A stretch of 64,000 bases of DNA from Streptomyces sp. NBC_01237. GTDB lineage: Bacteria > Actinomycetota > Actinomycetes > Streptomycetales > Streptomycetaceae. The notes beneath the pieces were generated by a model. It saw only the letters and a list, made by a program, of their open reading frames with translations. It ran no database searches and had not been told where the DNA came from. Both the position numbers and the translations under genes were made by a program. Shown here one piece after another: positions 1-64,000 of this stretch (the first letter of the stretch is position 1; each line of letters begins with the position of its first letter). The stretch lies in assembly GCF_035917275.1 (NCBI RefSeq), contig NZ_CP108508.1, positions 8,060,001 to 8,124,000 of the forward strand, read 5' to 3'.

Positions 1-1
1 G

Positions 2-556
2 GGGAAAGGACTCCGGGCGGTCGCCACCATCATCGACTCCCAGTCCGTGAAAGCCGCCTCGACCGTCGGCAGGGACAGCCGGGGATACGATGCGGGCAAA
101 AAGATCAACGGCCGCAAACGGCACCTCGTCGTCGACACCCGCGGCCTGCCGCTGCTCGTGATGGTCACCCCCGCCGACCTGCACGACTCCGCCGCAGCGA
201 AGGAGGTCCTCTTCCGCCTCCGCCTGATGCACCCCGAGATCACCATCGTCTGGGCCGACCGAGCCTACGCGGGCAAGCTCGTGACCTGGGCCAAACGCCA
301 CCTCAACCTGACGATCAAAACCGTCAGCAGGCCCAAGGACGCCACCGGCTTTGTCGTCATCCCCCGGCGCTGGGTTGTCGAACGAAGCCTCGCCTGGATC
401 ATGAACGCCCGCCGCCACGCCCGCGACTACGAGCGGCTCGTCCAACACTCCGAGACGCTGATCACCTGGGCAGCCATCACTCTCATGACCAGGCGCATCG
501 CAGGAAAGGACGCTGCACCAAACTGGCCGAGGAAATCCGCGCCAACCAGCGGTTGA
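2..556 (+). CDS. IS5-type DDE transposase, 5'-truncated by the window edge
   Basis: The reading frame is open from base 2, so the gene begins outside the window; the GTG at 47 is internal. The translation starts with a DSQSVKAAS segment, typical of the first catalytic Asp region of IS5/IS4-related transposases. It continues through ADRAYAGKL (second Asp region) and ends with RRWVVERSLAWIMNARRHARDYERL, where the Glu in VVERSLAW is the third catalytic residue. Only the C-terminal two thirds are present. The protein would cut and join the ends of its own insertion sequence. The left terminus of the element is off the window and no right terminal repeat could be fixed. Confidence 0.85.
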   Translation, partial: GKGLRAVATIIDSQSVKAASTVGRDSRGYDAGKKINGRKRHLVVDTRGLPLLVMVTPADLHDSAAAKEVLFRLRLMHPEITIVWADRAYAGKLVTWAKRHLNLTIKTVSRPKDATGFVVIPRRWVVERSLAWIMNARRHARDYERLVQHSETLITWAAITLMTRRIAGKDAAPNWPRKSAPTSG

Positions 557-628
557 ACCCCTTCGCGCACATTCACCAGCCTGAGAAACTACCCGCGGTT
601 CGAGTCATAGCTCCACCGAGCCTGGCCG

Positions 629-1042
629 TCATTGCCATGTAGCACTTGGCGGGGCGTCCCGTCTCCGGCGATGCCGAGCGCGCCGACGGGGGAGCAGGCG
701 GACCCGGGCACACCCCACAAGCCTGGACACCGCCGGCCAGCTCCGCACGGGCACGCTCCGCACGGACCGGCCGCAGCGCCCTTTCCCCCCGGCGAAGCAG
801 TCACCCCGGCGAACCTCAGCGATGGGAGCCCCGATACCGACAGCAGAGATACCCCAGCCAGGCGTCGGCGTACGGTGCGGCCGGGCGGCGGCCGGGGGCT
901 GCGGTGCGCGCCGGGGCTGCGCTGGCCGCTCGACAGCCGCGATCTGCTCACGCACCCGATCCAGGGAGAGGGCCAGCCAGGGTTCCAGTGTGCGGAGACG
1001 CTCCAGGTCAGGAGGCAGATACTGAGTCCGTTTGGGTGGCAT
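629..1042 (-). pseudogene. DUF6233-type small protein, frameshifted
   Basis: From the ATG at 1042 the minus strand reads MPPKRTQYLPPDLERLRTLE, then WLALSLDRVREQIAAVE, and later a GDC motif. This matches the start and middle of the DUF6233 family, common in Streptomyces and of unknown function. After GDCFAGGKG the expected ending (ELAGGVQACGVCP, the usual Cys-rich tail) continues in another frame. The shift lies in the purine run near 783-792. The linker between the helical N-terminus and the GDC motif is also short. It is best read as a decayed or mis-sequenced family member. Confidence 0.55.
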
Positions 1043-1134
1043 CGAGACGGCAGTCGCATGGAACGGAACTGCCTGGGCAAGTCCGGTTCGGAGGTCTACT
1101 CCACTCGCCGAACTAGAGCCCAGGAGGCTCCCTG

Positions 1135-1506
1135 ATGCGTCGCTTCTCTCTGCTCACCGCTGTTCTGTCATTAGGGGTCAGTCTGGCTGTCGTCAGCCCC
1201 GCGCAGGCCGTTGACCCGGTCGGTACGTTCTCCGGTTCCGCCTGCCCGGCCAACAAGGCATGCCTCTACAGGGACTCCAACTTCACCGGCGGCGGTGTCT
1301 ACCTCTCGCGCTGGAGCGAGATCTCCGAACTCTGGCGGTACGGCTTCAACGACCAGATGTCGTCCTGGTCGAACGACACGGGTGTGCCGTGCTTCTGGTG
1401 GAAGAACGGAGTCGGCAGCGGCACCCATGTGATGGACCCGGGCTACCGCGTCAACGTGCTGTCGTCGGAGGACAACCACGCGTCCTCCGCCGCCTGCTAC
1501 AACTGA
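1135..1506 (+). CDS. Secreted peptidase-inhibitor I36 / crystallin-fold protein
   Basis: The 123-residue product has a clear Sec signal peptide (MRR, then a hydrophobic run, with AQA cleavage near residue 25). The mature domain has the aromatic and Gly pattern of the peptidase inhibitor I36 family (CLYRDSNFTGGGVYLSRW, FNDQMSSW). This is a beta-gamma-crystallin fold whose known Streptomyces member inhibits metalloproteinases. Four Cys residues could form two disulfides. AGGAGG ends a few bases before the ATG and fixes the start. It stands alone. Inhibitor activity is inferred from the family only. Confidence 0.75.
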   Translation: MRRFSLLTAVLSLGVSLAVVSPAQAVDPVGTFSGSACPANKACLYRDSNFTGGGVYLSRWSEISELWRYGFNDQMSSWSNDTGVPCFWWKNGVGSGTHVMDPGYRVNVLSSEDNHASSAACYN

Positions 1507-1858
1507 TCCCACCTGCGCCCGGACACTGGGAGTCCGCACCATCGGCTCGTCCACCTGGTTGCTGGGGTGGCATGCTGAACGGTTCACGCGAGGCCAGGAT
1601 GCCACCGTTGTGTACCGGCCCTCGGCGGTGCGGAGTCCCGCCCGATCCCGTTCGCGGGCGGCCGGGCATGAGCTCAAGAAGATCCTGAGACCAGGACCGT
1701 CGGCCCAGTGGGCCACCTGGAGTGGGCCGGCGGACTCGGTTCCCCGCCCTCCGCCGGCCTTGTCAGAGTCACCGCCGACCCGGGGAGAGCGGTGTTCCTG
1801 ACGGACGGTGAGGGATCCATCGATCGTGCCTGATCGTGCCTGAGGGGAGGGCTCAACT
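1507..1858. other. Intergenic, no gene recognised
   Basis: About 350 bases between the I36-type gene and the P450. Open frames here have no family-like translation and are read as composition effects. It presumably holds the P450 promoter; no convincing -35/-10 pair or operator was found. A repeated GATCGTGCCTGA lies just before the P450 start. Confidence 0.4.
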
Positions 1859-3223
1859 GTGAGGACGACTGGATCAGGAGTGCCGTGTGTGCCGGGTGCT
1901 TGGCCGCTGCTCGGGCATGCGGTGGTACTGCTGCGGGACCCGCTGGGCTTCCTCAGATCGCTCCCGGAGCACGGTGATCTGGTGGCCGTGCGGCTCGGCA
2001 GAGTCCGCGCGGTGTTCGTCTGCAGCCCTGAGCTGGTGCAGCAGGTGCTGCGCGACGACCGGACATTCGACAAGGGCGGGCCGTTGTTCGACCGGCTCCG
2101 GGAGACCACCGGGGACGGATTGGGCAGTTGTCCCCACGCGGCGCACCGGCGGCAACGGCGCCTGGTGCAGCCCGCGTTCAACCGGTCCAGGTTGCCCGGA
2201 TACGGCCGGGTTCTTACCGGCCAGGTCGAGGGAGTAACGGCGTCCTGGGACGACGGTGGGACGGTGGATGTCGTGGCGGAGATGCGCGAGCTCAGCACGG
2301 CGATCCTGCTGGGCACCGTTTTCTCCGGCGAGTCGGTGCCCTCGCCCCAGGCGCTTCGCGGGGCGGGCGCCGACCTGCGCACGGTTGTTGCGGGCATCGG
2401 CGCCCGGACCGTGCTGCCGCCCGCCCTCGCGGGGGTCGCCCTGCCGGGCAGCCGCCGCTACTTCCTGGCCCGGGACAGGCTGCGCCGGTTCGCCGGAGAT
2501 ATCGTCGCGGCCCGCCGGGGCGGCGACGGTGGTGATGACGGGGATCTGCTGTCGGCGCTGCTGGCGGCCGGGGACCCGGATTCGGGGCGGGGTCTCTCGG
2601 ACACCGAACTCGTCGACCAGGTCGTCACGATGTTCGTGGGGGGTATCGACACGACGGCCGCCACCATGGCCTGGATGCTGCACTCCGTGGCCGGCCGCCC
2701 CGATATCGCCCGGCGGCTCCAGGCCGAGGCCGACACCGTCCTGGCAGGCCGTGCGCCCTCGGTTCAGGACCTGCCCGCGCTGTCCCTGGCCAGGCAGGTG
2801 GTCACCGAGACGCTGCGCCTGCACCCGGTGGTGTGGATCGTCACCCGCACGGTGACCGCGGACACCGTGCTCGGCGGCCACCCGGTCTCCGCCGGCACCG
2901 TCGTCGCTTTCAGCCCTTACCTCATCCACCAGCGCGCCGACTGCTACCCGGACGCCGACGTCTTCGACCCCGACCGCTGGGGCCCCGGACGCACCCCGCC
3001 CGACCGGCATGCCTTTCTCGCATTCGGGGACCGCGCCCGCAGCTGCGTGGGAAACGGCCTCGCCCAGGCAGAGGCCGTGATGACCCTGGCGGCCGTCGTC
3101 TCCCGCTGGAACCTGCACCCTGTCGGCGGCGGCCCGGTCCGTCCTACCCGGGCCGCGGTCATGAGCCCGCGCGGCCTCCGGCTGCGGGTCACCGCCCGCA
3201 CCGACACAGACAGCAGGCGGTAG
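1859..3223 (+). CDS. Cytochrome P450, CYP183/pentalenene-oxygenase-like
   Basis: A 454-residue P450, the normal bacterial length. It has the N-terminal PGAWPLLGHAVVLL, the RRQRRLVQPAF helix C region, the I-helix oxygen-binding motif GGIDTT (near residue 261), the ExxR motif ETLR, and the heme-ligand loop ending in Cys396 (FGDRARSCVG). The N-terminal pattern resembles pentalenene-type sesquiterpene oxidases, but no terpene synthase is nearby. In the heme loop the normally conserved Gly four residues before the Cys is Arg (GGC to CGC would explain it), which could impair heme seating. The GTG start follows GAGGGGAGGG at moderate distance. The substrate is unknown. Confidence 0.85.
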   Translation: MRTTGSGVPCVPGAWPLLGHAVVLLRDPLGFLRSLPEHGDLVAVRLGRVRAVFVCSPELVQQVLRDDRTFDKGGPLFDRLRETTGDGLGSCPHAAHRRQRRLVQPAFNRSRLPGYGRVLTGQVEGVTASWDDGGTVDVVAEMRELSTAILLGTVFSGESVPSPQALRGAGADLRTVVAGIGARTVLPPALAGVALPGSRRYFLARDRLRRFAGDIVAARRGGDGGDDGDLLSALLAAGDPDSGRGLSDTELVDQVVTMFVGGIDTTAATMAWMLHSVAGRPDIARRLQAEADTVLAGRAPSVQDLPALSLARQVVTETLRLHPVVWIVTRTVTADTVLGGHPVSAGTVVAFSPYLIHQRADCYPDADVFDPDRWGPGRTPPDRHAFLAFGDRARSCVGNGLAQAEAVMTLAAVVSRWNLHPVGGGPVRPTRAAVMSPRGLRLRVTARTDTDSRR

Positions 3224-3296
3224 CGGCGGCCGGCACCCGGACCTGAGCCACAGAACATGCCCGGATCCCAAGCGACGGCCGCCGCGCGGCCAGGAA

Positions 3297-3374
3297 TCAG
3301 CCGGTGAACGGAATGATCAGCGGGTAGAGGTCGAGGTCGGTGATGATCAGCAGGGTCTGGTCGAGCCAGCTCAT
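3297..3374 (-). CDS. Possible 25-residue peptide gene
   Basis: The minus strand encodes MSWLDQTLLIITDLDLYPLI then IPFTG and a stop. A strong ribosome site (GAAGGAG, six bases before the ATG) argues that it is translated. It runs convergently with the P450, with 73 bases between the two stops. A short peptide beside a P450 recalls the P450-modified ribosomal peptides of actinobacteria, but those precursors normally lie upstream on the same strand and carry Trp, Tyr or His pairs near the C-terminus. Here only one Tyr and one Phe are available. No family was recognised. Confidence 0.35.
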   Translation of the reverse strand: MSWLDQTLLIITDLDLYPLIIPFTG

Positions 3375-3996
3375 GTACTGCTCCTTCGGGTGGTAAGGAC
3401 TTCCGGCCAGTCTGGTCGACACCGCCCGGCGAACGGTGCACGGACAGAAACTTGATCGGGATCTGAGGACAAACGACCGGAAAGACGCTGGCCCTGACCG
3501 ATTTTCTGCCAGCTGGGCCCGGCAAGCCGGGCTAAGACCAGGTGCCCCTACCGTCCTGCACCTCCTGGGGCGTGAGGGCCGGGGCGCCGATCATGCGGAT
3601 CCCTGCCGGGCGGCTGAAGACGGCGACCCGAAAACCCCCCGGGTAGGCCCCCCCTCGCACGCCACCGACGCCCGAGTGCGCATTGACCGGCCTCCTGCCA
3701 CCGGTTCCGGCCTCTCGGCGGACTGTCACCGGCCTCCTCCGGAGTGCCCTGACACCGGAGACCGCCGGCACCGTCCGCGGCCAGGCCGATATCAGGACCG
3801 CCACGCAACGAAGCCGTGGCCTGGGCAGGAGAGCGGGGGCAGGCTACGTCAGCTCTGGATCAGGAGTGTCCGCATATAGATCCTTTGGGAGATTTAAAGC
3901 TAAATCACATGAGATGATCTGCGGGACGTCGGCTTTGACCGGCCGGGCAACCCGGCAGGGCAAGGCCCCTGACCACCAGACGAAATGGGGTAGCCG
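3375..3996. other. Intergenic, no gene recognised
   Basis: About 620 bases. Frames on both strands are open but their translations are low-complexity and family-like features are absent. A short AT-rich stretch (near 3868-3912) upstream of the CPBP protease gene probably holds its promoter. Nothing else was recognised. Confidence 0.45.
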
Positions 3997-4827
3997 GTGC
4001 GTGCCGGAACCAGTTCCACACAGGACAGCCGACCGGGGCGCGGGCTGACGTGGCCGTGGTTCCTGGTGGTGGTGATCGCGTATGCGGCCATCATCCAGGG
4101 GCTGGGTGCGCTGATCGGGGTGGACACCAGCTACTCCGACAGCCAGTTCCCCACCACCGAGTCCCTGGTGCGCAACGCACTGATTCCCATCGGGGCGTCG
4201 ATCGTGTTCGCGGCGGCCGTTGTGACCTGGCTCGGCTGGTGGCGCGAGGTCCTGCACTATCGCGCGCCTGTGCGGCGCTGGGTGCGCTGGGTGCCGATCT
4301 CGATGCTCGTGGTCGCGCTGGTCGGGGTCAACTACGGTCACCTCGCCGACCAGAGCCTCTCCCTGGTGGCCTGCCTGCTCGTCCTCGGCCTGTTCGTCGG
4401 CGTCGGCGAGGAGCTGATGTTCCGCGGCATCGGAGTCCACGTATTCCGCCGGGCCGGACTCACCGAAGGCAAGGTCGCCCTCTACTCCTCCCTGGTCTTC
4501 GGCCTTGTGCACATCAGCAACGCCTTCGGCGAAGGAGCACAGGCCATTGCCCAGGCCCTCATCGTCTCCACCTCCGGCTACTTCTTCTACCTGTGCCTGC
4601 GCGTCGGCGGCATCATCCTGCTGCCGATGCTCGTCCACGGACTCTGGGACACCAGCCTGATCTCCAACCTCGTCGGCGACGAGCCCCAGGCGTCCGTAGG
4701 CATGGCCCTCATCATCCTCCTCCAGGTCACCCTCATCGTTGTGGTGCTCGTCAAGCGCCACAAGATCGAACCCGTAGCCCTGAGCCGCCGCGAACCGGTC
4801 ACAGGCCCGAACCAGTCCGCCGCATAG
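3997..4827 (+). CDS. CPBP-family intramembrane glutamic endopeptidase
   Basis: A 276-residue polytopic membrane protein with the three motifs of the CPBP/Abi (CAAX-protease and bacteriocin-processing) family. They are EExxxR in VGEELMFRG (E138, E139, R143), FGLVH (H172) and HGLWD (H214, D218). Hydrophobic segments cover roughly residues 20-40, 60-80, 98-115, 122-136, 163-175 and 200-215. Members cleave within membranes and serve in prenyl-protein processing, peptide maturation or self-immunity. The GTG start is preceded by GGGG at six bases. A hairpin follows the gene. The substrate is unknown. Confidence 0.85.
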   Translation: MRAGTSSTQDSRPGRGLTWPWFLVVVIAYAAIIQGLGALIGVDTSYSDSQFPTTESLVRNALIPIGASIVFAAAVVTWLGWWREVLHYRAPVRRWVRWVPISMLVVALVGVNYGHLADQSLSLVACLLVLGLFVGVGEELMFRGIGVHVFRRAGLTEGKVALYSSLVFGLVHISNAFGEGAQAIAQALIVSTSGYFFYLCLRVGGIILLPMLVHGLWDTSLISNLVGDEPQASVGMALIILLQVTLIVVVLVKRHKIEPVALSRREPVTGPNQSAA

Positions 4828-4880
4828 CCAGTCTCAGCACCATCGCCCCGACGGGACATCAAGTTGGTCCCCTAATAAGA

Positions 4881-4923
4881 AGCCGTTCGGCTTGACCTCT
4901 CGGTGACGGCAAGCCAAACGGCT
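4881..4923 (+). terminator. Hairpin terminator after the CPBP gene
   Basis: AGCCGTTCGGCTTG (4881-4894) pairs with CAAGCCAAACGGCT (4910-4923), 13 of 14 positions, with a 15-base loop. It lies about 55 bases after the CPBP stop. Confidence 0.7.
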
Positions 4924-5073
4924 CTGTCACCACTGAGGCCCCAGACTCTCCTGAACAGGAACTTCAGGTTCAGGAACAGGTACTCACAGCGTGACACCGT
5001 GGGGCGCACGGGTCTGTCACGCTGATCCGCGACGGCGGGCGCTGGTCCCGCGCACACGATGCGAGGGGGCCTG

Positions 5074-5370
5074 GTGGCGGGGATCGAGCGGGAGCCGGCG
5101 GAGGTGCGGATACCCAAGACAGCTCTGGACGCCTTCGCCGCGGCGCTGAGCGTGCGCACGGTGGCGATGCGGACCTGGCCCGACGGCATTGAGTGGATGT
5201 ACCCGGTGGGCACGTGGGACGAGGAGCACCTGGAGGTGGCGCTTATGCCCGGCGGCGAGGAGGTGTGGCTGCGGATGTCCACCGACCGCTCCAGCGCCGC
5301 CGTGTGGACCATCGAGCAGTGGTGGGCCTTCTCTCGGGAGCTCCCTGGGGTGACGCCGCCGCAAGCCTGA
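5074..5370 (+). CDS. Hypothetical protein
   Basis: A 98-residue acidic protein with balanced composition (RIPKTALDAFAAALSVRT, YPVGTWDEEHLEVALMPGG, WTIEQWWAFSREL), which suggests a real gene. No family or function was recognised. GTG 5074 was chosen because GAGGGGG sits four bases upstream; ATG 5059 in the same frame is possible. There is no signal peptide or membrane segment. Confidence 0.55.
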   Translation: MAGIEREPAEVRIPKTALDAFAAALSVRTVAMRTWPDGIEWMYPVGTWDEEHLEVALMPGGEEVWLRMSTDRSSAAVWTIEQWWAFSRELPGVTPPQA

Positions 5371-5513
5371 GACGCGAGGCCCACGGCGGTTCGGCCGGCG
5401 CACGAACGGCGGCGGTCAGCGTGGCTCCGGCGGGCCTGGGTCGTTGAGCATCCGGCCGCGCCGTAGGCCCGGTGGCGGCGCGCTGACCGCCACCGCAACG
5501 CGAACGAGGACCG

Positions 5514-6020
5514 ATGTCGAAGAAGCCCGCCCACGACCCGACGTACGGCTACGACCCGGAGACGGCCACGGTCCGGGTCGGTCAGCACGACCTGGCGCGG
5601 CTGTTGCTGATGTTCCGCAAGCTGATGCGCGAGCAGCTGCCCGGCAAGTGGAAGCACATGGACGACTACGACCTGTCCTTCGAACGCCTCGCGGACGCGG
5701 TCGATGCCAGCTCGGAGGTCCGGCACGGCAAGCGCTGGACGGGGCCTGATGTGCGGATGCGCTGCACCACGACCGAGGCGGTGTACGCCTGGCCGGAGGG
5801 CGCCCCGTACGACGGGGAGGCGTCGTTCACCTGGGCGGTGCCGGGCTACGGCTCGCACGCCACCAAGGACGAGGGCTTCCGGGGCGTCACGCACAAGGCG
5901 CTGTGCGGGTTCAGCTGGACGAAGGGCGACAGGCCGCGCCGGGTGGAGGACCTGCCGGACTGCCCGGAGTGCCGGCGGGAGGTCCAGCTCGGTGCCGAAC
6001 GGCCTCGCGGCCGCTGGTGA
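5514..6020 (+). CDS. Hypothetical protein with C-terminal Cys cluster
   Basis: A 168-residue soluble protein beginning MSKKPAHDPTYGYDPETATV. The first half looks helical (DLARLLLMFRKLMREQLPG). The C-terminal part has Cys residues in ALCGFSW and DLPDCPECRRE that could bind zinc. GAGGACCG precedes the ATG. A perfect palindrome starts at the stop codon and probably terminates transcription. No family is known to me. Confidence 0.6.
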   Translation: MSKKPAHDPTYGYDPETATVRVGQHDLARLLLMFRKLMREQLPGKWKHMDDYDLSFERLADAVDASSEVRHGKRWTGPDVRMRCTTTEAVYAWPEGAPYDGEASFTWAVPGYGSHATKDEGFRGVTHKALCGFSWTKGDRPRRVEDLPDCPECRREVQLGAERPRGRW

Positions 6021-6054
6021 CTACCCGGGCGGCAACGCGTTGCCGCCCGGGTAG
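6021..6054 (+). terminator. Perfect 17-bp-arm palindrome terminator
   Basis: CTACCCGGGCGGCAACG is followed immediately by its exact complement, starting directly after the stop of the upstream gene. There is no T-run, as is usual in high-GC actinobacteria. Confidence 0.75.
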
Positions 6055-6089
6055 CTACCGGTGGATACGGCCGTGGCTACGATCGGAAA

Positions 6090-6129
6090 CGCCCTGACCC
6101 CGGCAGTTGCGATGCCGGGGGCAGGGCGT
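6090..6129 (-). terminator. Hairpin terminator of the DUF6247-type TA operon
   Basis: CGCCCTGACCCCGGCA and TGCCGGGGGCAGGGCG pair across a short loop with one mismatch. The hairpin lies just past the stop of the minus-strand toxin-like gene, so it likely ends that operon. Confidence 0.7.
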
Positions 6130-6141
6130 TGTCACGAGTGG

Positions 6142-6402
6142 CTATCCGAGCCAGGTGATGGTGAGGACCGACAGGTGGCGCAGGGGCCGGTTCACCCAGT
6201 AGGTGAGGGACAGCTGGCCGACGGTCGCGTGGCGTACGTCCTCGCCTTCCAGGTCGTCGGTGTTGAACTGCCGGAAGCCCCAGGGGTCGGCCGCGGCGGC
6301 GTCCAGGACGTCCCACACCGTGTCCTCTGCGTGCTCGGGCAGGGCGTCAAGAACCTTGGCGGCCGGGGCGGAGAAACGGACCGCGTACGGCTGTCCGGTC
6401 AC
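6142..6402 (-). CDS. RelE/ParE-like toxin candidate
   Basis: An 86-residue protein starting MTGQPYAVRFSAPAAKVLDAL. The pattern (short beta strand, two helices, then strands ending HATVGQLSLTYWVNRPLRHLSVLTITWL) matches compact RelE/ParE-type mRNA interferases or gyrase poisons. The GTG start overlaps the TGA of the upstream partner (GTGA), so the two are translationally coupled. The catalytic residues of RelE are not obvious. Toxin activity is inferred from size, fold pattern and pairing. Confidence 0.6.
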   Translation of the reverse strand: MTGQPYAVRFSAPAAKVLDALPEHAEDTVWDVLDAAAADPWGFRQFNTDDLEGEDVRHATVGQLSLTYWVNRPLRHLSVLTITWLG

Positions 6403-6704
6403 CGGCGCCTGCCGCGGAGCTCCGCCATGTCGACGAAGTCGCTGTCGTCGTAGCCGGAGGCGACGAACGCGTCGACCGCCGGAGCGGAGGCGATGAGGCC
6501 CTGCCACTCCTGGACGACCTCGTACAGCCCGGCGAGGGAGAACGACTTGCGGGACTTCTCCAGCGCGGTCGCCCACTCCCGCTCGAAGGCCGGCACCCAC
6601 TGCGGGGCGCGCCGGTCGGCGCGCAGCTGGGCGAGGAGTTCGGCCGGAGCTCCGGGTGCGGGGGCGTACGGGGTGAGGGGTGCGTGGTCGGGCTGCGCGC
6701 TCAT
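6399..6704 (-). CDS. DUF6247-like antitoxin candidate
   Basis: A 101-residue protein starting MSAQPDHAPLTPYAPAPGAP, with a Pro-rich N-terminus. A helical core follows (WVPAFEREWATALEKSRKSF, GLYEVVQEWQGLIASAPAVD), like the DUF6247 proteins that precede small RelE-like genes in Streptomyces. The ATG is preceded by GGGAGG at six bases, which makes it the likely start although the frame extends upstream to 6836. It overlaps the downstream toxin candidate by four bases. Confidence 0.6.
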   Translation of the reverse strand: MSAQPDHAPLTPYAPAPGAPAELLAQLRADRRAPQWVPAFEREWATALEKSRKSFSLAGLYEVVQEWQGLIASAPAVDAFVASGYDDSDFVDMAELRGRRR

Positions 6705-6842
6705 CTGGTCCTCCCGGCGGGTCGTCACCTCACCGTACGCGCGCCGGGTGGCCGTGGAAGCGGACATGCGGCGATCCCCTCCTACCGGGTGCCTTGTCCC
6801 GGTCGACGGCCGGGAATTCGGTGGGCATGCATTCACTCCTGT

Positions 6843-7400
6843 TCAGTAGCCCAGATCCAGGTAATCAATGTCATTGAGGGTGACGTCCGAGAGTCCCATG
6901 GCGCGGCCTCCGCCGTCCTGGAAATACACTTCCTTGAATCCTTCGGCGATGATTCCGCGCATGTCCTGGTCGCTGGCCCCCGTGTCGCGGGCGTCGAAGA
7001 GGCGCTGCGCGTACGTGGCGGGGAGCTTGACGGTGAGGCGGCGGAAGCGGCCGTCGTCGGTCGATCCGGCGGACGACGTGTAGCCGAACCGGGCCCGGGT
7101 CTCCACCGTGATCCCGCCCGAGGCGGCTGCCTGCTTCTGCCGGCGCTTGCGTACCTGGGGCTGCCACCGCTGCCGTACGGCGTCGTCGATCTTCGCGGCG
7201 ACGTCGGCGCGGGCGTGCTTGCGGGCGCCGCGCCGGTAGCGGTTGACGGAGTCGGCGGTGACGCCGAGCTCCGCCGCGACGGCCTTGGCGCTGCCGAACT
7301 GCTTGATCAGGAACCCGACCTGCCCCTTGAGGGTCTTGGGCGGATCCTTGGTGAACGCCTCGCGGTCGGCCCGCTCGATCGCGTCGTCGATCTCGCCCAC
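6843..7400 (-). CDS. tpg: Telomere terminal protein Tpg
   Basis: A 185-residue protein, the usual Tpg length. It opens MGEIDDAIERADREAFTKDP and has an HTH-like segment (AVAAELGVTADSVNRYRRGARK), a basic stretch with WQPQVRKRRQKQ, and the conserved ending FKEVYFQDGG...DIDYLDLGY. Tpg is covalently attached to the 5' ends of linear Streptomyces DNA and primes end patching, helped by Tap. The GTG start keeps its ribosome site (GGGGAG in the leftover tap tail). Originally tpg followed the tap stop by 3 bp. It is now 19.2 kb away because of the Tn7-like insertion, so it must be transcribed from the transposon end or by read-through from the gene at 7538-8074. Confidence 0.93.
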   Translation of the reverse strand: MGEIDDAIERADREAFTKDPPKTLKGQVGFLIKQFGSAKAVAAELGVTADSVNRYRRGARKHARADVAAKIDDAVRQRWQPQVRKRRQKQAAASGGITVETRARFGYTSSAGSTDDGRFRRLTVKLPATYAQRLFDARDTGASDQDMRGIIAEGFKEVYFQDGGGRAMGLSDVTLNDIDYLDLGY

Positions 7401-7403
7401 GGC

Positions 7404-7426
7404 CTACTCCCCTTCGTCCAGGACGG
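7404..7426 (-). pseudogene. Severed 3' end of tap
   Basis: Minus-strand codons reading AVLDEGE and a TAG stop lie 3 bp before the tpg start. They join in frame to the tap end at 26637-26641 (IKGGD) once the transposon and one copy of the duplicated 5 bp are removed. This is the original tap C-terminus. The first codons overlap the duplicated CGTCG. Confidence 0.85.
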
Positions 7427-7431
7427 CGTCG
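7427..7431. repeat. Target-site duplication, left copy (CGTCG)
   Basis: CGTCG abuts the left TGT terminus; the same five bases follow the right ACA terminus at 26637-26641. Five-bp duplications are the hallmark of Tn7-like transposition. Confidence 0.9.
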
Positions 7432-7474
7432 TGTAGGTTCGCGCGACCGTTGTCATTCCGGTCCGCGGTGACCT
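7432..7474 (+). repeat. Left transposon end, TnsB-site candidates
   Basis: Reading inward, TGTAGGT is followed by GTCAT at positions 21-25 and TGACCT at 38-43. The right end has the same TGTAGGT, GTCAT at exactly 21-25 and TGACCT at 40-45. A CCACGG appears further in on both sides. These shared blocks are probable TnsB binding sites. Confidence 0.75.
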
Positions 7475-7537
7475 GCTGCTTGCGCTGCTGTCTCATTGGT
7501 TGTCCCACGGTTTCGGTCTCAGCTCGGTGGCATTTCC

Positions 7538-8074
7538 TCACGCGGCATCGCTTTGCGGGTCGTCGGCGGGCTTCCAGGTCTGGTCGAACCAGGCGATGAA
7601 GTCCTTCACGGTTCCGATGCGGGCGATCCTCTCGTGGATGGCTCGCTGATCGTGACCGGGGAGGAAGTCGCCTCGGCTGATGGGCTTGCCGCATCCGCAG
7701 TTGCATTCACGGTTGCCCAGCGGGGAGTCGAAGTAGGTGATGGGGTTCTGCTGGGCGCCGTTCGGGGCCGGCTTGCCGACGTAGTGATCGTGGACGGGGT
7801 GCCCGGGGCCGAGGATGCGGCCTTCGAAAGCTCGTCGCCCACCAGGGACGTCAACGATCCGCTCGATCTCCATGGCCTGGCGGACGATCCCGCCGCCGTT
7901 GACAACCGCGAACCGCTCTCGTTCGACGCGTGATCCAGGCATGACCCAGACGCCGCGGGCGATGTCGTGGAGCTGCTGGTCGGACAGCCCGTCGCTCCAG
8001 CCGATCTGCGAGCGCTGGAGGGCATCGCTGTTCGGGTCGACATCCTTCTTCTTGCCGAGGGTGATCTGAATCAT
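7538..8074 (-). CDS. Hypothetical protein with CxCxC cluster, transposon cargo
   Basis: A 178-residue protein starting MIQITLGKKKDVDPNSDALQ, with GGGAGG six bases before the ATG. The middle has short beta-like stretches (VWVMPGSRVERERFAVVNGG). The C-terminal third contains ECNCGCGKPISRGDFLPGHD then QRAIHERIARIG, a CxCxC plus His cluster that suggests a metal site. This tail recurs in bacterial hypotheticals, but no function is assigned. It is the cargo gene nearest the left end and points toward tpg, so its promoter could now drive tpg. Confidence 0.65.
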   Translation of the reverse strand: MIQITLGKKKDVDPNSDALQRSQIGWSDGLSDQQLHDIARGVWVMPGSRVERERFAVVNGGGIVRQAMEIERIVDVPGGRRAFEGRILGPGHPVHDHYVGKPAPNGAQQNPITYFDSPLGNRECNCGCGKPISRGDFLPGHDQRAIHERIARIGTVKDFIAWFDQTWKPADDPQSDAA

Positions 8075-8149
8075 CGCGCCTCCCTGCGAGGCCGCCTCGG
8101 GTGAGGGGGGAAAGATGCGAAGGCGACCTGTTCAGGATAGACCATTGGC

Positions 8150-8165
8150 CCCCGTTATAACGGGG
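8150..8165. promoter_or_regulatory. Perfect 16-bp palindrome CCCCGTTATAACGGGG
   Basis: A fully symmetric sequence that overlaps the stop codon of the tniQ-tail copy and lies about 75 bp upstream of the start of the gene at 7538-8074. It is a plausible operator for that gene or a recombinase or TniQ site. It is inferred from symmetry only. Confidence 0.4.
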
Positions 8166-8575
8166 TATTACTCATTGGAGCCCTGAGGGTCGGTCGGTTC
8201 TTCCCCGGGCGGCGGCCGGGCAGGTCGTGCCGCCGGCCCAGGCAACTGATCATTCCGAGTGAGAAGCCGGTCTCCTCTGCGAGTTCGCGGCAGGTGCGAC
8301 CAACGCGCCGCTGGACGCGGAACCAGTCGAGATCGATCTGGCGCCAGCGGGTCGCTTCGCTGTCGCGCTTCATGCCGTATTCGCGGACGAGGACCTTGAT
8401 AACTTCCTCATTCACTCCGGCGTGCTCCGCGATGCACTTCAGCGAGCGGTATTCGTCGAGGTAGAAGCGTGCAAATTTGTCCCTGGGGAGAGCTGCGCGA
8501 GGGCGTCGAACAGTGGCTCCTCTCTCCCACTTCGCGCTCTTCGCCCCTGCGGGAGGGGCCGGCTCACTTCCCCTG
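8155..8575 (-). pseudogene. Second copy of the tniQ 3' end (truncated)
   Basis: The translation is about 85% identical by eye to the last ~120 residues of the intact TniQ (KSAKWERGATVRR, RDKFARFYLDEYRSLK, VREYGMKRD, TRWRQIDLDW, EETGFS). The frame is open, but homology starts abruptly near PAPP and the final 15 residues differ. It is a helix-turn-helix tail without the TniQ core, so it is a remnant or a second small DNA-binding protein. It lies in direct orientation to 20095-20490. Confidence 0.8.
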
Positions 8576-8599
8576 GATGACGAAACATCCAGCGCCCAG

Positions 8600-8852
8600 G
8601 TGTCGGAATTTCAGGGGTCACTCCACGACGACCCCGACCCCTACGAGCAGCCCGGCCACGAGTAGGTCGAGCTCGTCGGCGGCGCCCCTGGACGGCCAGT
8701 TCGTCGATGCCACCCACTGGACGCCCGCGGAGCGGGCCACCGGGGCCACGCTGATCACGAACGACGGCGCGTACGGGGCCGGTGGCCGCGCCGAATACGA
8801 AGCACGCCCCGGCACTCCGGACCGGTGGGACTGGGTCGGCGACATCCCCTGA
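8600..8852 (+). pseudogene. Small Streptomyces protein with stop and frameshift
   Basis: From GTG 8600 the frame reads VSEFQGSLHDDPDPYEQPGH then Glu and a TAG stop at 8663. Coding continues with a +1 shift as GPLDGQFVDATHWTP, ITNDGAYGAGGRAEY and WDWVGDIP to 8852. The combined product resembles a family of ~80-residue Streptomyces proteins (GGPLDG...GAYGxGGRAxY...W.W.GD). The stop and the shift indicate decay. Confidence 0.5.
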
Positions 8853-8994
8853 ACCCGGACCAGCCCACCTCATCCGACCCTCCGTCGGGCCTGGGTCAGA
8901 CGGTGCCGTCCACCGCCCCGGGCCCCGTCGCTCGTACGGATTACGGGCACGGTGCCCATGCCCCCTGCCGAGCAGTCACCGCGTCAGAAGCGGC

Positions 8995-9198
8995 ATGGAG
9001 ATCGACTCCCGACACATCGCCGAGCCCGACCTCGTGGTGCTCGACATGACCGCCGCCGACGAGGACACCGCCCACGCCGTCATGGCCACGCAGGAACAGC
9101 GGTGGGCCAGCTCCGGTAGCACTCCTGTACACAGCGAACCGGGAGCACTGGGGGTGAAGGGGCGCGTGTATGCCGACATCCGGCGCCCAGCGCCATGA
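8995..9198 (+). CDS. DUF6207-like small protein
   Basis: A 67-residue protein starting MEIDSRHIAEPDLVVLDMTA, with AVMATQEQRWASSGSTPV and GVKGRVYADIRRP. This is the pattern of the DUF6207 family of Streptomyces, whose function is unknown. The ribosome site is weak, and the next start upstream gives an unnatural extension. It belongs to the transposon cargo. Confidence 0.6.
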   Translation: MEIDSRHIAEPDLVVLDMTAADEDTAHAVMATQEQRWASSGSTPVHSEPGALGVKGRVYADIRRPAP

Positions 9199-9245
9199 CA
9201 TGCCCCGGCACAGAGTGAGAGGGACCAGCGCCCGGTGACGGGCGG

Positions 9246-10127
9246 TTATGACGTGCTGCGGCGCTTCGACCGCCGGTGGAGGACGGCGGCTGCGGCGATG
9301 GCGGCGATGGCTGCGGCGATGGCGGCGGTGATCAGGCCGACGCCCGCGGGGTGGGCGGTTTGTGTCAGCGGGACGGCGGATGCCGACGGTGGAGGGGCTT
9401 GCGGGGTGGTAGTGGCGGCCGGGGTTGCGACAGCGGAGGCGTCCGTTCCCGGCGGGGTGGTGACAGGGCTTGCAGAGGGTGAGGCCGGGGCGGTGGGGGA
9501 CGGGGTGGGGGAGGTTTTCGCGGGGGTGACCTTGAAGGGGGCGACGGTCTTGTCCTGGCCGGCGTTCAGAGTGCAGGGGACGTCGACCTGGCCGGGCCCG
9601 GCCAGGTTGCCGTCGGCGTCCTTGGGCACGAGGTGGAGTGTGAAGCTGCCGGCGGTCACGCGTCCGGTGCCGGGGCGGGTGAAGGAGAGTCGGGGCGCGT
9701 TGCCGGTGGCGGGGATCTCGAAGGAGCCGGAGGCGGGGACGGCGGTGCGGGTGATGGTGAGGCGGACGGGGACGGCGGTCTCGCTCTGCGGGGCGAGGAC
9801 GCGGGTCTCGGCGTCGATCGAGCCTTCGATGGTGCGCACCCCGAGGACGTAGCGCAGGCCGAGGGTGAAGGAGGCCTCGACGGTGGCGGCCGCCTGGATG
9901 GCGAAGGCCGGGCTGGACTCGCCGGCCGGCAGGGTGGCGGGGATGTCCGCGGAGATTCTGGCGGTGATGGCCTGTCCGCCGATGGTTGGGAAGATGCAGG
10001 TGTAGTGCAGGGTGGGGGCGGCGGGCTGGGCTGCTGCGGGGGCGGTGGCGAGAGCGATGGCGGTTGCGGCAACTGCCGCGTGCCGGGTGCGCCTTCTCGG
10101 GCGGTGCGTACGGGATTCGGCGCTCAT
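9246..10127 (-). CDS. Secreted, membrane-anchored DUF6801-like protein
   Basis: A 293-residue protein. A basic N-terminus and a hydrophobic run ending in AAAQPAAP form a signal peptide (about 36 residues). The globular part starting TLHYTCIFPTIGGQAITARI resembles DUF6801, an immunoglobulin-like actinobacterial extracellular domain. A Thr/Pro/Ala-rich stalk follows (about residues 195-255), then a C-terminal membrane helix and a basic tail (HRRSKRRS). Its ATG overlaps the stop of the upstream HTH-NACHT gene (ATGA), so the two are co-translated. It may act as a surface sensor or anchor for that ATPase. Confidence 0.7.
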   Translation of the reverse strand: MSAESRTHRPRRRTRHAAVAATAIALATAPAAAQPAAPTLHYTCIFPTIGGQAITARISADIPATLPAGESSPAFAIQAAATVEASFTLGLRYVLGVRTIEGSIDAETRVLAPQSETAVPVRLTITRTAVPASGSFEIPATGNAPRLSFTRPGTGRVTAGSFTLHLVPKDADGNLAGPGQVDVPCTLNAGQDKTVAPFKVTPAKTSPTPSPTAPASPSASPVTTPPGTDASAVATPAATTTPQAPPPSASAVPLTQTAHPAGVGLITAAIAAAIAAIAAAAVLHRRSKRRSTS

Positions 10128-12460
10128 CGTGCCCCTTTTGTCGAGTGGTCGCGTCGGCGTTGTCTGCGGCCGTGGCGCTGTTGGTGGCTGCGGCTCAGGT
10201 GGCTCTGGATCCAGGCGTGGCGGAACTGGTAGACCGCGCCGACCTGGCGGAGCACGCCGCGCTGGTGGGCGTCGTCCAGGAAGGCAATCAGTGCCCAGGG
10301 CAGTTGGCCCGTGAGCGGCAGCCAGATGCGGGCCAGTGCCACCCACTGACCCCAGGCGGTCAGGCTCAGTCCGTAGCCGAGCCCGGCACCGAACGCACCC
10401 TCTAGCCCGAACACCAGGCCGACCTCGAAGCCGCGCAGCGGCCCATACACGATGCCGTTGACCAGACCGACGCCGATGCCGAGGACGAGAGTCCAGGTGA
10501 GCAGGTGGTAGGCGACGTTGCGGCGGTCGATGTGCAGCAGGTCTGCGGGACTGACCACGGATTCGATGCGGACCGGGGCTTCGAACAGGGCAATCAGGCC
10601 GAAGACCATCCCGATCGAGAGGGCAATCGGTACAACGAACACAAGACCGGCGACGAGGCCGGCCCCTTGTCCGTCGGCGAGGCCGAGCGGGGCCACCAGG
10701 CCTTCGTCGACCAGGATGAGCAGCGCCATGCCGACTGCTCCGCCCAACAGACCGATCAGGAACCGGATGCGGGCATTGCGGCGGGTTGTCGGGGTGCCGA
10801 TGCCGAGCCGCATACGGACCGGCGAGGGTCTGAGGGCGGCGCGGGCGGAGGCGCGCCAGTAGACGAGTCCGAAGAGTGTGCCGGCGGCGAGGCCGTGCAG
10901 AACGCCGACCAGCAGGCCTCGGACGACAGCGAACCGGAGGCTGTGCGAAGTGGCGACCAGATCGATGGGGACGTTGCCGATCCCGGTGGTGACGCCGAAG
11001 GCGAGGCCGGCCAGGACGGCGATGATCACAGTGCGGGAGAAGCGGCTCATGCCGGTGCCGACCTCCCACCAGGTGATGTCCTGCCGTTCGCGGCCGAGTC
11101 GGGTCAGGTGGTCGGCGAGGTGGCCGAGCCAGCGTTCGGCGCGTTCCGCGTCCCACGATCCGGGTTGGCGGTGGGCTGTGTCGAGCCGTTCAGTGGGACG
11201 GGGGCGGTAGACGGCGGGGACGAACCCGGCCAGCAGGTGCTCCTCGATCGCATCGGGGTCGGGGAAGCGGGCGGTGTCCAGGAGTTCGCCCGGCCGCCGA
11301 TCTGGGTGGTCGCTGTACATGGTGCGGGCGAGGGCGATCATCAGCGGGGTGCGCAGCGCGGCAGCGAGGTTAGTGCGGCCGGCGCTCTCCGCCGTCCGGG
11401 CGGGGTCGAGGACGGCCTCCCAGGTCGCGCCCTGTCCACCGGTGTCGGCGGGCTCGTGGAAGGCCGGGTCGGTCCGGGGCAGGTAGCCGCGCAGGTCGTC
11501 GAGGTCGAGGTCGCGCAGTTCCAGGACGACTGCGGCGGCCAGCGGGGCGTGCGCCTCTCGGACGGCGGCGGTGAACTCGGTGTGCCGGCTGGTCAGGACG
11601 AGCGGCAGCTGGGCGAGGTTGAGTGCTTCGAGGGCTGGGGCGCGCAGGTCTTCGGCGAGTTCGTCGAACCCGTCGAGGACGGGGAGGAGGAGGTCGTCGT
11701 CGAGCAGGTCCGCAGCCAGTGTCTTGCCGCTGGGGACCCGCCGGGCCAGGTGCGGGTAGTCGCGCAGCAGCCGGGCGATCAGCCAGTCGCGCAGGGCCAC
11801 GGTGGTCGGGTTCCAGGCGCCGAGGCTGAAGATCACGGGCACCCGTTCGTTGCGGGTGCGGGCGTCCAGCAGGTCGAGGGCGAACCGCACCGCCAGGATC
11901 GACTTGCCCGATCCGGCCCGGCCGAGGACCACCAGTCGGCCCGACGGCACGCGCCGGTAGATCTCGGCGACCCGCCGCAGGTCGCCGTTGAGGTCCGGTT
12001 CGGTGCGGGCCTCGCCGGGGGCCAGCAGGTGGGCGTTCGCCGACTGGTCGGCCACGCCCGCCGACACCTGCTGCCAGCGCACCGGAAGTGCGAACGGGTG
12101 GTGCACCCGGTGCTGGGCCTCCTCGCGGCGCCAACGCTGCCGGCTCTCGCGGGCCAGTTCCTCGGCGGTGTCGGTGAGCGGGCCGTGGTCCCGGGGCGGC
12201 GGCGGTGGTTCCGGTGGGGGCGCCGGGGCTTCCGGGACGGTGCCCCCGCTGAGGGCGCTCAGCCAGCGGCGGTCCTCGGGGCCGGCGTCGAGCGCGTCCG
12301 CGATGCGGTTGATGGTGCCGAGCCGGTGATCGAAGGGCCGGTCAGTCTCGATCCGGCGGACAGTGCTCTCGCCGAGCCCAGCCCGCTCGGCGAGCTGGAA
12401 CTGCGTCAGACCGGCCTGCTTCCGTAACTGCCGCAGCAGTGCTCCGAGCGTCTCCGCCAC
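10124..12460 (-). CDS. HTH-NACHT STAND ATPase with C-terminal membrane domain
   Basis: A 778-residue protein. Residues 5-60 form an XRE-type helix-turn-helix (LRKQAGLTQFQLAERAGLGE). A Pro-rich linker and a NACHT ATPase follow: Walker A GRAGSGKS at 180-187, Walker B PVLDGFDEL at 260-268, then sensor-like LTSRH. From about 475 to 715 there are six or more hydrophobic segments. The C-terminus is basic. NACHT proteins oligomerise on sensing a ligand, and bacterial forms include antiphage effectors; a membrane effector would suggest depolarisation. It is divergent from the vWA-PP2C-kinase genes and co-translated with the DUF6801-like gene. The defence role is inferred. Confidence 0.8.
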   Translation of the reverse strand: MAETLGALLRQLRKQAGLTQFQLAERAGLGESTVRRIETDRPFDHRLGTINRIADALDAGPEDRRWLSALSGGTVPEAPAPPPEPPPPPRDHGPLTDTAEELARESRQRWRREEAQHRVHHPFALPVRWQQVSAGVADQSANAHLLAPGEARTEPDLNGDLRRVAEIYRRVPSGRLVVLGRAGSGKSILAVRFALDLLDARTRNERVPVIFSLGAWNPTTVALRDWLIARLLRDYPHLARRVPSGKTLAADLLDDDLLLPVLDGFDELAEDLRAPALEALNLAQLPLVLTSRHTEFTAAVREAHAPLAAAVVLELRDLDLDDLRGYLPRTDPAFHEPADTGGQGATWEAVLDPARTAESAGRTNLAAALRTPLMIALARTMYSDHPDRRPGELLDTARFPDPDAIEEHLLAGFVPAVYRPRPTERLDTAHRQPGSWDAERAERWLGHLADHLTRLGRERQDITWWEVGTGMSRFSRTVIIAVLAGLAFGVTTGIGNVPIDLVATSHSLRFAVVRGLLVGVLHGLAAGTLFGLVYWRASARAALRPSPVRMRLGIGTPTTRRNARIRFLIGLLGGAVGMALLILVDEGLVAPLGLADGQGAGLVAGLVFVVPIALSIGMVFGLIALFEAPVRIESVVSPADLLHIDRRNVAYHLLTWTLVLGIGVGLVNGIVYGPLRGFEVGLVFGLEGAFGAGLGYGLSLTAWGQWVALARIWLPLTGQLPWALIAFLDDAHQRGVLRQVGAVYQFRHAWIQSHLSRSHQQRHGRRQRRRDHSTKGAR

Positions 12461-12515
12461 GCCCCGCCCTTCCCCCGAAGTTCAAAAGAACAGGCGTCGA
12501 GCCTACCGCTGGCGA

Positions 12516-12533
12516 CCGGTCACATATGACCGG
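12516..12533. promoter_or_regulatory. Inverted repeat in divergent promoter region
   Basis: CCGGTCA-CATA-TGACCGG lies between the start of the HTH-NACHT gene (12460) and the vWA gene (12681). Its position suits a shared operator, possibly for the HTH domain of the NACHT protein. Confidence 0.45.
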
Positions 12534-12680
12534 CGCTGTGACCTGTGCGTTTGCCTGATGCGACGCCAGCATCGGTGGTGCGGACAGCAGTTCTGCGGCC
12601 CCCGGCGCACCTCGTTGCACGGTCCGGGCCGCCCCGTCCGCGACACCAGTTGCGTGAACTTGAGAGAGGCGGTGTTTGCG

Positions 12681-13364
12681 ATGGCGGAGGCGAAGGGCGT
12701 CCTGCTGCCGGCCTACGTGGTGGCCGACGAGTCGGGCTCGATGGCCCCGTACCAGCGGGAGCTGGGGGACGGGGTGGCGTCGCTGTGCGAGGGGCTGCGT
12801 GCGGAGCCGATGGTCGCGGCCAAGCTCCGGCTGGCCGTGCTGGGCTTCTCCGACGATGTCCAGGTCCGGCTCGCGGTGGCCGACATGCGCACCGAGACCA
12901 CGGTGCCCCGGTTGGTGATCCGCGGGGTGACCAACTACCAGGCCGTCTTCGAGGACCTGCTGCAACGGATCCCCGGCGACGTGAAGTGGCTGCGCGGCGA
13001 GGGCTACCGGGTGCACCGCCCGGTGGTCTTCCTGCTCAGCGACGGCCAGCCCACCGACGGCTCGTCCTGGCACGCGCCGCACGCGGAGCTGACCGACCGG
13101 GACCGCACGCCGACCGCGCCGAACATCATCGCCTGCGGTCTCGGCGACGCCTGGGCGCAGACGATGGTCAAGGTCGCGACCCGCCCCGAGTTCGCCTTCC
13201 TTGCCAAGTCCGGAACCGACGTCGGCCGGGCGATCTCGGAGTTCTTCCACTCGCTCACCATGAGCCTGGTGGCCTCCGGACACGCCCTGAACTCGGCCAA
13301 CCCGCAGCTGGTGGTGAACCGGCCCGACCAGTTCACCATGGCCATCGACGAGGTCGGCCGGTGA
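12681..13364 (+). CDS. vWA-domain protein, TerY-like
   Basis: A 227-residue von Willebrand factor A domain. The metal site motif DxSxS is at residues 16-20 (VVADESGSMAPYQ), with the Thr position in GVTNYQAVFEDLL and the Asp in FLLSDGQPTDG. This is the compact TerY type of vWA protein, which pairs with a PP2C phosphatase and a kinase in stress and conflict gene sets. GTG 12672 is an alternative start. The TGA overlaps the GTG of the next gene. It probably acts as a metal-dependent scaffold for phosphorylated partners. Confidence 0.85.
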   Translation: MAEAKGVLLPAYVVADESGSMAPYQRELGDGVASLCEGLRAEPMVAAKLRLAVLGFSDDVQVRLAVADMRTETTVPRLVIRGVTNYQAVFEDLLQRIPGDVKWLRGEGYRVHRPVVFLLSDGQPTDGSSWHAPHAELTDRDRTPTAPNIIACGLGDAWAQTMVKVATRPEFAFLAKSGTDVGRAISEFFHSLTMSLVASGHALNSANPQLVVNRPDQFTMAIDEVGR

Positions 13365-14332
13365 CGCCCGCCCGCCGGGGCGACCCGGACCCCGTGCCGT
13401 CGGCGGCGCCCCCGAAGCCCGCCGGGCCGCCCCCGGCGACCGGACCTGACCCGGTGCCGTGGCAGCGGATCACCGTGGACGTGCCGGGCCTGGAGTTCGA
13501 GGCCCGGCCTCCCAGCCAGTACGCCTTCGACTTCCCCGACAGCGAGTGCGAGGGCTGGTCCACCGACCGGCTCACCCTGCGGTTCGCCTCCGTCCGCGGC
13601 GCCAAGCACCGCTACTACCGGCAGCCGCGCCAGGACGCGGCGCGCGCCGCCGTGCACGAGGCCACCGGCAGCATCGTCTTCGCGGTCGCCGACGGCGTGT
13701 CCAGCGCCGCCGAGTCCCACCAAGGCGCCGTCGAGGCGTGCCGGGCCGCTGTCGAACGCATCCTGCACCTGCTCGACCGGAACGCGGAGCGGCTGGACTG
13801 CCCCGACGTCGCGGCCCACGCCGCGGAACGGCTGCGCGAACTGGCGCGGTGGCGGCTCGGCATCGCCGAGCCGCAGGCGGCCGAGGTGGCCCGGCTGTAC
13901 GCGACCACCCTGGTGGCGGGGGTGGTCCGTGCCGCAGGCGACGTCCTGGAGGCCGAAGTGTTCCGGATCGGCGACTCCGGGGCGTGGCTCCTCGACCGGG
14001 CCGACGGCGGCTACCACCCGATGTTCGGCGGCAAGGCCGTACCGGGCACGCCGCTGGTCAGTAACGAGGTCTCCCCGCTTCCCCTGGTCCCCGACCGGCT
14101 GGAGACCGCCGTCGGACGGCTGGCCGAGCCGTGGACGCTGCTGGTCGGCACCGACGGGTTCGGCGACCCGCTCGGCGAGGGAGACGGCCGGGTCGGGGAG
14201 CTGTTTGCCCGTCACCTCGCCTCGCCACCGCCGCCGTTGTGGCTCGGCCACGTGCTGGACTTCACCCGGGAGACCTTCGACGACGACCGCACCCTACTGG
14301 CGATCTGGCCCCGGGCCGAGGGAGCGACGTGA
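13361..14332 (+). CDS. PP2C-type Ser/Thr phosphatase
   Basis: A 323-residue protein with a Pro-rich N-terminal 35 residues. The PP2C core has FAVADGVSSAAESHQGA (metal-binding Asp in the DGVSSA motif), ATTLVAGVVR, FRIGDSGAWLLDR, LLVGTDGFGDPL and a final DDRTLLAIW with the conserved Asp pair. These are the metal-ligand blocks of PPM/PP2C enzymes. It overlaps both neighbours by four bases, so vWA, phosphatase and kinase are made in step. The likely role is to reverse phosphorylation by the downstream kinase. Confidence 0.88.
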   Translation: MTPARRGDPDPVPSAAPPKPAGPPPATGPDPVPWQRITVDVPGLEFEARPPSQYAFDFPDSECEGWSTDRLTLRFASVRGAKHRYYRQPRQDAARAAVHEATGSIVFAVADGVSSAAESHQGAVEACRAAVERILHLLDRNAERLDCPDVAAHAAERLRELARWRLGIAEPQAAEVARLYATTLVAGVVRAAGDVLEAEVFRIGDSGAWLLDRADGGYHPMFGGKAVPGTPLVSNEVSPLPLVPDRLETAVGRLAEPWTLLVGTDGFGDPLGEGDGRVGELFARHLASPPPPLWLGHVLDFTRETFDDDRTLLAIWPRAEGAT

Positions 14333-16275
14333 GCGCGCGGTCGGCCGGCCCGGTCGAGTTCGCCACGCTAACGCTGGACGGGGAAATCGGCCGAGGAGGC
14401 CAGGGATCGGTCCACCGGGTACGTAACAAGCACATCAACGAGTCAGCGACCGAGGGCGGTTGGGAGGTCGTCTACAAGGAGTACGCCCCCGCGGTACTGC
14501 CTCAGGTGGACGCCGCCGCGCTGGCCACCGCGGTCGCACTGCCCGGGCGGCTGACCGGTGAACAGGGACGCTGGCTGTGCGAGAAGACCGCCTGGCCAGC
14601 CGCCGTGGTCCGGCGCGGCGGACAGACATGCGGGTTCCTGATGCGGGCCGCCCCCGACCGCTTCCGCTTCACCCTCCGGACCCTGGCGGCCGGCAACCAG
14701 GGCTCGCCCCGGCTCGCCACCCTGGAGTACCTCCTCAACGAGGACGCCTACGTCGCCGGGATCGGACTGAACGTCACCGACCGGGACCGCCTGCTGCTGC
14801 TCGCCGACCTCGCGACCACCCTCGACCGGCTGCACCGACTCGGCGTCGCCGTCGGCGACCTCTCGCCGAAGAACCTGCTCTTCGCCCTCGCACCGCAGCC
14901 CGAGTGCTTCCTCATCGACTGTGACGCGGCCCGCACCGACCTTGCGACGGTACTTCCGCAGGCCGAGACCCCGGACTGGCACGTCCCCGCGGGCGAGGAA
15001 CGGGCGACCCGGCACAGCGACACCTACAAGCTCGCCCTGCTCGCCGTCCGCCTCTTCGCCCGCGACCAAAGCACCACCGACCCGGCCGCGCTGGCGGCGA
15101 TCGACCCGGCCCTCGGCACCCTGGCCCGTGCCTCGCTCGGAACGGCCCCGGACGCCCGGCCGACGCCCGCCGCCTGGTCCGAGCAACTGACATCGGCTTC
15201 GAACAAGTTGAAGCCCAGCCACGGGCCGAAAGCAGTCAGGGGAGCGAAGCCGAAGCCGCCGACCGTGCCGGCTGCCCCACGACCACACATCAACAGCGGA
15301 GCCGGTTCGGCGGGTTCCGCAGCAGGCGGCACGGGACTGGGCAGCGCGACGGCCCAGGTTGGCAAGGTACTCGCCGCCGTGGCCGCCGTCGTGGCAATGC
15401 TGCTGATCGTGACCCACCGTGACGACTCCCACCCGGCCGACGCCCACTCGGTCGCCGACAACGACACGCCGATGGCCACTCACCCGTCACGCTCCGCCAG
15501 CAGTTCGTACCGGTCCCCGCAGCCCGATCCGACCCTTAGCAGCACCCGTCCGAGAACCCCGGCACCGACACCCACTCCTACCCCGAGCCTGAGCCCGAGT
15601 CCTACCGACCCGGTCGCCACCGCGGGCGTCGGCGACTGCTTCTTCGACACCGGGACCAGCGGGAACGCCGACCTCACCCCGACCACCTGCACCACCGGGA
15701 CGTTCAAGGTCGTCCGAATCAACGAGGGCAGCACCGACCTGGACGGCTGCGCCAACGTGCCCCGAAACGACGAAAGCGTCAGCTCCAAGCGCTACAAGCG
15801 TGTCCTGTGCCTCAGTTACCAGAGTTCTGGCGGGGACTCCTACCACGCCCGGCAGGGCGACTGCGTCTTCGGGCCGAACAGCGCGGGCCCGTGGTCACTG
15901 CTGTCCTGCCGGACCGGCGCCTTCAAGGTCCTCGCCGTCTACCACGGCACCAGCAACCACTCCAAGTGCGACAGCTGGCCCCACTACAACCAGTGGCGGA
16001 CCGTCTCCGGCCCCAAGGGCGCGGGCCAAGACGTCCTGCAATGCCTGTCCATGGTGTTCCCCGATGACGCGGGCTACGCCACCGTCCGCGAATGCCTGTC
16101 CAAGTCGGGCTCCACCTTCACCAACGTCGGCAGCTGCGACCGCTCCAACGTCCACGTCACCGGACGCACCAGCACGCCGAACCACCCCGCATTCTGCGGC
16201 CAGGACGGCTCCACCTCCTGGCGCTCCAACGAGTACCCCGACCTCGGCTACACCGTCTGCTGGCGCTGGCGCTGA
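14329..16275 (+). CDS. Receptor-like protein kinase with extracellular Cys repeats
   Basis: A 648-residue protein. The kinase core has Gly loop GRGGQG (21-26), Lys50 in VVYKEY, the catalytic loop VGDLSPKNLLF (Asp177, Asn182; HRD replaced by VGD) and LIDCDA (Asp197 in place of DFG). This is the divergent kinase type seen with vWA/PP2C partners. A membrane helix covers about 347-362 and a Pro/Thr-rich stalk about 390-425. Three related extracellular segments follow, each with a GDC/C...TGxFKV pattern. It can therefore sense an outside signal and pass it to the phosphatase/vWA pair. Confidence 0.85.
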   Translation: MSARSAGPVEFATLTLDGEIGRGGQGSVHRVRNKHINESATEGGWEVVYKEYAPAVLPQVDAAALATAVALPGRLTGEQGRWLCEKTAWPAAVVRRGGQTCGFLMRAAPDRFRFTLRTLAAGNQGSPRLATLEYLLNEDAYVAGIGLNVTDRDRLLLLADLATTLDRLHRLGVAVGDLSPKNLLFALAPQPECFLIDCDAARTDLATVLPQAETPDWHVPAGEERATRHSDTYKLALLAVRLFARDQSTTDPAALAAIDPALGTLARASLGTAPDARPTPAAWSEQLTSASNKLKPSHGPKAVRGAKPKPPTVPAAPRPHINSGAGSAGSAAGGTGLGSATAQVGKVLAAVAAVVAMLLIVTHRDDSHPADAHSVADNDTPMATHPSRSASSSYRSPQPDPTLSSTRPRTPAPTPTPTPSLSPSPTDPVATAGVGDCFFDTGTSGNADLTPTTCTTGTFKVVRINEGSTDLDGCANVPRNDESVSSKRYKRVLCLSYQSSGGDSYHARQGDCVFGPNSAGPWSLLSCRTGAFKVLAVYHGTSNHSKCDSWPHYNQWRTVSGPKGAGQDVLQCLSMVFPDDAGYATVRECLSKSGSTFTNVGSCDRSNVHVTGRTSTPNHPAFCGQDGSTSWRSNEYPDLGYTVCWRWR

Positions 16276-16333
16276 CCCCGCCGCGCGACAACCGACCCAC
16301 CATCCCACCGACAGAGTTTTTTAAGGATCCGAC

Positions 16334-16561
16334 ATGGCATACCGCTACCGGTGCGGCGAGTGCAGCTTCAAAACCTCCTGGGGCACCGAATCCCAGGGCG
16401 AGCAGGCGCAGATCACGCACTACACCGACCGCCACCCCGGCCTGTGCCCCGGCGGAACGGTCGAGGCCAACACCAAGAACCCCGAGGGCAGCATCGGCTG
16501 CCTCGGCGTCCTCGCCGTGCTGTTCCTGCTGTTCATCCTCGCCGCCTCGTGCAACCGGTGA
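16334..16561 (+). CDS. Zinc-ribbon, membrane-anchored small protein
   Basis: A 75-residue protein. The N-terminus MAYRYRCGECSFKTSWGTE has a CxxC knuckle, with His residues and a second Cys (HRHPGLCPGG-like region) completing a likely zinc site. The C-terminal 20 residues form a membrane helix. AAGGATCC precedes the ATG. It follows the kinase by 58 bp and probably belongs to the same operon. Cys4 zinc proteins are common partners in TerY-P-type gene sets. Confidence 0.7.
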   Translation: MAYRYRCGECSFKTSWGTESQGEQAQITHYTDRHPGLCPGGTVEANTKNPEGSIGCLGVLAVLFLLFILAASCNR

Positions 16562-16599
16562 ACGTCGCTAACCCGAACACCGCAACCAGGAAGGACGTC

Positions 16600-17454
16600 A
16601 TGACGAAGCATTACTGGAACCAGAACCCGGCCGCACCGGCGCCGCCCACCTGGCAGCAGACGCCACGCGCGGTACCGCCCCAGCTCGGCCGCGGCGGCGC
16701 GGCGCCGTCCACGCCCGTACAACCGGCTGCCGGGACGGGCACGCAGCCGCCGCCCGCGGCGCAGGCAGCGCGCCGGGGAAATAGGTTGCTGCGCCACTGG
16801 CGGCTGCTGGTGGCCGCGATGATGCCCTGCCTCCTGCTGGCCGGCATCGGGTGGTGGCTCTGGCCGCAGCCTTCTGCGAGTGGTCCGCCGCACATCGCCG
16901 AAGGAACCGTCCAGGCGGACCTACTCAGCGCCGACAGCGTCAGCAAACTGGCCGGAACGGCAATGGTGGCCGGGCCCCAATCGAACCGGCCGCACGCCCC
17001 GCTCACCGTGACCCCGTCGGAATGCGCCATCGCCGCCGGACCGACAACGCAGTCGGTCTACGGGCAGGCGTGGAAGGCGTTCCTGTCGGCGACCTACCAG
17101 GACGCCGCAGGCTCGGGCAGCTACACCGTGAACCAGGTGATCGGCGTGTTCCCGGACAGCAAGAAGGCGACCGCAGCCTTCCGCACCCTCGCCGACGGCC
17201 TCACCAAGTGCCCGTCCTCGACACTCACCGACCAGGCCGGACGTACCTCGAAATGGGCCTACACGGCGCACCCCGCCACCGAGGTTGCGGTGGCGTGGAC
17301 CGCGACGCAGGGCGACACCGCGAACTGGGCCTGCTACCACCAGGCACGAGTGAAGGGCGCAAGCCTGATACAGACCTCCGTCTGCCAAGCCGGTGACGGC
17401 GAGCCCACCGTCTCCATGATCGCCGACGAGCTCACCGGCAAGGTGACCGGATGA
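16600..17454 (+). CDS. PknH-like sensor-domain membrane protein
   Basis: A 284-residue protein. A Pro/Gln-rich cytoplasmic N-terminus (about 1-65) is followed by one membrane helix (about 69-89). The extracellular domain has SECAIAAGPTTQSVYG, NQVIGVFPDSKKATAAF, CPSSTLTD and WACYHQARVKGASLIQTSVC, the four-Cys pattern of the PknH C-terminal sensor domain. This fold is found on actinobacterial kinase receptors and stand-alone lipoproteins. CAGGAAGGACGTC provides the ribosome site. Its ATGA overlaps the start of the nuclease gene. A role as sensor or exporter partner is inferred. Confidence 0.75.
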   Translation: MTKHYWNQNPAAPAPPTWQQTPRAVPPQLGRGGAAPSTPVQPAAGTGTQPPPAAQAARRGNRLLRHWRLLVAAMMPCLLLAGIGWWLWPQPSASGPPHIAEGTVQADLLSADSVSKLAGTAMVAGPQSNRPHAPLTVTPSECAIAAGPTTQSVYGQAWKAFLSATYQDAAGSGSYTVNQVIGVFPDSKKATAAFRTLADGLTKCPSSTLTDQAGRTSKWAYTAHPATEVAVAWTATQGDTANWACYHQARVKGASLIQTSVCQAGDGEPTVSMIADELTGKVTG

Positions 17455-19253
17455 CCGCGCCCTCGCGCAGCACGGCCGCGCACCGCCGGCGGATGCTGCC
17501 CCGCATCCTCCACCTCGTGCTGATGGCCCTCTTGGCGCCGATCGTTGCTGCGGGAGCGCAAACGATTACGGCGACCGACGCCGTGGCGGTCACGGTACAG
17601 GCCGGCGCACTTGCCCCCGTCCCGCTGGCGACGCCCCGGGGGTTCGAGGCCGCCCTGGCGACCCGCCTGGTGGAGATCAACGACGCGAACCGACAGGCGG
17701 CAAAGCTGGCGCAGCAGGAGAAAGACGTGGTCGCCGAGGCAGAGCGGATCACCAAGGAGTCCGCCGCCATCCGCGACAGCAAGACCGCGCTCAACACCAA
17801 AGTCGCCGCGGTGAACCAGGAGATCAGCGGCCACAACAAACGCGCGAAGGCCCTACACGGCAAGATCGCCGCCCACAACGCCAAACCGAACAGGTTCAAA
17901 CTGCCGGCGCAGGCGGCCGCAGCCAATGCCTACGACGCCGAGGCCCGCCAACTGGAGGCCGAGAAGAACAAGGAAAACGCCGTGGAGGACAAAATCCAGG
18001 GCGAGGAAAGCCAGATCAAGCAGAAGGCTTCCCAGATCGACGCCAGGTCCTCCCGGCTCGACGCCGCCTCCAAGGCCAACGACACGAAGGCCGACGGGCT
18101 CAGGACGAAGGCACAGCAGCTCCAGTCCCAGAGCCAGCAACTGCTCGCGCAGATGGCGCAGGTGATCCAGAGTTTCGCCTCCACTCCGTCGAACCCAGCG
18201 GCCGCGATGCACCAGGGCGGGGACGCGCCCGCTCCAGCCCCGCAGGACGGCAACCGGTCCGTCAGCCAGGACGAGGACACCGGCGACACCCCCTACCGGC
18301 AGCCCCGGGCCTCTGCACTGAAGCAGTACGCGAAGCAGAACGGGACCACCGTCGACATGCGACCGGGCACGGCGTACCTGACGCCCAACGCCGTCCGGCG
18401 GCTCTCCCCCGCGCAGGCAGCCACTCTCGGCAGCCCGGCCATCAGCTACGACGGGCTGGTCCGCAAGTCCAACGGCCACTACATTGCGCTACGGGTGCAG
18501 GCCCCGGCCGCCGCCAATGCCCCAGCCCCGGCGGTCCTCGGACCCGGGGGGCTGGTTGTGCACCTCAATGGCGAACAACTCCCCGTCGACGAGGTCACGA
18601 CGGTCGAGGAAGTCCCCGTCTCCTCGGAGCCCGCTGCGGGACACAGCGGCCCGAACCCCGGAGGGAACAGCAACCGGAGCGTCCCCACTTGCAAGAACTT
18701 GAAGCCTTCGGGAGCCACGGACCTGAACGGCGGAGGATGGGTCGACTACCTGCCGCCGGACGCTCAGGGCCGTAACCGGGGAGTCAAGGCCTGTCTCGAA
18801 GGGAAGCCCAGCTCCAAGAGGGGGCAGTCCGCGACCGGCAACATCCGGGGTTGGAACGACGCTGAGGCGCGGGCCACCGCCCTTGGGTTCACCTCGGGCA
18901 AAGCCATCGCCCGCTGCCACTCCGTGCCACGCATGGCCGGCGGAACTGCGGACGAGCGGAACCTGACGCCGTGTTTCCAGCAGGGGGCCAACACCAATCA
19001 GGCAACCGGCGGCACCATCACCAACAGCATGCGGACCTTCGAGACCAGAGCCGAGAGCGGCATGAACCGGGGCTATGTGCTGTACAACGTGCATCCGCAG
19101 TACAACAGCACCAGAAGCACCATTCCGAGCAAATGGAGTATGTCGCTCTATGCCTGGGATGCCACCACCGGGGCGAGCACGGACTCTGCATGGACGGTCG
19201 TGGACAACGCGCGCTACGGCGCGACCGGACTTGCGAACCTGGGAAACTACTAG
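17451..19253 (+). CDS. Secreted coiled-coil protein with C-terminal nuclease domain
   Basis: A 600-residue protein. The N-terminus has a signal peptide or anchor (about residues 16-36). Residues 65-245 are a long Lys/Glu/Gln/Ala-rich coiled coil. A Pro-rich linker and a middle domain (YLTPNAVRRLSPAQAATLG) follow. The end holds a DNA/RNA non-specific endonuclease-like domain: RCHSVPRMAGG then ERNLTPCFQQGANTN, near residues 485-515, matching the R/D-H...GG...NL.P....N core. This architecture is typical of exported polymorphic toxins. The next gene is a SUKH immunity protein. Target and export route are unknown. Confidence 0.8.
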   Translation: MTAPSRSTAAHRRRMLPRILHLVLMALLAPIVAAGAQTITATDAVAVTVQAGALAPVPLATPRGFEAALATRLVEINDANRQAAKLAQQEKDVVAEAERITKESAAIRDSKTALNTKVAAVNQEISGHNKRAKALHGKIAAHNAKPNRFKLPAQAAAANAYDAEARQLEAEKNKENAVEDKIQGEESQIKQKASQIDARSSRLDAASKANDTKADGLRTKAQQLQSQSQQLLAQMAQVIQSFASTPSNPAAAMHQGGDAPAPAPQDGNRSVSQDEDTGDTPYRQPRASALKQYAKQNGTTVDMRPGTAYLTPNAVRRLSPAQAATLGSPAISYDGLVRKSNGHYIALRVQAPAAANAPAPAVLGPGGLVVHLNGEQLPVDEVTTVEEVPVSSEPAAGHSGPNPGGNSNRSVPTCKNLKPSGATDLNGGGWVDYLPPDAQGRNRGVKACLEGKPSSKRGQSATGNIRGWNDAEARATALGFTSGKAIARCHSVPRMAGGTADERNLTPCFQQGANTNQATGGTITNSMRTFETRAESGMNRGYVLYNVHPQYNSTRSTIPSKWSMSLYAWDATTGASTDSAWTVVDNARYGATGLANLGNY

Positions 19254-19288
19254 CCTCCGGCGAGAACGGGCGGCCGACGGGAGTGGAC

Positions 19289-19903
19289 ATGAACGTCGAG
19301 GAGATGCTGGACCGGCTGGGCGCGGTGATCGGGCCGCCGCCTGCGGGCGGAGTGGTGCCGGTTCCGTGGGAGCTCGGGCGTGAGGTGCTCGGTTTCCAAC
19401 TGCCTGCGGACTACCGGGCGTTCGCAGACCGGTACGGGATGGTCAGTATCAGTGACGAACTGCACATCTACACACCATCGGCAGCGCCCAGTCCCCAGAT
19501 CGGGGAGCCGCTGGGTTTCGAGGGATTCCTGTACGCCACGACGGACCCCTACGGATACTGCGCCATGCTGGCCCAGGCCTACCAGGGCGGGGACTACAAC
19601 GAGTGCCCGTATCCGCTGTTCCCGGCCGAGGGCGGGCTTCTGAAGTGGGGCAACAACTGGAACTCCGACCAGTTCTTCTGGCTGATGCGGGACCCGGACC
19701 CAGACCGGTGGCCGGTTGCCGCCAAGTTCGACTCGATGCAGGAGTGGGACCTGTTTGAGGGCGGCTTCCTGGAGTTCCTGCTGGCGGCGGTGACGGAACA
19801 GTATCCGTACCACGGGGACGTTGTTCCCGGCGGGATGAAGCAGGTCGGCGACGGTCGTGATTATCACCCTCGGGGTGACTGGTCGAAGCAGCTGTGGCAG
19901 TGA
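19289..19903 (+). CDS. SMI1/KNR4 (SUKH) immunity-like protein
   Basis: A 204-residue protein. The N-terminus reads VEEMLDRLGAVIGPPPAGG, followed by LGFQLPADYRAFADRYGMVS and later YPLFPAEGGLLKWGNNWNSD, the recurring SUKH-fold pattern. SUKH proteins commonly neutralise nuclease toxins encoded just upstream, as here, 35 bp after the nuclease. GGGAG precedes the ATG by five bases. It is likely the immunity protein for the nuclease at 17451-19253. Confidence 0.85.
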   Translation: MNVEEMLDRLGAVIGPPPAGGVVPVPWELGREVLGFQLPADYRAFADRYGMVSISDELHIYTPSAAPSPQIGEPLGFEGFLYATTDPYGYCAMLAQAYQGGDYNECPYPLFPAEGGLLKWGNNWNSDQFFWLMRDPDPDRWPVAAKFDSMQEWDLFEGGFLEFLLAAVTEQYPYHGDVVPGGMKQVGDGRDYHPRGDWSKQLWQ

Positions 19904-20094
19904 ACCCGCGAACATGGTCAACGGCCATGCCGGGACACTCCTTGGGGGGTTGCCGGGCGGCTTCGGACGAGCGGTGGGAGCAGCGGGAGCGGACGGCTTG
20001 GAGCGACGAGGCGTGCGTCGACTGCCGCCGGGCCGACGTCGACAAGCGCGTCCATCGGGAGGCCAAGGCGGTCGAGTGGCACCAGTCTGCAGGG

Positions 20095-22413
20095 TCAGTG
20101 CGTCTCTCGGCTGGCCCTTGGCTGGCCACCGGGCATGTCATGGCGCCGGGCCAGGTAGCTGATCATCCCGATCGAGAAGCCTGTCTCCTCGGCCAGCTGG
20201 CGACAGGTGCGTCCGACGGCCCGTTGGGCGTGGAGCCAGTCGAGATCGATCTGGCGCCAGCGGGTGGCTTTGCCGTCGCGCTTCATGCCGTATTCGCGAA
20301 CGAGGACCTTGATGGCTTCTTCGTTCACGCCGGCGTGCTCCGCGATCCACTTCAGCGAGCGGTATTCGTCGAGGTAGAAGCGTGCGAACTTGTCCCTGGG
20401 AAGGGCGGCGCGAGCCCTTCGGACCGTGGCTCCTCTCTCCCACTTCGCGCTCTTCGCCTCTGCGGGAGGGGCTGGCCGCTCCCGCAGGATGAAGCGGACT
20501 GCGTCATGGCTGACGTCGAGGCGGCGGGCGGCCTGTGCTGTTGTCAGGCGTTCGTCCCTGATGAGCCGGTGCAGCATGCCGGGGTCGATGTCCCGCAGGT
20601 CGCAACCGGGTAACTTGAGATCGCGGACGATGTCTGTCGGGGGCTGCCAGGAGAGAGGTTCGTCGTGGATTCCCTGCTGGGTGAGGAACTCGGCTGCGTG
20701 TCCTTCGAGTTGGCTCATCAGCACCGGGGTGAGATCTGTTTCGAAGGTCCGCAGCATGGTCCGCAGTTCCGTGGTGCTGGGCGCGTAGGTGGCCGGGGCG
20801 AGGGTTGCGGGGAGTCCGCTGAGCCGTTCGAACAGCATCGCTCGGGCGAACTGGTGGCGCCGTACTCCGCCGGCTTCGAAGTCGATGCCCCGGCAGAGCT
20901 GCGTCCAGGTGTCCAGCGGCAGCAGATCGCGGTAGTCGACCGTGCGGCGACGGGTGTAGTCGATCGGTGATCCTTCCTGGTCGAGGTAGTCCGCCAACGC
21001 AAGCAGGCCGAGGCTGATGCCGTGGAAGTGGCCCCGCTTCGTGAGCCGGAACGTCATGTGAGATCCCAGCCGTTCCTCCACCGGTGCGTTGAGGAGGCGG
21101 GCCGTGGTGGTGAAGTTCCCTGTGCCTCCGATCAGCAGCAGGTAGCACGACAGGGCAGGGCGGATGGTGCGTGAGAGGGCCCCGTCGAGAGGGCTGAGCC
21201 GGGCGGACCAGGCGGGCCAGAGCTGCGTCGGGGTCCTGCGGGCCCGCTCGGCGACCCGTGTTGCCGCCGAGCGGCCCGGCTTGCGTGGCAGTTGGTGCGC
21301 AGTGCGGTAACGCAGCTGATCAGGGCCTCCGAGACGAGGTGCGAGCGTTGCAAGATGGATCGCGTCGAAGACCGGGCTGGTGTGGGCCCACTGCAGCCCG
21401 ACCGCGAGTGGAATGCTGCCGTCGGCGTGGCTGATCAGGTGGCGAAGGGCGGCTCCGGCCGCGTGGACGTCGCTGTGCTGGAGGATGCGCAGGGCCGCGG
21501 TGACGGCGAGGGCGGCAGTCGCGGCCCGCCGTGGGGCAAGACGTCCCGGGCGGGTCTCCTCGACAGGATCGAAGGATCGCCGCTTCTCGGGCAGGGGCTG
21601 TTGGTGCAGTGCCAGGATTTCCGGCGGGACGAAGTCCGTCAGCCGGTCGGGGACACGGCGAAGCAGGATGCAGGCCAGCGCCCGAAGGTCACCGAACAGC
21701 GCGAGGCTGGGCTGGGGGTGGTCCTGGTAGACGCCGAAATCGGCCTGCCCCGAGGCGATCGTCTTCTCGATGATCGCCTGGGCCGCGATCACAGGTCCTC
21801 CCGTGGCGAGCGTGAGGGCGGGGACCTCCTCGAACGGCTGACCGCAGCGCGTCGGCGGCGCGTCGTTCTCCGATGGGCTGTGGCAGCGGCCCGGAGTCAG
21901 CGGGTGCCGGGTGGTCGCCGGGAAGTGCCGGGGCATGCGGCTGCAGCGCGGGCAGGCATCCGCCAACAGCATGCGGTGATCGAGGCAGGCGAAGGACCAA
22001 CCCAGCCTCCAGTCCAGTCGCCATCTGCCGCCGCTCGCGGCCAGGCAGGCCGGGCAGTATCGAGATCCTCGGGCCCGACCCCAGACATGCCGTGCCGCCA
22101 CGCGTCGACGCTGTGCGTCGACGACGAGGGCTCGTTGGTCGTAGCGGGCCAGGGTCATGGCGTGTGCCTGCGCCGGGGTGGGGCCGGCCGACCATGAGAT
22201 GGCCGCCGCCTGGTCCGCGTCGAGAAGAGTGACCAGGCGCCTCAAGATGCCCGAGTCCACCGGCCGGGCGGATCCGCGGGGCAGCAGGCCCATCGAGGCC
22301 AGGACGTCGCCGGTGGTGGTGCCCAGCCGGTGGGCGATCGCCTCCCACCAGGAGTCGAGTGCCTCGCCCGGCTGCGGGGCGAGTCGGATCGGCAGGGTCC
22401 GCGCGCGCGTCAC
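20095..22413 (-). CDS. tniQ: TniQ/TnsD-like target-selection protein (large form)
   Basis: A 772-residue TniQ family protein. The N-terminal TniQ region starts TRARTLPIRLAPQPGEALDS. A zinc site has Cys120, Cys123, Cys143, His146, Cys154 and Cys157 (YCPACL, FACLDH, ACPRC). The long C-terminal half carries at least two helix-turn-helix segments (TTAQAARRLDVSHDAVRFIL; VGRTCRQLAEETGFSIGMIS). The size matches TnsD-type site-selecting TniQ rather than short CRISPR-linked forms. The GTG start overlaps the tnsC stop (GTGA). Direct recognition of the tap 3' end is inferred from the insertion site. Confidence 0.85.
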   Translation of the reverse strand: MTRARTLPIRLAPQPGEALDSWWEAIAHRLGTTTGDVLASMGLLPRGSARPVDSGILRRLVTLLDADQAAAISWSAGPTPAQAHAMTLARYDQRALVVDAQRRRVAARHVWGRARGSRYCPACLAASGGRWRLDWRLGWSFACLDHRMLLADACPRCSRMPRHFPATTRHPLTPGRCHSPSENDAPPTRCGQPFEEVPALTLATGGPVIAAQAIIEKTIASGQADFGVYQDHPQPSLALFGDLRALACILLRRVPDRLTDFVPPEILALHQQPLPEKRRSFDPVEETRPGRLAPRRAATAALAVTAALRILQHSDVHAAGAALRHLISHADGSIPLAVGLQWAHTSPVFDAIHLATLAPRLGGPDQLRYRTAHQLPRKPGRSAATRVAERARRTPTQLWPAWSARLSPLDGALSRTIRPALSCYLLLIGGTGNFTTTARLLNAPVEERLGSHMTFRLTKRGHFHGISLGLLALADYLDQEGSPIDYTRRRTVDYRDLLPLDTWTQLCRGIDFEAGGVRRHQFARAMLFERLSGLPATLAPATYAPSTTELRTMLRTFETDLTPVLMSQLEGHAAEFLTQQGIHDEPLSWQPPTDIVRDLKLPGCDLRDIDPGMLHRLIRDERLTTAQAARRLDVSHDAVRFILRERPAPPAEAKSAKWERGATVRRARAALPRDKFARFYLDEYRSLKWIAEHAGVNEEAIKVLVREYGMKRDGKATRWRQIDLDWLHAQRAVGRTCRQLAEETGFSIGMISYLARRHDMPGGQPRASRETH
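20125..20490. repeat. Direct repeat shared with about 8205-8566
   Basis: The tniQ 3' coding region is repeated near the left end in the same orientation, mostly identical over ~360 bp. The two copies bracket the 11.5-kb cargo and could recombine to delete it. Confidence 0.75.
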
Positions 22414-23540
22414 CGGCGGGCCGCCTTCTGGCGGGTCCGTCGGGAGCGCTGTCCCTTCAGGAGATTGCGTACGTCGTCCTGGGCCAGGTGCGCCGCCTGG
22501 TCGATCTTGACGCGGCTGAGAAGTTCCTCGTCCAGACGCTCGGCGCCGGTGCGGACGGCTCGCTGGCAGCCGCGGTTGATGAGGGTCATCAGCGAGCCGA
22601 TGTGGCCGCTGGAGCGGATGAACAGGTAGTCGGACAGGTCGTCGGCGATCATGCCCCGGTAGGTGCCACGCAGGACCAGGCGCTTCTCCAGGGCCAGCAG
22701 CAGCTGGCGCCACTGGCTGCGGCCCTGGTCGGTGACCAGCTCGAAGGACCCCATGTCCAGGCGGGTCGTGCGCCGGCCCGTCTGGGCCAGGACCGCGTTG
22801 TCGTAGGACTCGCCCTCGGAGAACAGGCCGCGCTTGGCCAGGCCGACCCCGACGAACAGCAACGTGACCGGGAACTCGTTCGCGACGTACTTGAAGTGAT
22901 TGCTCACCTCGACCCCGCCGGTCGCCCTCCAGCGCAAAAAGTGCAGATCGTCGACGACCAGCAGCTTCACATCACAGGAAAGCACGCAGTCCAGGGCCCG
23001 TTGGGCGAACTGTGCCGTGGTGCCGGTGGTGCGGCCGGGGTGGCCGAAGAACTCCAGCATCGCCCGGTTGAAGTCCTTCATCCCGGTGTTCCCGGTCAGG
23101 CCGACCCGGCAGACGGGGAGCCGTTCGTGCCCGCCGGCGGTGAACGCGCCGCCCTCGGCGATCTCCCGGCGGTGGAAGTCCCGGGCGAAGGCCAGCACCG
23201 CCGTCGTCTTGCCCAGCCCGGGGAAGGCGTCCACCGCGACGGCGCCCTTGGCCTGGTCACCATCCTGCTGGTTGCTATCGAGGATGTCCCACAAGTCCTC
23301 GTGCAGCTCGGCCAGCTGCGGGGTCCGCAGTGGCCCGAGGTTCGCGTGCCAGACCCGCCGGGCCTGGTCATACTGCGCCTTCGCGCGCTCGCCCAGCGCC
23401 ATGTACTCGTCGCGGGGCAGCAGTTCCGGCTGTGTCCGCGGTGCGGCTTCCGCGAACGCCGCCCAGCCCTCCTTGCGCGAGAGCGTCAGCGCGTCCAGAC
23501 GGTGGGAGTCTCCCGGCGTCCAGGTGCCCTCGCTGTTCAC
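22410..23540 (-). CDS. tnsC: TnsC/TniB-like AAA+ transposition regulator
   Basis: A 376-residue ATPase. Walker A is FPGLGKTT at 106-113 and Walker B LLVVDDLH at 193-200. An AAA+ lid follows, with IRSSGHIGSLMTLINRGC typical of TniB/TnsC. TnsC polymerises on target DNA, links TniQ to TnsA/TnsB and controls target immunity. The GTG overlaps the tnsB stop by four bases and the gene ends overlapping tniQ, so all are translationally coupled. Confidence 0.88.
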   Translation of the reverse strand: MNSEGTWTPGDSHRLDALTLSRKEGWAAFAEAAPRTQPELLPRDEYMALGERAKAQYDQARRVWHANLGPLRTPQLAELHEDLWDILDSNQQDGDQAKGAVAVDAFPGLGKTTAVLAFARDFHRREIAEGGAFTAGGHERLPVCRVGLTGNTGMKDFNRAMLEFFGHPGRTTGTTAQFAQRALDCVLSCDVKLLVVDDLHFLRWRATGGVEVSNHFKYVANEFPVTLLFVGVGLAKRGLFSEGESYDNAVLAQTGRRTTRLDMGSFELVTDQGRSQWRQLLLALEKRLVLRGTYRGMIADDLSDYLFIRSSGHIGSLMTLINRGCQRAVRTGAERLDEELLSRVKIDQAAHLAQDDVRNLLKGQRSRRTRQKAARR

Positions 23541-25666
23541 GCGTCCTCCAGAGCGCCCGAGTAGAAGTCGCTGTCGTCTTCGAGCTCCACGAATTCGGCC
23601 TCGTCAGCCGCGTCGTCATCGCCCATCTCCGGTGCGGCCCCGGACGCGAGTTGCGGTTCTGCCTCATCCGGCAAGTCCATGAGGCGTCTCACGCTCGGCA
23701 GCGTCGCGACGCTCTCCTCAGGCTCGGGCAGATCCAGGGCCTTCTGTTCCCGGGCGAGCCGCAGGGCCATGCGGCGCTCGACCAGCGTGGTGCCCAGCCC
23801 GAGATTCCAGCGTTCGAACAGGTCCCGGACCGCGGCCTTGTCGTCAGGGAACCGGTCGCGGGACGCGGCCAGGCGGCGGGCGAACTGCAAGGCTTCCTCG
23901 CTCACCGGCATGTCCCGGCCCGGTGCGTGTTCCCAAGCCAGCGCATGCCACCCGCGGTTCGCGGGATCGCGGAAGTAGACCGCGTTGATGTCGTCCGGGT
24001 TCACCGCGACGGGCCACTTGCCGTCCCGCTCGCCGCTGAGCAGACCGCGGTAGGGATCCAGGGCGGCGCCGTTGTAGCGGCGAGCATCCAGATCGATCCC
24101 GTAGTGCTGGATCTTCCGTCGTTCCACCCGCAGGAACTCAAACGCCAGGTCCGGATCGCGCGGGACCTCGACGTAGCCGGCCCGATTCAGCCCGTGCTCG
24201 AACATCGCCGCCGGCGACATCCGCAGCCCCGGCACCCCCGGATCGACCAGACTCGTGTGCGGCCGGTGATGATAGACGCAGGCCACCCACTCGCGGATGA
24301 TCGCCTCCAGCTCGTGGAGGAAGAAAAACGCCTCACCCTCGGGACGCTCCCCGCGCGAGTGCAGATCAGGGCCCTTGTAGCCGGGCAGGCCCTGCAGCAG
24401 GTCTTCGCGCAGGGTCAGGAAGAACCTCTCCAGCGGGCCCTTGTCCCGGCCCGTCCGCAGCCGGGCCGGCTGCACCGAGATCCCCAACCGGCGGCAGACG
24501 CTGGTCAGATGCTCCGAGACGAACACCTTGCCGTGGTCGACCAGCACCGTCTCCGGCACCACCGCCGGCGACGCCGCCGAACGCATCGGCCCCTCCAACG
24601 CCGTGACGTCGATCAGCACCGACCGCGGGATGCCGTGCTCGGGCCAGACAGCATGCGCCAGCCAGTCCTCCCCCGCAGGCCGGGGGCGGAACGCCTGGTA
24701 GAGGGCAACGCTGGCATCGACGGCCTTCGTCGACACCGGCGTGATCCTGATCCCCAAGACGCAGCGCGTGTACCAGTCCATCGAGACGGTCAGCTCCGCC
24801 TGCAGCCACTGCAGCGTCACCGGGTCCAGGGCGAAGACGTCCAGCCGGTTGGTGTCCATCAGCAGGTACTCGCCCGGCCGGGTCGGCCGCAGCTTCCCGT
24901 AGACGCCGCCGGGCCGGGTGGCGATGTCCCGGTTCCGCTTCGTGCTCAGCCGGAACGTCGGATGACGCCGCTCCAGATCCTCCAGGAGGCGGTAGGTGGT
25001 CGCCCGGCTGGGCAAGTCCTCCTCCGTAAAGCCCCTGGCCAGCAGCCGGGCCCGGGTCCGCTCGATGACCATCTTGCGCGACGGCTTGGACTGGCCCGTG
25101 TGCTCGACCATCACCTCCAGCGCCGCCTCCGACCACACCTCAGCGTTCCGATGCCCCGAACGTGGCCCGCTGCGGGCCGGCACAAGCCCTGCTTCACCGT
25201 CCTGACGGAAGGCCGCGACCCACCGCTTGACCGTGCGAGTCGCCACCTCGAGCTCGGCCGCCTTCGCCGCGTACCGGCTCTCCATCGGCTCACCCGCCGC
25301 GTAGGCAGCACGAGGCTCCCCCACGGCCGGCAGTTCCTCGCTGCCACTGCGGAACCCGGTCAACACCTCCCGGACATGCGCGGCCCGCTCCAGCACCCGC
25401 TCCCGCTCGCCGCCGTCCAGCTGGTCCAGCACCACCGCCGCTGTCTCCTGCGGATCGTCGGAGGCCGGCCCCGGCCCGTCCGGGATGACGCGAGCGCGCT
25501 CCGACAACAGCAGTTCCTTGACCGCCAGCCGCAGCAGCCGGCCCCGGCCGTCCTTGAGGACCACCTCACCGCCTGCCTGCGTGCCGGCGAATTCCACCAC
25601 CTCGACGACCTCACCGTCATAGGAGAAGCGGCTCCCCACTCCCACCCGCACCGCAGCCCGGCTCAC
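23537..25666 (-). CDS. tnsB: TnsB-like DDE transposase
   Basis: A 709-residue Mu/TnsB-type transposase. An N-terminal beta domain and helix-turn-helix segments (about 125-155, RYAAKAAELEVATRTVKRW) precede the catalytic core. The core has Asp271 (EYLLMDTNRLDVF), Asp377 (VLVDHG) and Glu413 (KGPLERFF), with DDE spacing of 35 residues between the last two. A Mu-type beta barrel and a C-terminal TnsC-contact tail rich in acidic residues follow. It cuts the 3' ends and joins them to the target. GTG 25666 was chosen because it overlaps the tnsA stop; the frame runs on upstream to 25723. Confidence 0.9.
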   Translation of the reverse strand: MSRAAVRVGVGSRFSYDGEVVEVVEFAGTQAGGEVVLKDGRGRLLRLAVKELLLSERARVIPDGPGPASDDPQETAAVVLDQLDGGERERVLERAAHVREVLTGFRSGSEELPAVGEPRAAYAAGEPMESRYAAKAAELEVATRTVKRWVAAFRQDGEAGLVPARSGPRSGHRNAEVWSEAALEVMVEHTGQSKPSRKMVIERTRARLLARGFTEEDLPSRATTYRLLEDLERRHPTFRLSTKRNRDIATRPGGVYGKLRPTRPGEYLLMDTNRLDVFALDPVTLQWLQAELTVSMDWYTRCVLGIRITPVSTKAVDASVALYQAFRPRPAGEDWLAHAVWPEHGIPRSVLIDVTALEGPMRSAASPAVVPETVLVDHGKVFVSEHLTSVCRRLGISVQPARLRTGRDKGPLERFFLTLREDLLQGLPGYKGPDLHSRGERPEGEAFFFLHELEAIIREWVACVYHHRPHTSLVDPGVPGLRMSPAAMFEHGLNRAGYVEVPRDPDLAFEFLRVERRKIQHYGIDLDARRYNGAALDPYRGLLSGERDGKWPVAVNPDDINAVYFRDPANRGWHALAWEHAPGRDMPVSEEALQFARRLAASRDRFPDDKAAVRDLFERWNLGLGTTLVERRMALRLAREQKALDLPEPEESVATLPSVRRLMDLPDEAEPQLASGAAPEMGDDDAADEAEFVELEDDSDFYSGALEDA

Positions 25667-26445
25667 GACGCCGTCCTCAGCCCGCTGCGGGCGCTCAAGG
25701 GAACGCTCAGGTCGACCGACCACTGCTGCTTCCAGAGCAGATGCAGGACCCCGGCCCGCACCAGCGGAGCCGGACGACCAGGCAGGCAGGAAAACGCCTC
25801 TCCCAGCGTGTCCCCGTCCACGACCCGCTCGCGTACTTCATCAAGGATGACCGGGTCGAACAGCCGCTCAGGCGGCGACTCCTCCTCCACCGCCAGGTCG
25901 TATATCTCCTCGGTCAGGTCCGGCTCGAACAGCCAGTCGCGGCGGTAGCCCGCGAGGAACCGGACGTTGGCCAGCTCGGCGTCCGGCGGTTCGCTCCACA
26001 CCTCGTAGTGCCAGCCGCGGGACTCGACCGCCTCGCGGGTCCAGGCGAAGGTGAACGCGTGCTCCGGCTTGGCCGCCCGGTGCCGCGGCTTGACGTCGAC
26101 GACCAACGGGCCTGCCGTGGTGGCCATCAGGTAGTCCGGGATGTGCCGGCGCAGCACTCCGTCCATTTCGGCCCGCAGCAAGAAGGGCTGGGCCACGATC
26201 GCCGTCACATCCCGGTCGAAGTCCGCGTAGAGCAGCCGTGCCAGCTCCAGCCGCGACTCGTAGATGACGTGATCCGACTGCGTACTCGACCAGTACGAAC
26301 CCGAGTAGTGCTTCTGCCCCATGTACCAGCGGAACGTCCGCCACGGCTCAGCCGCGTACAGCATCTCCAAGGGCACCGACTCCCAGGCGAGGCCCTCGGA
26401 CGCCTCATCCTCGGCAAGCCGAACACACACCTCTACAGCCACCAT
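25663..26445 (-). CDS. tnsA: TnsA-like endonuclease
   Basis: A 260-residue protein. The PD-(D/E)xK-type core has Glu63 (YESRLELARLL), Asp104 (IPDYLM) and Asp117/Lys119 (VVDVKPRHR), the catalytic residues of TnsA. It begins FRWYMGQKHYSGSYWSS-like, as in other TnsA N-termini. TnsA cuts the 5' strands so that transposition is cut-and-paste. The C-terminal half contains the TnsC-binding helices. ATG 26445 was chosen because upstream codons are not family-like. The start is 190 bp from the right transposon end. Confidence 0.85.
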   Translation of the reverse strand: MVAVEVCVRLAEDEASEGLAWESVPLEMLYAAEPWRTFRWYMGQKHYSGSYWSSTQSDHVIYESRLELARLLYADFDRDVTAIVAQPFLLRAEMDGVLRRHIPDYLMATTAGPLVVDVKPRHRAAKPEHAFTFAWTREAVESRGWHYEVWSEPPDAELANVRFLAGYRRDWLFEPDLTEEIYDLAVEEESPPERLFDPVILDEVRERVVDGDTLGEAFSCLPGRPAPLVRAGVLHLLWKQQWSVDLSVPLSARSGLRTAS

Positions 26446-26591
26446 CCACCCCAGCGTTCGTGTAACTGACCTTGATCGCAGGACAGTTGCACGGGCACTG
26501 GGGTACGAACGATCACGCGTACTTTCGATCACTCGAAAGGGTGATCCTTCCGGGCTGGGAATCTCAGAGCCGTGGCATAAGTGCTATTTAG

Positions 26592-26636
26592 AGGTCATCG
26601 CTCGCGAGAACATGACGCGGGTTCTGAGTACCTACA
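26592..26636 (-). repeat. Right transposon end, TnsB-site candidates
   Basis: Reading inward from 26636: TGTAGGT, then GTCAT at 21-25 and TGACCT at 40-45, matching the left end. The terminal TGTAG supplies the stop codon of the truncated tap. Upstream to 26446, inverted segments such as CTTTCGA/TCGAAAG may be further sites or the tnsA promoter region. Confidence 0.75.
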
Positions 26637-28728
26637 CGTCGCCGCCCTTGATGTGGCGGGCCGGGTTGAGGCCCTTCTCCATCAGGTCGACCGCCCACAG
26701 CATCGACTGGACGCCCTCCAGCTTCGCCAGGCCGGGCGTGGGCCCGAGGCGGAACCCGCCCGGCTGCGGCTTGCCCGAGGCGGCGTACGGGAGGAAGTCC
26801 AGCGGGCTGGCGCCGGGGCTCGGGTAGACGACGCAGTCGGAGAGCACGGCGAGCGGGTACAGCCCGGTCATCTTGACCATGTTGTTGAGCTTGCGGTGCA
26901 TGTTGACCCGGGCCTTGCTGATGACGGCGGCCCGGATATCGGGGCGCCACGTCGGCCGCGACAGGGCCGGCCACGTCTCACCCTCCTTGTAGTGCTTGCC
27001 CTGGGGGCGCTCGCGGAGCTTGCCGACGCCGCCCTTGACCGTGGCCTTGATCGCGGACAGAACGGCGGCCAGGGCCGGGTCGTTCTGCTTGTGCTGCTCC
27101 ATCGCCGCCAGGAACTCGGTGTCGGTGAGGTCCTTGGTGACGCCCATGTCGGCGAGGGTGTCGACGTAGGCGGTCTTGAGGCGGTCGTGCCAGGGGTCGA
27201 GGTACGCGCCGGTCTCGCGGCGCAGGTACGCCTCGATCGGGTGGACGTCGTGCCCGAGCTCCTGGGCGTAGGCGAGGGTGTGCGTCTGGTACCAGGCCGG
27301 ACCCGTGGGCCGGGTGCCGTCCGGCGTGAACGGGCTGGGCAGGCGCGGGTCCACCTCGATGTGGCTGAGGTCGGCCAGCCAGCTCCCGGGGATCTTCGGG
27401 CTGAACTTCGGGGCGTGGAAATGGTCGGGGCCGCTGAGGCCGACGACCAGGCGGGCCGCGGCGGCGAGGAACGCCGTGTTCAGGTCAAGGCCGACCGCGA
27501 ACGGCAGGATGCACTCCTCATCGGACAGCGTGTCCACCGGCCGCACCCACTGGTACGCCTCCTCGTTCAGGAAACCCCCGGTCCAGCCGGAGTTGACGAC
27601 GACGGGGTGTTCCGGGGTGGCCTCCGGCGGCGCCGGGTCCATCGGCTCGGTGCCCAGGCTGCCCGAGTTGTAGCCGGAGACCCAGTTGCCGGTCTCCGGG
27701 TCCTGCACGGCCTTCGTCGGCGGGCGCAGCGCGGTCATCAGTTCCAGGCCGGAGACGGCGGTGGAGCCGCGCGGGGTGATGACCCGGGTCGCGTACACGC
27801 CGAGGACGCGGGCGATGTCGGCCGGCTCCATCTCGGCGACGCCGGGCCAGGACCGCTCGTCGAGGGCGTCCCACGACAGGATCGCGAGCTGCACGCACTG
27901 CCGGTCGCGGCCCTGCGCCTTGCGGTAGATCCGGGCCCAGGGGCCGAAGCCCCGCTGGGTGAGCTGCCACTTCGCCCTGACGACCTGCTTGACCACGGGG
28001 TGGTCCTCCGGGAGGCGCAGGGAGCGGCGCTGCTCGTGGCCCTCCAGGCGCTCGGGCAGCCCGAGCTTCACGGCGGCGGCCGCGGTGAGCACGATCAGCG
28101 GGTCGGAGTCCTTGCCATACCGGTTGAGCTTCGCGGCACCGAGGCCGGACTCGCGCAGGGTCCACTCCACCAGTTCCGGGACGGTGGTGGCCGGGCAGTC
28201 CAGCACGATGCCGCCCACGGCGTACGCGGAGCCGTCACCGTCCAGCACGGCGAGCGGGCCGTGCGGGAAGCGCGGGTCGGTCGCGGGCTGGGTGGCCTTC
28301 TTCGCGGACGGACGCCGGGACGACGTCGCCGGGCGCGAGGCCGGACGCTCGGGCACGGCCGGGGCCTCCACCGGTGCGGCGGTCTTCGCCTCCGGCTCGG
28401 GGGCGGCCGGGCCGGTGAACGTCTGCGGCACCTGCGGCTGCGGCGCGGCCGCCGGGGCCGGGGCGGAGGGAGCTCCGCGGGCGGGGTACTTCGCGGCCCA
28501 GCCGTTCAGCAGCCGCTGGTACGCCTCCAGGCGCGGCGACTTCGGCTCGGAGCGGCCGTTCTCGTAGTTCTTCACCGTCTGCACGGTCGACTTCAACGCG
28601 GTCGCGAGACGGGCCTGGGTGATACCGGCGGCCTCACGCAGCCGGGCACGCTCCGCCGGGGGCGGGAGCTGCGGCTCCTCCGCCAGCAGCGCGTCGATGT
28701 TCGCGAACAACTCTTCCTCGGATGCCAT
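26632..28728 (-). CDS. tap: Telomere-associated protein Tap (last residues replaced)
   Basis: A 698-residue Tap. An XRE helix-turn-helix (about 30-65, AAGITQARLATALKSTVQTV, then KNYENGRSEP) and a Pro/Ala-rich linker precede the long conserved body (RFPHGPLAVLDGDGSAYAVG; GFGPWARIYRKAQGRDRQC; WAVDLMEKGLNPARHIKGGD). Tap binds the telomere 3' overhang and recruits Tpg. The Tn7-like insertion changes the end from DAVLDEGE to DV, with the TAG coming from the transposon terminus. The protein is probably still functional. The ATG is preceded by GGAGG at nine bases. Confidence 0.93.
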   Translation of the reverse strand: MASEEELFANIDALLAEEPQLPPPAERARLREAAGITQARLATALKSTVQTVKNYENGRSEPKSPRLEAYQRLLNGWAAKYPARGAPSAPAPAAAPQPQVPQTFTGPAAPEPEAKTAAPVEAPAVPERPASRPATSSRRPSAKKATQPATDPRFPHGPLAVLDGDGSAYAVGGIVLDCPATTVPELVEWTLRESGLGAAKLNRYGKDSDPLIVLTAAAAVKLGLPERLEGHEQRRSLRLPEDHPVVKQVVRAKWQLTQRGFGPWARIYRKAQGRDRQCVQLAILSWDALDERSWPGVAEMEPADIARVLGVYATRVITPRGSTAVSGLELMTALRPPTKAVQDPETGNWVSGYNSGSLGTEPMDPAPPEATPEHPVVVNSGWTGGFLNEEAYQWVRPVDTLSDEECILPFAVGLDLNTAFLAAAARLVVGLSGPDHFHAPKFSPKIPGSWLADLSHIEVDPRLPSPFTPDGTRPTGPAWYQTHTLAYAQELGHDVHPIEAYLRRETGAYLDPWHDRLKTAYVDTLADMGVTKDLTDTEFLAAMEQHKQNDPALAAVLSAIKATVKGGVGKLRERPQGKHYKEGETWPALSRPTWRPDIRAAVISKARVNMHRKLNNMVKMTGLYPLAVLSDCVVYPSPGASPLDFLPYAASGKPQPGGFRLGPTPGLAKLEGVQSMLWAVDLMEKGLNPARHIKGGDV
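26637..26641. repeat. Target-site duplication, right copy (CGTCG)
   Basis: Identical to 7427-7431 and directly next to the ACA terminus of the transposon. Confidence 0.9.
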
Positions 28729-28773
28729 ATCTGTCTACCTCCACCCTGAACACTAGCACCACTTACCCCGCGA

Positions 28774-28793
28774 TTTAACCCGTTTGTTTAACC
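28774..28793 (-). promoter_or_regulatory. Tandem TTTAACC repeats in tap/RAMA divergent promoter
   Basis: TTTAACC occurs at 28774-28780 and 28787-28793, in a conspicuously AT-rich patch between the divergent tap and RAMA genes. It is a possible operator controlling tap. Confidence 0.4.
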
Positions 28794-28875
28794 TCTCCGG
28801 GAATTTTACTGCTGACGGCTCCAAGGTCTGGAGATGTAAGCAGCTATTATGGGGCGGTCGCCGAGAGGAGCCCAA

Positions 28876-29301
28876 GTGCCCAACGTGAGTCTTCACTTCG
28901 CCTCGTCCCTCATGAGGAAGATCGCCGCAGCCGGACCGGATGAGACCATCCACATCACGCTGTCCATCGACACCGCACCACCACCCAGCACGCCATCCGC
29001 CCAGGAACCGACTCCTGACCAAGCGGTGGCCCCACAGGGCCCGTTGGCCAAGCTGCTGCTGCAGGGCCTGCTGCAGCCCGGGGAAGTGCTGTCGTTTCAG
29101 CAACGCCGGGCAGGGCGGCAGGCCACGGCCACGGTGACGGCCGAGGGCCGGCTGGTCATCGAAGGCCATCCCACGCCGTACACCTCACCGTCGAAGGCAG
29201 CGAGCGCCGTCACGCACAGCACGGTCAACGGTTGGACACTGTGGCGGACCGCGGACGGACGCACCCTCAATGTGCTGCGGAATCAACTGCAGCAGGACTG
29301 A
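28876..29301 (+). CDS. RAMA-domain protein
   Basis: A 141-residue protein. The first ~55 residues are Pro/Thr-rich after VPNVSLHFASSLMRKIAAAG. The C-terminal ~85 residues match the RAMA (restriction enzyme adenine methylase associated) domain: LLQGLLQPGEVLSF, ATVTAEGRLVIEG, YTSPSKAASAVTHSTVNGWT then LWRTADGRTLNVLR. RAMA domains are thought to read modified DNA in restriction and defence proteins. GAGAGGAG sits five bases before the GTG. It diverges from tap and stands upstream of the defence genes. Confidence 0.75.
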   Translation: MPNVSLHFASSLMRKIAAAGPDETIHITLSIDTAPPPSTPSAQEPTPDQAVAPQGPLAKLLLQGLLQPGEVLSFQQRRAGRQATATVTAEGRLVIEGHPTPYTSPSKAASAVTHSTVNGWTLWRTADGRTLNVLRNQLQQD

Positions 29302-29388
29302 CCGGTCAACTCGCGGCCCAGCGCCGACGACCCGTCCCGGCCTCACGTTCCGTAACCCGCAACCGTTCGTCTGTTCATGGAGGAGTTC

Positions 29389-31275
29389 GTGAGTTCGCCG
29401 TTCCACCCCCTTGTCCCAGTACCGGCGCCGGGAACAGCCGGGGCACTGACCGGTGACCGGGGCCAAGGGGGCTGCGCGCCGGCGATATCCCAGTGCGCGG
29501 TTCGGGTCGTGGTCTCCCGGGAGCGCCCGGTGGTGGTGTTCGTGGCCGGGCAGGCCGGCAGCGGCAAGACGTGGGTGATGGACCTGGTGCACGCCGCCCT
29601 CGAACAGCGCGGCGGTGCGGTCCGGGTGGAACGGGACGCCTACAAGGCGGTTCATCCGGACTATCAGGGATACCTGGCCGAGGACGTGCGTACGGCTGGG
29701 GTTCGGGTGCGGCCGGAAACCTACCGCTGGCAGGCCGAGGCCGAAGCCCAGGCCCGCGCCACCAGGTGCGACGTGGTGGTGGAGGAAGCCGTGGCCGATG
29801 CGGCCGGGTGGCTGGCCACGCTTGCCGTCTACCGTGCGGCGGGCTACCGCGTGGAGGTGGTGGCCCTGGCCGTGCCGGAGGCGGTCTCCCAACTCGGTGT
29901 GCTGGACCGCTACCTGCGCCAGGCCGAGGAGGGCCGGGCCCGGTACGTGGGGTGGGACAACCACGACGCCTGCGCGGCCGCGCTGCCCATGGCCCTCGCG
30001 GACATCGAGGCCGGGCACCTGGCCGACCGGGTCCTCGTCGTACGCCGCGGCGGTGAAGTCCTGTACACCAATGAGCTCACGCCCGCAGGCCACTGGCATC
30101 GGCCGGCCGGTGCGCCCGAGGCACTGCTGGCCGAGCGGTTACGCCCGTGGAACGCGGCGGAGACCGGCGCCTTCCGCCGCCAGCTCGCCGACGCCGACCG
30201 ACGTGCGCACGATCCGAGGCTGCCCGAGGACTGGGCGCTCGCGGTACGGCGCGACAGCGAGCGTGCAGCCGCGCTGGCCGAGCCGGTGCGGCGCGGTGCG
30301 CAGGCCCGCCGCCAGGCGCCGGGCGTCGACTACCACCGGCTCTCCGCCGAGGAGCACCGCTGGATCTTCGACGTGCTGATCGCCCCGGTTCTCCTGAAGA
30401 ACATCACTCCGCAGGAGCGGCCGGTCGCGGTGTACGTGGTGGGCCAGCCCGGCTCCGGCAAGACCACCGCAGCCCGGGTACTGCGCCGGGCGCTGCGCGG
30501 ACGGCCCACCCAGATCAGCGGTGACTCCTTCAAGGCGTCGCACCCGGACTACTACGACCTGCTGCGCGAAGAGCCGCGTACGGCAGGTGAGCGGATCCGG
30601 GCGGACTACCGGGCCTGGCAGGCCATGGCCGAGGCGGCCGTACGGGAGCGGCGCGGGGATGTGGTGATCGAGGTCGCCCCCGGCAGCGCGGCCGGTTTCG
30701 TGGAGGGAGTGATGGCCTACCGGCGGGCGGGCTACCAGGTGGAGGTGGTGGTGCTGGCCGTACGGGCGGCGGACTCCCGGCAGGGCACCGCGGTGCGCTG
30801 CGCGGATGTGAACCGGCTGGGCGGTAGTGGGCGGTTCACCACCGGGCAGGGGCACGACTACCACTTCGCAGTACTCGCCGAAGCGGTTGCCGCAGCGGAA
30901 CAGGAAGCGGTGGCCGACTCGGTCATGGTGTGGGGGCGCGACGGCACCGTCCTCTACCGCAATGACTCCACCCTTCAGGGCTCCTGGGCGCGGCCGACAA
31001 GGGCCGCAGATGTACTGCGCGCCGAGCAGGCCCGCCCCTACACCTCCCAGGAGGCGGCACGCTTCTGGGCCCTCCAGCGCCGCCTGCGGGCCGAGCTGCC
31101 GCAGTATCGCCACGATCTTGAGCAGATCGCCCGCCTGGCGCGGGCACTGATGCCCGCTCACCTTCAGCCGCGGTGTCTTACCGGTCCCGGCGTCGCCGCT
31201 CTCCCTCGTCCCCGGGCCCGCGATGGAGCCGACTACGGGCCGGTGGCCTCCAGCTCCAGGAGGCGGGCCGTGTAG
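29389..31275 (+). CDS. Tandem zeta-toxin-like kinase
   Basis: A 628-residue protein with two zeta-toxin domains in series. The first has Walker A GQAGSGKTW and VERDAYKAVHPDY. The second has GQPGSGKTT and ISGDSFKASHPDY, followed by VIEVAPGSAAGF. Zeta toxins phosphorylate UDP-N-acetylglucosamine or related nucleotide sugars. The first domain's Walker A ends in TW rather than TT/TA and may be weaker. GTG 29389 is preferred because GGAGGAG lies just upstream; ATG 29377 lacks a ribosome site. No epsilon-like antitoxin precedes it. Confidence 0.82.
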   Translation: MSSPFHPLVPVPAPGTAGALTGDRGQGGCAPAISQCAVRVVVSRERPVVVFVAGQAGSGKTWVMDLVHAALEQRGGAVRVERDAYKAVHPDYQGYLAEDVRTAGVRVRPETYRWQAEAEAQARATRCDVVVEEAVADAAGWLATLAVYRAAGYRVEVVALAVPEAVSQLGVLDRYLRQAEEGRARYVGWDNHDACAAALPMALADIEAGHLADRVLVVRRGGEVLYTNELTPAGHWHRPAGAPEALLAERLRPWNAAETGAFRRQLADADRRAHDPRLPEDWALAVRRDSERAAALAEPVRRGAQARRQAPGVDYHRLSAEEHRWIFDVLIAPVLLKNITPQERPVAVYVVGQPGSGKTTAARVLRRALRGRPTQISGDSFKASHPDYYDLLREEPRTAGERIRADYRAWQAMAEAAVRERRGDVVIEVAPGSAAGFVEGVMAYRRAGYQVEVVVLAVRAADSRQGTAVRCADVNRLGGSGRFTTGQGHDYHFAVLAEAVAAAEQEAVADSVMVWGRDGTVLYRNDSTLQGSWARPTRAADVLRAEQARPYTSQEAARFWALQRRLRAELPQYRHDLEQIARLARALMPAHLQPRCLTGPGVAALPRPRARDGADYGPVASSSRRRAV

Positions 31276-31520
31276 AGAGCGGTAATACGCGCTGTCTCCT
31301 CCCCGTCGGCTTCCTCCAGGCGCTCCCTGTCGCGCGCGCACTCCTGGTGCCGGGCGAGGAGGTGTTTCATCCGCTCCGGGTCGGGGCGGGCCGCGCGGCG
31401 CCCGGCCAGGAGCTCCCGGGTGTACCAGGCCATCACCTCCTCCACCACGTCAGCGGGGGCCCGCGGGCCGGCCTCGTCGGTAGGTTCGGAGGAGCTGGAG
31501 GGGGATGCCGGATCGTGCAC
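31233..31520 (-). CDS. Small helical protein, possible partner of the zeta toxin
   Basis: A 95-residue acidic protein. After a Ser/Glu-rich N-terminus it is mostly helical (DVVEEVMAWYTRELLAGRRA, MKHLLARHQECARDRERLEE, ITALYTARLLELEATG). It runs against the zeta gene and overlaps its last 43 bases. Epsilon antitoxins are also small helical proteins, so an antitoxin role is possible but unproven. GTG 31520 is chosen with GAAGG upstream; TTG 31529 is an alternative. Confidence 0.5.
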   Translation of the reverse strand: MHDPASPSSSSEPTDEAGPRAPADVVEEVMAWYTRELLAGRRAARPDPERMKHLLARHQECARDRERLEEADGEETARITALYTARLLELEATGP

Positions 31521-31677
31521 GGGAACCAACCTTCACAGGAATGACAAAAGGATCATTGTCGGCCGTGGCCGATATCCAGTCCACCGCTGGCGGGGCACCG
31601 GACGCGCTGACCGGAGTGTCCCCCAGGGACCACCGGGCGGCATAAGTTGGGCCCAGACGATCACCTGTGGGGGGACC

Positions 31678-34362
31678 ATGGCCGACAACCTGCGTGCGCT
31701 GTTCAGCTCCAACGACCCGTCGGCGTTTGATGTCTCGGAGGCGTTCACCGACCGCAACAGCCAGTGGGTCCTGGTGGCCGCCGCGCTGGAGGAACACCTG
31801 CGCCGCACCACCGGCCCGGCCTTCGCCGTGGAGGACCTCGAAGCTCCCCGTACCAACGTTCTCGTCTTCCACGGGGTGGGCGGCGTCGGAAAGTCGACGC
31901 TGCTCCGCAAGATCGAGGCCGCGCTCACTGCAGCCGAGCACCGCCCCGAGCAGTGGGGCGCTCCCACCTGGACGGACCGGGTGCTACCCATCCGGATCGA
32001 CCTGTCGAGAGCCGCGTCGACCGGCTCGGACTTCGAGCGCGTCATCCTGACGATCCGCCTCGCGCTCGCCGGGGCCCTGGGCAGGCCGATGCCGTCCTTC
32101 GACGTGGCGCTGCGGAACTACTGGGAGCACGTGCACCCAGGTGAGCCGCTGGACGAGTACATCCGGCGGTCCGGTCTGGCCGGGAAGTTCGCGGAGATGC
32201 TGCCCCAGCAATTGCAGGCCGGAGTGGGGGAGGTCGCCGCGGCTCTGGCGCTGCCCGGCCTGGTCGGCTCGGCCGCCGGACAGCTCACCTCAGCGCTGGT
32301 GAACGCGCTGCGCGAACGCCACGAACGCGCCCAGGCCCTGGCCGGCGCCACGCGGACGGCAGCGCTGCTGGAAGCCACCCCTGACCTGGAGGCGCTGTCC
32401 TACTACCCGCACCTGCTGGCCTGGGACCTGAGCCAACTGCCCGCAAAGACGCGCATCGTGCCGGTGGTCCTGCTGGACACCTTCGAGGACACCGCCGACC
32501 GCCACCGGGACTTCGAGCGGCTGCTGCAGCGCCTGGTCTGGCTCATGCCCGGCACCTTCTTCGTCATCGGCGGCCGCAGCCGGCTGCCGTGGGCGGACCC
32601 CGCGCTGCACGGCCAGCTCGACTGGACCGGCCCCGCCGCCTGGCCCGGCCTGGTCTCCTCCTCCGCCTCCCTGACGGTCCCGCAGCCGCGGACAGCCGGC
32701 TCTGGCGCCCGGCAGTTTCTGATCGGCGACCTCTCACCTGAGGACTGCGAGACCCACCTCGCCCGCCGCCTGGTCCAAGACGGCCAACCCCTCATCAGCG
32801 CCGACATCCGGGCCGCGATCACCGCACGCTCCCACGGCCTGCCCCTCCACCTCGACCTCGCCGTCTCCCGCTTCCTGGAGATCCGCCGCAGCGGCCGCAC
32901 CCCCACCCCGGCCGACTTCGACTGCACCTTCCCCGCGCTGTTGGCCCGCGCCCTGTCCGACCTCACCCCCGAAGAACGCCACCTGCTGCGCAGCGTCGCC
33001 CTGTTGGATGCCTTCGACCTCAACCTGGCCACCCGCACCGCCGGCCTCGCCCAGCAGGCGCCGGCCCGGCGCCTGACCGAGCGGCCCCTGGTCAACGAGA
33101 ACCCGTACGCCCTGTGGCCCTACCACCTGCACCGTGCGATCCGCAGCGCCGTCCGCGACGACCAGCACAGCGACGACCGCTGGACGCCGGCGGACTGGCA
33201 CCAGGCCGCCGCCCGCGCCCTGGCCGCCCTCGGCGAGCAGTGGACCACCGCCACCACGCTCGGCCCCAGCCGGCTGCTCCTCGTCGCGTGCTTGCGCCAA
33301 GGCCTGCGCCTGGCCCGCGACCACCGCCTCACCGACCTGGGCTGGCTCACCGCCGCCGCCCACGCCTACACCGACGACTCCGTCTGGGAGCCCCTCGCCC
33401 TGCCCACCGACACCAGCACCGAACCGGCGTCCGACACACCCGCCGACGCCCTGGCCGAACTCCTCACAACGATCGCCCGCCGCCAGCACGAACACCGCCA
33501 GCGCACCGCCGACCGGCTCACCGCCGTTCTCGACAGCGGCCTGCTGCCCACTGAGCTCGCCGAGATGGGCCTGTACTACCGGGCCAAGGCGTACAAGGAC
33601 CTCAGCCTCAACGATGCCGCCCGTACCGGGATGCAGCAGGTCGCCGACTCGGGTGGCCGGTACGCGCCCCGGGCCCTGCGCGGCCTGGCCAACCTGGCCC
33701 GCCTGGCCGGCGACTTCCCCACCGCGCTGGCCGCGGTCCCAGCGCTGGGCTGGAAGGGCCGCCACCACCGCGTCCTCGGCGACATCCACTGGTCCCAGGC
33801 CGACACCGCCCAGGCCGTCACCGCCTTCGAAGCCGGCCGGGCCGAAGCCGAGCAGCACGGCGCCGCCGGCGAGCGCGCCATGATGCAGGTCCGCCTCGCC
33901 CTCGCCGTCTCCTTCGCCGACCCCGCCCGCGCCGACGACGAGCTCGCTCTCGCCCACCAGCTCCTCGACGGTCTCGACCAGCGCTCCAACACCCTCCTCG
34001 CCCAGGTCGTGGCCCTGATCAAGGACGCCGGAACCAGCAACGTCCTCGACCGGGCTCACAACCTGCACCGCGACGTCGAGAACGCCGGGCTTCCTTTCCT
34101 CCACCGGTTCGTGGAGCTCGCCCTCGCCTTCCACCACGCCGTCCGCGGCGAACACCGGGACCTGGCCGCCACCATCGACCGGCTGCGAGCGCTGACCGCC
34201 ACCGGCGACTTCGCCTACTTCACCGACATCGCCCACTTCATGGCCGCCCTTCCCCTGCCGGAGCCGTCGGCCATCCGCTGGACCACGAGCGAAGACCACG
34301 TCCGCTCCTCGTGGCGCGGCCTCGTCCAGGCCCGGCAGGAACACCTGCGCGCCGGAAACTGA
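31678..34362 (+). CDS. STAND-type ATPase with C-terminal helical repeats
   Basis: An 894-residue protein. Walker A GVGGVGKSTLL is near residues 65-75 and a Walker B-like VVLLDTFEDT near 263-272, followed by a winged-helix region. The C-terminal half consists of TPR-like helical repeats rich in Ala, Leu and Arg (YYRAKAYKDLSLNDAART; AVTAFEAGRAEAEQHGAAGE). This is the layout of signal-transducing STAND ATPases, several of which are phage sensors. No clear N-terminal effector domain is present. The ATG is preceded by GGGGGG. A strong hairpin follows. Confidence 0.75.
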   Translation: MADNLRALFSSNDPSAFDVSEAFTDRNSQWVLVAAALEEHLRRTTGPAFAVEDLEAPRTNVLVFHGVGGVGKSTLLRKIEAALTAAEHRPEQWGAPTWTDRVLPIRIDLSRAASTGSDFERVILTIRLALAGALGRPMPSFDVALRNYWEHVHPGEPLDEYIRRSGLAGKFAEMLPQQLQAGVGEVAAALALPGLVGSAAGQLTSALVNALRERHERAQALAGATRTAALLEATPDLEALSYYPHLLAWDLSQLPAKTRIVPVVLLDTFEDTADRHRDFERLLQRLVWLMPGTFFVIGGRSRLPWADPALHGQLDWTGPAAWPGLVSSSASLTVPQPRTAGSGARQFLIGDLSPEDCETHLARRLVQDGQPLISADIRAAITARSHGLPLHLDLAVSRFLEIRRSGRTPTPADFDCTFPALLARALSDLTPEERHLLRSVALLDAFDLNLATRTAGLAQQAPARRLTERPLVNENPYALWPYHLHRAIRSAVRDDQHSDDRWTPADWHQAAARALAALGEQWTTATTLGPSRLLLVACLRQGLRLARDHRLTDLGWLTAAAHAYTDDSVWEPLALPTDTSTEPASDTPADALAELLTTIARRQHEHRQRTADRLTAVLDSGLLPTELAEMGLYYRAKAYKDLSLNDAARTGMQQVADSGGRYAPRALRGLANLARLAGDFPTALAAVPALGWKGRHHRVLGDIHWSQADTAQAVTAFEAGRAEAEQHGAAGERAMMQVRLALAVSFADPARADDELALAHQLLDGLDQRSNTLLAQVVALIKDAGTSNVLDRAHNLHRDVENAGLPFLHRFVELALAFHHAVRGEHRDLAATIDRLRALTATGDFAYFTDIAHFMAALPLPEPSAIRWTTSEDHVRSSWRGLVQARQEHLRAGN

Positions 34363-34379
34363 CCCCTGGACGCACGGAT

Positions 34380-34405
34380 GGCCCCGACCATGTCTGGTCG
34401 GGGCC
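34380..34405 (+). terminator. Hairpin terminator after the STAND ATPase
   Basis: GGCCCCGACCA (34380-34390) and TGGTCGGGGCC (34395-34405) form a perfect 11-bp stem with a 4-base loop, 18 bases after the stop. Confidence 0.8.
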
Positions 34406-34442
34406 ACCGCCATGTACGGGCCGGGCGCCGGGCCCGGTGAAA

Positions 34443-34682
34443 TCAGTCGGCGTCGGGGCGCTGTCCCACGAGCTGAGTGAGCAGCTCGATGATCTGGGCC
34501 TGATTGCGGTCGATCTTCTTGTCGAGCGCTTCGACCTTCTGGTCGAGGTTGCCGATCTGGAGGCGCACCGCGGTGAGGTCGGACTTGATGATCCCGAACT
34601 CGCGGTCGTTCTGTGCCGCGACCTCTTCAAAACGCCGGGTCAGGGCAGCGAGCTCGCTGTGGGCGATGGGGTCCTCGGGCAC
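34443..34682 (-). CDS. Small coiled-coil protein
   Basis: A 79-residue protein that is one predicted coiled coil with heptad-like Leu/Ile/Val (VRLQIGNLDQKVEALDKKID). The ending GQRPDAD is disordered. GCAGGAG sits seven bases before the GTG. Similar small coiled-coil proteins are frequent in Streptomyces, without an assigned role. It is convergent with the STAND ATPase gene. Confidence 0.6.
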   Translation of the reverse strand: MPEDPIAHSELAALTRRFEEVAAQNDREFGIIKSDLTAVRLQIGNLDQKVEALDKKIDRNQAQIIELLTQLVGQRPDAD

Positions 34683-34812
34683 GCGGGCACTCCTGCCAGA
34701 TCATGAAAAGACACGGTCATCGAGCCCCTACGGTATCGCGACCGGCGGGCACCGTACCGCCCCCGGACGAAGGGGACCGCTCTCTGCGGATCGCTCGGGC
34801 TCGACCCCGGAC

Positions 34813-35148
34813 CTAGTAGTTGAGATTGATGCGAAGCCCCAGCAGTCTTCCGAGCGCGAACTCGACCTCTGCCATGTCCGTACCCGTCAGGTGGTCAACC
34901 CGATCCCCGAGAACATACTGCTTGTCGACTGTGCGGATCTGGTCGGTCAGAACGACCGTTTCCTTCCCGGCGATCACCAGCCTGGGGCGGAACACGGCGT
35001 TCTGTGCGCTGGTCGACGTGGGCACGATGATCACCGTCGTCCACGTGTCAGGGGCATCGCTGAGAGCAATGCCGTACCGCCTGCCGCCTTGCTCGTGCCC
35101 GCGCTTCCTGTCCCCGAAGTCAACTCGGTAGACGGAACCCCGGATCAC
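34813..35148 (-). CDS. MazF/PemK-family mRNA interferase
   Basis: A 111-residue protein with the full MazF pattern: RGSVYRVDFG at the start, RGHEQGGRRYGIALSD, VIIVPTSTSAQ and VLTDQIRTVD. The catalytic Arg (in RRYG or RGHEQ) and Thr (in PTSTS) positions are present. MazF cuts RNA at specific sites. The ATG overlaps the TGA of the upstream antitoxin gene (ATGA). Confidence 0.88.
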   Translation of the reverse strand: MIRGSVYRVDFGDRKRGHEQGGRRYGIALSDAPDTWTTVIIVPTSTSAQNAVFRPRLVIAGKETVVLTDQIRTVDKQYVLGDRVDHLTGTDMAEVEFALGRLLGLRINLNY

Positions 35149-35762
35149 CGCCTGCCTGCCCGCCGGCGGGAGATCGTCCGCAGGTGCGCCAGCCTCCCGG
35201 ATGCAGGATGTCCCTCGTCCTGCGCGGTGACAGCCATGGACAGCAAGGCCTCAATGCCGCGCAGTGCTGTCTCTGCGCTGCCCTCCGCCTCTCCCGTGCA
35301 GAGCAGTCGGACGGCGCTGGGCAGGTCAGCGCCTGCAAGGCCAGCCATGAAATGTTCCCGACTCCTGACACCCTCAGGAGGGAGTGCGGCGCGGTCCGGC
35401 CCGGCGGAGTGCCTGCGGAACATGTCCGGAACGATGTCGTCCCACCGTGTCCTGGTATCCGCTGCTGCGGGCATCCCACCGACGAACTCGACGTGACCGG
35501 ACCCGATGTCGAGTCCGGTGTCGGCACCACGGAGATCCACCGCACTGCCGTCCTCGTCGTACCCCCACTCGTCCGGCTCGTCGGCGAGATTCTCACCACT
35601 CGCGGCGATCCGCTCCATGTCCTCGCGGGCCTGCTGGTCCCACCGGTCACGGTCGAGCGCACGCAGCGCCCGGCGCAATACGTCGGAGGTCGACTCGTCG
35701 GGGCGCTGATGGGCTCGGATTATCTCGGTGTCCTCACGTGTAGGACGGAATCCAACACTCAT
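35145..35762 (-). CDS. Long antitoxin of the MazF pair
   Basis: A 205-residue protein. The first ~45 residues (VGFRPTREDTEIIRAHQRPD then ESTSDVLRRALRALDR) look like a ribbon-helix-helix DNA-binding unit. The remainder is acidic in the middle (DEPDEWGYDEDGSAVDLRG) and helical at the end (AETALRGIEALLSMAVTAQ). It is about twice the usual MazE length, so the C-terminal half is an extra domain or a fusion. It immediately precedes mazF and probably represses the operon. Confidence 0.65.
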   Translation of the reverse strand: MSVGFRPTREDTEIIRAHQRPDESTSDVLRRALRALDRDRWDQQAREDMERIAASGENLADEPDEWGYDEDGSAVDLRGADTGLDIGSGHVEFVGGMPAAADTRTRWDDIVPDMFRRHSAGPDRAALPPEGVRSREHFMAGLAGADLPSAVRLLCTGEAEGSAETALRGIEALLSMAVTAQDEGHPASGRLAHLRTISRRRAGRR

Positions 35763-35773
35763 ACTCCGAGCGT

Positions 35774-35784
35774 ACAACGTTTGT
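35774..35784 (-). promoter_or_regulatory. Operator candidate ACAA-CGT-TTGT upstream of the antitoxin
   Basis: ACAACGTTTGT lies 12 bases upstream of the antitoxin start, in an AT-rich promoter patch. Symmetric half-sites near the start are typical of autoregulated TA operons. Confidence 0.45.
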
Positions 35785-35880
35785 CCAACAGCAGAGGTTT
35801 TCGCTTGGCGCAGTACCCCCAGGACCACGATCGTGCCCATCATGGGCCTCGTGGGCCCAGTACCCCGGCGGGCCTGCGGT

Positions 35881-36189
35881 TCACCAGTGGCGCAGTTCTT
35901 TGCGGAGTTCCTCGTACCACCGGTGCTGGAGCCGGTGCGCGGGGTCGGGGCAGGGGCCGAGGGCGAGGACCTGGTCGTCGATGCGGTAGGTGAGGCGGTA
36001 CAGCAGTACGTGGGTGGCGCACTCCAGCCAGCGCTCGGTGGCCTGTGCTGGTGGTGCCGGCCCGAGGACGGTGGCGAACAGGAGAGCAGGAGCAGACGGC
36101 TGCTGACAGCGTGTGCAAGCACGAGGCCCCGGACCAGGAGCTGGTGCGGAGCCGTCGTCGCGCGGCCCGCTGGCACCAGGGCCCGGCAA
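35881..36189 (-). CDS. Hypothetical Cys-pair protein, start uncertain
   Basis: The translation CTRCQQPSAPALLFATVLGP, then ATERWLECATHVLLYRLTYR and WYEELRKELRHW, is protein-like, with a CxxC pair. No ATG or GTG with a ribosome site lies upstream. TTG 36189 gives 102 residues. The 5' end may have been lost beside the palindrome at 36197-36224. Function unknown. Confidence 0.4.
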   Translation of the reverse strand: MPGPGASGPRDDGSAPAPGPGPRACTRCQQPSAPALLFATVLGPAPPAQATERWLECATHVLLYRLTYRIDDQVLALGPCPDPAHRLQHRWYEELRKELRHW

Positions 36190-36196
36190 AACAAAT

Positions 36197-36224
36197 GGTG
36201 CGCACGCCGGTCGGCGTGCGCACC
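36197..36224. repeat. Perfect 13-bp-arm inverted repeat
   Basis: GGTGCGCACGCCG and its complement are separated by GT. The repeat is in the leader of the HEPN-like gene (start 36242) and next to the divergent Cys-pair gene. It could be an operator, an RNA hairpin covering the leader, or a terminator for minus-strand transcripts. Confidence 0.55.
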
Positions 36225-36241
36225 AAAAGAAAAGAGGGGCA

Positions 36242-37603
36242 GTGGCCATAAATAGCAGCAAGCCCCTCCTCGACCCCAGCCCGGAGCGGCGCCGGCTCAA
36301 GGAGGTCATCGGGCACCTTCGCCCCGGCTACCTGGACCGGTGGGTGACGGCGATCGGCATCGAGGAAGCGAAGCGGGTCAAGCCAGAGCGGTTCTCCCGG
36401 ACCGTGGCCGCCCACCTCCTGGACCTCGGCTACAGCGGCCTCCACCTGCGCGACTGGGCACGCGGTCTCAAGGCCGCCCGCGTGACGCCCACCGACATTG
36501 CCGAGAGCGCGGCAGAACTCGCCCGCGCCCGCCCGCAGACCTTCGACGTCCTAGTGGCCCTTGACAAGGTCCCTCACCGCGAACTCGCAGAGGCGCTGCC
36601 GAACTGGCTCGACAAGGGCAAGGTCGGCGCCTGGCTCCGCGAACACGGCCACAACACCGCTGGCTTCCGTACCGGCGGGGGCTTCGTCTATCAGCTCCAG
36701 GCGCTCGATCCCCTCGGTGCGGCCGACCAGGCCCGCCAGCTCCTAGACCGCATGACGGCCCGCTCGGAGTTCCTGCGCGGCCGCCGCGGAGGCGTACTGC
36801 CGCTGCCGTTCATCTGGGTCGCCGGGTACGACACCCCCGTACCGCTTGAACCCCCGGCCCGCGGCGTCGATGTCCTCTCCCTCGTCTACGAGGGCCACCT
36901 TTACAAGGTCGACAGCCGAGCGCGCATCGACGACGCCCTCGAACTGGCTGCCGTCAGCAACCGCGGCGCCCTCGCGCCCGCCGTCGCCAGCGGCTGGGCA
37001 GCTGTCGAGTCCCTCCTTGTCCACCCCGACGACCCCCGGGGCGACGGAGAACGGTCCGGGAAGGCCGTCGCCGCCGACCGGATGGCAGCGATCATCGCCT
37101 GCTCCTGGCCTCGCGCCGAGCTGACCACGCTGGCCCACCGCCACCAGCCCGCACAGCCGGACGCCCTCTCCGAGGCCGTCGCGGCCTGTACCGCCAACCG
37201 AGAACGCGCCCGTCTCGTCGCCGACGCTCTGCGCGCCGGGGGGCCCGAAGCTCTCGCCCTGAAGTACACCGACACTGCGGCCGCCCAGCGAATGGCCGCA
37301 CTCGTACAGGATCCCGGCAAGCAGCTCGCCGAGGTCAACCACGCGTTCCGCATCGCCATGCGCCGCCTCTACCGCACCCGCAACATCATCCTCCACGGCG
37401 GAGCCACCCAAGGCGTAGCCCTGGACGCCTCCCTGCGGACAGCCGCGCCCCTTCTGGGCGCCGGCCTCGACCGCATCGTCCACGCCTCCTACACCGAAGA
37501 GCTCGACCCGCTCGACCTCGCCGCCCGCGCCGAAGTCGCCCTCCGACTCGTCAACGGCGAAACCGGCCTGTCCACCGTGGACCTTCTCGAGCCGCCTCAC
37601 TGA
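36242..37603 (+). CDS. HEPN-like protein, possible defence RNase
   Basis: A 453-residue protein. The C-terminal ~100 residues contain RLYRTRNIILHGG, an Rx4H motif in a helical context typical of HEPN ribonucleases (Apea-like). The N-terminal half is helical with no recognised enzymatic motif. The likely role is an RNA-cutting effector of host defence. GAGGGG is two to three bases before the GTG. The gene lies within a run of TA and defence genes. Confidence 0.55.
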   Translation: MAINSSKPLLDPSPERRRLKEVIGHLRPGYLDRWVTAIGIEEAKRVKPERFSRTVAAHLLDLGYSGLHLRDWARGLKAARVTPTDIAESAAELARARPQTFDVLVALDKVPHRELAEALPNWLDKGKVGAWLREHGHNTAGFRTGGGFVYQLQALDPLGAADQARQLLDRMTARSEFLRGRRGGVLPLPFIWVAGYDTPVPLEPPARGVDVLSLVYEGHLYKVDSRARIDDALELAAVSNRGALAPAVASGWAAVESLLVHPDDPRGDGERSGKAVAADRMAAIIACSWPRAELTTLAHRHQPAQPDALSEAVAACTANRERARLVADALRAGGPEALALKYTDTAAAQRMAALVQDPGKQLAEVNHAFRIAMRRLYRTRNIILHGGATQGVALDASLRTAAPLLGAGLDRIVHASYTEELDPLDLAARAEVALRLVNGETGLSTVDLLEPPH

Positions 37604-37846
37604 CCACTGCCGGAGCGGGCATCTCTCACCCATTCGGGTCACGGCTGCTGTGGCGCCTTGCACCGCCGCCTCGCTGCGGGCTTCGATGTGTCCGGGCTCG
37701 TGAACGCCCGGCCGCGCGATGGAAGACGCCCCCGCACCCTTTCGCCGAGGACCGGCCAGAAGCATCACCATCCGTACGACATTTGCCGACCCACCTCACA
37801 AAGCGCTCGCCGCCGGGGGCCGGTTTGGCGCGGAACAGCGACCACG

Positions 37847-38791
37847 ATGCCTCAGGCCACTCTGGCCCTCACCGAAGACCGCCGCCGCAGCACTGGAGAG
37901 TCCCACCAAGCTCTGCACCCGCTTCTCAGCGACGGCGGTCAGGCGCTCGCCATTCCCGCAGCACGCCACCCGGAACAGGCGCAGCTGGAGGCTGCGGTCT
38001 TCCTCGCCTGCTGCAAGATCGGCGGGCTCTCTGAACACCCCCTGGGCATCGTCCAGGTACATCCGGAGGAGGAGCAGCTCACCCTCAGGCTCCTCAACGA
38101 GCCGTACGTCGTGCACCACTGGGCCGAATTCCTCCTCCCCCGTCTGAACGATGTGGAGAGCGACCACCCCCAGGACTGTGTCGCGGGGGTGGCCGGCCTC
38201 CGCTACCGCCGCGAGGGCGGCGGCATCATGCTGCACCGTCCCGGCACGCCGGCCCGGGTTCTGCTGACGGGCTTCAACCCGCGCTGGTGGGATCGGATCG
38301 CAGAGCGGCTCGACACCGACTACGGCCTGCTCCAGATCAAGCGGGACTGGACACTCACGGAACGGGCTGCGTACACCGCGGCCGTGCGCTCCCCCTTCGA
38401 ACCGGCGTTGCTCTTCTCTCCTCTGCTGCGACGCATCCGGGCGACCGCCGGCACGGGGCCGTTCAACGGCACCGACGCCTGGAACTCGGTCGGCGGATCC
38501 TTCCGGCTGGAGACCACCGACGGCCCGCCGTGTCCCGAACTCGCCCGCCTCCTCGGCGACGGTCCCACCGGGTTGGGCTGGAGGATCGATCACAAGAACT
38601 GCACCTGCCTGTGCGGCCACACCCGCTCCGGCATGGGCTGCACCATCGACTTCCTCGAACCCACCACGGGTCAGTTCGTGTACTACTCCAACCTCAAATG
38701 GGGCCGCAGCCACAGCGACGGCCGCCGTCAGACCATCACCGAGCTGAATCGCCTAGCCTTCGGCGGAGATCGGCCGTACCCGGTGCAGTAG
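37847..38791 (+). CDS. Hypothetical protein
   Basis: A 314-residue soluble protein starting MPQATLALTEDRRRSTGESH. Near the C-terminus there is a Cys cluster (NCTCLCGHTRSGMGCTIDFL) that could bind metal. No family was recognised. The ATG start is chosen because translation further upstream is low-complexity. The surrounding genes suggest a defence or mobile-element role. Confidence 0.55.
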   Translation: MPQATLALTEDRRRSTGESHQALHPLLSDGGQALAIPAARHPEQAQLEAAVFLACCKIGGLSEHPLGIVQVHPEEEQLTLRLLNEPYVVHHWAEFLLPRLNDVESDHPQDCVAGVAGLRYRREGGGIMLHRPGTPARVLLTGFNPRWWDRIAERLDTDYGLLQIKRDWTLTERAAYTAAVRSPFEPALLFSPLLRRIRATAGTGPFNGTDAWNSVGGSFRLETTDGPPCPELARLLGDGPTGLGWRIDHKNCTCLCGHTRSGMGCTIDFLEPTTGQFVYYSNLKWGRSHSDGRRQTITELNRLAFGGDRPYPVQ

Positions 38792-39020
38792 CGCACTGCT
38801 GCAGAGCCAGGGGCCTGGCCGGGGTCGGTCTGGCACGGCTCTGCCGCGGTCCGGATGTACTGGTCGCTGCCGCAGGATCGCGTCGGAGGATCGTCGGCTG
38901 CCCAGAGCCGACGCGTGGTCATACCCTTCAGTGCGTTGACGGCCCACTCGCTGGGTCGTCGCGTCCATGCCTCTTCGGTGGAGGCATCCGGGGCAGTGCA
39001 GTCTGCGACAGGAGGGGTCC

Positions 39021-40667
39021 GTGCGGTTCACCGTGCTACGGGAGGACGAGCATCTGCGGGGTGGTGATCGTGGGTGTGTCCTGGTGCCGGCGCCGGTGTC
39101 GCAGACGCAGGGTGATGAGTACTGCACGCTGTATCGATTGTGGTTCCGGGATGGTGCGGGAGCAGACCGCGAGCTGGGTCTGGTCAAGATCGGCTATGCC
39201 GACCTCATCCGGGGGGAACGGCCCCTTGAGGCCGGGAACTTCGACTCGTTGGGACCGGGGCACGACCGCCGCTTGTACTGGTTCTCGGTGGGCCAGAATG
39301 ACAGCTACTACGGCAACATCCGGGCGCTCGGCCCGATGCTGCGTGCGGAAGTCCTGGACGGGCTGTGCGACATCGCCTACGACGAGGGCCTGTTCGATCA
39401 GGCGATGATGTGGGACGTCACTCACGCGTCCTTGCTTCACGCGGTCACGCCCCAGACAGTCGGGGTCCAGTTCCGGCGTATCGCCTGGGGGGGGTTGCAG
39501 TTCACGGACTACGACTTCTCGTACGTCGCGCCCGCCCCTCCGTGCGAGGAAATCGCGTCGGAGCCTTGGCGTCTGTCCTTCGCTGTTCGGCCCAACTCCA
39601 CTCCTCCGACGAACGTACACGTCCTGATCGGCCGAAACGGCGCAGGGAAAACGACCCTGCTCGGCGACCTCACCAGCTCGGTAGTGGCCCCTGAAGGGCA
39701 CGGCGCTGACGTGGGGAGAATCGAGTGGTCCAGGGCCGCGCCCGGAACGTTCGTCAACGTGGTCTCGGTGGCCTTCAGCGCCTTCGATCCCGCCCAGGAG
39801 GAACGTACCGAGTCCGACGATGGCGAGGACGTCCAGGCCGAGCTGAAGGGCTGGGATCCTCAGAATGTGCCCGGCGGCAGACGTGGACCAAGCCTGGGCC
39901 GCAGGCCCTCGGTTGCCTATTGGTACGTGGGGCTCGCCAAGGTCGACGAGTTCGGCCGCCCGACACGTGAACGCAAATCCTATGAGGACCTGAGCAAGGA
40001 GTTCGGCAAGAGCGTGGCGGAGGTCGTGGCTGCTGGCCGCGTCGACCGGTGGATCGCCGCGCTGGACAGACTGCGGAGCGACCCGCACTTCAACCAGTCA
40101 CCCGTCCATCCTTTTGCACGGGATCTACGGGAACGTGGGGGGTTCCGGAAGGAAGACGAGGCGACTACGGAGATGCTCTTCACCTCTCTGAGTTCGGGGC
40201 ACGCAATCGTCCTGCTGACCATCACACGGCTGGTGGAAACGGTCGCCGAGGCGTCCCTGGTGCTCTTGGACGAACCCGAGGCACACCTCCATCCGCCCCT
40301 GCTGGCGTCGTTCGTCAGGGCAGTGTCGGATCTTCTCACCGACCGCAACGGGGTCGCTGTGGTCGCCACGCACTCGCCGGTGGTCCTGCAGGAGGTGCCG
40401 CGCTCGTGCGTCTGGAAGATCAGCCACTGGGCTCACGGCAGCCAGCCCGTGCGGCCGGAGATCGAAACCTACGGGGAGAACGTCGGCATCCTTACGCATG
40501 AGGTCTTTGGCTTGGAGGTCGCCCAATCCGGCGTCCAGGCCGAGATCGAGAAGGCGGTGAGGGAATGCGGCTCCTACGAGGAGGTCCTGGCCCGTTTCCG
40601 TGGTCAGCTCGGCGGTGAGGCCAAAGGGCTGGTCCGGATCCTCCTGGCCTACCGGGAACGCCGCTGA
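39021..40667 (+). CDS. AAA ATPase of a Septu-like pair (PtuA-like)
   Basis: A 548-residue protein. After a ~190-residue N-terminal region, the ATPase has Walker A GRNGAGKTT, an ABC-type signature in LSSGHAIVLL and Walker B LVLLDEPEAHLHP followed by the switch His in VVATHSP. This layout matches the PtuA/OLD-like ATPases paired with HNH nucleases in Septu antiphage systems. The GTG has AGGAGGGG three bases upstream. The stop overlaps the start of the HNH gene by one base (TGATG). Confidence 0.78.
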   Translation: MRFTVLREDEHLRGGDRGCVLVPAPVSQTQGDEYCTLYRLWFRDGAGADRELGLVKIGYADLIRGERPLEAGNFDSLGPGHDRRLYWFSVGQNDSYYGNIRALGPMLRAEVLDGLCDIAYDEGLFDQAMMWDVTHASLLHAVTPQTVGVQFRRIAWGGLQFTDYDFSYVAPAPPCEEIASEPWRLSFAVRPNSTPPTNVHVLIGRNGAGKTTLLGDLTSSVVAPEGHGADVGRIEWSRAAPGTFVNVVSVAFSAFDPAQEERTESDDGEDVQAELKGWDPQNVPGGRRGPSLGRRPSVAYWYVGLAKVDEFGRPTRERKSYEDLSKEFGKSVAEVVAAGRVDRWIAALDRLRSDPHFNQSPVHPFARDLRERGGFRKEDEATTEMLFTSLSSGHAIVLLTITRLVETVAEASLVLLDEPEAHLHPPLLASFVRAVSDLLTDRNGVAVVATHSPVVLQEVPRSCVWKISHWAHGSQPVRPEIETYGENVGILTHEVFGLEVAQSGVQAEIEKAVRECGSYEEVLARFRGQLGGEAKGLVRILLAYRERR

Positions 40668-41506
40668 TGTGGCCGCTCGAACCACCCGCCGTGTCCGCGC
40701 GCCTCAGCTTCGACACGTGTGTAAGCAATACCCGTGACCCGCAACGCCGCGAACTGCTCGTTGCCGCCGGGACGAGCGTCGAGGACGCCGGGACGCGCTT
40801 TCGTGACGCCGCACAGGAGGGTGCTCTGCACGATCTGCGGAGCGAGCACTTCCCTGTGCCGGGGATCGGCGCTGACGATGCTGTGCGGTGGGTCTACAAG
40901 AACGGCATGGTCGACGGGAAGGGCCGTCGTATCTACGACCACCTGATGCGGGCCCCATTGCACGAGAGGTGTCCTCTGTGCGGCCACGGCACCGTGACCA
41001 CGCTGGACCACTTCCTGCCGAAGAAGCTGTTCCCGGCGCTGTGTGTGGATCCGCTCAATCTCGTGCCAGCGTGTGCCGAGTGCAACCATGCCAAGGGCGA
41101 GAGGGTGCCGTCGAGCGCGGAGACAACGCTGCTGCACCCCTATCTGGACCGCATAGACCAGGACCGATGGCTCGAGGCGAGGATCGTGGATTCCAGTCCA
41201 CTCTGGCTCGAGTTCTTCGTCAGTCCCCCGAGGTCGTGGGAGCAAGTACTTGCGCAGAGAACCCGGCATCACTTCGAGCGGTTCCGGCTTGCTGAGCGGT
41301 TCGCAGCTCAGGCCAACCGCACCCTGGCCGGCATCCGGCGACAGCTCACCAGCCTGTTGCAGGCCGGTGGCAAGGAGCCGGTACACGCCTACCTGGCCGC
41401 CGAAGCCGAGACCCGGCTCGCCGACCGTCCCAACGGCTGGGAAGGAGTGACCTACCGGGCTCTGGCAGAAAACGACAACTTCTGCGCAGGCGGATGGCCG
41501 CAATGA
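40667..41506 (+). CDS. HNH endonuclease of a Septu-like pair (PtuB-like)
   Basis: A 279-residue protein. The HNH core has HERCPLCGHGTVTTLDHFLP then NLVPACAECNHAKGE: two CxxC knuckles and the D-H, N and H/K residues of the beta-beta-alpha-metal fold. It follows the ATPase with a one-base overlap, so the pair forms a unit. The ATPase is expected to gate DNA cutting during infection. The defence role is inferred. Confidence 0.8.
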   Translation: MWPLEPPAVSARLSFDTCVSNTRDPQRRELLVAAGTSVEDAGTRFRDAAQEGALHDLRSEHFPVPGIGADDAVRWVYKNGMVDGKGRRIYDHLMRAPLHERCPLCGHGTVTTLDHFLPKKLFPALCVDPLNLVPACAECNHAKGERVPSSAETTLLHPYLDRIDQDRWLEARIVDSSPLWLEFFVSPPRSWEQVLAQRTRHHFERFRLAERFAAQANRTLAGIRRQLTSLLQAGGKEPVHAYLAAEAETRLADRPNGWEGVTYRALAENDNFCAGGWPQ

Positions 41507-41692
41507 GCCCGTACCGTCAGGTCGGGGCCCACCAGGGGCTGCCGGTGGTCCGGCCCGTCCGGTCGACGTGCGTAGGCGACGGACGGGCTTCGCATCCCAT
41601 GATGCCCCTCCGGGCGCGACATATGGGTGTGGCATGGTCAGGGGCCGCCCGACGCTCGTAGAGCGGCATCCTCGGATCCTGCGGACGGGAGG

Positions 41693-42049
41693 CTACTGCC
41701 CCGGCGCGGGCTTCAGTACAGCAAGTTCCCCAGACATCGGGTGACCGGCGGCGCCGAGCAGCACGTTGCCCGGCTTGAGATGAGACGACGCGGTCCGTGC
41801 GGGGTCCCAGCCGGTGCAGTGGTCGCGGACCTGGCCGTCCTCGCCCCGAACGGTGATCTGCCAGGACTGCCAGTCCAGGCGCGGGCCGCGGTCGATAGCG
41901 AGGACCTCGTACTCGCTGTCGGTGTCCCCGTGGTCGTAGCGGCCACCGACCCGGCGAGGTCCCACCTGCAGGGCGACGAACTCGGCGGCCGATCGTACGA
42001 CGGGAGTTCCGGTGCGGCAACGTACGACTGCCCCTTCGGGCCTGGCCAC
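41693..42049 (-). CDS. Hypothetical protein
   Basis: A 118-residue protein with GRYDHGDTDSEYEVLAIDRG and WQSWQITVRGEDGQVRDHC, a pattern I associate with small Streptomyces proteins of unknown function. The GTG has no clear ribosome site and an internal GTG is possible. Nothing about its role can be inferred. Confidence 0.5.
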   Translation of the reverse strand: MARPEGAVVRCRTGTPVVRSAAEFVALQVGPRRVGGRYDHGDTDSEYEVLAIDRGPRLDWQSWQITVRGEDGQVRDHCTGWDPARTASSHLKPGNVLLGAAGHPMSGELAVLKPAPGQ

Positions 42050-42234
42050 TGACGATGCTTCGACATACCCGGCAGCGTAGCTACCCGTCCGGACGGCTGG
42101 CAGAGCGCGAACTGCCGCTTCCTTCCGTGTGGTTGATCAGGTCGCTCCGTTCTGGCCGGAGACACGTGAAGGTCTCTTGGGCGCATGTCCGACGGCGTTC
42201 GTCTTCCCCTGTGCGGCCGATGCCTTCTTGGCAG

Positions 42235-42596
42235 TCAACCTTCCGTAGGGGATGACGGGTCTGCGGCGGTGATGCGGTCCCAGGCGGCACGCAGGCGTTC
42301 CTCCCCTGCGGGGTGCTTGGAAGCACGGAATGTCGCACGCATCTGCCGGTACGTATCCGGCTTGTGCGTGGCTATGAGGCGGCGTACGACGGAGTCGAGC
42401 TCCTCGTCTGTCAGCCGTGCGCCGCCCTCAGACTCGTCGGTCTCCCCGGGCACGTCTGGAGTGGTCGGCCGCGCCGGTTCCTGCTGGGCGAGGAGAACGG
42501 CCAGCGCCACGGCCTGCTCATTGGTCAGGTCCAGGCTTTCGGTGAGGGCAAGGACAACGGCCCGACGAGTACGGCCCGATCATGGGCACTGTTCAT
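42235..42596 (-). pseudogene. Small hypothetical protein, frameshifted near its start
   Basis: The ATG at 42596 reads MNSAHDRAVLV. The natural continuation AVVLALTESLDLTNEQAVAL then AVLLAQQE lies one frame away, so one base was gained or lost in the GGG near 42560. The rest is open to 42235 (LTDEELDSVVRRLIATHKPD). GTG 42510 could give a 91-residue product. Function unknown. Confidence 0.45.
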
Positions 42597-43014
42597 GGCG
42601 GTGGTCTCCGTCTTGGTTTGCGCGCCGCATGTCGCACTACACACGTAGTCGGGATTCTGGCCGCCTGATCCGAGCCGTTGGGGATCCACGCTCAACTTCC
42701 ACTCGGTCGGGTGACGGAGCACTGCTTACATCCAGCCCGGAGCGGCTCGAGGTCGTCGCTGCGTAGAGCCGCGCGGGTAGCGCCGCTCTCGTACCCGCCT
42801 CCGGATGGCTGCCAGGGCTTGGCGTGAGACGTCGCCCCTGTTCTGCTCGGGTGGTCATGCGATCAGCGTCCCGGCCGTGTCGCCGCCCATAGACCGGGCG
42901 GCCGGCTCGGGCAGGTCGACCGGTGCCAAGACCATCCGCAGGTCCTCCGACAGAGCCGCGGCTCCTTTTTGCTGGAGACCGAGAAGAGGCCGCCGGTGTC
43001 GGAGCCCGGCAGGT
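42597..43014. other. No gene recognised
   Basis: About 420 bases between two decayed reading frames. Open frames here have biased, repetitive translations without family-like features. It is probably degenerate DNA. Confidence 0.4.
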
Positions 43015-43433
43015 TCAGGTGCTGCTCGGGGACGTCGGCCCGGCCGAGACGGACGCGTTATTGACCACCGCCTGCGGAACCTCCCTGGGAGGAACGCCTT
43101 TCTGAATGCGGTCAACCACCGGAGCGATGGCGGCATACATGCGCCGTGCCATCGGTGCGTCGTTCCTGTTCGCGAAAAACCTCCCCTGATGTCCTGCTCC
43201 AGTTCTCCGAGGTAGTCCACGAGATGTGTCCTTGTCAGCTTGATCTCGATCAGACCGCCCTGGGCCTGTGCATCTGCGAGCTTGCGCCGGTTGGCAACAT
43301 CGAACGAATCGCCACCGTAATCGGCATGACTGGTGCGCTCCCACAGGTCCTTGGCGCAGGTGATGTTGAGCGCGGCTACGCCCGCGGCCTTGTCGATCCG
43401 GTCCGTGTATCCGGCCGAAGGGGCATTCTTCAT
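43015..43433 (-). pseudogene. Frameshifted hypothetical gene
   Basis: The first part from ATG 43433 is protein-like (KNAPSAGYTDRIDKAAGVAA; GLIEIKLTRTHLVDYLGELE). After LEQDIRG the natural continuation is in another frame (RFFANRNDAPMARRMYAAIA, then PVVDRIQKGVPPREVPQAVV). The shift is in the GGGGAGGTTTTT run near 43183. No family was recognised. It sits at the edge of the AT-richer cassette and may be residue from its insertion. Confidence 0.45.
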
Positions 43434-43655
43434 GCCTCGCTCCCGGGGCCGCCAGTCCGACCGCCCGTCAGGTTGGAAACGGCTCACTGGCTCATGGGGA
43501 AAACCACACCCGGCGTGTCGTCACAGGTGCCTCATTGGCGCCGGCCCGCGCGTACCAACGGCAGTCGGGCTGTTCGCGACTGGGTTCTAGGCCGACTGCG
43601 AGCAGCCGGACACCCGACTTCCCATCACAGAGAACCTCGAGGGTACAGTTCAAGC

Positions 43656-44591
43656 ATGACTTCCGTTGATTCCCCCCTGCTTACTAGAAGTGGCCGAGTG
43701 GCGCAGACACTCGCACTTTTCCTATTACGTCGCAACGAGGGGGACCGGATCGGCCGAATTCGCGATTACGCAGGGCGGCTGAAATGCGGGAACGGGACGG
43801 TTCAGGCGGCATTTTCGCTCCTCGAAGAATGCGGCGCTATCGAAACTGAGGCACGTGGCCACCTAGGAACCTATCTGGTGCGGGCCGACATTTCCCTACT
43901 GTGGAAGGTAGCGGGACTGGGGGCGGTAACAGCAGCAATGCCAATGCCATCAGGGCTCCAAAGTGAAGGTCTGGCGACAGGGCTCAGGCGCGCGTTTCAG
44001 CAGTCGGGAATCCCACTCAACCTCACATTTATACAGGGTTCGCATTCTAGAGTTAACGCGCTCGTAGATCGTAGGCTAGATCTCATTGCAATGTCCCGCT
44101 TGGCATTTGACAGGAGTTCCCAGGAGCTTCCGATCAAACTGATGGGAGATCTTGGAACTCAGACGTACACAGGGAAGTACTGCATTCTCCTGCGACGTGA
44201 CGCTAGCCTCGACAGCACGGGACTCCGAGTAGCTATTGATCCACGCTCCATGGATCAGGAAGTAATCTGCCGTCAAGTTTTTGCGCGGAAGCGGGTCGAA
44301 TACATCTACGCATCCTATCCACTCATGAACAAGCTGTTTGAGCGCGGGGACCTGGACGCCACAGTTTGGCATGGGGAAGACGCACCTCGTCGATTCAGCC
44401 GTGATCTTAAAGTGTTCCCAGTGAGCAGGGATATTATGGATGACCTCCCCAAGGAACTCTCACGCGCAGCACTCGCCGTGTATCAGCAGAATTCGGAACC
44501 CGTAAGCGCAGTTTGCCATCGGATCTCCCTCGACTGGATCATAAAAAGTCAGGCAGAGGTGATCTCAGGACAGCTAGTCCCGTCCTATTGA
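43656..44591 (+). CDS. YhfZ-like transcriptional regulator
   Basis: A 311-residue protein. The N-terminal winged helix (about 15-75) has LFLLRRNEGDRIGRIRDYAG and GTVQAAFSLLEECGAIETEA. The C-terminal periplasmic-binding-like domain (about 85-300) has GSHSRVNALVDRRLDLIAMS, as in E. coli YhfZ. Length and layout agree with YhfZ. It probably senses a small metabolite. It is convergent with the adjacent biosynthetic genes and is the likely regulator of the cassette. Base composition is visibly lower in G+C than to the left. Confidence 0.72.
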   Translation: MTSVDSPLLTRSGRVAQTLALFLLRRNEGDRIGRIRDYAGRLKCGNGTVQAAFSLLEECGAIETEARGHLGTYLVRADISLLWKVAGLGAVTAAMPMPSGLQSEGLATGLRRAFQQSGIPLNLTFIQGSHSRVNALVDRRLDLIAMSRLAFDRSSQELPIKLMGDLGTQTYTGKYCILLRRDASLDSTGLRVAIDPRSMDQEVICRQVFARKRVEYIYASYPLMNKLFERGDLDATVWHGEDAPRRFSRDLKVFPVSRDIMDDLPKELSRAALAVYQQNSEPVSAVCHRISLDWIIKSQAEVISGQLVPSY

Positions 44592-44614
44592 ACCAGACGG
44601 GGAAATTCAACCGT

Positions 44615-44653
44615 GGCCGCCCTCAATGCTTGGGGAGTACTTGGAGGGCGGCC
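44615..44653. terminator. Bidirectional hairpin terminator
   Basis: GGCCGCCCTC (44615-44624) and GAGGGCGGCC (44644-44653) form a perfect 10-bp stem between the convergent regulator and glycosyltransferase genes. Confidence 0.75.
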
Positions 44654-44775
44654 CCCGGTTCTGCTGGGCTGGTCAAGATCCCGTACCGTGCCGACCCTCT
44701 TCTCCTGAGGCCTCTCAGATGGACAGGGTCAGCATATTAGTTCGTTATCAAGAACAGCTAAAAAGGCATCACTGC

Positions 44776-45954
44776 TCAGCAGCAACTTAGGATGCGATCC
44801 AATACCGAGCCAAGAGGAGGCAACGCCAGAGCTTTGCGTTGCCAAGCTATAGTGTTTTCTCTGAAACTTTGATCACTAAGCATCTTGCGAACTGTAGTCT
44901 CAATCTCATCCGGCGTATCTGTTGGTTCCAGAGTTAAGCTCATGTTCAACTCTTCACAACGTCGCGCATTGTCAGGTTGGTCGCTACAAATAGGTGCGAT
45001 TGCCATTGGCACATTCGCGTTCAAAGATTCCTTGAGTGATCCGAAACCACCGTGTGTAATGAAGAGTGCGACTCCTGCCTGCAGCAGCAGGGGCTGTGGG
45101 GCAAACGCCGTCACAGTGATGTGCGGTGGGGCGTCGAACCTCCCCACATTCTTGCGGCCTACTGAGACAACTGCATTGCAGTGAATCCTACTCAGCGCAG
45201 CAATGATGCGCCTATACCACTCAACCGCCACCTCTGAAAGACCAGATGCACACGTAATGATCGACCCCAGGGACACGTATATCAGAGGCCGGTCCGTTGG
45301 AATCTTTGCCATCCAGGCAGGAAGCCTCTCTCCGAGACGCCTGGAGTTCTCATGCCGGTATGCCTGAACAGAAATATCCGGCAGGTCGTGCAGCAAAAGT
45401 TCGGGCGGTGCAGGTGTAAGAACAGTGCCGCTGGCACGACTCGGTTCAGAATCAGCAATTCCGAGCTCTGCGCGGAACTTCCCGAGGGCCGGCAGTAGGG
45501 ATTCCCTATTGGTGGTCATGAGACGTATGAAACCGTTGTCCAAGCTCACTTGAGGGATGTTGCACTTTATTGCTGCAAGGTACCCACCAAGTTCAGTACA
45601 GTCTCGGAGAATCAGATTGGGGCGCCATTCGTCGATGATGCCGATCACATCACGTGCCATTCGCAATGCGGAGGGGCCTGCTAGGTACTCTGTCAAAAGA
45701 GTGTCGACGAATTTCTTGTTTCCGCTGTTTACGAGCACAGACGACAGCAGATCCCCAACGATGGGATCTGCAGCCCAATCTATCCCTGCAGGAACGTGAG
45801 AGAATCCGTAGGTACGCATAAGGCGCTGCCCAAATTCTTGAGGGGCAGCGATTCTTACGGCGTGTCCTTGATTTTCCAGCAATCTGGCAACTTCGGAAAT
45901 TGCCCGTACGTGCGATTCGACTGGCTGTACGGTGAGGAGAATCCGTTTGCTCAT
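44776..45954 (-). CDS. GT1-family (MGT/UGT-type) glycosyltransferase
   Basis: A 392-residue GT-B fold glycosyltransferase, the usual length for antibiotic UGTs. It has the N-terminal ILLTVQPVESHVRAISEVAR, with His in VESH as the likely catalytic base, and the C-terminal donor-site motif FITHGGFGSLKESL then PICSDQPDNA. Members transfer sugars from nucleotide donors to macrolides, glycopeptides and similar acceptors. It is the last gene of the minus-strand group 44776-50484; the spacing to the SDR (169 bp) suggests co-regulation. The acceptor is unknown. Confidence 0.85.
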   Translation of the reverse strand: MSKRILLTVQPVESHVRAISEVARLLENQGHAVRIAAPQEFGQRLMRTYGFSHVPAGIDWAADPIVGDLLSSVLVNSGNKKFVDTLLTEYLAGPSALRMARDVIGIIDEWRPNLILRDCTELGGYLAAIKCNIPQVSLDNGFIRLMTTNRESLLPALGKFRAELGIADSEPSRASGTVLTPAPPELLLHDLPDISVQAYRHENSRRLGERLPAWMAKIPTDRPLIYVSLGSIITCASGLSEVAVEWYRRIIAALSRIHCNAVVSVGRKNVGRFDAPPHITVTAFAPQPLLLQAGVALFITHGGFGSLKESLNANVPMAIAPICSDQPDNARRCEELNMSLTLEPTDTPDEIETTVRKMLSDQSFRENTIAWQRKALALPPLGSVLDRILSCC

Positions 45955-46123
45955 GGTTCGACTCCCAATGCCTTCAGAATATAGGGCGCAGTGCGGACAG
46001 TTTTATTGACGGATTAAGCAGGAATTCCGCTACACGAGTGACTTTCCCTACCAACGCAGAACCCTGTACGAGAACGGGTACCTGCTATGGCATCTCAACG
46101 GCACGCGAAAGCGGGATCCCTGA

Positions 46124-46885
46124 TCACTGAGCCAGGTACCCACCGTCTACGGGAAGAACTACTCCTGTGATGAAAGAGGCAGCATCCGAGGCAAGGAAGG
46201 CAATTGCTTCGGCGACCTCTTGAGGCTCACCCAGGCGGCGCATGGGATGGATTCTTTTGACATCTGCAAGGAGTTCTGCTCCAGATGAATCCTCTTCCAT
46301 CTGACGAACCCATTCAGTGCGAGTCGTACTCGGCGCCACCGCATTAACACGAATACCTTGTGCCGCCCACTCAATAGCAAGATGCTTGGTCAATCCGGAT
46401 GAAACGAACTTCGCAGGACCATATGTGGCCTGACCCGCCTGGCCAGCGATACCGGAAATCGAGGATACGCAGACAATCGACCCTCCACCAGTCTTAAGCA
46501 TTTCCGCGATTGCATACTTGCATGTCAAGAAGGTTCCACGACCATCGATTCGCATTACGTGGTCCCAGTCTTCGGCCGTCGCCTCGATGGCATTCATCAT
46601 CGGTATGACGCCCGCATTGGCTACCAGGACGTCAATACATCCGAATCGTTCGACGGCCGCACCAATCATGCGGCGCACGTCAGCCACCTCGGCGATGTCG
46701 CCAGCAACCGTCTCGATTTGATGCCCGCCGGCGGTCAACATTTCGCGCAAATCGCGCAGCCCGGCTTCGTCTATGTCGGTTGCGGTGACGAGAGCACCCG
46801 ATTGAGCGAAGAATATTGCGGTCGCCCGACCTAGACCCTTTGCTGCTCCAGTTACGACACACGACTTACCTTTGAGATCTGCCAC
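46124..46885 (-). CDS. Short-chain dehydrogenase/reductase
   Basis: A 253-residue classical SDR. The cofactor loop is VTGAAKGLGRA (TGxxxGxG), then NAG at VANAGV, catalytic Ser in VSSISG, and Tyr/Lys in YGPAKF. The ending VLPVDGGYLAQ is typical. It oxidises or reduces a hydroxyl/keto group with NAD(P). GGAGG precedes the GTG by six bases. It follows the GMC oxidoreductase by 55 bp, so the two are probably co-transcribed. Confidence 0.88.
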   Translation of the reverse strand: MADLKGKSCVVTGAAKGLGRATAIFFAQSGALVTATDIDEAGLRDLREMLTAGGHQIETVAGDIAEVADVRRMIGAAVERFGCIDVLVANAGVIPMMNAIEATAEDWDHVMRIDGRGTFLTCKYAIAEMLKTGGGSIVCVSSISGIAGQAGQATYGPAKFVSSGLTKHLAIEWAAQGIRVNAVAPSTTRTEWVRQMEEDSSGAELLADVKRIHPMRRLGEPQEVAEAIAFLASDAASFITGVVLPVDGGYLAQ

Positions 46886-46940
46886 GGTCAGCCTCCACTA
46901 CCTAGATCATTATTGTTCTTCTGGATCTTCCTCTATGGAG

Positions 46941-48494
46941 TCAGATAACTTCTAGTGGCACAATCCCCCGAATAAGATCTGCCGCCCTTTCCGCGATCGC
47001 TATTGTCGGAGCGTTGGGATTGCAGAATATCGTTGGCATAACCGACGCGTCGACAACTCGCAGACGCTCCGTTCCGAGCACTCGGAGTTCATCATCAACG
47101 ACGGTTCCGATGGAGCATGTTCCAGCCGGGTGGAAAGCCGTAGACGAGTAGCTGCGAATATAAGCGCGAAGATCCTTATCGGAGTCCGATGCCGGCACTT
47201 CCACCGGCGTCTTGACATACTTCGACAAGGCTTTCTGCTCTGAGAAGTGGAGCGACATTCTTAGGCTTGCGACTGCAAGCTCCATATCCTCCGGCTCCGA
47301 GAAATAGTTGTGCTGAATTCGCGGATTCGCCGTGGGGTCATGCGAAGTGAGAGTAACTTCTCCTCGACTCTTTACCTCGAGTATGTCGGCACCGAAGGAA
47401 ATTGCATGATGTTTAGTTGTAAGGCCACCGTCTGCGAACATGGTAGGCGCAACATGAAACTGTAGATCAGGAGCGGGCAAATTGGGATGTGAACGAATGA
47501 ACCCTCCAGCCTCAGAAATATTTGAGGTCAACGGACCATTGTGCTCCTCGGTAAACTGCTTACCGTATCGAGGCTCCGCAGCTATGAGGAGACTCACCTT
47601 CTCTGGATGAGTAAATACGAGAAGGGCATGCGGATGGTCGCTGAGGTTCTGCCCGACCTCAGGGTTATCTACGAGAACCGGAATTCCCTGGTCCTTGAGG
47701 TGTTCTGCTGCTCCTATACCGGACAACATCAGGAGCTGGGGCGAGTTATATGCGCCAGCGCAGATAATCACTTCACGGGCTGCCTGTATGGTGACAGCCC
47801 CATCACGACCCACGCCCGTGACTCCCGTTGCCGTGCTGCCCTCCAACGAGACTCGATGCACCATAAAGTCTGTCTTGACCGTAAGGTTCTTACGTTTAAG
47901 TGCAGGTTGGAGATACGCCGTAGCGGCACTGCAGCGCCTGCCGTCTCGCTGGGTTAGCTGATAAAATCCGAAACCGTCCTGAATGGCACCGTTAAAATCA
48001 TCATTGGCAGGGTGTCCAGCTTCTATTGCAGCCTCAATAAAAGCTGCTGAGATGAGGTTCTTGGATCGGCTCTCGCAAACAGGGAGGGGTCCATCGTTTC
48101 CGTGATAATAAGAGGCGCCGCGCTCGTTATTCTCCGCACGCTTGAAGTAAGGAAGCAGCGTATCGAAACTCCAGTTTAGGTTGCCCCACTGGTCATAGTG
48201 CGACCGATGGCCCCGACTGTAGATCATGGCATTAATCGAACTCGATCCACCTAGCACCCGACCCCGCGGAAGCGCTATCTGACGGCCTTCGCAGAATTTC
48301 TCTTGCTCCGAACGATAGGCCCAGTCGTACTGAGTTTGAAAGAATTCTGGAAACCGAATCGGTACGTGGATGTCTGCGTGATCGTCCCGAGGACCCGCTT
48401 CGACCAAACACACCGAGACCTCGGGATCTTCGCTCAGCCGAGCAGCCAAGACGCAGCCAGCTGAACCGCCACCGACGATTACATAGTCATACAT
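46941..48494 (-). CDS. GMC-family FAD oxidoreductase
   Basis: A 517-residue enzyme. The FAD loop is IVGGGSAGCVLAARLSEDP, followed by GRVLGGSSSINAMIYSRGH and, near the C-terminus, the catalytic His in FHPAGTC and Asn in NPNAPTIAIAE. These define choline-dehydrogenase-like GMC enzymes, which oxidise primary or secondary alcohols. GGAGAAGG precedes the ATG. It could supply an aldehyde or ketone to the SDR-containing pathway. Confidence 0.88.
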   Translation of the reverse strand: MYDYVIVGGGSAGCVLAARLSEDPEVSVCLVEAGPRDDHADIHVPIRFPEFFQTQYDWAYRSEQEKFCEGRQIALPRGRVLGGSSSINAMIYSRGHRSHYDQWGNLNWSFDTLLPYFKRAENNERGASYYHGNDGPLPVCESRSKNLISAAFIEAAIEAGHPANDDFNGAIQDGFGFYQLTQRDGRRCSAATAYLQPALKRKNLTVKTDFMVHRVSLEGSTATGVTGVGRDGAVTIQAAREVIICAGAYNSPQLLMLSGIGAAEHLKDQGIPVLVDNPEVGQNLSDHPHALLVFTHPEKVSLLIAAEPRYGKQFTEEHNGPLTSNISEAGGFIRSHPNLPAPDLQFHVAPTMFADGGLTTKHHAISFGADILEVKSRGEVTLTSHDPTANPRIQHNYFSEPEDMELAVASLRMSLHFSEQKALSKYVKTPVEVPASDSDKDLRAYIRSYSSTAFHPAGTCSIGTVVDDELRVLGTERLRVVDASVMPTIFCNPNAPTIAIAERAADLIRGIVPLEVI

Positions 48495-48600
48495 CGCCTT
48501 CTCCGATCGTAAAATTCACGCTCAGGGCAAGCAGTGACGCTTGCAAGTATTCGCATTCCCTAGGACGCGCGGTTCAGTCTTGAGTGGAACACAGCTCGCT

Positions 48601-50484
48601 TCAAGACGTATGTTGAAGAATTGCAGTGAGCACCTGACCCCAGTCGGCGGGGGCCAACTCATGGCCGGCGTCTTTCAGTAGAAGCATCTTGGACTGAGGA
48701 ATCCCTCGAGCTAGGGCCTCTGCGTGAGGCACCTGATTCACCTGATCGCGTTTGCCGTGAATAATCAGGGTGGGTGCTGTTATCTCTGCCAGTCGCCCGC
48801 GCCATGGATCACCCCACTCGATAGAATTGTGGTTTCTCATGGATCGAATTTTTCCATCGGAGCGGTCAAAGACATCGCGTGCGAGGCTGCGCTTGCCTGC
48901 ATCGTCAAACTCTCGCGTGTCGCTTGCGAGGCAACGCTGAACTGCCACTAGGTAATCGACTACCGAGCCCTTGTCAGCCCAGTCGGGCTCGACTATGTCA
49001 TCGAGCGCGATGCTTACTCTTAGTGTCGGGGAAGGAAGATCCGGCTCTTCGGGATTAAGGTCACCGGGACTCGAGGAAAACAGTGTCAGCGAATTGACGA
49101 CCTCAGGAGACATGAGCGCCGCAATCTGGACAATCATTCCTCCCATCGAGACACCGACGAGATGTGCGGTGGTTACGTTAAGGCAGTTGAGTAGTGCTGT
49201 GGCATCGGCAGCGAGATTCCGGAGTGTATATGGCGGCTGGCCTGGTGGATATGCAGTTGAACGCCCCGTGTCTCGGTGGTCATAACGTATGACGTAACGT
49301 CCGCCGCCGGCCATTCTGGAACAGAATTCGCTATCCCAGAAGAGCATCGAATCTGATGCCCCAGCGATTAACAGGACAGCTGGATCCTCAGGGTTGCCGA
49401 ACATCTCCGCGCAGATGACGACATCGTTTAATTCGATCATCCGCTCTCGCATCGGAGCTCTTCCTTTGAGACAGCTGGAGGGGTAGGTGCCAAGGGATTC
49501 GATGAGGGTTAAGTATGCGGCACGCTCATCGTTGAGATTATGGAATTTACTAACGAACTCGAGCCCGTTGCGCCCCAACTCTTGCGCTAGCATCTTGTCA
49601 TCGAGCAGTCGCTGCCCCTGCTCTCTAAGCTCATCCGGAGTGGAAAACACCAAACCCGTGCTCTCATTTTGTACGACACACGTGTTGCCAGGGATGTCGC
49701 GGACAATGACAGGGCACTGCAATTCCATCGCCTCTAGGACTGAGTTCGGGCTGCACTCGCTGATCGATGTATTGATCAATGCGGTTGCCTCGCACATGGA
49801 TGCATGGAGGTTTTCAGGAAGTATGGCCCCTGCGTAGTGTATTCCCTTGCTTGAGGCGATGCGTCGCATCACGATTCCTTCAAAGTCTTCGTCGTAGCTC
49901 GTTCCTGCAATTACGAGGTGAATGCGAGGATCTTGCTCGTGCCAGGCGTTAATGGCCCTGAATGAATACAGTGGGTCCTTTATTGGGCGCAGGCCGGAAG
50001 GCAGCAAGATTAATTTGGCATCCGTAGGAAGCCCCAAGTTTTCCCGCAATGAAAAAGCGGAAGGCTTAGTCCAGATCGCTTGGGGGATCTTGTGTAGCTT
50101 CTCGCGGACATGTGGCCAGAGCTCGGTACATCGAATTTGAAAGTCCTCGTTGAGAACGATCAAGCCAGCCGAACCTTCCACTGCTGATGTCATGACCGAA
50201 AGGCTTGCCTCGTCCAGCGAGAACTCATTGAGATCGGTTCCAGCGAATATGAGGAGATAAGGCAGTCCAGCCTCAAGCACATATCTACCGCTGAACAGTG
50301 CATGAGTGCCAATTATTAGGTCGATCTCATTTAATCTCGCCACCTTGTGCAGATGTTCGATGCCGTCGCTTGCATTCATCAGAGTGACACCATGCCCACC
50401 GGCTGCCAAGTGTGAGGTGATCCTGCGGATCGTTGTGTCATTCCCTGACGGCCTAGGGCTATGAAGCAGGGCTAGAATATTCAT
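48601..50484 (-). CDS. Glycosyltransferase (GT4-like) fused to an alpha/beta hydrolase
   Basis: A 627-residue fusion. Residues 1 to about 340 resemble a GT-B glycosyltransferase (NILALLHSPRPSGNDTTIRR; LILLPSGLRPIKDPLYSFRA; ISECSPNSVLEAMELQCPVI, the donor-site EX7E-like region). The rest is an alpha/beta hydrolase with the nucleophile elbow GVSMGG and catalytic His in DAGHEL, like aclacinomycin methylesterase-type enzymes. The join lies near residues 340-355. ATG 50484 is chosen over 50505 because of spacing. Such a fusion suggests coupled glycosylation and ester hydrolysis. Confidence 0.8.
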   Translation of the reverse strand: MNILALLHSPRPSGNDTTIRRITSHLAAGGHGVTLMNASDGIEHLHKVARLNEIDLIIGTHALFSGRYVLEAGLPYLLIFAGTDLNEFSLDEASLSVMTSAVEGSAGLIVLNEDFQIRCTELWPHVREKLHKIPQAIWTKPSAFSLRENLGLPTDAKLILLPSGLRPIKDPLYSFRAINAWHEQDPRIHLVIAGTSYDEDFEGIVMRRIASSKGIHYAGAILPENLHASMCEATALINTSISECSPNSVLEAMELQCPVIVRDIPGNTCVVQNESTGLVFSTPDELREQGQRLLDDKMLAQELGRNGLEFVSKFHNLNDERAAYLTLIESLGTYPSSCLKGRAPMRERMIELNDVVICAEMFGNPEDPAVLLIAGASDSMLFWDSEFCSRMAGGGRYVIRYDHRDTGRSTAYPPGQPPYTLRNLAADATALLNCLNVTTAHLVGVSMGGMIVQIAALMSPEVVNSLTLFSSSPGDLNPEEPDLPSPTLRVSIALDDIVEPDWADKGSVVDYLVAVQRCLASDTREFDDAGKRSLARDVFDRSDGKIRSMRNHNSIEWGDPWRGRLAEITAPTLIIHGKRDQVNQVPHAEALARGIPQSKMLLLKDAGHELAPADWGQVLTAILQHTS

Positions 50485-51651
50485 TATGAAACGCCACCCT
50501 CTCATGTGGGATTTGTTTGATGCGAGGCGGGTTACTTCTCTCTATCCATAGGAATAATTAGATCGGCAAAAGTGCTACCCGTGGCGATAGGCGCTCCGAT
50601 GCAAACCGCTTAGTCGTTACTGCGGTGCCGGATAGAAGAAGCGGACTCGTCGTCTGGTCGACCTCTAGAGGACAAGGTGGTGATAATTTTTATGCGGGGA
50701 CTGATTGAAGGGAGCTATGCAGGTTAAAGATTTCGAAACGCGAGCACCGGTATCTCTATTTGAAGATGGGCGGATGGGTCGGAATTGTTTTTCCGTGTCA
50801 GGGTTCGGCAACTTTGCGAACGGGCGGATAGCGCTACGCTGAGGGATATGCGGTAACGGGCAGGTCTGCGATTTCGTGACTTGCGCTCGTGCAATCCTTC
50901 CTAGTAGGGAAGGTGGCCTATAGCTTCGTGCGGCATGTGCCTCTGGCTTCATACATGTTCACATGCCATTCATCTGCGTGGCCAGGACTAACAGTGACTT
51001 GGCTCAAAAAGATCACTTGGATCAGGAGTTGCCTGCGCATGGCTGCAAGGTGATCCTGCTGGTGGCTTGATCGCGACAGTTCTTGGCTCGCCTTGAATTC
51101 TGGATGCCTGAGCGGTGCGGCTGAACTCTGGCACCCGATTGGTTCTCCTGTCGGAGTAGTGCGCCCAATGCCCTGGCAAATGCGGACGAGGTGCGATGAA
51201 TCCGAATCCTGACCGATCGCGTGCAGTAACGTCAGCGCACCGCTTCGATGCCCGTGAGTACCTGCCCCCGGTTTGCTGTGTCGTATTGGCCGTGTTTGCG
51301 CGCTGTGGCAACGCTCATCACTGAGTGCGTCGGTGGTTCATGTCGAGCAACGCGTGCCCCCGCGGCTGTCGGTGCACGTGACGTTAGAACTCCGCCAGTG
51401 ACCCGCCGGCTCTTTCATGAGGGCGCTCCGGGGGCTGCGAGCAGCCTGTATGCGGGTCCGGGGCGGGCCAGTGTAGGGAGCCTCTTGACACATGGAGGCG
51501 TGCACTGGGGATAGTTGATAGCAGTGGGCTCGTTCGACATTGATGACTACGAAGCCGCTCCGTCGTGGGGACTGCTTCAGTAAGGACTGACGGCTCCTTC
51601 GTGCCCCAAGCGATTTCCTGCTAGATGCCCCTTCCTGGAAGGCCTGTAACA
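50485..51651. other. Long divergent intergenic region, no gene recognised
   Basis: About 1.17 kb between the fusion gene and the MFS gene. Open frames (for example 50665-50952 minus and 51248-51514 plus) lack family-like features or ribosome sites. It must hold the promoters for the divergent transcripts. No repeats or hairpins stood out. Confidence 0.45.
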
Positions 51652-52863
51652 ATGCCTTTGTCCCTGCTAGCCCTTGCGATATCAACTTTCGGATTCGGGA
51701 CGGCTGAGTGCGTCATCATGGGGCTGATGCCTAATGTTGCTTCGGATATGGGGATTTCTATTCCTAGCGCTGGGTATCTCGTGTCGGCCTACGCGATTGG
51801 CGTCGTAATCGGCGCACCAATTCTCGCTGCCCTGGGCACACGAATCCCACGCAAGGGGATGATGCTGACGCTGATATTGCTCTTCATGTTCGGCAACTTG
51901 GCATCAGCTCTCGCGCCTAGTTTCGGTATGCTGATAGCCAGTCGAGTGCTGGCTGGACTGCCGCACGGTGCTTTCTTCGGGCTTGCTGCGGTCGTTGCCA
52001 CCCGGCTGGTACACAAGGAACGCCAAGCAAGTGCCGTAGCGATAATGTTCATGGGCTTGACGGTGGCCAACGTTGTCGGTGTGCCCGCGGGCACTGCAAT
52101 CGGGCAGCAGTTTGGCTGGCGCCCGGTCTTTTTCATCATCACCGCGATCGGCCTGTTCGCCGTGGCCTCACTCGCAGTGCTCATCCCCAAGGTTCCGCAT
52201 GTGGCCCGTGAGGGCTTCGGTTCCGAACTGCGAGCATTCACGAATCGTCAGGTGCTGCTCGGGCTCCTTACGGCAGTTTTCGGCTTCGGCGGCGTGTTCA
52301 CGGTCTTCAGCTATGTCGGTTCGATGACGACTCGTGTGACCGGATTATCCGAGTCGAGTACTCCTTGGGTGCTTGCCCTATTCGGTATCGGCATGACTCT
52401 GGGGGGAATGGTTGCAGGCCCACTGACTGATCGCGCGCTACGGCCGACGTTGTACGGCGCGCTTGCAGCACTTGCGCTGTCACTGTTGCTTTTTACCTTC
52501 GCGATCCAGGTGACCTGGGCTGCCCTTACCATGGTGATAGTCCTAGGCGCAGTTGGTTTTGGGACCGTCACACCAATCCAGATGCTAGTGATGACCTATG
52601 CACAGAGCGCACCAACCTTGGCCTCGGCGTCCAACCAGTCGGCATTCAACCTCGCCAATGCGGGCGGCGCGTGGCTTGGCGGCATGGTCGTGGCCGCTGG
52701 CTTCGGCTGGAGATCCCCTGCTCTGGCTGGTGCGCTTCTCACTGCCCTCGGCCTCGCTGTCGCACTATTGGCAGGCTTCCTCGACCGAGACCGCACCGGC
52801 TCCATATACCGAGTGGCCGCCCAGAGTCGCCACGTCGAGGCAGAGGTAGAGGCTGTCCCGTAA
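51652..52863 (+). CDS. MFS drug-efflux transporter (Cmx/AraJ type)
   Basis: A 403-residue DHA1-type MFS protein with 12 hydrophobic segments. The motifs are SLLALAISTFGFGTAECVIM at the start, ALGTRIPRKG (loop 2-3) and SRVLAGLPHGAFFGLAAVVA. It is close in pattern to Cmx/CmrA chloramphenicol exporters and AraJ. GGAAGG precedes ATG 51652. Next to biosynthetic genes it is the probable exporter of the cassette's product. Confidence 0.85.
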   Translation: MPLSLLALAISTFGFGTAECVIMGLMPNVASDMGISIPSAGYLVSAYAIGVVIGAPILAALGTRIPRKGMMLTLILLFMFGNLASALAPSFGMLIASRVLAGLPHGAFFGLAAVVATRLVHKERQASAVAIMFMGLTVANVVGVPAGTAIGQQFGWRPVFFIITAIGLFAVASLAVLIPKVPHVAREGFGSELRAFTNRQVLLGLLTAVFGFGGVFTVFSYVGSMTTRVTGLSESSTPWVLALFGIGMTLGGMVAGPLTDRALRPTLYGALAALALSLLLFTFAIQVTWAALTMVIVLGAVGFGTVTPIQMLVMTYAQSAPTLASASNQSAFNLANAGGAWLGGMVVAAGFGWRSPALAGALLTALGLAVALLAGFLDRDRTGSIYRVAAQSRHVEAEVEAVP

Positions 52864-53315
52864 GCGCGCTCTCGCAACCGTCATCGACCGCGCCTCACGC
52901 CGGCTGGGCCATCGCCGACCACATGCGCACCGAGCTCGTCATCGACGCCCTGACGGCGGCCGAGCGGACCCGCGGGAACTTGACCGGAGCGATCATGCAC
53001 ACGGACCACGGATCTCAATATTCGAGCAGGGCCTTCGCGGAACTCTGCAGGTCAGCCGGGGTCCGGCAGAGCATGGGCGCGATCGGCTCCAGCGCGGACA
53101 ACGCCGCCGCGGAAAGCTTCAACGCCGCCTTCAAGAGAGAGACACTCAAAGGCCGCAAAGCCTGGTCGAGCGAACGCGAGGCCGGACTCGACGCCTTCCG
53201 CTGGCTGACCCGCTACAACACCCACCGCCGCCACTCCCGCCTCAGCCAGCGATCTCCGATCGCCTACGAAAACGACCTCCAACCAGCAGCAACTACCCTG
53301 GCCCAAGCCGCATAG
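52864..53315 (+). pseudogene. IS3-type transposase fragment
   Basis: The DDE core is present: MHTDHGSQY (second Asp) and NAAAESFNAAFKRE (Glu), followed by RYNTHRRHSRLSQRSP. The first Asp (LATVIDRASRR) is in another frame, so a few bases were lost near 52900, and everything upstream is missing. The fragment marks the right boundary of the AT-richer cassette. Confidence 0.82.
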
Positions 53316-53867
53316 ACGTGTTCAACATCCGGGGTCAAGGCCCCTGACCGGCTTCGCCCTGACCATGGTGGCCTGCGATCTGGTCTTCCTGAGCAGAGGG
53401 CTGGACCAGGCCGTCGCCTTCGGCGTCGGACGGTTCCAGAAGGCCCGCTCCCGCAGGTTCGAAGGGACTTCAGCCGAAGCCACACCCGAAGGGGACGTGG
53501 CCGGGGGGAAGCCTGTTCGGGGAGAAGAGGCCTCCCGTGAGCCTGTCGGCTCCGGGAAAGCGGGATAGCCGACCGTCTTGCCGCTCGGCCCCGCTTCGGT
53601 CGGCACCCCCACGTCCTGCATGGCCAAAATGAGGTTATGCGCCCATGAGGGATGCTTAGTGTCGGTCAAAAAGTGTTGTACGGAACGTGGGTTCACTGCG
53701 GCCGGGCAGCGGTTTCTGCCGTCGAAGAGGACCACCGGCGTCCGGTGTCTCCCGGCTGGTGATCCCGCAGGTGGCCGACCGGTGGCGCCCATGTCCGGAC
53801 CGAGAAACGGAGCTGGAAAATGGCAGCGCCATCGCCCCAGGACGACGGACCCGAGCGGCAGGGATGC
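53316..53867. other. Region without a recognised gene
   Basis: About 550 bases. A short plus frame at 53365-53568 (MVACDLVFLSRGLDQAVAFG...) is open but without ribosome site or family match. The rest seems non-coding and may include the right end of the IS3 remnant. Confidence 0.4.
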
Positions 53868-54368
53868 ATGATCGGCCTGTTCTGGATAGAGCGGGACAGG
53901 GTGTGCCTGGGTGCGCCTCCGGTTGAGGAGGATCCCGGCGTCTTCCTCTCCCCTACCAGGCTTTCGGTCGGGGAAGGTGCTCATCAACAGGCCTGGCCCT
54001 GGGCCGATGTGACGGATCTCCAGGTCCTGGATGTTCCGGTCCGGTCAACCGCGGCTCGGTGGGCGACCCGGGTGACGACCGTCGTCGCCGCAGCTCTGAA
54101 CGCCTGGGGGCCGGGCGGCCCGTCGATGATGACCGCGGTGGTGTGCGCCCTGGACCAGCGTGTTGAGACGCCGGTCTTCTCCGGCGCGGCCACCGCGTAC
54201 ACGCAGCGGGAGGTCGATCTCTCCCTCGGTCTGCTCTCCCACTTCGTGCGGGGCAGCGCCTCGCCGTCCCTGCTGACGCAGTGGTGGCAGGAGAACCAGC
54301 CGTCCGCTGTCCTGCACTCACGTGAGCGGGAAGCCGTCCTCGAGGACTGGACGGCACCCCTCATGTGA
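53868..54368 (+). CDS. Hypothetical Streptomyces protein
   Basis: A 166-residue protein starting MIGLFWIERDRVCLGAPPVE, with WPWADVTDLQVLDVPVRS and YTQREVDLSLGLLSHFVRG. It resembles a recurring Streptomyces family whose N-terminus looks like a PH-like beta domain. No function is known. AGGG precedes the ATG. No membrane segment is clear. Confidence 0.6.
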   Translation: MIGLFWIERDRVCLGAPPVEEDPGVFLSPTRLSVGEGAHQQAWPWADVTDLQVLDVPVRSTAARWATRVTTVVAAALNAWGPGGPSMMTAVVCALDQRVETPVFSGAATAYTQREVDLSLGLLSHFVRGSASPSLLTQWWQENQPSAVLHSREREAVLEDWTAPLM

Positions 54369-54424
54369 GGTCCACGGACACCTTCCGCACCCAGGGACGG
54401 CACACCCAGCGATGGAGAGCACTC

Positions 54425-54832
54425 ATGAACAGCTCAGTGACTGGTGACGCGGGAAGACGTGTTGTCCTCGCCTTCGACGGCGACTGCGGCTTCTGCCAGG
54501 CCGCTGTCCGGCAGATTCAGCGGCGGGCCAGCCCGCGAATGGAGGCCGTTGCCTGGCAGACCCTTCCGCCGGAGCTCACCGAGCCCCATCTGGAGCGCCT
54601 GGACTGGGAGGTCCTGCTCTTCGACGGGGACCGGGTACGCGATGGCGGGGCCCCGGCCCTGGCCGGTCTCCTCGGAACCTCCACGGTCCGCACGTACCGG
54701 AGTGTCGGGCAGTTCCTGCAGCTTCCCCTGATCCGCCTGGCAGCGAACCTGGTCTACCGCTGGGTGGCCGGCAACCGGCAGCGGATGCCGGGCGGCACAG
54801 CAGCCTGCGCAGTGCCCCGTCCCCACCACTGA
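54425..54832 (+). CDS. DUF393 (DCC) thiol-disulfide family protein
   Basis: A 135-residue protein with the DxDCxxC start motif (AFDGDCGFCQ) and the downstream LFDGDRVRDGGAPALAGLLG of the DCC family. Members have a thioredoxin-like fold and are predicted redox proteins. There are 17 bp between its stop and the next gene, so the two may share a transcript. Confidence 0.85.
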   Translation: MNSSVTGDAGRRVVLAFDGDCGFCQAAVRQIQRRASPRMEAVAWQTLPPELTEPHLERLDWEVLLFDGDRVRDGGAPALAGLLGTSTVRTYRSVGQFLQLPLIRLAANLVYRWVAGNRQRMPGGTAACAVPRPHH

Positions 54833-54849
54833 AAGCACGAGCACCCCCC

Positions 54850-55695
54850 ATGCCCCACGTACCCTTCTGCATACTCAGCAGCTCCCACGCGCCCAAGGTC
54901 AGCCACGGCCACGACCTTGACCGTTTCGTCCAGATCGGCTCGCTCACCAAGCCACTGACCGGAACCCTGCTCGTTCAACTTGCCTCCACCGGAATCCTCC
55001 GACTGGACGACCCACTCGAACAGTTCCTCCCCGCCCCGGCCGGGACCGGCATCACCCTGCGGCACCTCGCGGAGCACACTGCGGCCCTCCCCCGGGTCCC
55101 GCCTCGGCTGCGCAGATTCGACCCCTACGCCGACTTCGACGCCGGAGCCCTGGACTCAGTGGTACGGAGCCTCGACTCCTTCACCACTGGCAGCCCGGGC
55201 AGGGAGGAGGAGTACTCCAACCTGGGCTACGCCCTCCTGGGCGCCGCCCTCGCCTCGGCAGCGCGAGCGCCGTACGAGGAACTGCTGCGCGAGCACGTGC
55301 TCGCGCCCCTGGACCTCACCGCGATCACATCGAAACCACCGCCGGACAGCCGGCTGTCCGGGCGTGGATTCCTGGGACGAACCCTGCACCCCTGGACCAT
55401 GAACGGCGCGATCCTGCCCGCCGGAGGACTGTGGGCCACCCCACGCGACACCGCCCACCTCGTCACCAGACTGCTCGTCGAACGCCGCCTGGGCGACCCT
55501 GCACCCTCCTGGCAGACGACCGGCCGACTGCGCTGGCACGACGGCGCCACCCGGGGCGCTTCTGTTTTCGCGGGCGCCATGGCGGACGGCACCTGGGTCA
55601 TGGCCCACCGGCTCTCCGGAAAGCTGCTCCCGACGGAGGAGATGGCTGCCCGGGTTCTGAAGGACGCGGTGACCGAACTATCCGACGAAGCCTGA
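54850..55695 (+). CDS. Serine hydrolase of the beta-lactamase class C fold
   Basis: A 281-residue protein. The active site has SLTK (Ser-x-x-Lys) in IGSLTKPLTGTLLVQLASTG and Tyr-x-Asn in EEYSNLGYALLG. The third motif (HxG) is not clear; HRLSG near the end may serve. There is no signal peptide and the region before SLTK is short (about 30 residues), so it is likely cytoplasmic. Esterase or peptidase activity is more likely than beta-lactam hydrolysis. Confidence 0.82.
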   Translation: MPHVPFCILSSSHAPKVSHGHDLDRFVQIGSLTKPLTGTLLVQLASTGILRLDDPLEQFLPAPAGTGITLRHLAEHTAALPRVPPRLRRFDPYADFDAGALDSVVRSLDSFTTGSPGREEEYSNLGYALLGAALASAARAPYEELLREHVLAPLDLTAITSKPPPDSRLSGRGFLGRTLHPWTMNGAILPAGGLWATPRDTAHLVTRLLVERRLGDPAPSWQTTGRLRWHDGATRGASVFAGAMADGTWVMAHRLSGKLLPTEEMAARVLKDAVTELSDEA

Positions 55696-55814
55696 GCAAG
55701 CGTAGGCGGTCACGGCTGTCCCCAGAAGCCGCCGCTTTCTTCGCAGAGGCCCAACCTCGTTGGTCGTCCTCACGAAACCTGTGCCTGATCCCACTCAGAA
55801 GTCCGTGAGCGTTT

Positions 55815-56275
55815 TCAGCGGAGCAGGTTGCGCAGCGGGGAAAGGTTCCGCAAATCGCGGACTGTGGCGGTGGCGCCGGCATCGGCAAGGTCTGCGGCGG
55901 GAGTACGTCCGGTCGTTACGGCCATGACGGGTACGCCTGCGGCTACGTCGGCCGGAGTGTCTCCGATGAGCAGGATGTCGGCCTGGGTGAAGGCGGTGTC
56001 CGCGGCGTGCGGGTGCCTGCGATGGCGGTGTGGACCAGTTCTGCCCGGTCGTCGTGGTCCTCGCCGTACCCGCCGTAGGCGAACTGAATGTGGGTGTCGA
56101 GCCCGAACGTCTGGAGCTTGCTCTCCGCGACGGCCCGGATGTTGCCGGTGACCACGCTCTGCACGACGCCGTCCATGTCGGCCAGGGCCGCGAGGGCGGC
56201 TGCGGCGCCGGGCATGGCGCGGCATCCAAACCAGACTCTTCGACCCGTCTGGGCAGTTCGCGACTGGGACGTCGG
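55815..56275 (-). pseudogene. HAD-family phosphatase, truncated and frameshifted
   Basis: The minus strand gives PGAAAALAALADMDGVVQSV then TGNIRAVAESKLQTFGLD. After a one-base shift near 56020 it continues AADTAFTQADILLIGDTPAD then VAAGVPVMAVTTGRTP. This is the C-terminal two thirds of a phosphoglycolate phosphatase-like HAD enzyme. The N-terminal DxDGT motif is absent. Confidence 0.7.
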
Positions 56276-56420
56276 AAGCCTTGCGACCTGGCCAGCCCGG
56301 GCGGCACTCGATCGCACGGAACCCGTACGTATGATCGATCACCTGTATCCGTTCGTTACCCAGAGGGGCAGCGTGACCGACGGGGCAGGTTTACGACCAG
56401 CAACACGGGGGGTGCTGACG

Positions 56421-56882
56421 ATGTCGTTCGAAGAAGAGTGGGCCGCGGACAAGGCAGCCGTGACCATGAGATTGAACCAAGCCGGCAGTACGAGCGGTTC
56501 GGCGCCGACGCCGGGCTCGGCCGACTACGTGGTCGAAGACGACGACCTTGGCGGGATCGGCCATGCCGCTTACGGGCTCTTCAACGGCCTGGAGCCCGCA
56601 GGCAAGCACGCAAGCGCGGCGAGCGAGAGTGCCGGGAGCAGCCTGAAGGGTGACGGCTTCGACACCGGTGCCGCGCTCTCGGAGGTGAACAAAACTTGGG
56701 AGACGCAGGTGAAGACCCTCCTCCAGGCATGCGCACACATCTCCAACCACCTCGACTACACGAAGAAGTCCAGCAAGGCCAATGACGAGTGGGTCGGAGC
56801 ACAGCTGCGCATCATCGGACCCGTTGCGCCGGGCAGCGAGGGTGCCGTGTCCGCGTCCAAGATCAGCGAGTTCTTCCGGTAA
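56421..56882 (+). CDS. ESX-associated small helical protein
   Basis: A 153-residue protein. It has an acidic N-terminus, Ala/Gly/Ser-rich helices (GHAAYGLFNGLEPAGKHASA) and a second helical pair (WETQVKTLLQACAHISNHLD). The layout matches the small helical proteins that precede DUF6571/WXG100-like genes in Streptomyces and may be a type VII secretion substrate or chaperone. It is 12 bp upstream of the next gene. Confidence 0.6.
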   Translation: MSFEEEWAADKAAVTMRLNQAGSTSGSAPTPGSADYVVEDDDLGGIGHAAYGLFNGLEPAGKHASAASESAGSSLKGDGFDTGAALSEVNKTWETQVKTLLQACAHISNHLDYTKKSSKANDEWVGAQLRIIGPVAPGSEGAVSASKISEFFR

Positions 56883-56894
56883 GGAGCCCCAGCC

Positions 56895-59135
56895 ATGCCC
56901 ACGTTCGAGCAGCTCCTGAATGCCAAGCTGGGTCCGATGGACACCGTGGTCACTCAGTGGACCGAGATGATCGCCAGGCTGACGCAGCTCAAGACCGATG
57001 CGTCGGCCATGAAGAGCAAGGCCGACAAGTCCACCTGGCGGGGTGAGAACGCCTCCGTGACGAAGGAGTTCGTCGCGAAGACGGCCAAGGAGTTCGGTGA
57101 TGCCGTCACCGAGGCGGAATCCGTGCGTGACCTTCTCCAGGACGCCCACACTCTGTTCAAGACCGCCCATGACGACCTCAAGGCCACGTACGAAAACCCT
57201 CCGCCGGGCATCACCATCTACCCGAACGGCGTGCTCAGCCACCGTGTCCACCCCGACCGCCGGTCGAAGGACAGCACCGAACCGATTGCCACCGAAGCAC
57301 AGTTCGAGGCGCTGCGCGGCAAGATCGAAGGCATCCTGCAGCGGGCCAACGAGGCCGACGAGCTGTGTGCCTGGGGTCTGCGCGCGCTGATCAAGAACCA
57401 CCCCAACGACTTCGGCAGCACCGACCTCGGCGGCGTCGCCGACGCGAAGAAGATGCGCGAGGAGGAGAAGCAGCAGGCCGAGAACGGCCGCGAGGCCGCC
57501 AAGCTGTACGCCCGCTGGGAGCACCTCGACGACAAGGAGCGCGAGCGGCTGCTCAAGCTGGCCGAGGGCGGCAAGGACTCGCCGGCCTTCGCCGAGCAGC
57601 TGATGACCAACCTCAGCTACAACGGCCGCGACCAGCAGGAGGCCGTGCTGCTGCTCGCCGGAAATCTGGAGCACGGCGGCCGCGACGGCCAGCTCTCCGC
57701 CGCCGACGCCCGCCTCTACAAGGCCCTATCCGGCTCCCTTGCCACCGCCACCGGACCCGACTCCTCGATAGGTTCCCCCGGCGGTGTCACCTCGGCCTGG
57801 ACCGACAAGCTCATCACCACGGCCCGCGACGGCAACGGCCTGCCCACGCGCCACCCCGGCGCCATTGGGGGCGGCGCCGCGACCCTGAAGGACCTCACGG
57901 ACCTGATGGCCGCCGACGCCGGCGACAAGGCGTACGACCCGAACGACAAGAACGCGTCCCCGTACGACAAGGACAAGGGCGACCCGGTCTACGGCGAGGC
58001 GTTCCTGCACGAGGTCGGCGACACCATCCGCGAGTGGGAGACGGACAGCGACGACGCCTACGACGGCGTCATGAAGAACTGGCAGGGCACGCAGGAGGAC
58101 CCGGTGAAGGGTCTGATGAACGCCATGAGCCGCAACCCCTCCGCCTCCACGCACTACTTCGACCCGAACACCACGGACAACCTCAAGTACTTCCTGGAGG
58201 ACCGCAAGTGGCCGGGCGGCGAGGTCGAGTTCAGGATGCCCGAGGAGACGCAGCGCACCTCGGCCCGCACCGAGTTTGGCGCCGCCCTGGAGGCCGCGGC
58301 CACCGGCCGTGAGCCGGGCAGTCCGCTGCACGGCGTCCCCGCCCAGCACGACGGCGCGCAGGCCGCGATCTTCGAGCGGATCGCCAAGGAGTACACCGGC
58401 GAGCAGACCTACGGGACCCAGAGCTCCGTGCCCCTGGCCATGCGCACGAGCATGGGCAACATGATCGGGGACTACGCCTCGGACGTGCACCAGATCCTCG
58501 GCAAGAACATGGACGGGCCGACCGACTTCAACAACCTCACGATCGAGCGGGGCGACCTCACCCGTCTCATGCGCGGCGTCGCCGAGGACCCCAAGGCGTT
58601 CGGTGTCATGCACCACTCTCAGAGCGTGGTGATTGCCGAGGGACTGAACGGCTTTCCGCCGGACTCGTACCGCAAGGAGGATCCCGAGATGCGCGCCTGG
58701 GTCAAGCAGTCGGCGTCGGTTCTCGGCCACCTCGACGGCGTGCGCGGCGACGTCATCTATGACCTCGGCCAGGCGGAGAAGGACACCAACGCCTGGAACC
58801 AGAGGATGGACTACCACGCCATCGGCGCACCCCTGACGGCCATCCCCGTCGTCGGCGACGCGCTCCAGCGCACGGTCGACGCCGGCACGGCCGGGTACAT
58901 GAACGAGCTCAACGCCAAGGTCGACGAGGAAACTCGTAAGAACATGGTCAACCACTTCGAGAACGGCGAGGACCAGATGAACGCCATGATGCGGAAGATG
59001 GCGACCGAGAAGGGCATCACGACGGAGGAACTGGACGCGAGCCCGGGCGAGTACGAGGACGGTCTCCAGACGACTGCCGAGAACTGGTACCAGCAGGGTA
59101 TCGAGGACGCCCAGAAGAAGATGGGACAGCCGTAG
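56895..59135 (+). CDS. DUF6571-family large helical protein
   Basis: A 746-residue, mainly helical, acidic protein without signal peptide. Its first ~100 residues (FEQLLNAKLGPMDTVVTQWT; MKSKADKSTWRGENASVTKE) resemble a WXG100 hairpin, with W-R-G in place of WxG. The rest matches DUF6571, found in Streptomyces near type VII secretion genes. AAGGAGCCCC precedes the ATG. A role as a secreted or wall-targeted factor is inferred. Confidence 0.7.
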   Translation: MPTFEQLLNAKLGPMDTVVTQWTEMIARLTQLKTDASAMKSKADKSTWRGENASVTKEFVAKTAKEFGDAVTEAESVRDLLQDAHTLFKTAHDDLKATYENPPPGITIYPNGVLSHRVHPDRRSKDSTEPIATEAQFEALRGKIEGILQRANEADELCAWGLRALIKNHPNDFGSTDLGGVADAKKMREEEKQQAENGREAAKLYARWEHLDDKERERLLKLAEGGKDSPAFAEQLMTNLSYNGRDQQEAVLLLAGNLEHGGRDGQLSAADARLYKALSGSLATATGPDSSIGSPGGVTSAWTDKLITTARDGNGLPTRHPGAIGGGAATLKDLTDLMAADAGDKAYDPNDKNASPYDKDKGDPVYGEAFLHEVGDTIREWETDSDDAYDGVMKNWQGTQEDPVKGLMNAMSRNPSASTHYFDPNTTDNLKYFLEDRKWPGGEVEFRMPEETQRTSARTEFGAALEAAATGREPGSPLHGVPAQHDGAQAAIFERIAKEYTGEQTYGTQSSVPLAMRTSMGNMIGDYASDVHQILGKNMDGPTDFNNLTIERGDLTRLMRGVAEDPKAFGVMHHSQSVVIAEGLNGFPPDSYRKEDPEMRAWVKQSASVLGHLDGVRGDVIYDLGQAEKDTNAWNQRMDYHAIGAPLTAIPVVGDALQRTVDAGTAGYMNELNAKVDEETRKNMVNHFENGEDQMNAMMRKMATEKGITTEELDASPGEYEDGLQTTAENWYQQGIEDAQKKMGQP

Positions 59136-59137
59136 AC

Positions 59138-59725
59138 ATGGACAGGAAGTGGCTGCCGCTGACCATCGTGCTCGGCGCCGTCGGGGTGGGCGTCGTGACG
59201 GCGAGCTTCTGGCCTGACGACGAGAAGCCGCCGCTACCGCAGACGCTGTGTCATGGGGCGCTCAGCCGGCAGACGGCGGAACTGATCGACGACGGCAAGG
59301 GGGGCGAGGTCACCACGGAGGAGTGGGAGAGAAAGAGCAAGAGCACCGATTACGCGGTGTTCAAGGGGTGCCAGGTGCTGCGTGCCAACGCGGACAGCGA
59401 CTCCCCCCGAGGGGTCTACACCCTGATCATCGAAGACAACCGGAACGACCCTCACTACAAGCCCAAGAACTCTGTCCCCCTCGGCCCCGGCTTCACCGGC
59501 TGGGCGCTTCCCGATAAGGCCGAGGCCAACCTGCCCGCCGGCTGTGCCGCCCGCATGGGCTCGACGGCGCCGAACATCACGGTGACGCTCATGGCGCCCT
59601 CGAAAAAGGGGGAAGAGGAGGAGAAGGACCTCGTCGACCGGGACGCCCCCGCGATCCGCAACAATGCGGCCGTGGTGCAGGAGGCCGCCACCAAGCTCGC
59701 CAAGAAATACGGCTGCGCCGCCTGA
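59138..59725 (+). CDS. Membrane-anchored hypothetical protein
   Basis: A 195-residue protein with one N-terminal membrane anchor (WLPLTIVLGAVGVGVVTASF). The extracellular part has three Cys residues and Lys/Glu-rich stretches (KKGEEEEKDLVDRDAPAIRN). It starts two bases after the DUF6571 stop, so the three genes form one operon. No enzymatic motif was seen. Confidence 0.65.
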   Translation: MDRKWLPLTIVLGAVGVGVVTASFWPDDEKPPLPQTLCHGALSRQTAELIDDGKGGEVTTEEWERKSKSTDYAVFKGCQVLRANADSDSPRGVYTLIIEDNRNDPHYKPKNSVPLGPGFTGWALPDKAEANLPAGCAARMGSTAPNITVTLMAPSKKGEEEEKDLVDRDAPAIRNNAAVVQEAATKLAKKYGCAA

Positions 59726-59776
59726 CCGTCGCCTGACATTGATCTTGGTCGACACGGCTCCAGCAGGACCTCCAGG

Positions 59777-60639
59777 GGCGCTGTCACGTTGTTGGGTGTG
59801 TGAGTGCCTGATGGTGTGTCGGGTGTGGTGGGGTCGGGTTCCGGCTCCGTGCTCAGGCCGCGGCGGACAGGTCGGCGATGCCGGTGACCTGGTCCCAGAT
59901 GGCGAAGCGGGTGGTCATCTCGGTGCGGTATTCGGGGGCGGTCATCAGGTGGCGGCGTGGTCGGAAGTGGGGTGAGATGCCGCTGAACGCGGACAGGAAC
60001 TGCTGGGCTCCGCCGACGCTACGGAAGCCTTTCATGGCGCGTTCGCGCTGGCGGGTGGGCTGGTGGCTGTTCTCGGCCCGGTTGTTGAGGCCCTTGTGGG
60101 CGCGGTGTTCTACGGAGGGCATGACCTCGCGGGGGGCCGCGTCGTAGGAGCGGAGCTTGTCGGTGACGATCACCCTCGGCACCGAGCAGGTTCTCTTGAG
60201 CAGTTTGCGGAAGAAGCGCCGGGCCGCAGCCTTGTCCCGGCGGGACTGGACCAGGATGTCGAGCACGTTGCCGTCGGCGTCAACGGCCCGCCACAGGTAC
60301 TTCTGCTCTCCGTTGATCTTCACGAAGACCTCGTCCAGGTGCCACTTGCCGCCGGGCCGGGGCCGGCGGCGGAGCAGGCCGTTGGCGCAGGCCTGCCCGA
60401 ACTTCGCACACCAGCGGCGGACCGTCTCGTGGGAGACGACCACGCCGCGCTCGAGCATCAGCTCCTCGACCTCGTGGAACGACAGCGGGAAGCGGTGGTA
60501 CAGCCACACACAGTGGGCAATGACCTCGACCGGGTACCGGTGGCCCTTGTACGACGGCGATGCGCTGTCCACGGACGACCCCTCCCAGCATGACCAACCA
60601 GAAGATCATCCCACCCGGTCAGTCAACGTGACAGTGCCC
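59777..60639 (-). mobile_element. IS6-family insertion sequence (863 bp)
   Basis: Terminal repeats GGCGCTGTCACGTTG (59777-59791) and CAACGTGACAGTGCC (60625-60639) match at 14 of 15 positions and enclose one transposase gene. No 8-bp target duplication is visible (CCTCCAGG versus CGCCGCAG), which is common after IS6-type deletions or cointegrate resolution. Confidence 0.88.
59853..60572 (-). CDS. IS6/IS26-family transposase
   Basis: A 239-residue protein, normal for IS6. It has HTH WLYHRFPLSFHEVEELMLER then GVVVSHETVRRWC, the DDE residues in WHLDEVFVKINGEQKYLWRA, VIVTDKLRSYDAA and ENSHQPTRQRERAMKGFRS. The enzyme is complete and presumably active. GTG start. Confidence 0.92.
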   Translation of the reverse strand: MDSASPSYKGHRYPVEVIAHCVWLYHRFPLSFHEVEELMLERGVVVSHETVRRWCAKFGQACANGLLRRRPRPGGKWHLDEVFVKINGEQKYLWRAVDADGNVLDILVQSRRDKAAARRFFRKLLKRTCSVPRVIVTDKLRSYDAAPREVMPSVEHRAHKGLNNRAENSHQPTRQRERAMKGFRSVGGAQQFLSAFSGISPHFRPRRHLMTAPEYRTEMTTRFAIWDQVTGIADLSAAA

Positions 60640-60696
60640 GCCGCAGCGCTTCCACCTGCGGAAACGCCGTATGAGGCCCCTAGGTGCAGCCGGTCT

Positions 60697-61155
60697 TCAC
60701 AGGCTGCTGGTCAGTTCAGGAAGGTCGACCAGGGCAGCGGGGAGATCCTTGGCGCCCTGCTGCGCGTACCAGCCGCAGCACCAGCGCAGGACGCCGGGTC
60801 GGCTGAGCCGCCACTCCGAGCAGCACTGGACCAGGACTTCGGAGGCGAAGTCGACACCCAGCGCCTGGAGGACCGGGTCGACCGGCCCTCCTTCGAACCC
60901 GCAGCTCCAGGGATCGCCCAGGCCCAAGGCGTCGGCGAGGATCGCGCTGGCGGCCCTGCCGGGCCCGGACCCGCTGTATCCCCAGCTGAACCCGCCCAGG
61001 GCCTCAGCGTCCTTCGGGGAAAGCTCGTACAGGACAAGGTCGTCGACCTGCCGCTCGGTGGGCCCCAGCTTCCTCTTCTCCACCAGGATCCGGCACTGCC
61101 AGTCCTCATCCCCGACCGGCTGCACACCGTGGTAGACGCGGTCGTGCTCCGTCAT
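60697..61155 (-). CDS. DUF6166-like hypothetical protein
   Basis: A 152-residue protein with LGGFSWGYSGSGPGRAASAI and LADALGLGDPW, the signature of DUF6166. A Cys-rich ending (VLRWCCGWYAQQG) follows. GGGGAGG precedes the ATG. Function unknown. It runs toward the IS6 element, 58 bp from its end. Confidence 0.65.
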   Translation of the reverse strand: MTEHDRVYHGVQPVGDEDWQCRILVEKRKLGPTERQVDDLVLYELSPKDAEALGGFSWGYSGSGPGRAASAILADALGLGDPWSCGFEGGPVDPVLQALGVDFASEVLVQCCSEWRLSRPGVLRWCCGWYAQQGAKDLPAALVDLPELTSSL

Positions 61156-61209
61156 GTGTCCTCCCCATTCTCTTGCTGATCCTGGCCCACGCACCGGCTC
61201 TGCCGGAGG

Positions 61210-61899
61210 TCAGGTGAGCGGCACCCAGCCGAGGTAGATGTGGCCGGCGGCGCCGTAGCGCAGGATGTCGTTGGGACCGGTCGTGGAGGTCGGCTCGCAC
61301 ACGGTGGAGATGCCCAGCAGCAGCCCGCCCAGCGCGCGGGTCGCCTTGACGGTGTCCAGGTTCGCCGATGACGACCACTGGCCATCGAGGCCGGCGTCGA
61401 TGTGGATGGTGGAGCCGGTCAGCTTGGCCCGGGGCGGAGTCTGGTCGGCCACCCACTTGTCGACGATCAGCTCGCGGCCCATCGGGCGGAAGCCGCGGGC
61501 CCGCCAGTACCGTTCGGTGTTCACGCTCCAGCCGTCGCCGCCGTCCTGGTCCAGATGCACCGTCTCCAGGTGCGGACAGACGATGAACATCGGCCGCGGG
61601 GGGCGGCCGTTGCCCTCGTCCATCGGCAGGGTGAAGAACCGGCTGGTCCACGACACGTGCGCGCCGACCATGACCGTGCGCAGCCCGTACCAGCCCGAGG
61701 GGCGGCAGTCCTGGTGGTTGAGGGACGCGCTGAGGAACGGGCCGCAGTCGTCGACGGTGAGTGCGGGCGTCTGGTCGCCGATCGGCGCCCCGCAGGTCTG
61801 GCAGTCTCTCTTGTGCAGGTTGAGCGCCACCTCCTGGCGGGCGTTGTCCGACAGCCGGGTCATGATCTCGTCCGCGACCAACAGCTCGGTCACTGCCAC
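61210..61899 (-). CDS. Hypothetical protein with Cys/His clusters
   Basis: A 229-residue protein. The first third has DCQTCGAPIGDQ and SASLNHQDCRPSGWYG, a Cys3-His arrangement that may bind zinc. The rest is a beta-rich domain (WTSRFFTLPMDEGNGRPPRP; ILRYGAAGHIYLGWVPL). GGGGGAGG precedes the GTG. No family known to me. Confidence 0.6.
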   Translation of the reverse strand: MAVTELLVADEIMTRLSDNARQEVALNLHKRDCQTCGAPIGDQTPALTVDDCGPFLSASLNHQDCRPSGWYGLRTVMVGAHVSWTSRFFTLPMDEGNGRPPRPMFIVCPHLETVHLDQDGGDGWSVNTERYWRARGFRPMGRELIVDKWVADQTPPRAKLTGSTIHIDAGLDGQWSSSANLDTVKATRALGGLLLGISTVCEPTSTTGPNDILRYGAAGHIYLGWVPLT

Positions 61900-62125
61900 C
61901 GGGTACCTCCCCCTGCCACCAGGCCCGCCCGTTGCGTCCCGCTGCCGCAGATCATGGAGCGGGCGCAGCCCGCCACATCCGCAATGGCCCGGCGTGCCCG
62001 GTTCATCACGATCATTGGCCGAGAAGGAGCTGTTGCTACGGCCGGACCGCCGTACAAGCAGCCGTGCCCGTACCCGTGCCCGGTACGGTGCCCGGGACAA
62101 CGGCGGCAGCAGGAATGGGTGGAAC

Positions 62126-62605
62126 GTGACGGCAGGACCGGTTCGACGGCGCGGAGATGTGCTCGGCTTCGGCCTGGCGGTCGTGTTCTTCCTCCCCGGA
62201 GTCGCCTACCTCGGGATCCGCAACGGGCACGACTTCATCGAGAACGACTTCTTCGCCTTCATGTACTGCGTGGCCTGCGTGAGCTTCGCGTCGGTCCCTC
62301 TGCTGGGGTGGCGCATGGGAGGGCACTGGCACGCGGACCCGGGCTTCGGCCGGATCACCTGGTTTCCATGGCTGTTCACGGCCGGGCAGGGCATGGCCTA
62401 CAGCGGTCAGCGCACCGACTCCAACCTCTTCGTCCTGGCTCTCGGCTGGGGCGCGTTCATGGGCGCCGGCATCGTCGCCATGTACTACCTCGGGCACGCG
62501 CTCTGGCTGAACGACCAGGAGCGCGCCGCACGCGATGCCGACAAGACCTTGGCCGCAGAGCAGGCCGGACAGCGGGAGCCCCGCGAGCCGGAGGCCGGTG
62601 CCTGA
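62126..62605 (+). CDS. Small polytopic membrane protein
   Basis: A 159-residue protein with about four hydrophobic segments (VLGFGLAVVFFLPGVAYLGI; FFAFMYCVACVSFASVPLLG; FPWLFTAGQGMAYSG; LALGWGAFMGAGIVAMYYLG), followed by a charged cytoplasmic tail. No family was recognised. GTG follows GGTGGAA. Confidence 0.55.
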   Translation: MTAGPVRRRGDVLGFGLAVVFFLPGVAYLGIRNGHDFIENDFFAFMYCVACVSFASVPLLGWRMGGHWHADPGFGRITWFPWLFTAGQGMAYSGQRTDSNLFVLALGWGAFMGAGIVAMYYLGHALWLNDQERAARDADKTLAAEQAGQREPREPEAGA

Positions 62606-63064
62606 ACGCCGCACGCGCGCTGTTCGTCGTCCAGGTGGGCCATCGCGTAGCCGTGCTCGTCGGGATGGCGGGCGAGCCGGGCCATCACCCACGCGGTCCT
62701 CGCGTCCTTCCCCGTACCGAAGTCGGCGTCCAGGCGCCGCGCCTGCCACGTCGTACGCGGGGCGAGCACCCACCGCGTGAGCGAGAAGCGGACCCTGCCG
62801 GCGCGGGCGGTGTCAGAACAGCCCGCCCGGCGCCGGCCACCCCGGCTGCGCACCACACTCCAGAAATGGGACGAGCAGCACGGCACCACCGACGCCCGAC
62901 AGACCGCCGCCTGACAGTGCGGACGCACCTCGACGAAGGTCTGCAAGCCACGCAAACCCAACAGCGAGCGGGAGACCCCGCACATTGTTGACATGATGAA
63001 CGTGCGGACCGTATTTCGTGCGGCCAGCCGCGCCCTCGGGCCCAGGCTCCGGGCGGCCGGATAT
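62606..63064. other. Possible gene remnants, none firm
   Basis: A minus-strand stretch (62606-62770) translates as TWQARRLDADFGTGKDARTA then WVMARLARHPDEHGYAMAHL, which is protein-like but lacks a start and continues into the preceding gene. A plus frame ending at 62911 (RLRTTLQKWDEQHGTTDARQ) may be a transposase tail. Neither could be assigned. Confidence 0.35.
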
Positions 63065-63925
63065 CTAGTTACCGGGCCACCGAAGCCTGAATTGTCTTGC
63101 ACGCTCCGGGTGTGGGTGGCTGCTGCGAGGCCTGCAGTGATACCCTGGCGTCGCGGCGCAGTCAGGACAGGCAATATCCGTCACCTTCCATGACGGGCCT
63201 GCCATCGAGTCCCGACCCGTCCGTGGTTCTCGCTGGACCGGCTTTGCTCCCTGAGCGGGACGCCGATTGACCGCAGGTCCCCGGCCCTTCCGTGCGTTCT
63301 GGCCGACCTCATGCTTCGTGGCAGGAGACGACGTGGTCCTGTCCAGCCGGGTGCTGTCTCGCGGCTGCTCGTCCTGTTCTTCGGAAGCGCTGTGGTGTCT
63401 CTGCTTCCACTGCGCGATCTGACGCTTGTGGTGAATCGTCAGTCGTCCGCCGGCGATTTTCGCGAAGCGGTCGAGTTCCTCGATCTCGCTACCCAAATCT
63501 TCGTACTTGCCGCGACGCAGGTTGTTGAGGATCTTCCCGACACTGCTCGCGGCATCCGCAGACGCAGTCTTGGCGGCCACCTTCGCCTGAATTCTCCTCT
63601 GCGTCACAAGAGCCGCAGCGGCGAGGTGCTCAGCCGCCCGGTCGACAACAGCTTGCTCACTCCCGGTACGCCTTTCGGTGACCGACGAGTTGATCTTCCC
63701 CATCAGGGAGCGAACATGCTGAGAGTCTTGTGCGTCAACGGCTTGCTCCAGGCTGGAGAACAGCTCACGGCGTGACTCGGCCAGTTCCTCTCTCCAGACC
63801 TGAGCCTCTGCCACTGCGACGTCCAGTGCCGCTCGCACCGACTCGCTCACCCCTTCCAGCCGGGCGATCTGCCAGCAGACGTGATCAGCGGCACTTTCGC
63901 TCTTGAATACACGTGTGTCGGTCAA
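63065..63925 (-). CDS. Coiled-coil protein with C-terminal zinc finger, 5' end uncertain
   Basis: At least 286 residues. The first ~150 residues are a long helical or coiled-coil region (ALDVAVAEAQVWREELAESR; AAEHLAAAALVTQRRIQAKV). A basic, Arg/Lys-rich disordered linker follows. The end has DIACPDCAATPGYHCRPRSS then HPHPERARQF, a CxxC...C...H zinc motif like those of small actinobacterial DNA-associated proteins. The TTG at 63925 is only the last possible start; the frame stays open to the window edge. Function unknown. Confidence 0.6.
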   Translation of the reverse strand: MTDTRVFKSESAADHVCWQIARLEGVSESVRAALDVAVAEAQVWREELAESRRELFSSLEQAVDAQDSQHVRSLMGKINSSVTERRTGSEQAVVDRAAEHLAAAALVTQRRIQAKVAAKTASADAASSVGKILNNLRRGKYEDLGSEIEELDRFAKIAGGRLTIHHKRQIAQWKQRHHSASEEQDEQPRDSTRLDRTTSSPATKHEVGQNARKGRGPAVNRRPAQGAKPVQREPRTGRDSMAGPSWKVTDIACPDCAATPGYHCRPRSSHPHPERARQFRLRWPGN

Positions 63926-64000
63926 ACGGCTCAGGAGAGCGTGCGCTTGGGCGTCCGGGGTTACTCCTTTACGGGTGGGCGGGGACCACCGCGGTGATGG

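Follow-up and report, generated by a model that had tools for sequence, protein, structure and literature searches.

The element and its insertion site

The window, i.e., the whole stretch of 64,000 nucleotides from Streptomyces sp. NBC_01237 analysed in the present study, carries a Tn7-like element lying within the coding sequence of tap, where it separates the final codons from the remainder of the gene (Table 1). The interrupted gene matched the NCBIfam equivalog telomere_Tap (NF047542) with 1118.7 bits against a cut-off of 600, and its neighbour matched the equivalog telomere_Tpg (NF047541) with 266.6 bits against a cut-off of 90. According to the available text of one study, tap is co-transcribed with tpg as an operon, and typical Streptomyces telomeres cannot be replicated without either gene (PMC4513846). 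The occupied tap lies about 143 kb from the end of the 8,231,337-bp host contig, and the same genome holds two further taps, both of them unoccupied (L002 and L003).

The element begins with TGTAGGT at position 7432, ends with ACCTACA at position 26636 and is flanked by an exact CGTCG on both sides. A first-pass annotation had read these termini and this duplication, together with a tnsA-tnsB-tnsC-tniQ operon, as a Tn7-like element, which the coordinates and the profile matches confirmed. It had also held that excision rebuilds tap followed by tpg, and indeed the flanks, joined through a single copy of CGTCG, gave one open frame ending in ARHIKGGDAVLDEGE ahead of tpg. The same ending recurs in the nearest Tap proteins: among the 120 listed of 4222 found, the C-terminus is exactly HIKGGDAVLDEGE in 105 and a close variant in 15, two of these variants being two residues longer. 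Through the insertion, Tap loses its last seven residues (AVLDEGE) and gains one Val. The annotation's likening of this site to that of Tn7 at glmS held only in part, for the element does lie in the final codons of tap, whereas Tn7 inserts downstream of the glmS stop codon.

Table 1. Features of the element and of its insertion site (positions within the window)
Feature	Position	Strand	Basis or remark
tpg, terminal protein, uninterrupted	6843..7400	-	NF047541
Leader frame	7404..7541	-	predicted; GTG start overlaps stop of 178-aa gene (GTGA)
Left target-site duplication, CGTCG	7427..7431	.	sequence
Tn7-like element, 19,205 bp	7432..26636	.	termini and duplication
178-aa gene at left end	7538..8074	-	found in 13 of 13 left ends compared
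Cargo region	8780..19260	.	Pfam scan
Cargo, DUF6207	8782-9198	+	Pfam scan
Cargo, DUF6801	in 9246-11156	-	Pfam scan
Cargo, HTH-NACHT protein	10124-12460	-	Pfam scan
Cargo, PP2C	12545-14332	+	Pfam scan
Cargo, PknH_C	16351-17454	+	Pfam scan
Cargo, Endonuclea_NS_2	17451-19253	+	Pfam scan, below its cut-off
tniQ (TnsD-like, 772 aa), predicted target selector	20095..22413	-	helix-turn-helix-like helices at C-terminal end
tnsC, AAA ATPase	22410..23540	-	Pfam and solved relative
tnsB, transposase	23537..25666	-	start inferred from annotated relatives; longest ORF from 25723
tnsA, endonuclease	25663..26532	-	NF033179; coordinates of longest ORF, true start unsure
Right end of element	26437..26636	-	end comparison; first bases TG TAG give in-frame Tap stop
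tap, seven codons shorter, closed by the element's stop	26632..28728	-	NF047542
Right target-site duplication, CGTCG	26637..26641	.	sequence
Conserved tap coding block, candidate TniQ binding site, 56-120 bp before insertion	26692..26756	-	conservation; binding inferred
Conserved Trp codon in tap block	26695-26697	-	anchor of distance

Transposition genes and cargo

All four transposition genes lie on the minus strand and adjoin the right end. TnsA matched NF033179 with 243.2 bits (cut-off 110), and TnsB contains a Mu-transpos_C domain (PF09299) and matched solved TnsB relatives, with an E-value of 5e-22 and with D290, D396 and E432 aligned to acidic residues that we take to be the catalytic ones. 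TnsC was supported by TniB (PF05621, 37.3 bits), AAA_22 (PF13401, 45.8 bits) and VchTnsC (1.5e-6), and TniQ by PF06527 (2.3e-20) and by a fold match to the TnsD-TnsC-DNA complex (6e-4). The start of tniQ is most likely the GTG at 22413, overlapping the tnsC stop and yielding 772 aa, and not the longest-ORF start at 22713; that of tnsB is probably at 25666, judging from annotated relatives. With these two starts, adjacent genes overlap by 4 nt. Neither TnsE nor a recombinase-type target selector was named among the 16 element ORFs scanned. At the sequence level, the Tn7-like features found are predicted TnsA, TnsB, TnsC and TniQ, the 5-bp duplication and the TGT...ACA ends; the ends and the duplication recur in five further elements with two ends, of which one spans two contigs.

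The PHROGs search returned nothing informative, and PADLOC gave weak matches only, to the cargo. No match in Pfam or NCBIfam was obtained for the 178-aa gene.

Recurrence of close relatives at tap and tpg

Instances were drawn from one TniQ scan (13 loci) and from a plasmid collection, to which end searches in plasmids added others. The TniQ search of the plasmid collection returned 59 records, five with at least 60% identity; of these five, the four among the matches listed were examined, and the fifth is probably an 84% tniQ fragment of NZ_CP108736. Apart from those four, the 59 comprise 55 records below 60% or outside the matches listed, and from these L029, L030 and L031 were examined. Five weaker partial left-end matches in plasmids (H54-H58) were left out of the comparison. 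An instance other than the window was counted if its TniQ or left end reached 75% identity and it had one intact end or more. Under this rule four S. goshikiensis/Mg1 records (two examined) made one instance, as did NZ_CP108736, and L011 and L007 were taken as one element read across two contigs of one assembly; L008 and L016, with no end found, and L010, L013, L015 and L017, as distant relatives, were excluded.

Ten of the 12 instances so defined lie at tap and/or tpg (L005, L006, L007+L011, L009, L012, L018, L019, L020, L021 and the S. goshikiensis/Mg1 group), with only the tap side visible in L020 and only the tpg side in L005, L006, L012 and the S. goshikiensis/Mg1 group, the records of this group having the left end next to tpg and no tap. 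Both exceptions, L014 and the pieces of NZ_CP108736, are decayed and have neither tap nor tpg alongside, and in NZ_CP108736 element copies abut head to tail, an arrangement that bears on target immunity. Where both ends could be read, as in six elements including the window's, each of the six is bordered within tap by an exact duplication of 5 bp, which is CGACG in three and CAAGA, CAGCC and TACAT in the others. All seven plasmid records examined that carry a close element are annotated as linear, which would be expected from the role of tap. Distant relatives (TniQ 32-40% identical) occur at sites other than tap, namely L013 after dnaB, L029 and L031. The end search found no convincing pair of ends in L010, L013 and L030, and the stretches examined of L010 and L030 contained neither tap nor tpg.

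The first-pass annotation had staked its proposal on repeated insertion at one tap position, on a comparison of empty sites and on the absence of relatives at scattered sites. Repetition was borne out, with 6/6 two-ended elements in the tap 3' end and 6/7 junctions at 61 bp. For four of the tap types, empty sites with intact endings were provided by named plasmids (L032-L035), and the two unoccupied taps of the host supplied two more. Insertion elsewhere was seen in the distant relatives and, among the close ones, in the two decayed exceptions to the 10/12 count. On the whole, these checks favoured the proposal.

Insertion at a fixed distance in diverse taps

Seven tap junctions could be read at the right end. 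Measured from the first base of a conserved Trp codon, the insertion is exactly 61 bp downstream in six of them and 59 bp downstream, 2 bp off, in the seventh (L009). The stretch between the insertion and the last base of the tap stop varies, measuring 17, 20, 23, 29 or 40 nt among nine left-end junctions. The taps themselves are far from uniform, their last 220 residues being 48-94% identical between loci and forming five types below 63%. TnsB is 89.9-94.4% identical to that of the window in eight relatives, and between the window and L009 the left ends are 96.8% identical and the taps 61%. This pattern, as far as sequence comparison can tell, fits transposition into taps that had already diverged, with the distance measured from upstream. 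Apparently independent insertions share one position in five tap types, which is the hallmark of site-specific, attTn7-type insertion, and we regard the recurrent fixed spot near the tap end as measured targeting. The window element and L018, which share tap type and position, may descend from a single insertion. Left ends and tniQ give differing kinships between copies (L006, L013 and L010 were left out of the tree), which may reflect recombination of parts of the element.

In an ungapped alignment of the six 61-bp loci, the number of invariant columns per 15 bp is 4-9 between -120 and about -46 upstream of the insertion and falls to 1-2 closer to it. Binding of this block by TniQ is our prediction; being coding as well, the block could owe its conservation to protein constraint alone.

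Ends of the element and the reading frame

At a distance of 61 bp the cut falls one base into a codon, and a constant distance leaves the codon phase almost constant as well. In six of the seven tap junctions the right end reads xTG TAG, which encodes Val, Met or Leu ahead of a stop codon; in L009, Tap would gain 16 residues instead. At the opposite end, the leader frame of the window runs through 36 left-end codons and then into the final codons of tap itself, whose stop precedes the tpg start by 3 nt. In all 13 copies compared, decayed ones included, the leader start (GTG or ATG, in GTGA or ATGA) overlaps the stop of the 178-aa gene, and the frame stays open to the tip with 0 stops in 468 codons, against 31 and 24 stops of 481 codons in the other two frames. 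The leader frame has the lowest pN/pS of the three (0.59, others 1.04 and 0.87), with the 178-aa gene as a control giving 0.25 in frame versus 1.86 and 1.81. The coding signal of the leader appears real, yet weaker than that of the full gene, and it comes from 36 codons; binding of TnsB to the left end may add constraint.

In eight of nine junctions the leader frame carries on into the tap tail as far as the tail's stop, the tails of L005, L006 and L012 being judged by their place before tpg with the tap side out of view. Between this stop and the tpg start there are 3 to 18 nt in seven of those eight and about 90 nt in L006. In L009 the leader frame is shifted but ends at a stop only 2 nt ahead of the ATG of tpg, and in the S. 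goshikiensis/Mg1 copies the tail stop is lost. We considered the shared codon phase as a sign of selection for in-frame ends and dropped it, since the fixed distance of 61 bp explains the phase more simply; any adaptation would therefore lie in the ends and not in the site. The ends do look fitted to the reading frame of the target, and the element's own tip likely keeps tpg translated through a predicted relay.

Discussion

Sequence comparison shows directly where the element lies and in which codon phase its ends fall, and likewise the 5-bp duplications, the empty sites and the recurrence in five tap types. With considerable confidence, we propose a Tn7-like element that is guided by TniQ to a fixed spot in tap, whose ends fit the codon phase such that tap and tpg stay expressed, and which spreads via linear replicons. 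At the beginning of this process, the long TniQ, with its TniQ domain and helix-turn-helix-like C-terminal part, would read the tap block 56-120 bp upstream, TnsC would pass the signal on to TnsA-TnsB, and the transposase would be directed to the point 61 bp past the first base of the conserved Trp codon. Upon insertion, the TG TAG of the right end would terminate Tap with one added residue, and the left-end leader would hand ribosomes through the last codons of tap to a stop beside the tpg start, while tpg would come under transcription from the left end of the element. The tap-tpg pair would in this way remain expressed despite the insertion. With tap characteristic of linear replicons, insertion there would steer the element to them and let it spread among linear chromosomes and plasmids alike.

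Could the same picture arise with little or no targeting? Insertion might be loosely directed or random, with only copies in a dispensable tap tail surviving or persisting on linear replicons, and the lost tail is indeed short and variable between tap types, which might make it dispensable. Random insertion would, however, be spread over the tail and over other parts of the genome, whereas six of seven junctions keep the same distance in bp from an upstream codon though the tails differ in length, and we therefore judge this explanation improbable. Selection of tap by a guide RNA in place of TniQ, as in a CRISPR-associated transposon or another RNA-guided variant, seems more improbable still. 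The conserved block does end 56 bp from the insertion, resembling the 50-60 bp of CRISPR-associated transposons in the available text of PMC8649781. Against this, the longest exact match between element and tap/tpg flank is 12-14 nt in five elements, a length that codon-shuffled controls also reach (means 12.6-13.8, maxima 15-18), and the element yielded no repeat array, no Rfam match and, among its 16 ORFs scanned, no Cas family; the two marks of a CRISPR-associated transposon, a guide matching the target and a repeat array, were both not found.

For the relay alone, and not for the targeting, a further reading deserves weight: the leader may owe its open frame to nothing more than a chance absence of stops in that frame of transposase-binding DNA, with tpg expressed by other means and no translational relay. 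We consider this possible, if somewhat doubtful. The left end is under DNA-binding constraint, the leader has only 36 codons with a signal weaker than the 178-aa control, and L006 has a longer gap ahead of tpg; yet chance openness would have to account for 13/13 open leaders, 13/13 starts overlapping the previous stop, the lowest pN/pS in the leader frame and 8/9 leaders in frame with the tap stop. On balance we lean, with some reserve, towards the broader proposal that this lineage uses tap as its attachment site and that its ends have evolved into gene ends (a tap stop, and a relaying leader that restores the tap tail in frame and passes translation on to tpg), leaving telomeres unbroken and placing tpg under the control of the element.

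If true, site choice in this transposon would amount to selection for DNA topology, tap being the mark of linear replicons, and its ends would be adapted to the reading frame of the target as a means of living in an essential operon; the element would ride linear replicons without breaking their telomeres while controlling the terminal-protein gene. The element also lends itself to testing how coding DNA is recognised by TniQ proteins, and the tap 3' spot is a candidate insertion site for Streptomyces engineering.

Comparison with known systems

Tn7 moves by TnsABCD with a long TnsD, duplicates 5 bp and inserts at a fixed distance from the 3' coding sequence of a conserved gene. The window element resembles it in having TnsA, TnsB, TnsC, a long TniQ/TnsD, a 5-bp duplication and fixed-distance insertion, and differs in that its target is tap and not glmS, that it inserts within the coding sequence at 61 bp from the anchor codon, and that its ends appear to carry coding information.

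That no described Tn7-like element uses tap, as the first-pass annotation had surmised, agrees with our search: no earlier description of tap as a transposon attachment site was found in the literature searched, most subscription papers and bioRxiv preprints being beyond reach, and none appears in the available portions of PMC10293859, PMC8649781, PMC12915292 and PMC4513846. An Actinobacteria-dominated Tn7-like clade (Benler et al. 2021, PMC8649781) is likewise Tn7-like and likewise in Actinobacteria, a comparison made by description; the available text reports no member as experimentally characterised by then and names no tap site, and its main text has 0 occurrences of "streptomyces" and "telomer". 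With TnsF/Tn6022 at comM and the tRNA-homing TnsD elements, as described in the available text of Faure et al. 2023 (PMC10293859; "telomer", 0 occurrences there), the window element shares fixed-site insertion in or beside a conserved gene, predicted in its case to be protein-guided likewise, unlike them having another target and no recombinase-type selector named among the 16 element ORFs scanned. The L013-type element of Nocardia brasiliensis (TnsB 60% and TniQ 40% identical, right end TGTAGGGTCTCA) also adjoins the 3' end of a replication gene; with one end located, it lies 8 bp after the dnaB stop and not in tap. Taken together, the machinery is that of an ordinary Tn7, the site appears new and biologically telling, and the ends appear to carry the punctuation of the target gene.

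Insertions around tap and tpg

Copies of the element lie head-to-tail in NZ_CP108736 (L022:8994-9001 and 16372-16378), the left end of one copy being followed by 6 or 5 bp and then by the right end of the next, an arrangement that suggests repeated insertion at one site. The middle copy, of 7.4 kb, retains tnsA, and its tnsB is reduced to the start of the gene. Among the elements that we read, the smallest is that of a close relative, L009 (L009:6031-13292), with 7,262 bp from end to end; frameshifts are possible in its tnsC and tniQ, judging from the matches to these genes, each of which is split into two pieces.

On pSMg1-1 (L024:20625-21227), tpg is joined to the left end with loss of the tap stop and the tpg start, and the annotated gene matching tpg begins within the transposon end. 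Directly downstream of tpg in another close relative (L005:15282-18932) stands a further, distant TnsA-TnsB-TnsC set (identities of 30%, 33% and 24%, respectively), and therefore the tap-tpg neighbourhood may be home to more than one Tn7-like lineage.

Cargo and left-end protein

The annotated cargo of L018-L021, four close relatives, is not the same as that of the window.

Genes among the cargo of the element in the window
Feature	Coordinates	Remark
HTH-NACHT protein, PP2C phosphatase, PknH_C protein	within window:8780-19260	
Non-specific endonuclease	within window:8780-19260	match below threshold

For the family of the 178-aa left-end protein (window:7538-8074), 122 of 154 candidates were homologues at E <= 1e-5, and one 90% cluster holds 70 members. 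Pfam and NCBIfam scans gave no match to the protein, whose Cys/His cluster suggests metal binding.

Relatives at other sites

In a distant relative from Nocardia brasiliensis (L013:3462-6281; TniQ 40%, TnsB 60%), the right end, TGTAGGGTCTCA, lies 8 bp past the stop of a DnaB gene (882 aa) containing a homing-endonuclease-like insert. Two further relatives, on linear Streptomyces plasmids (L029:12049-19503 and L031:12029-20736), occupy sites other than tap; their right ends read TGTAGGG, and the duplications measure 5 bp.
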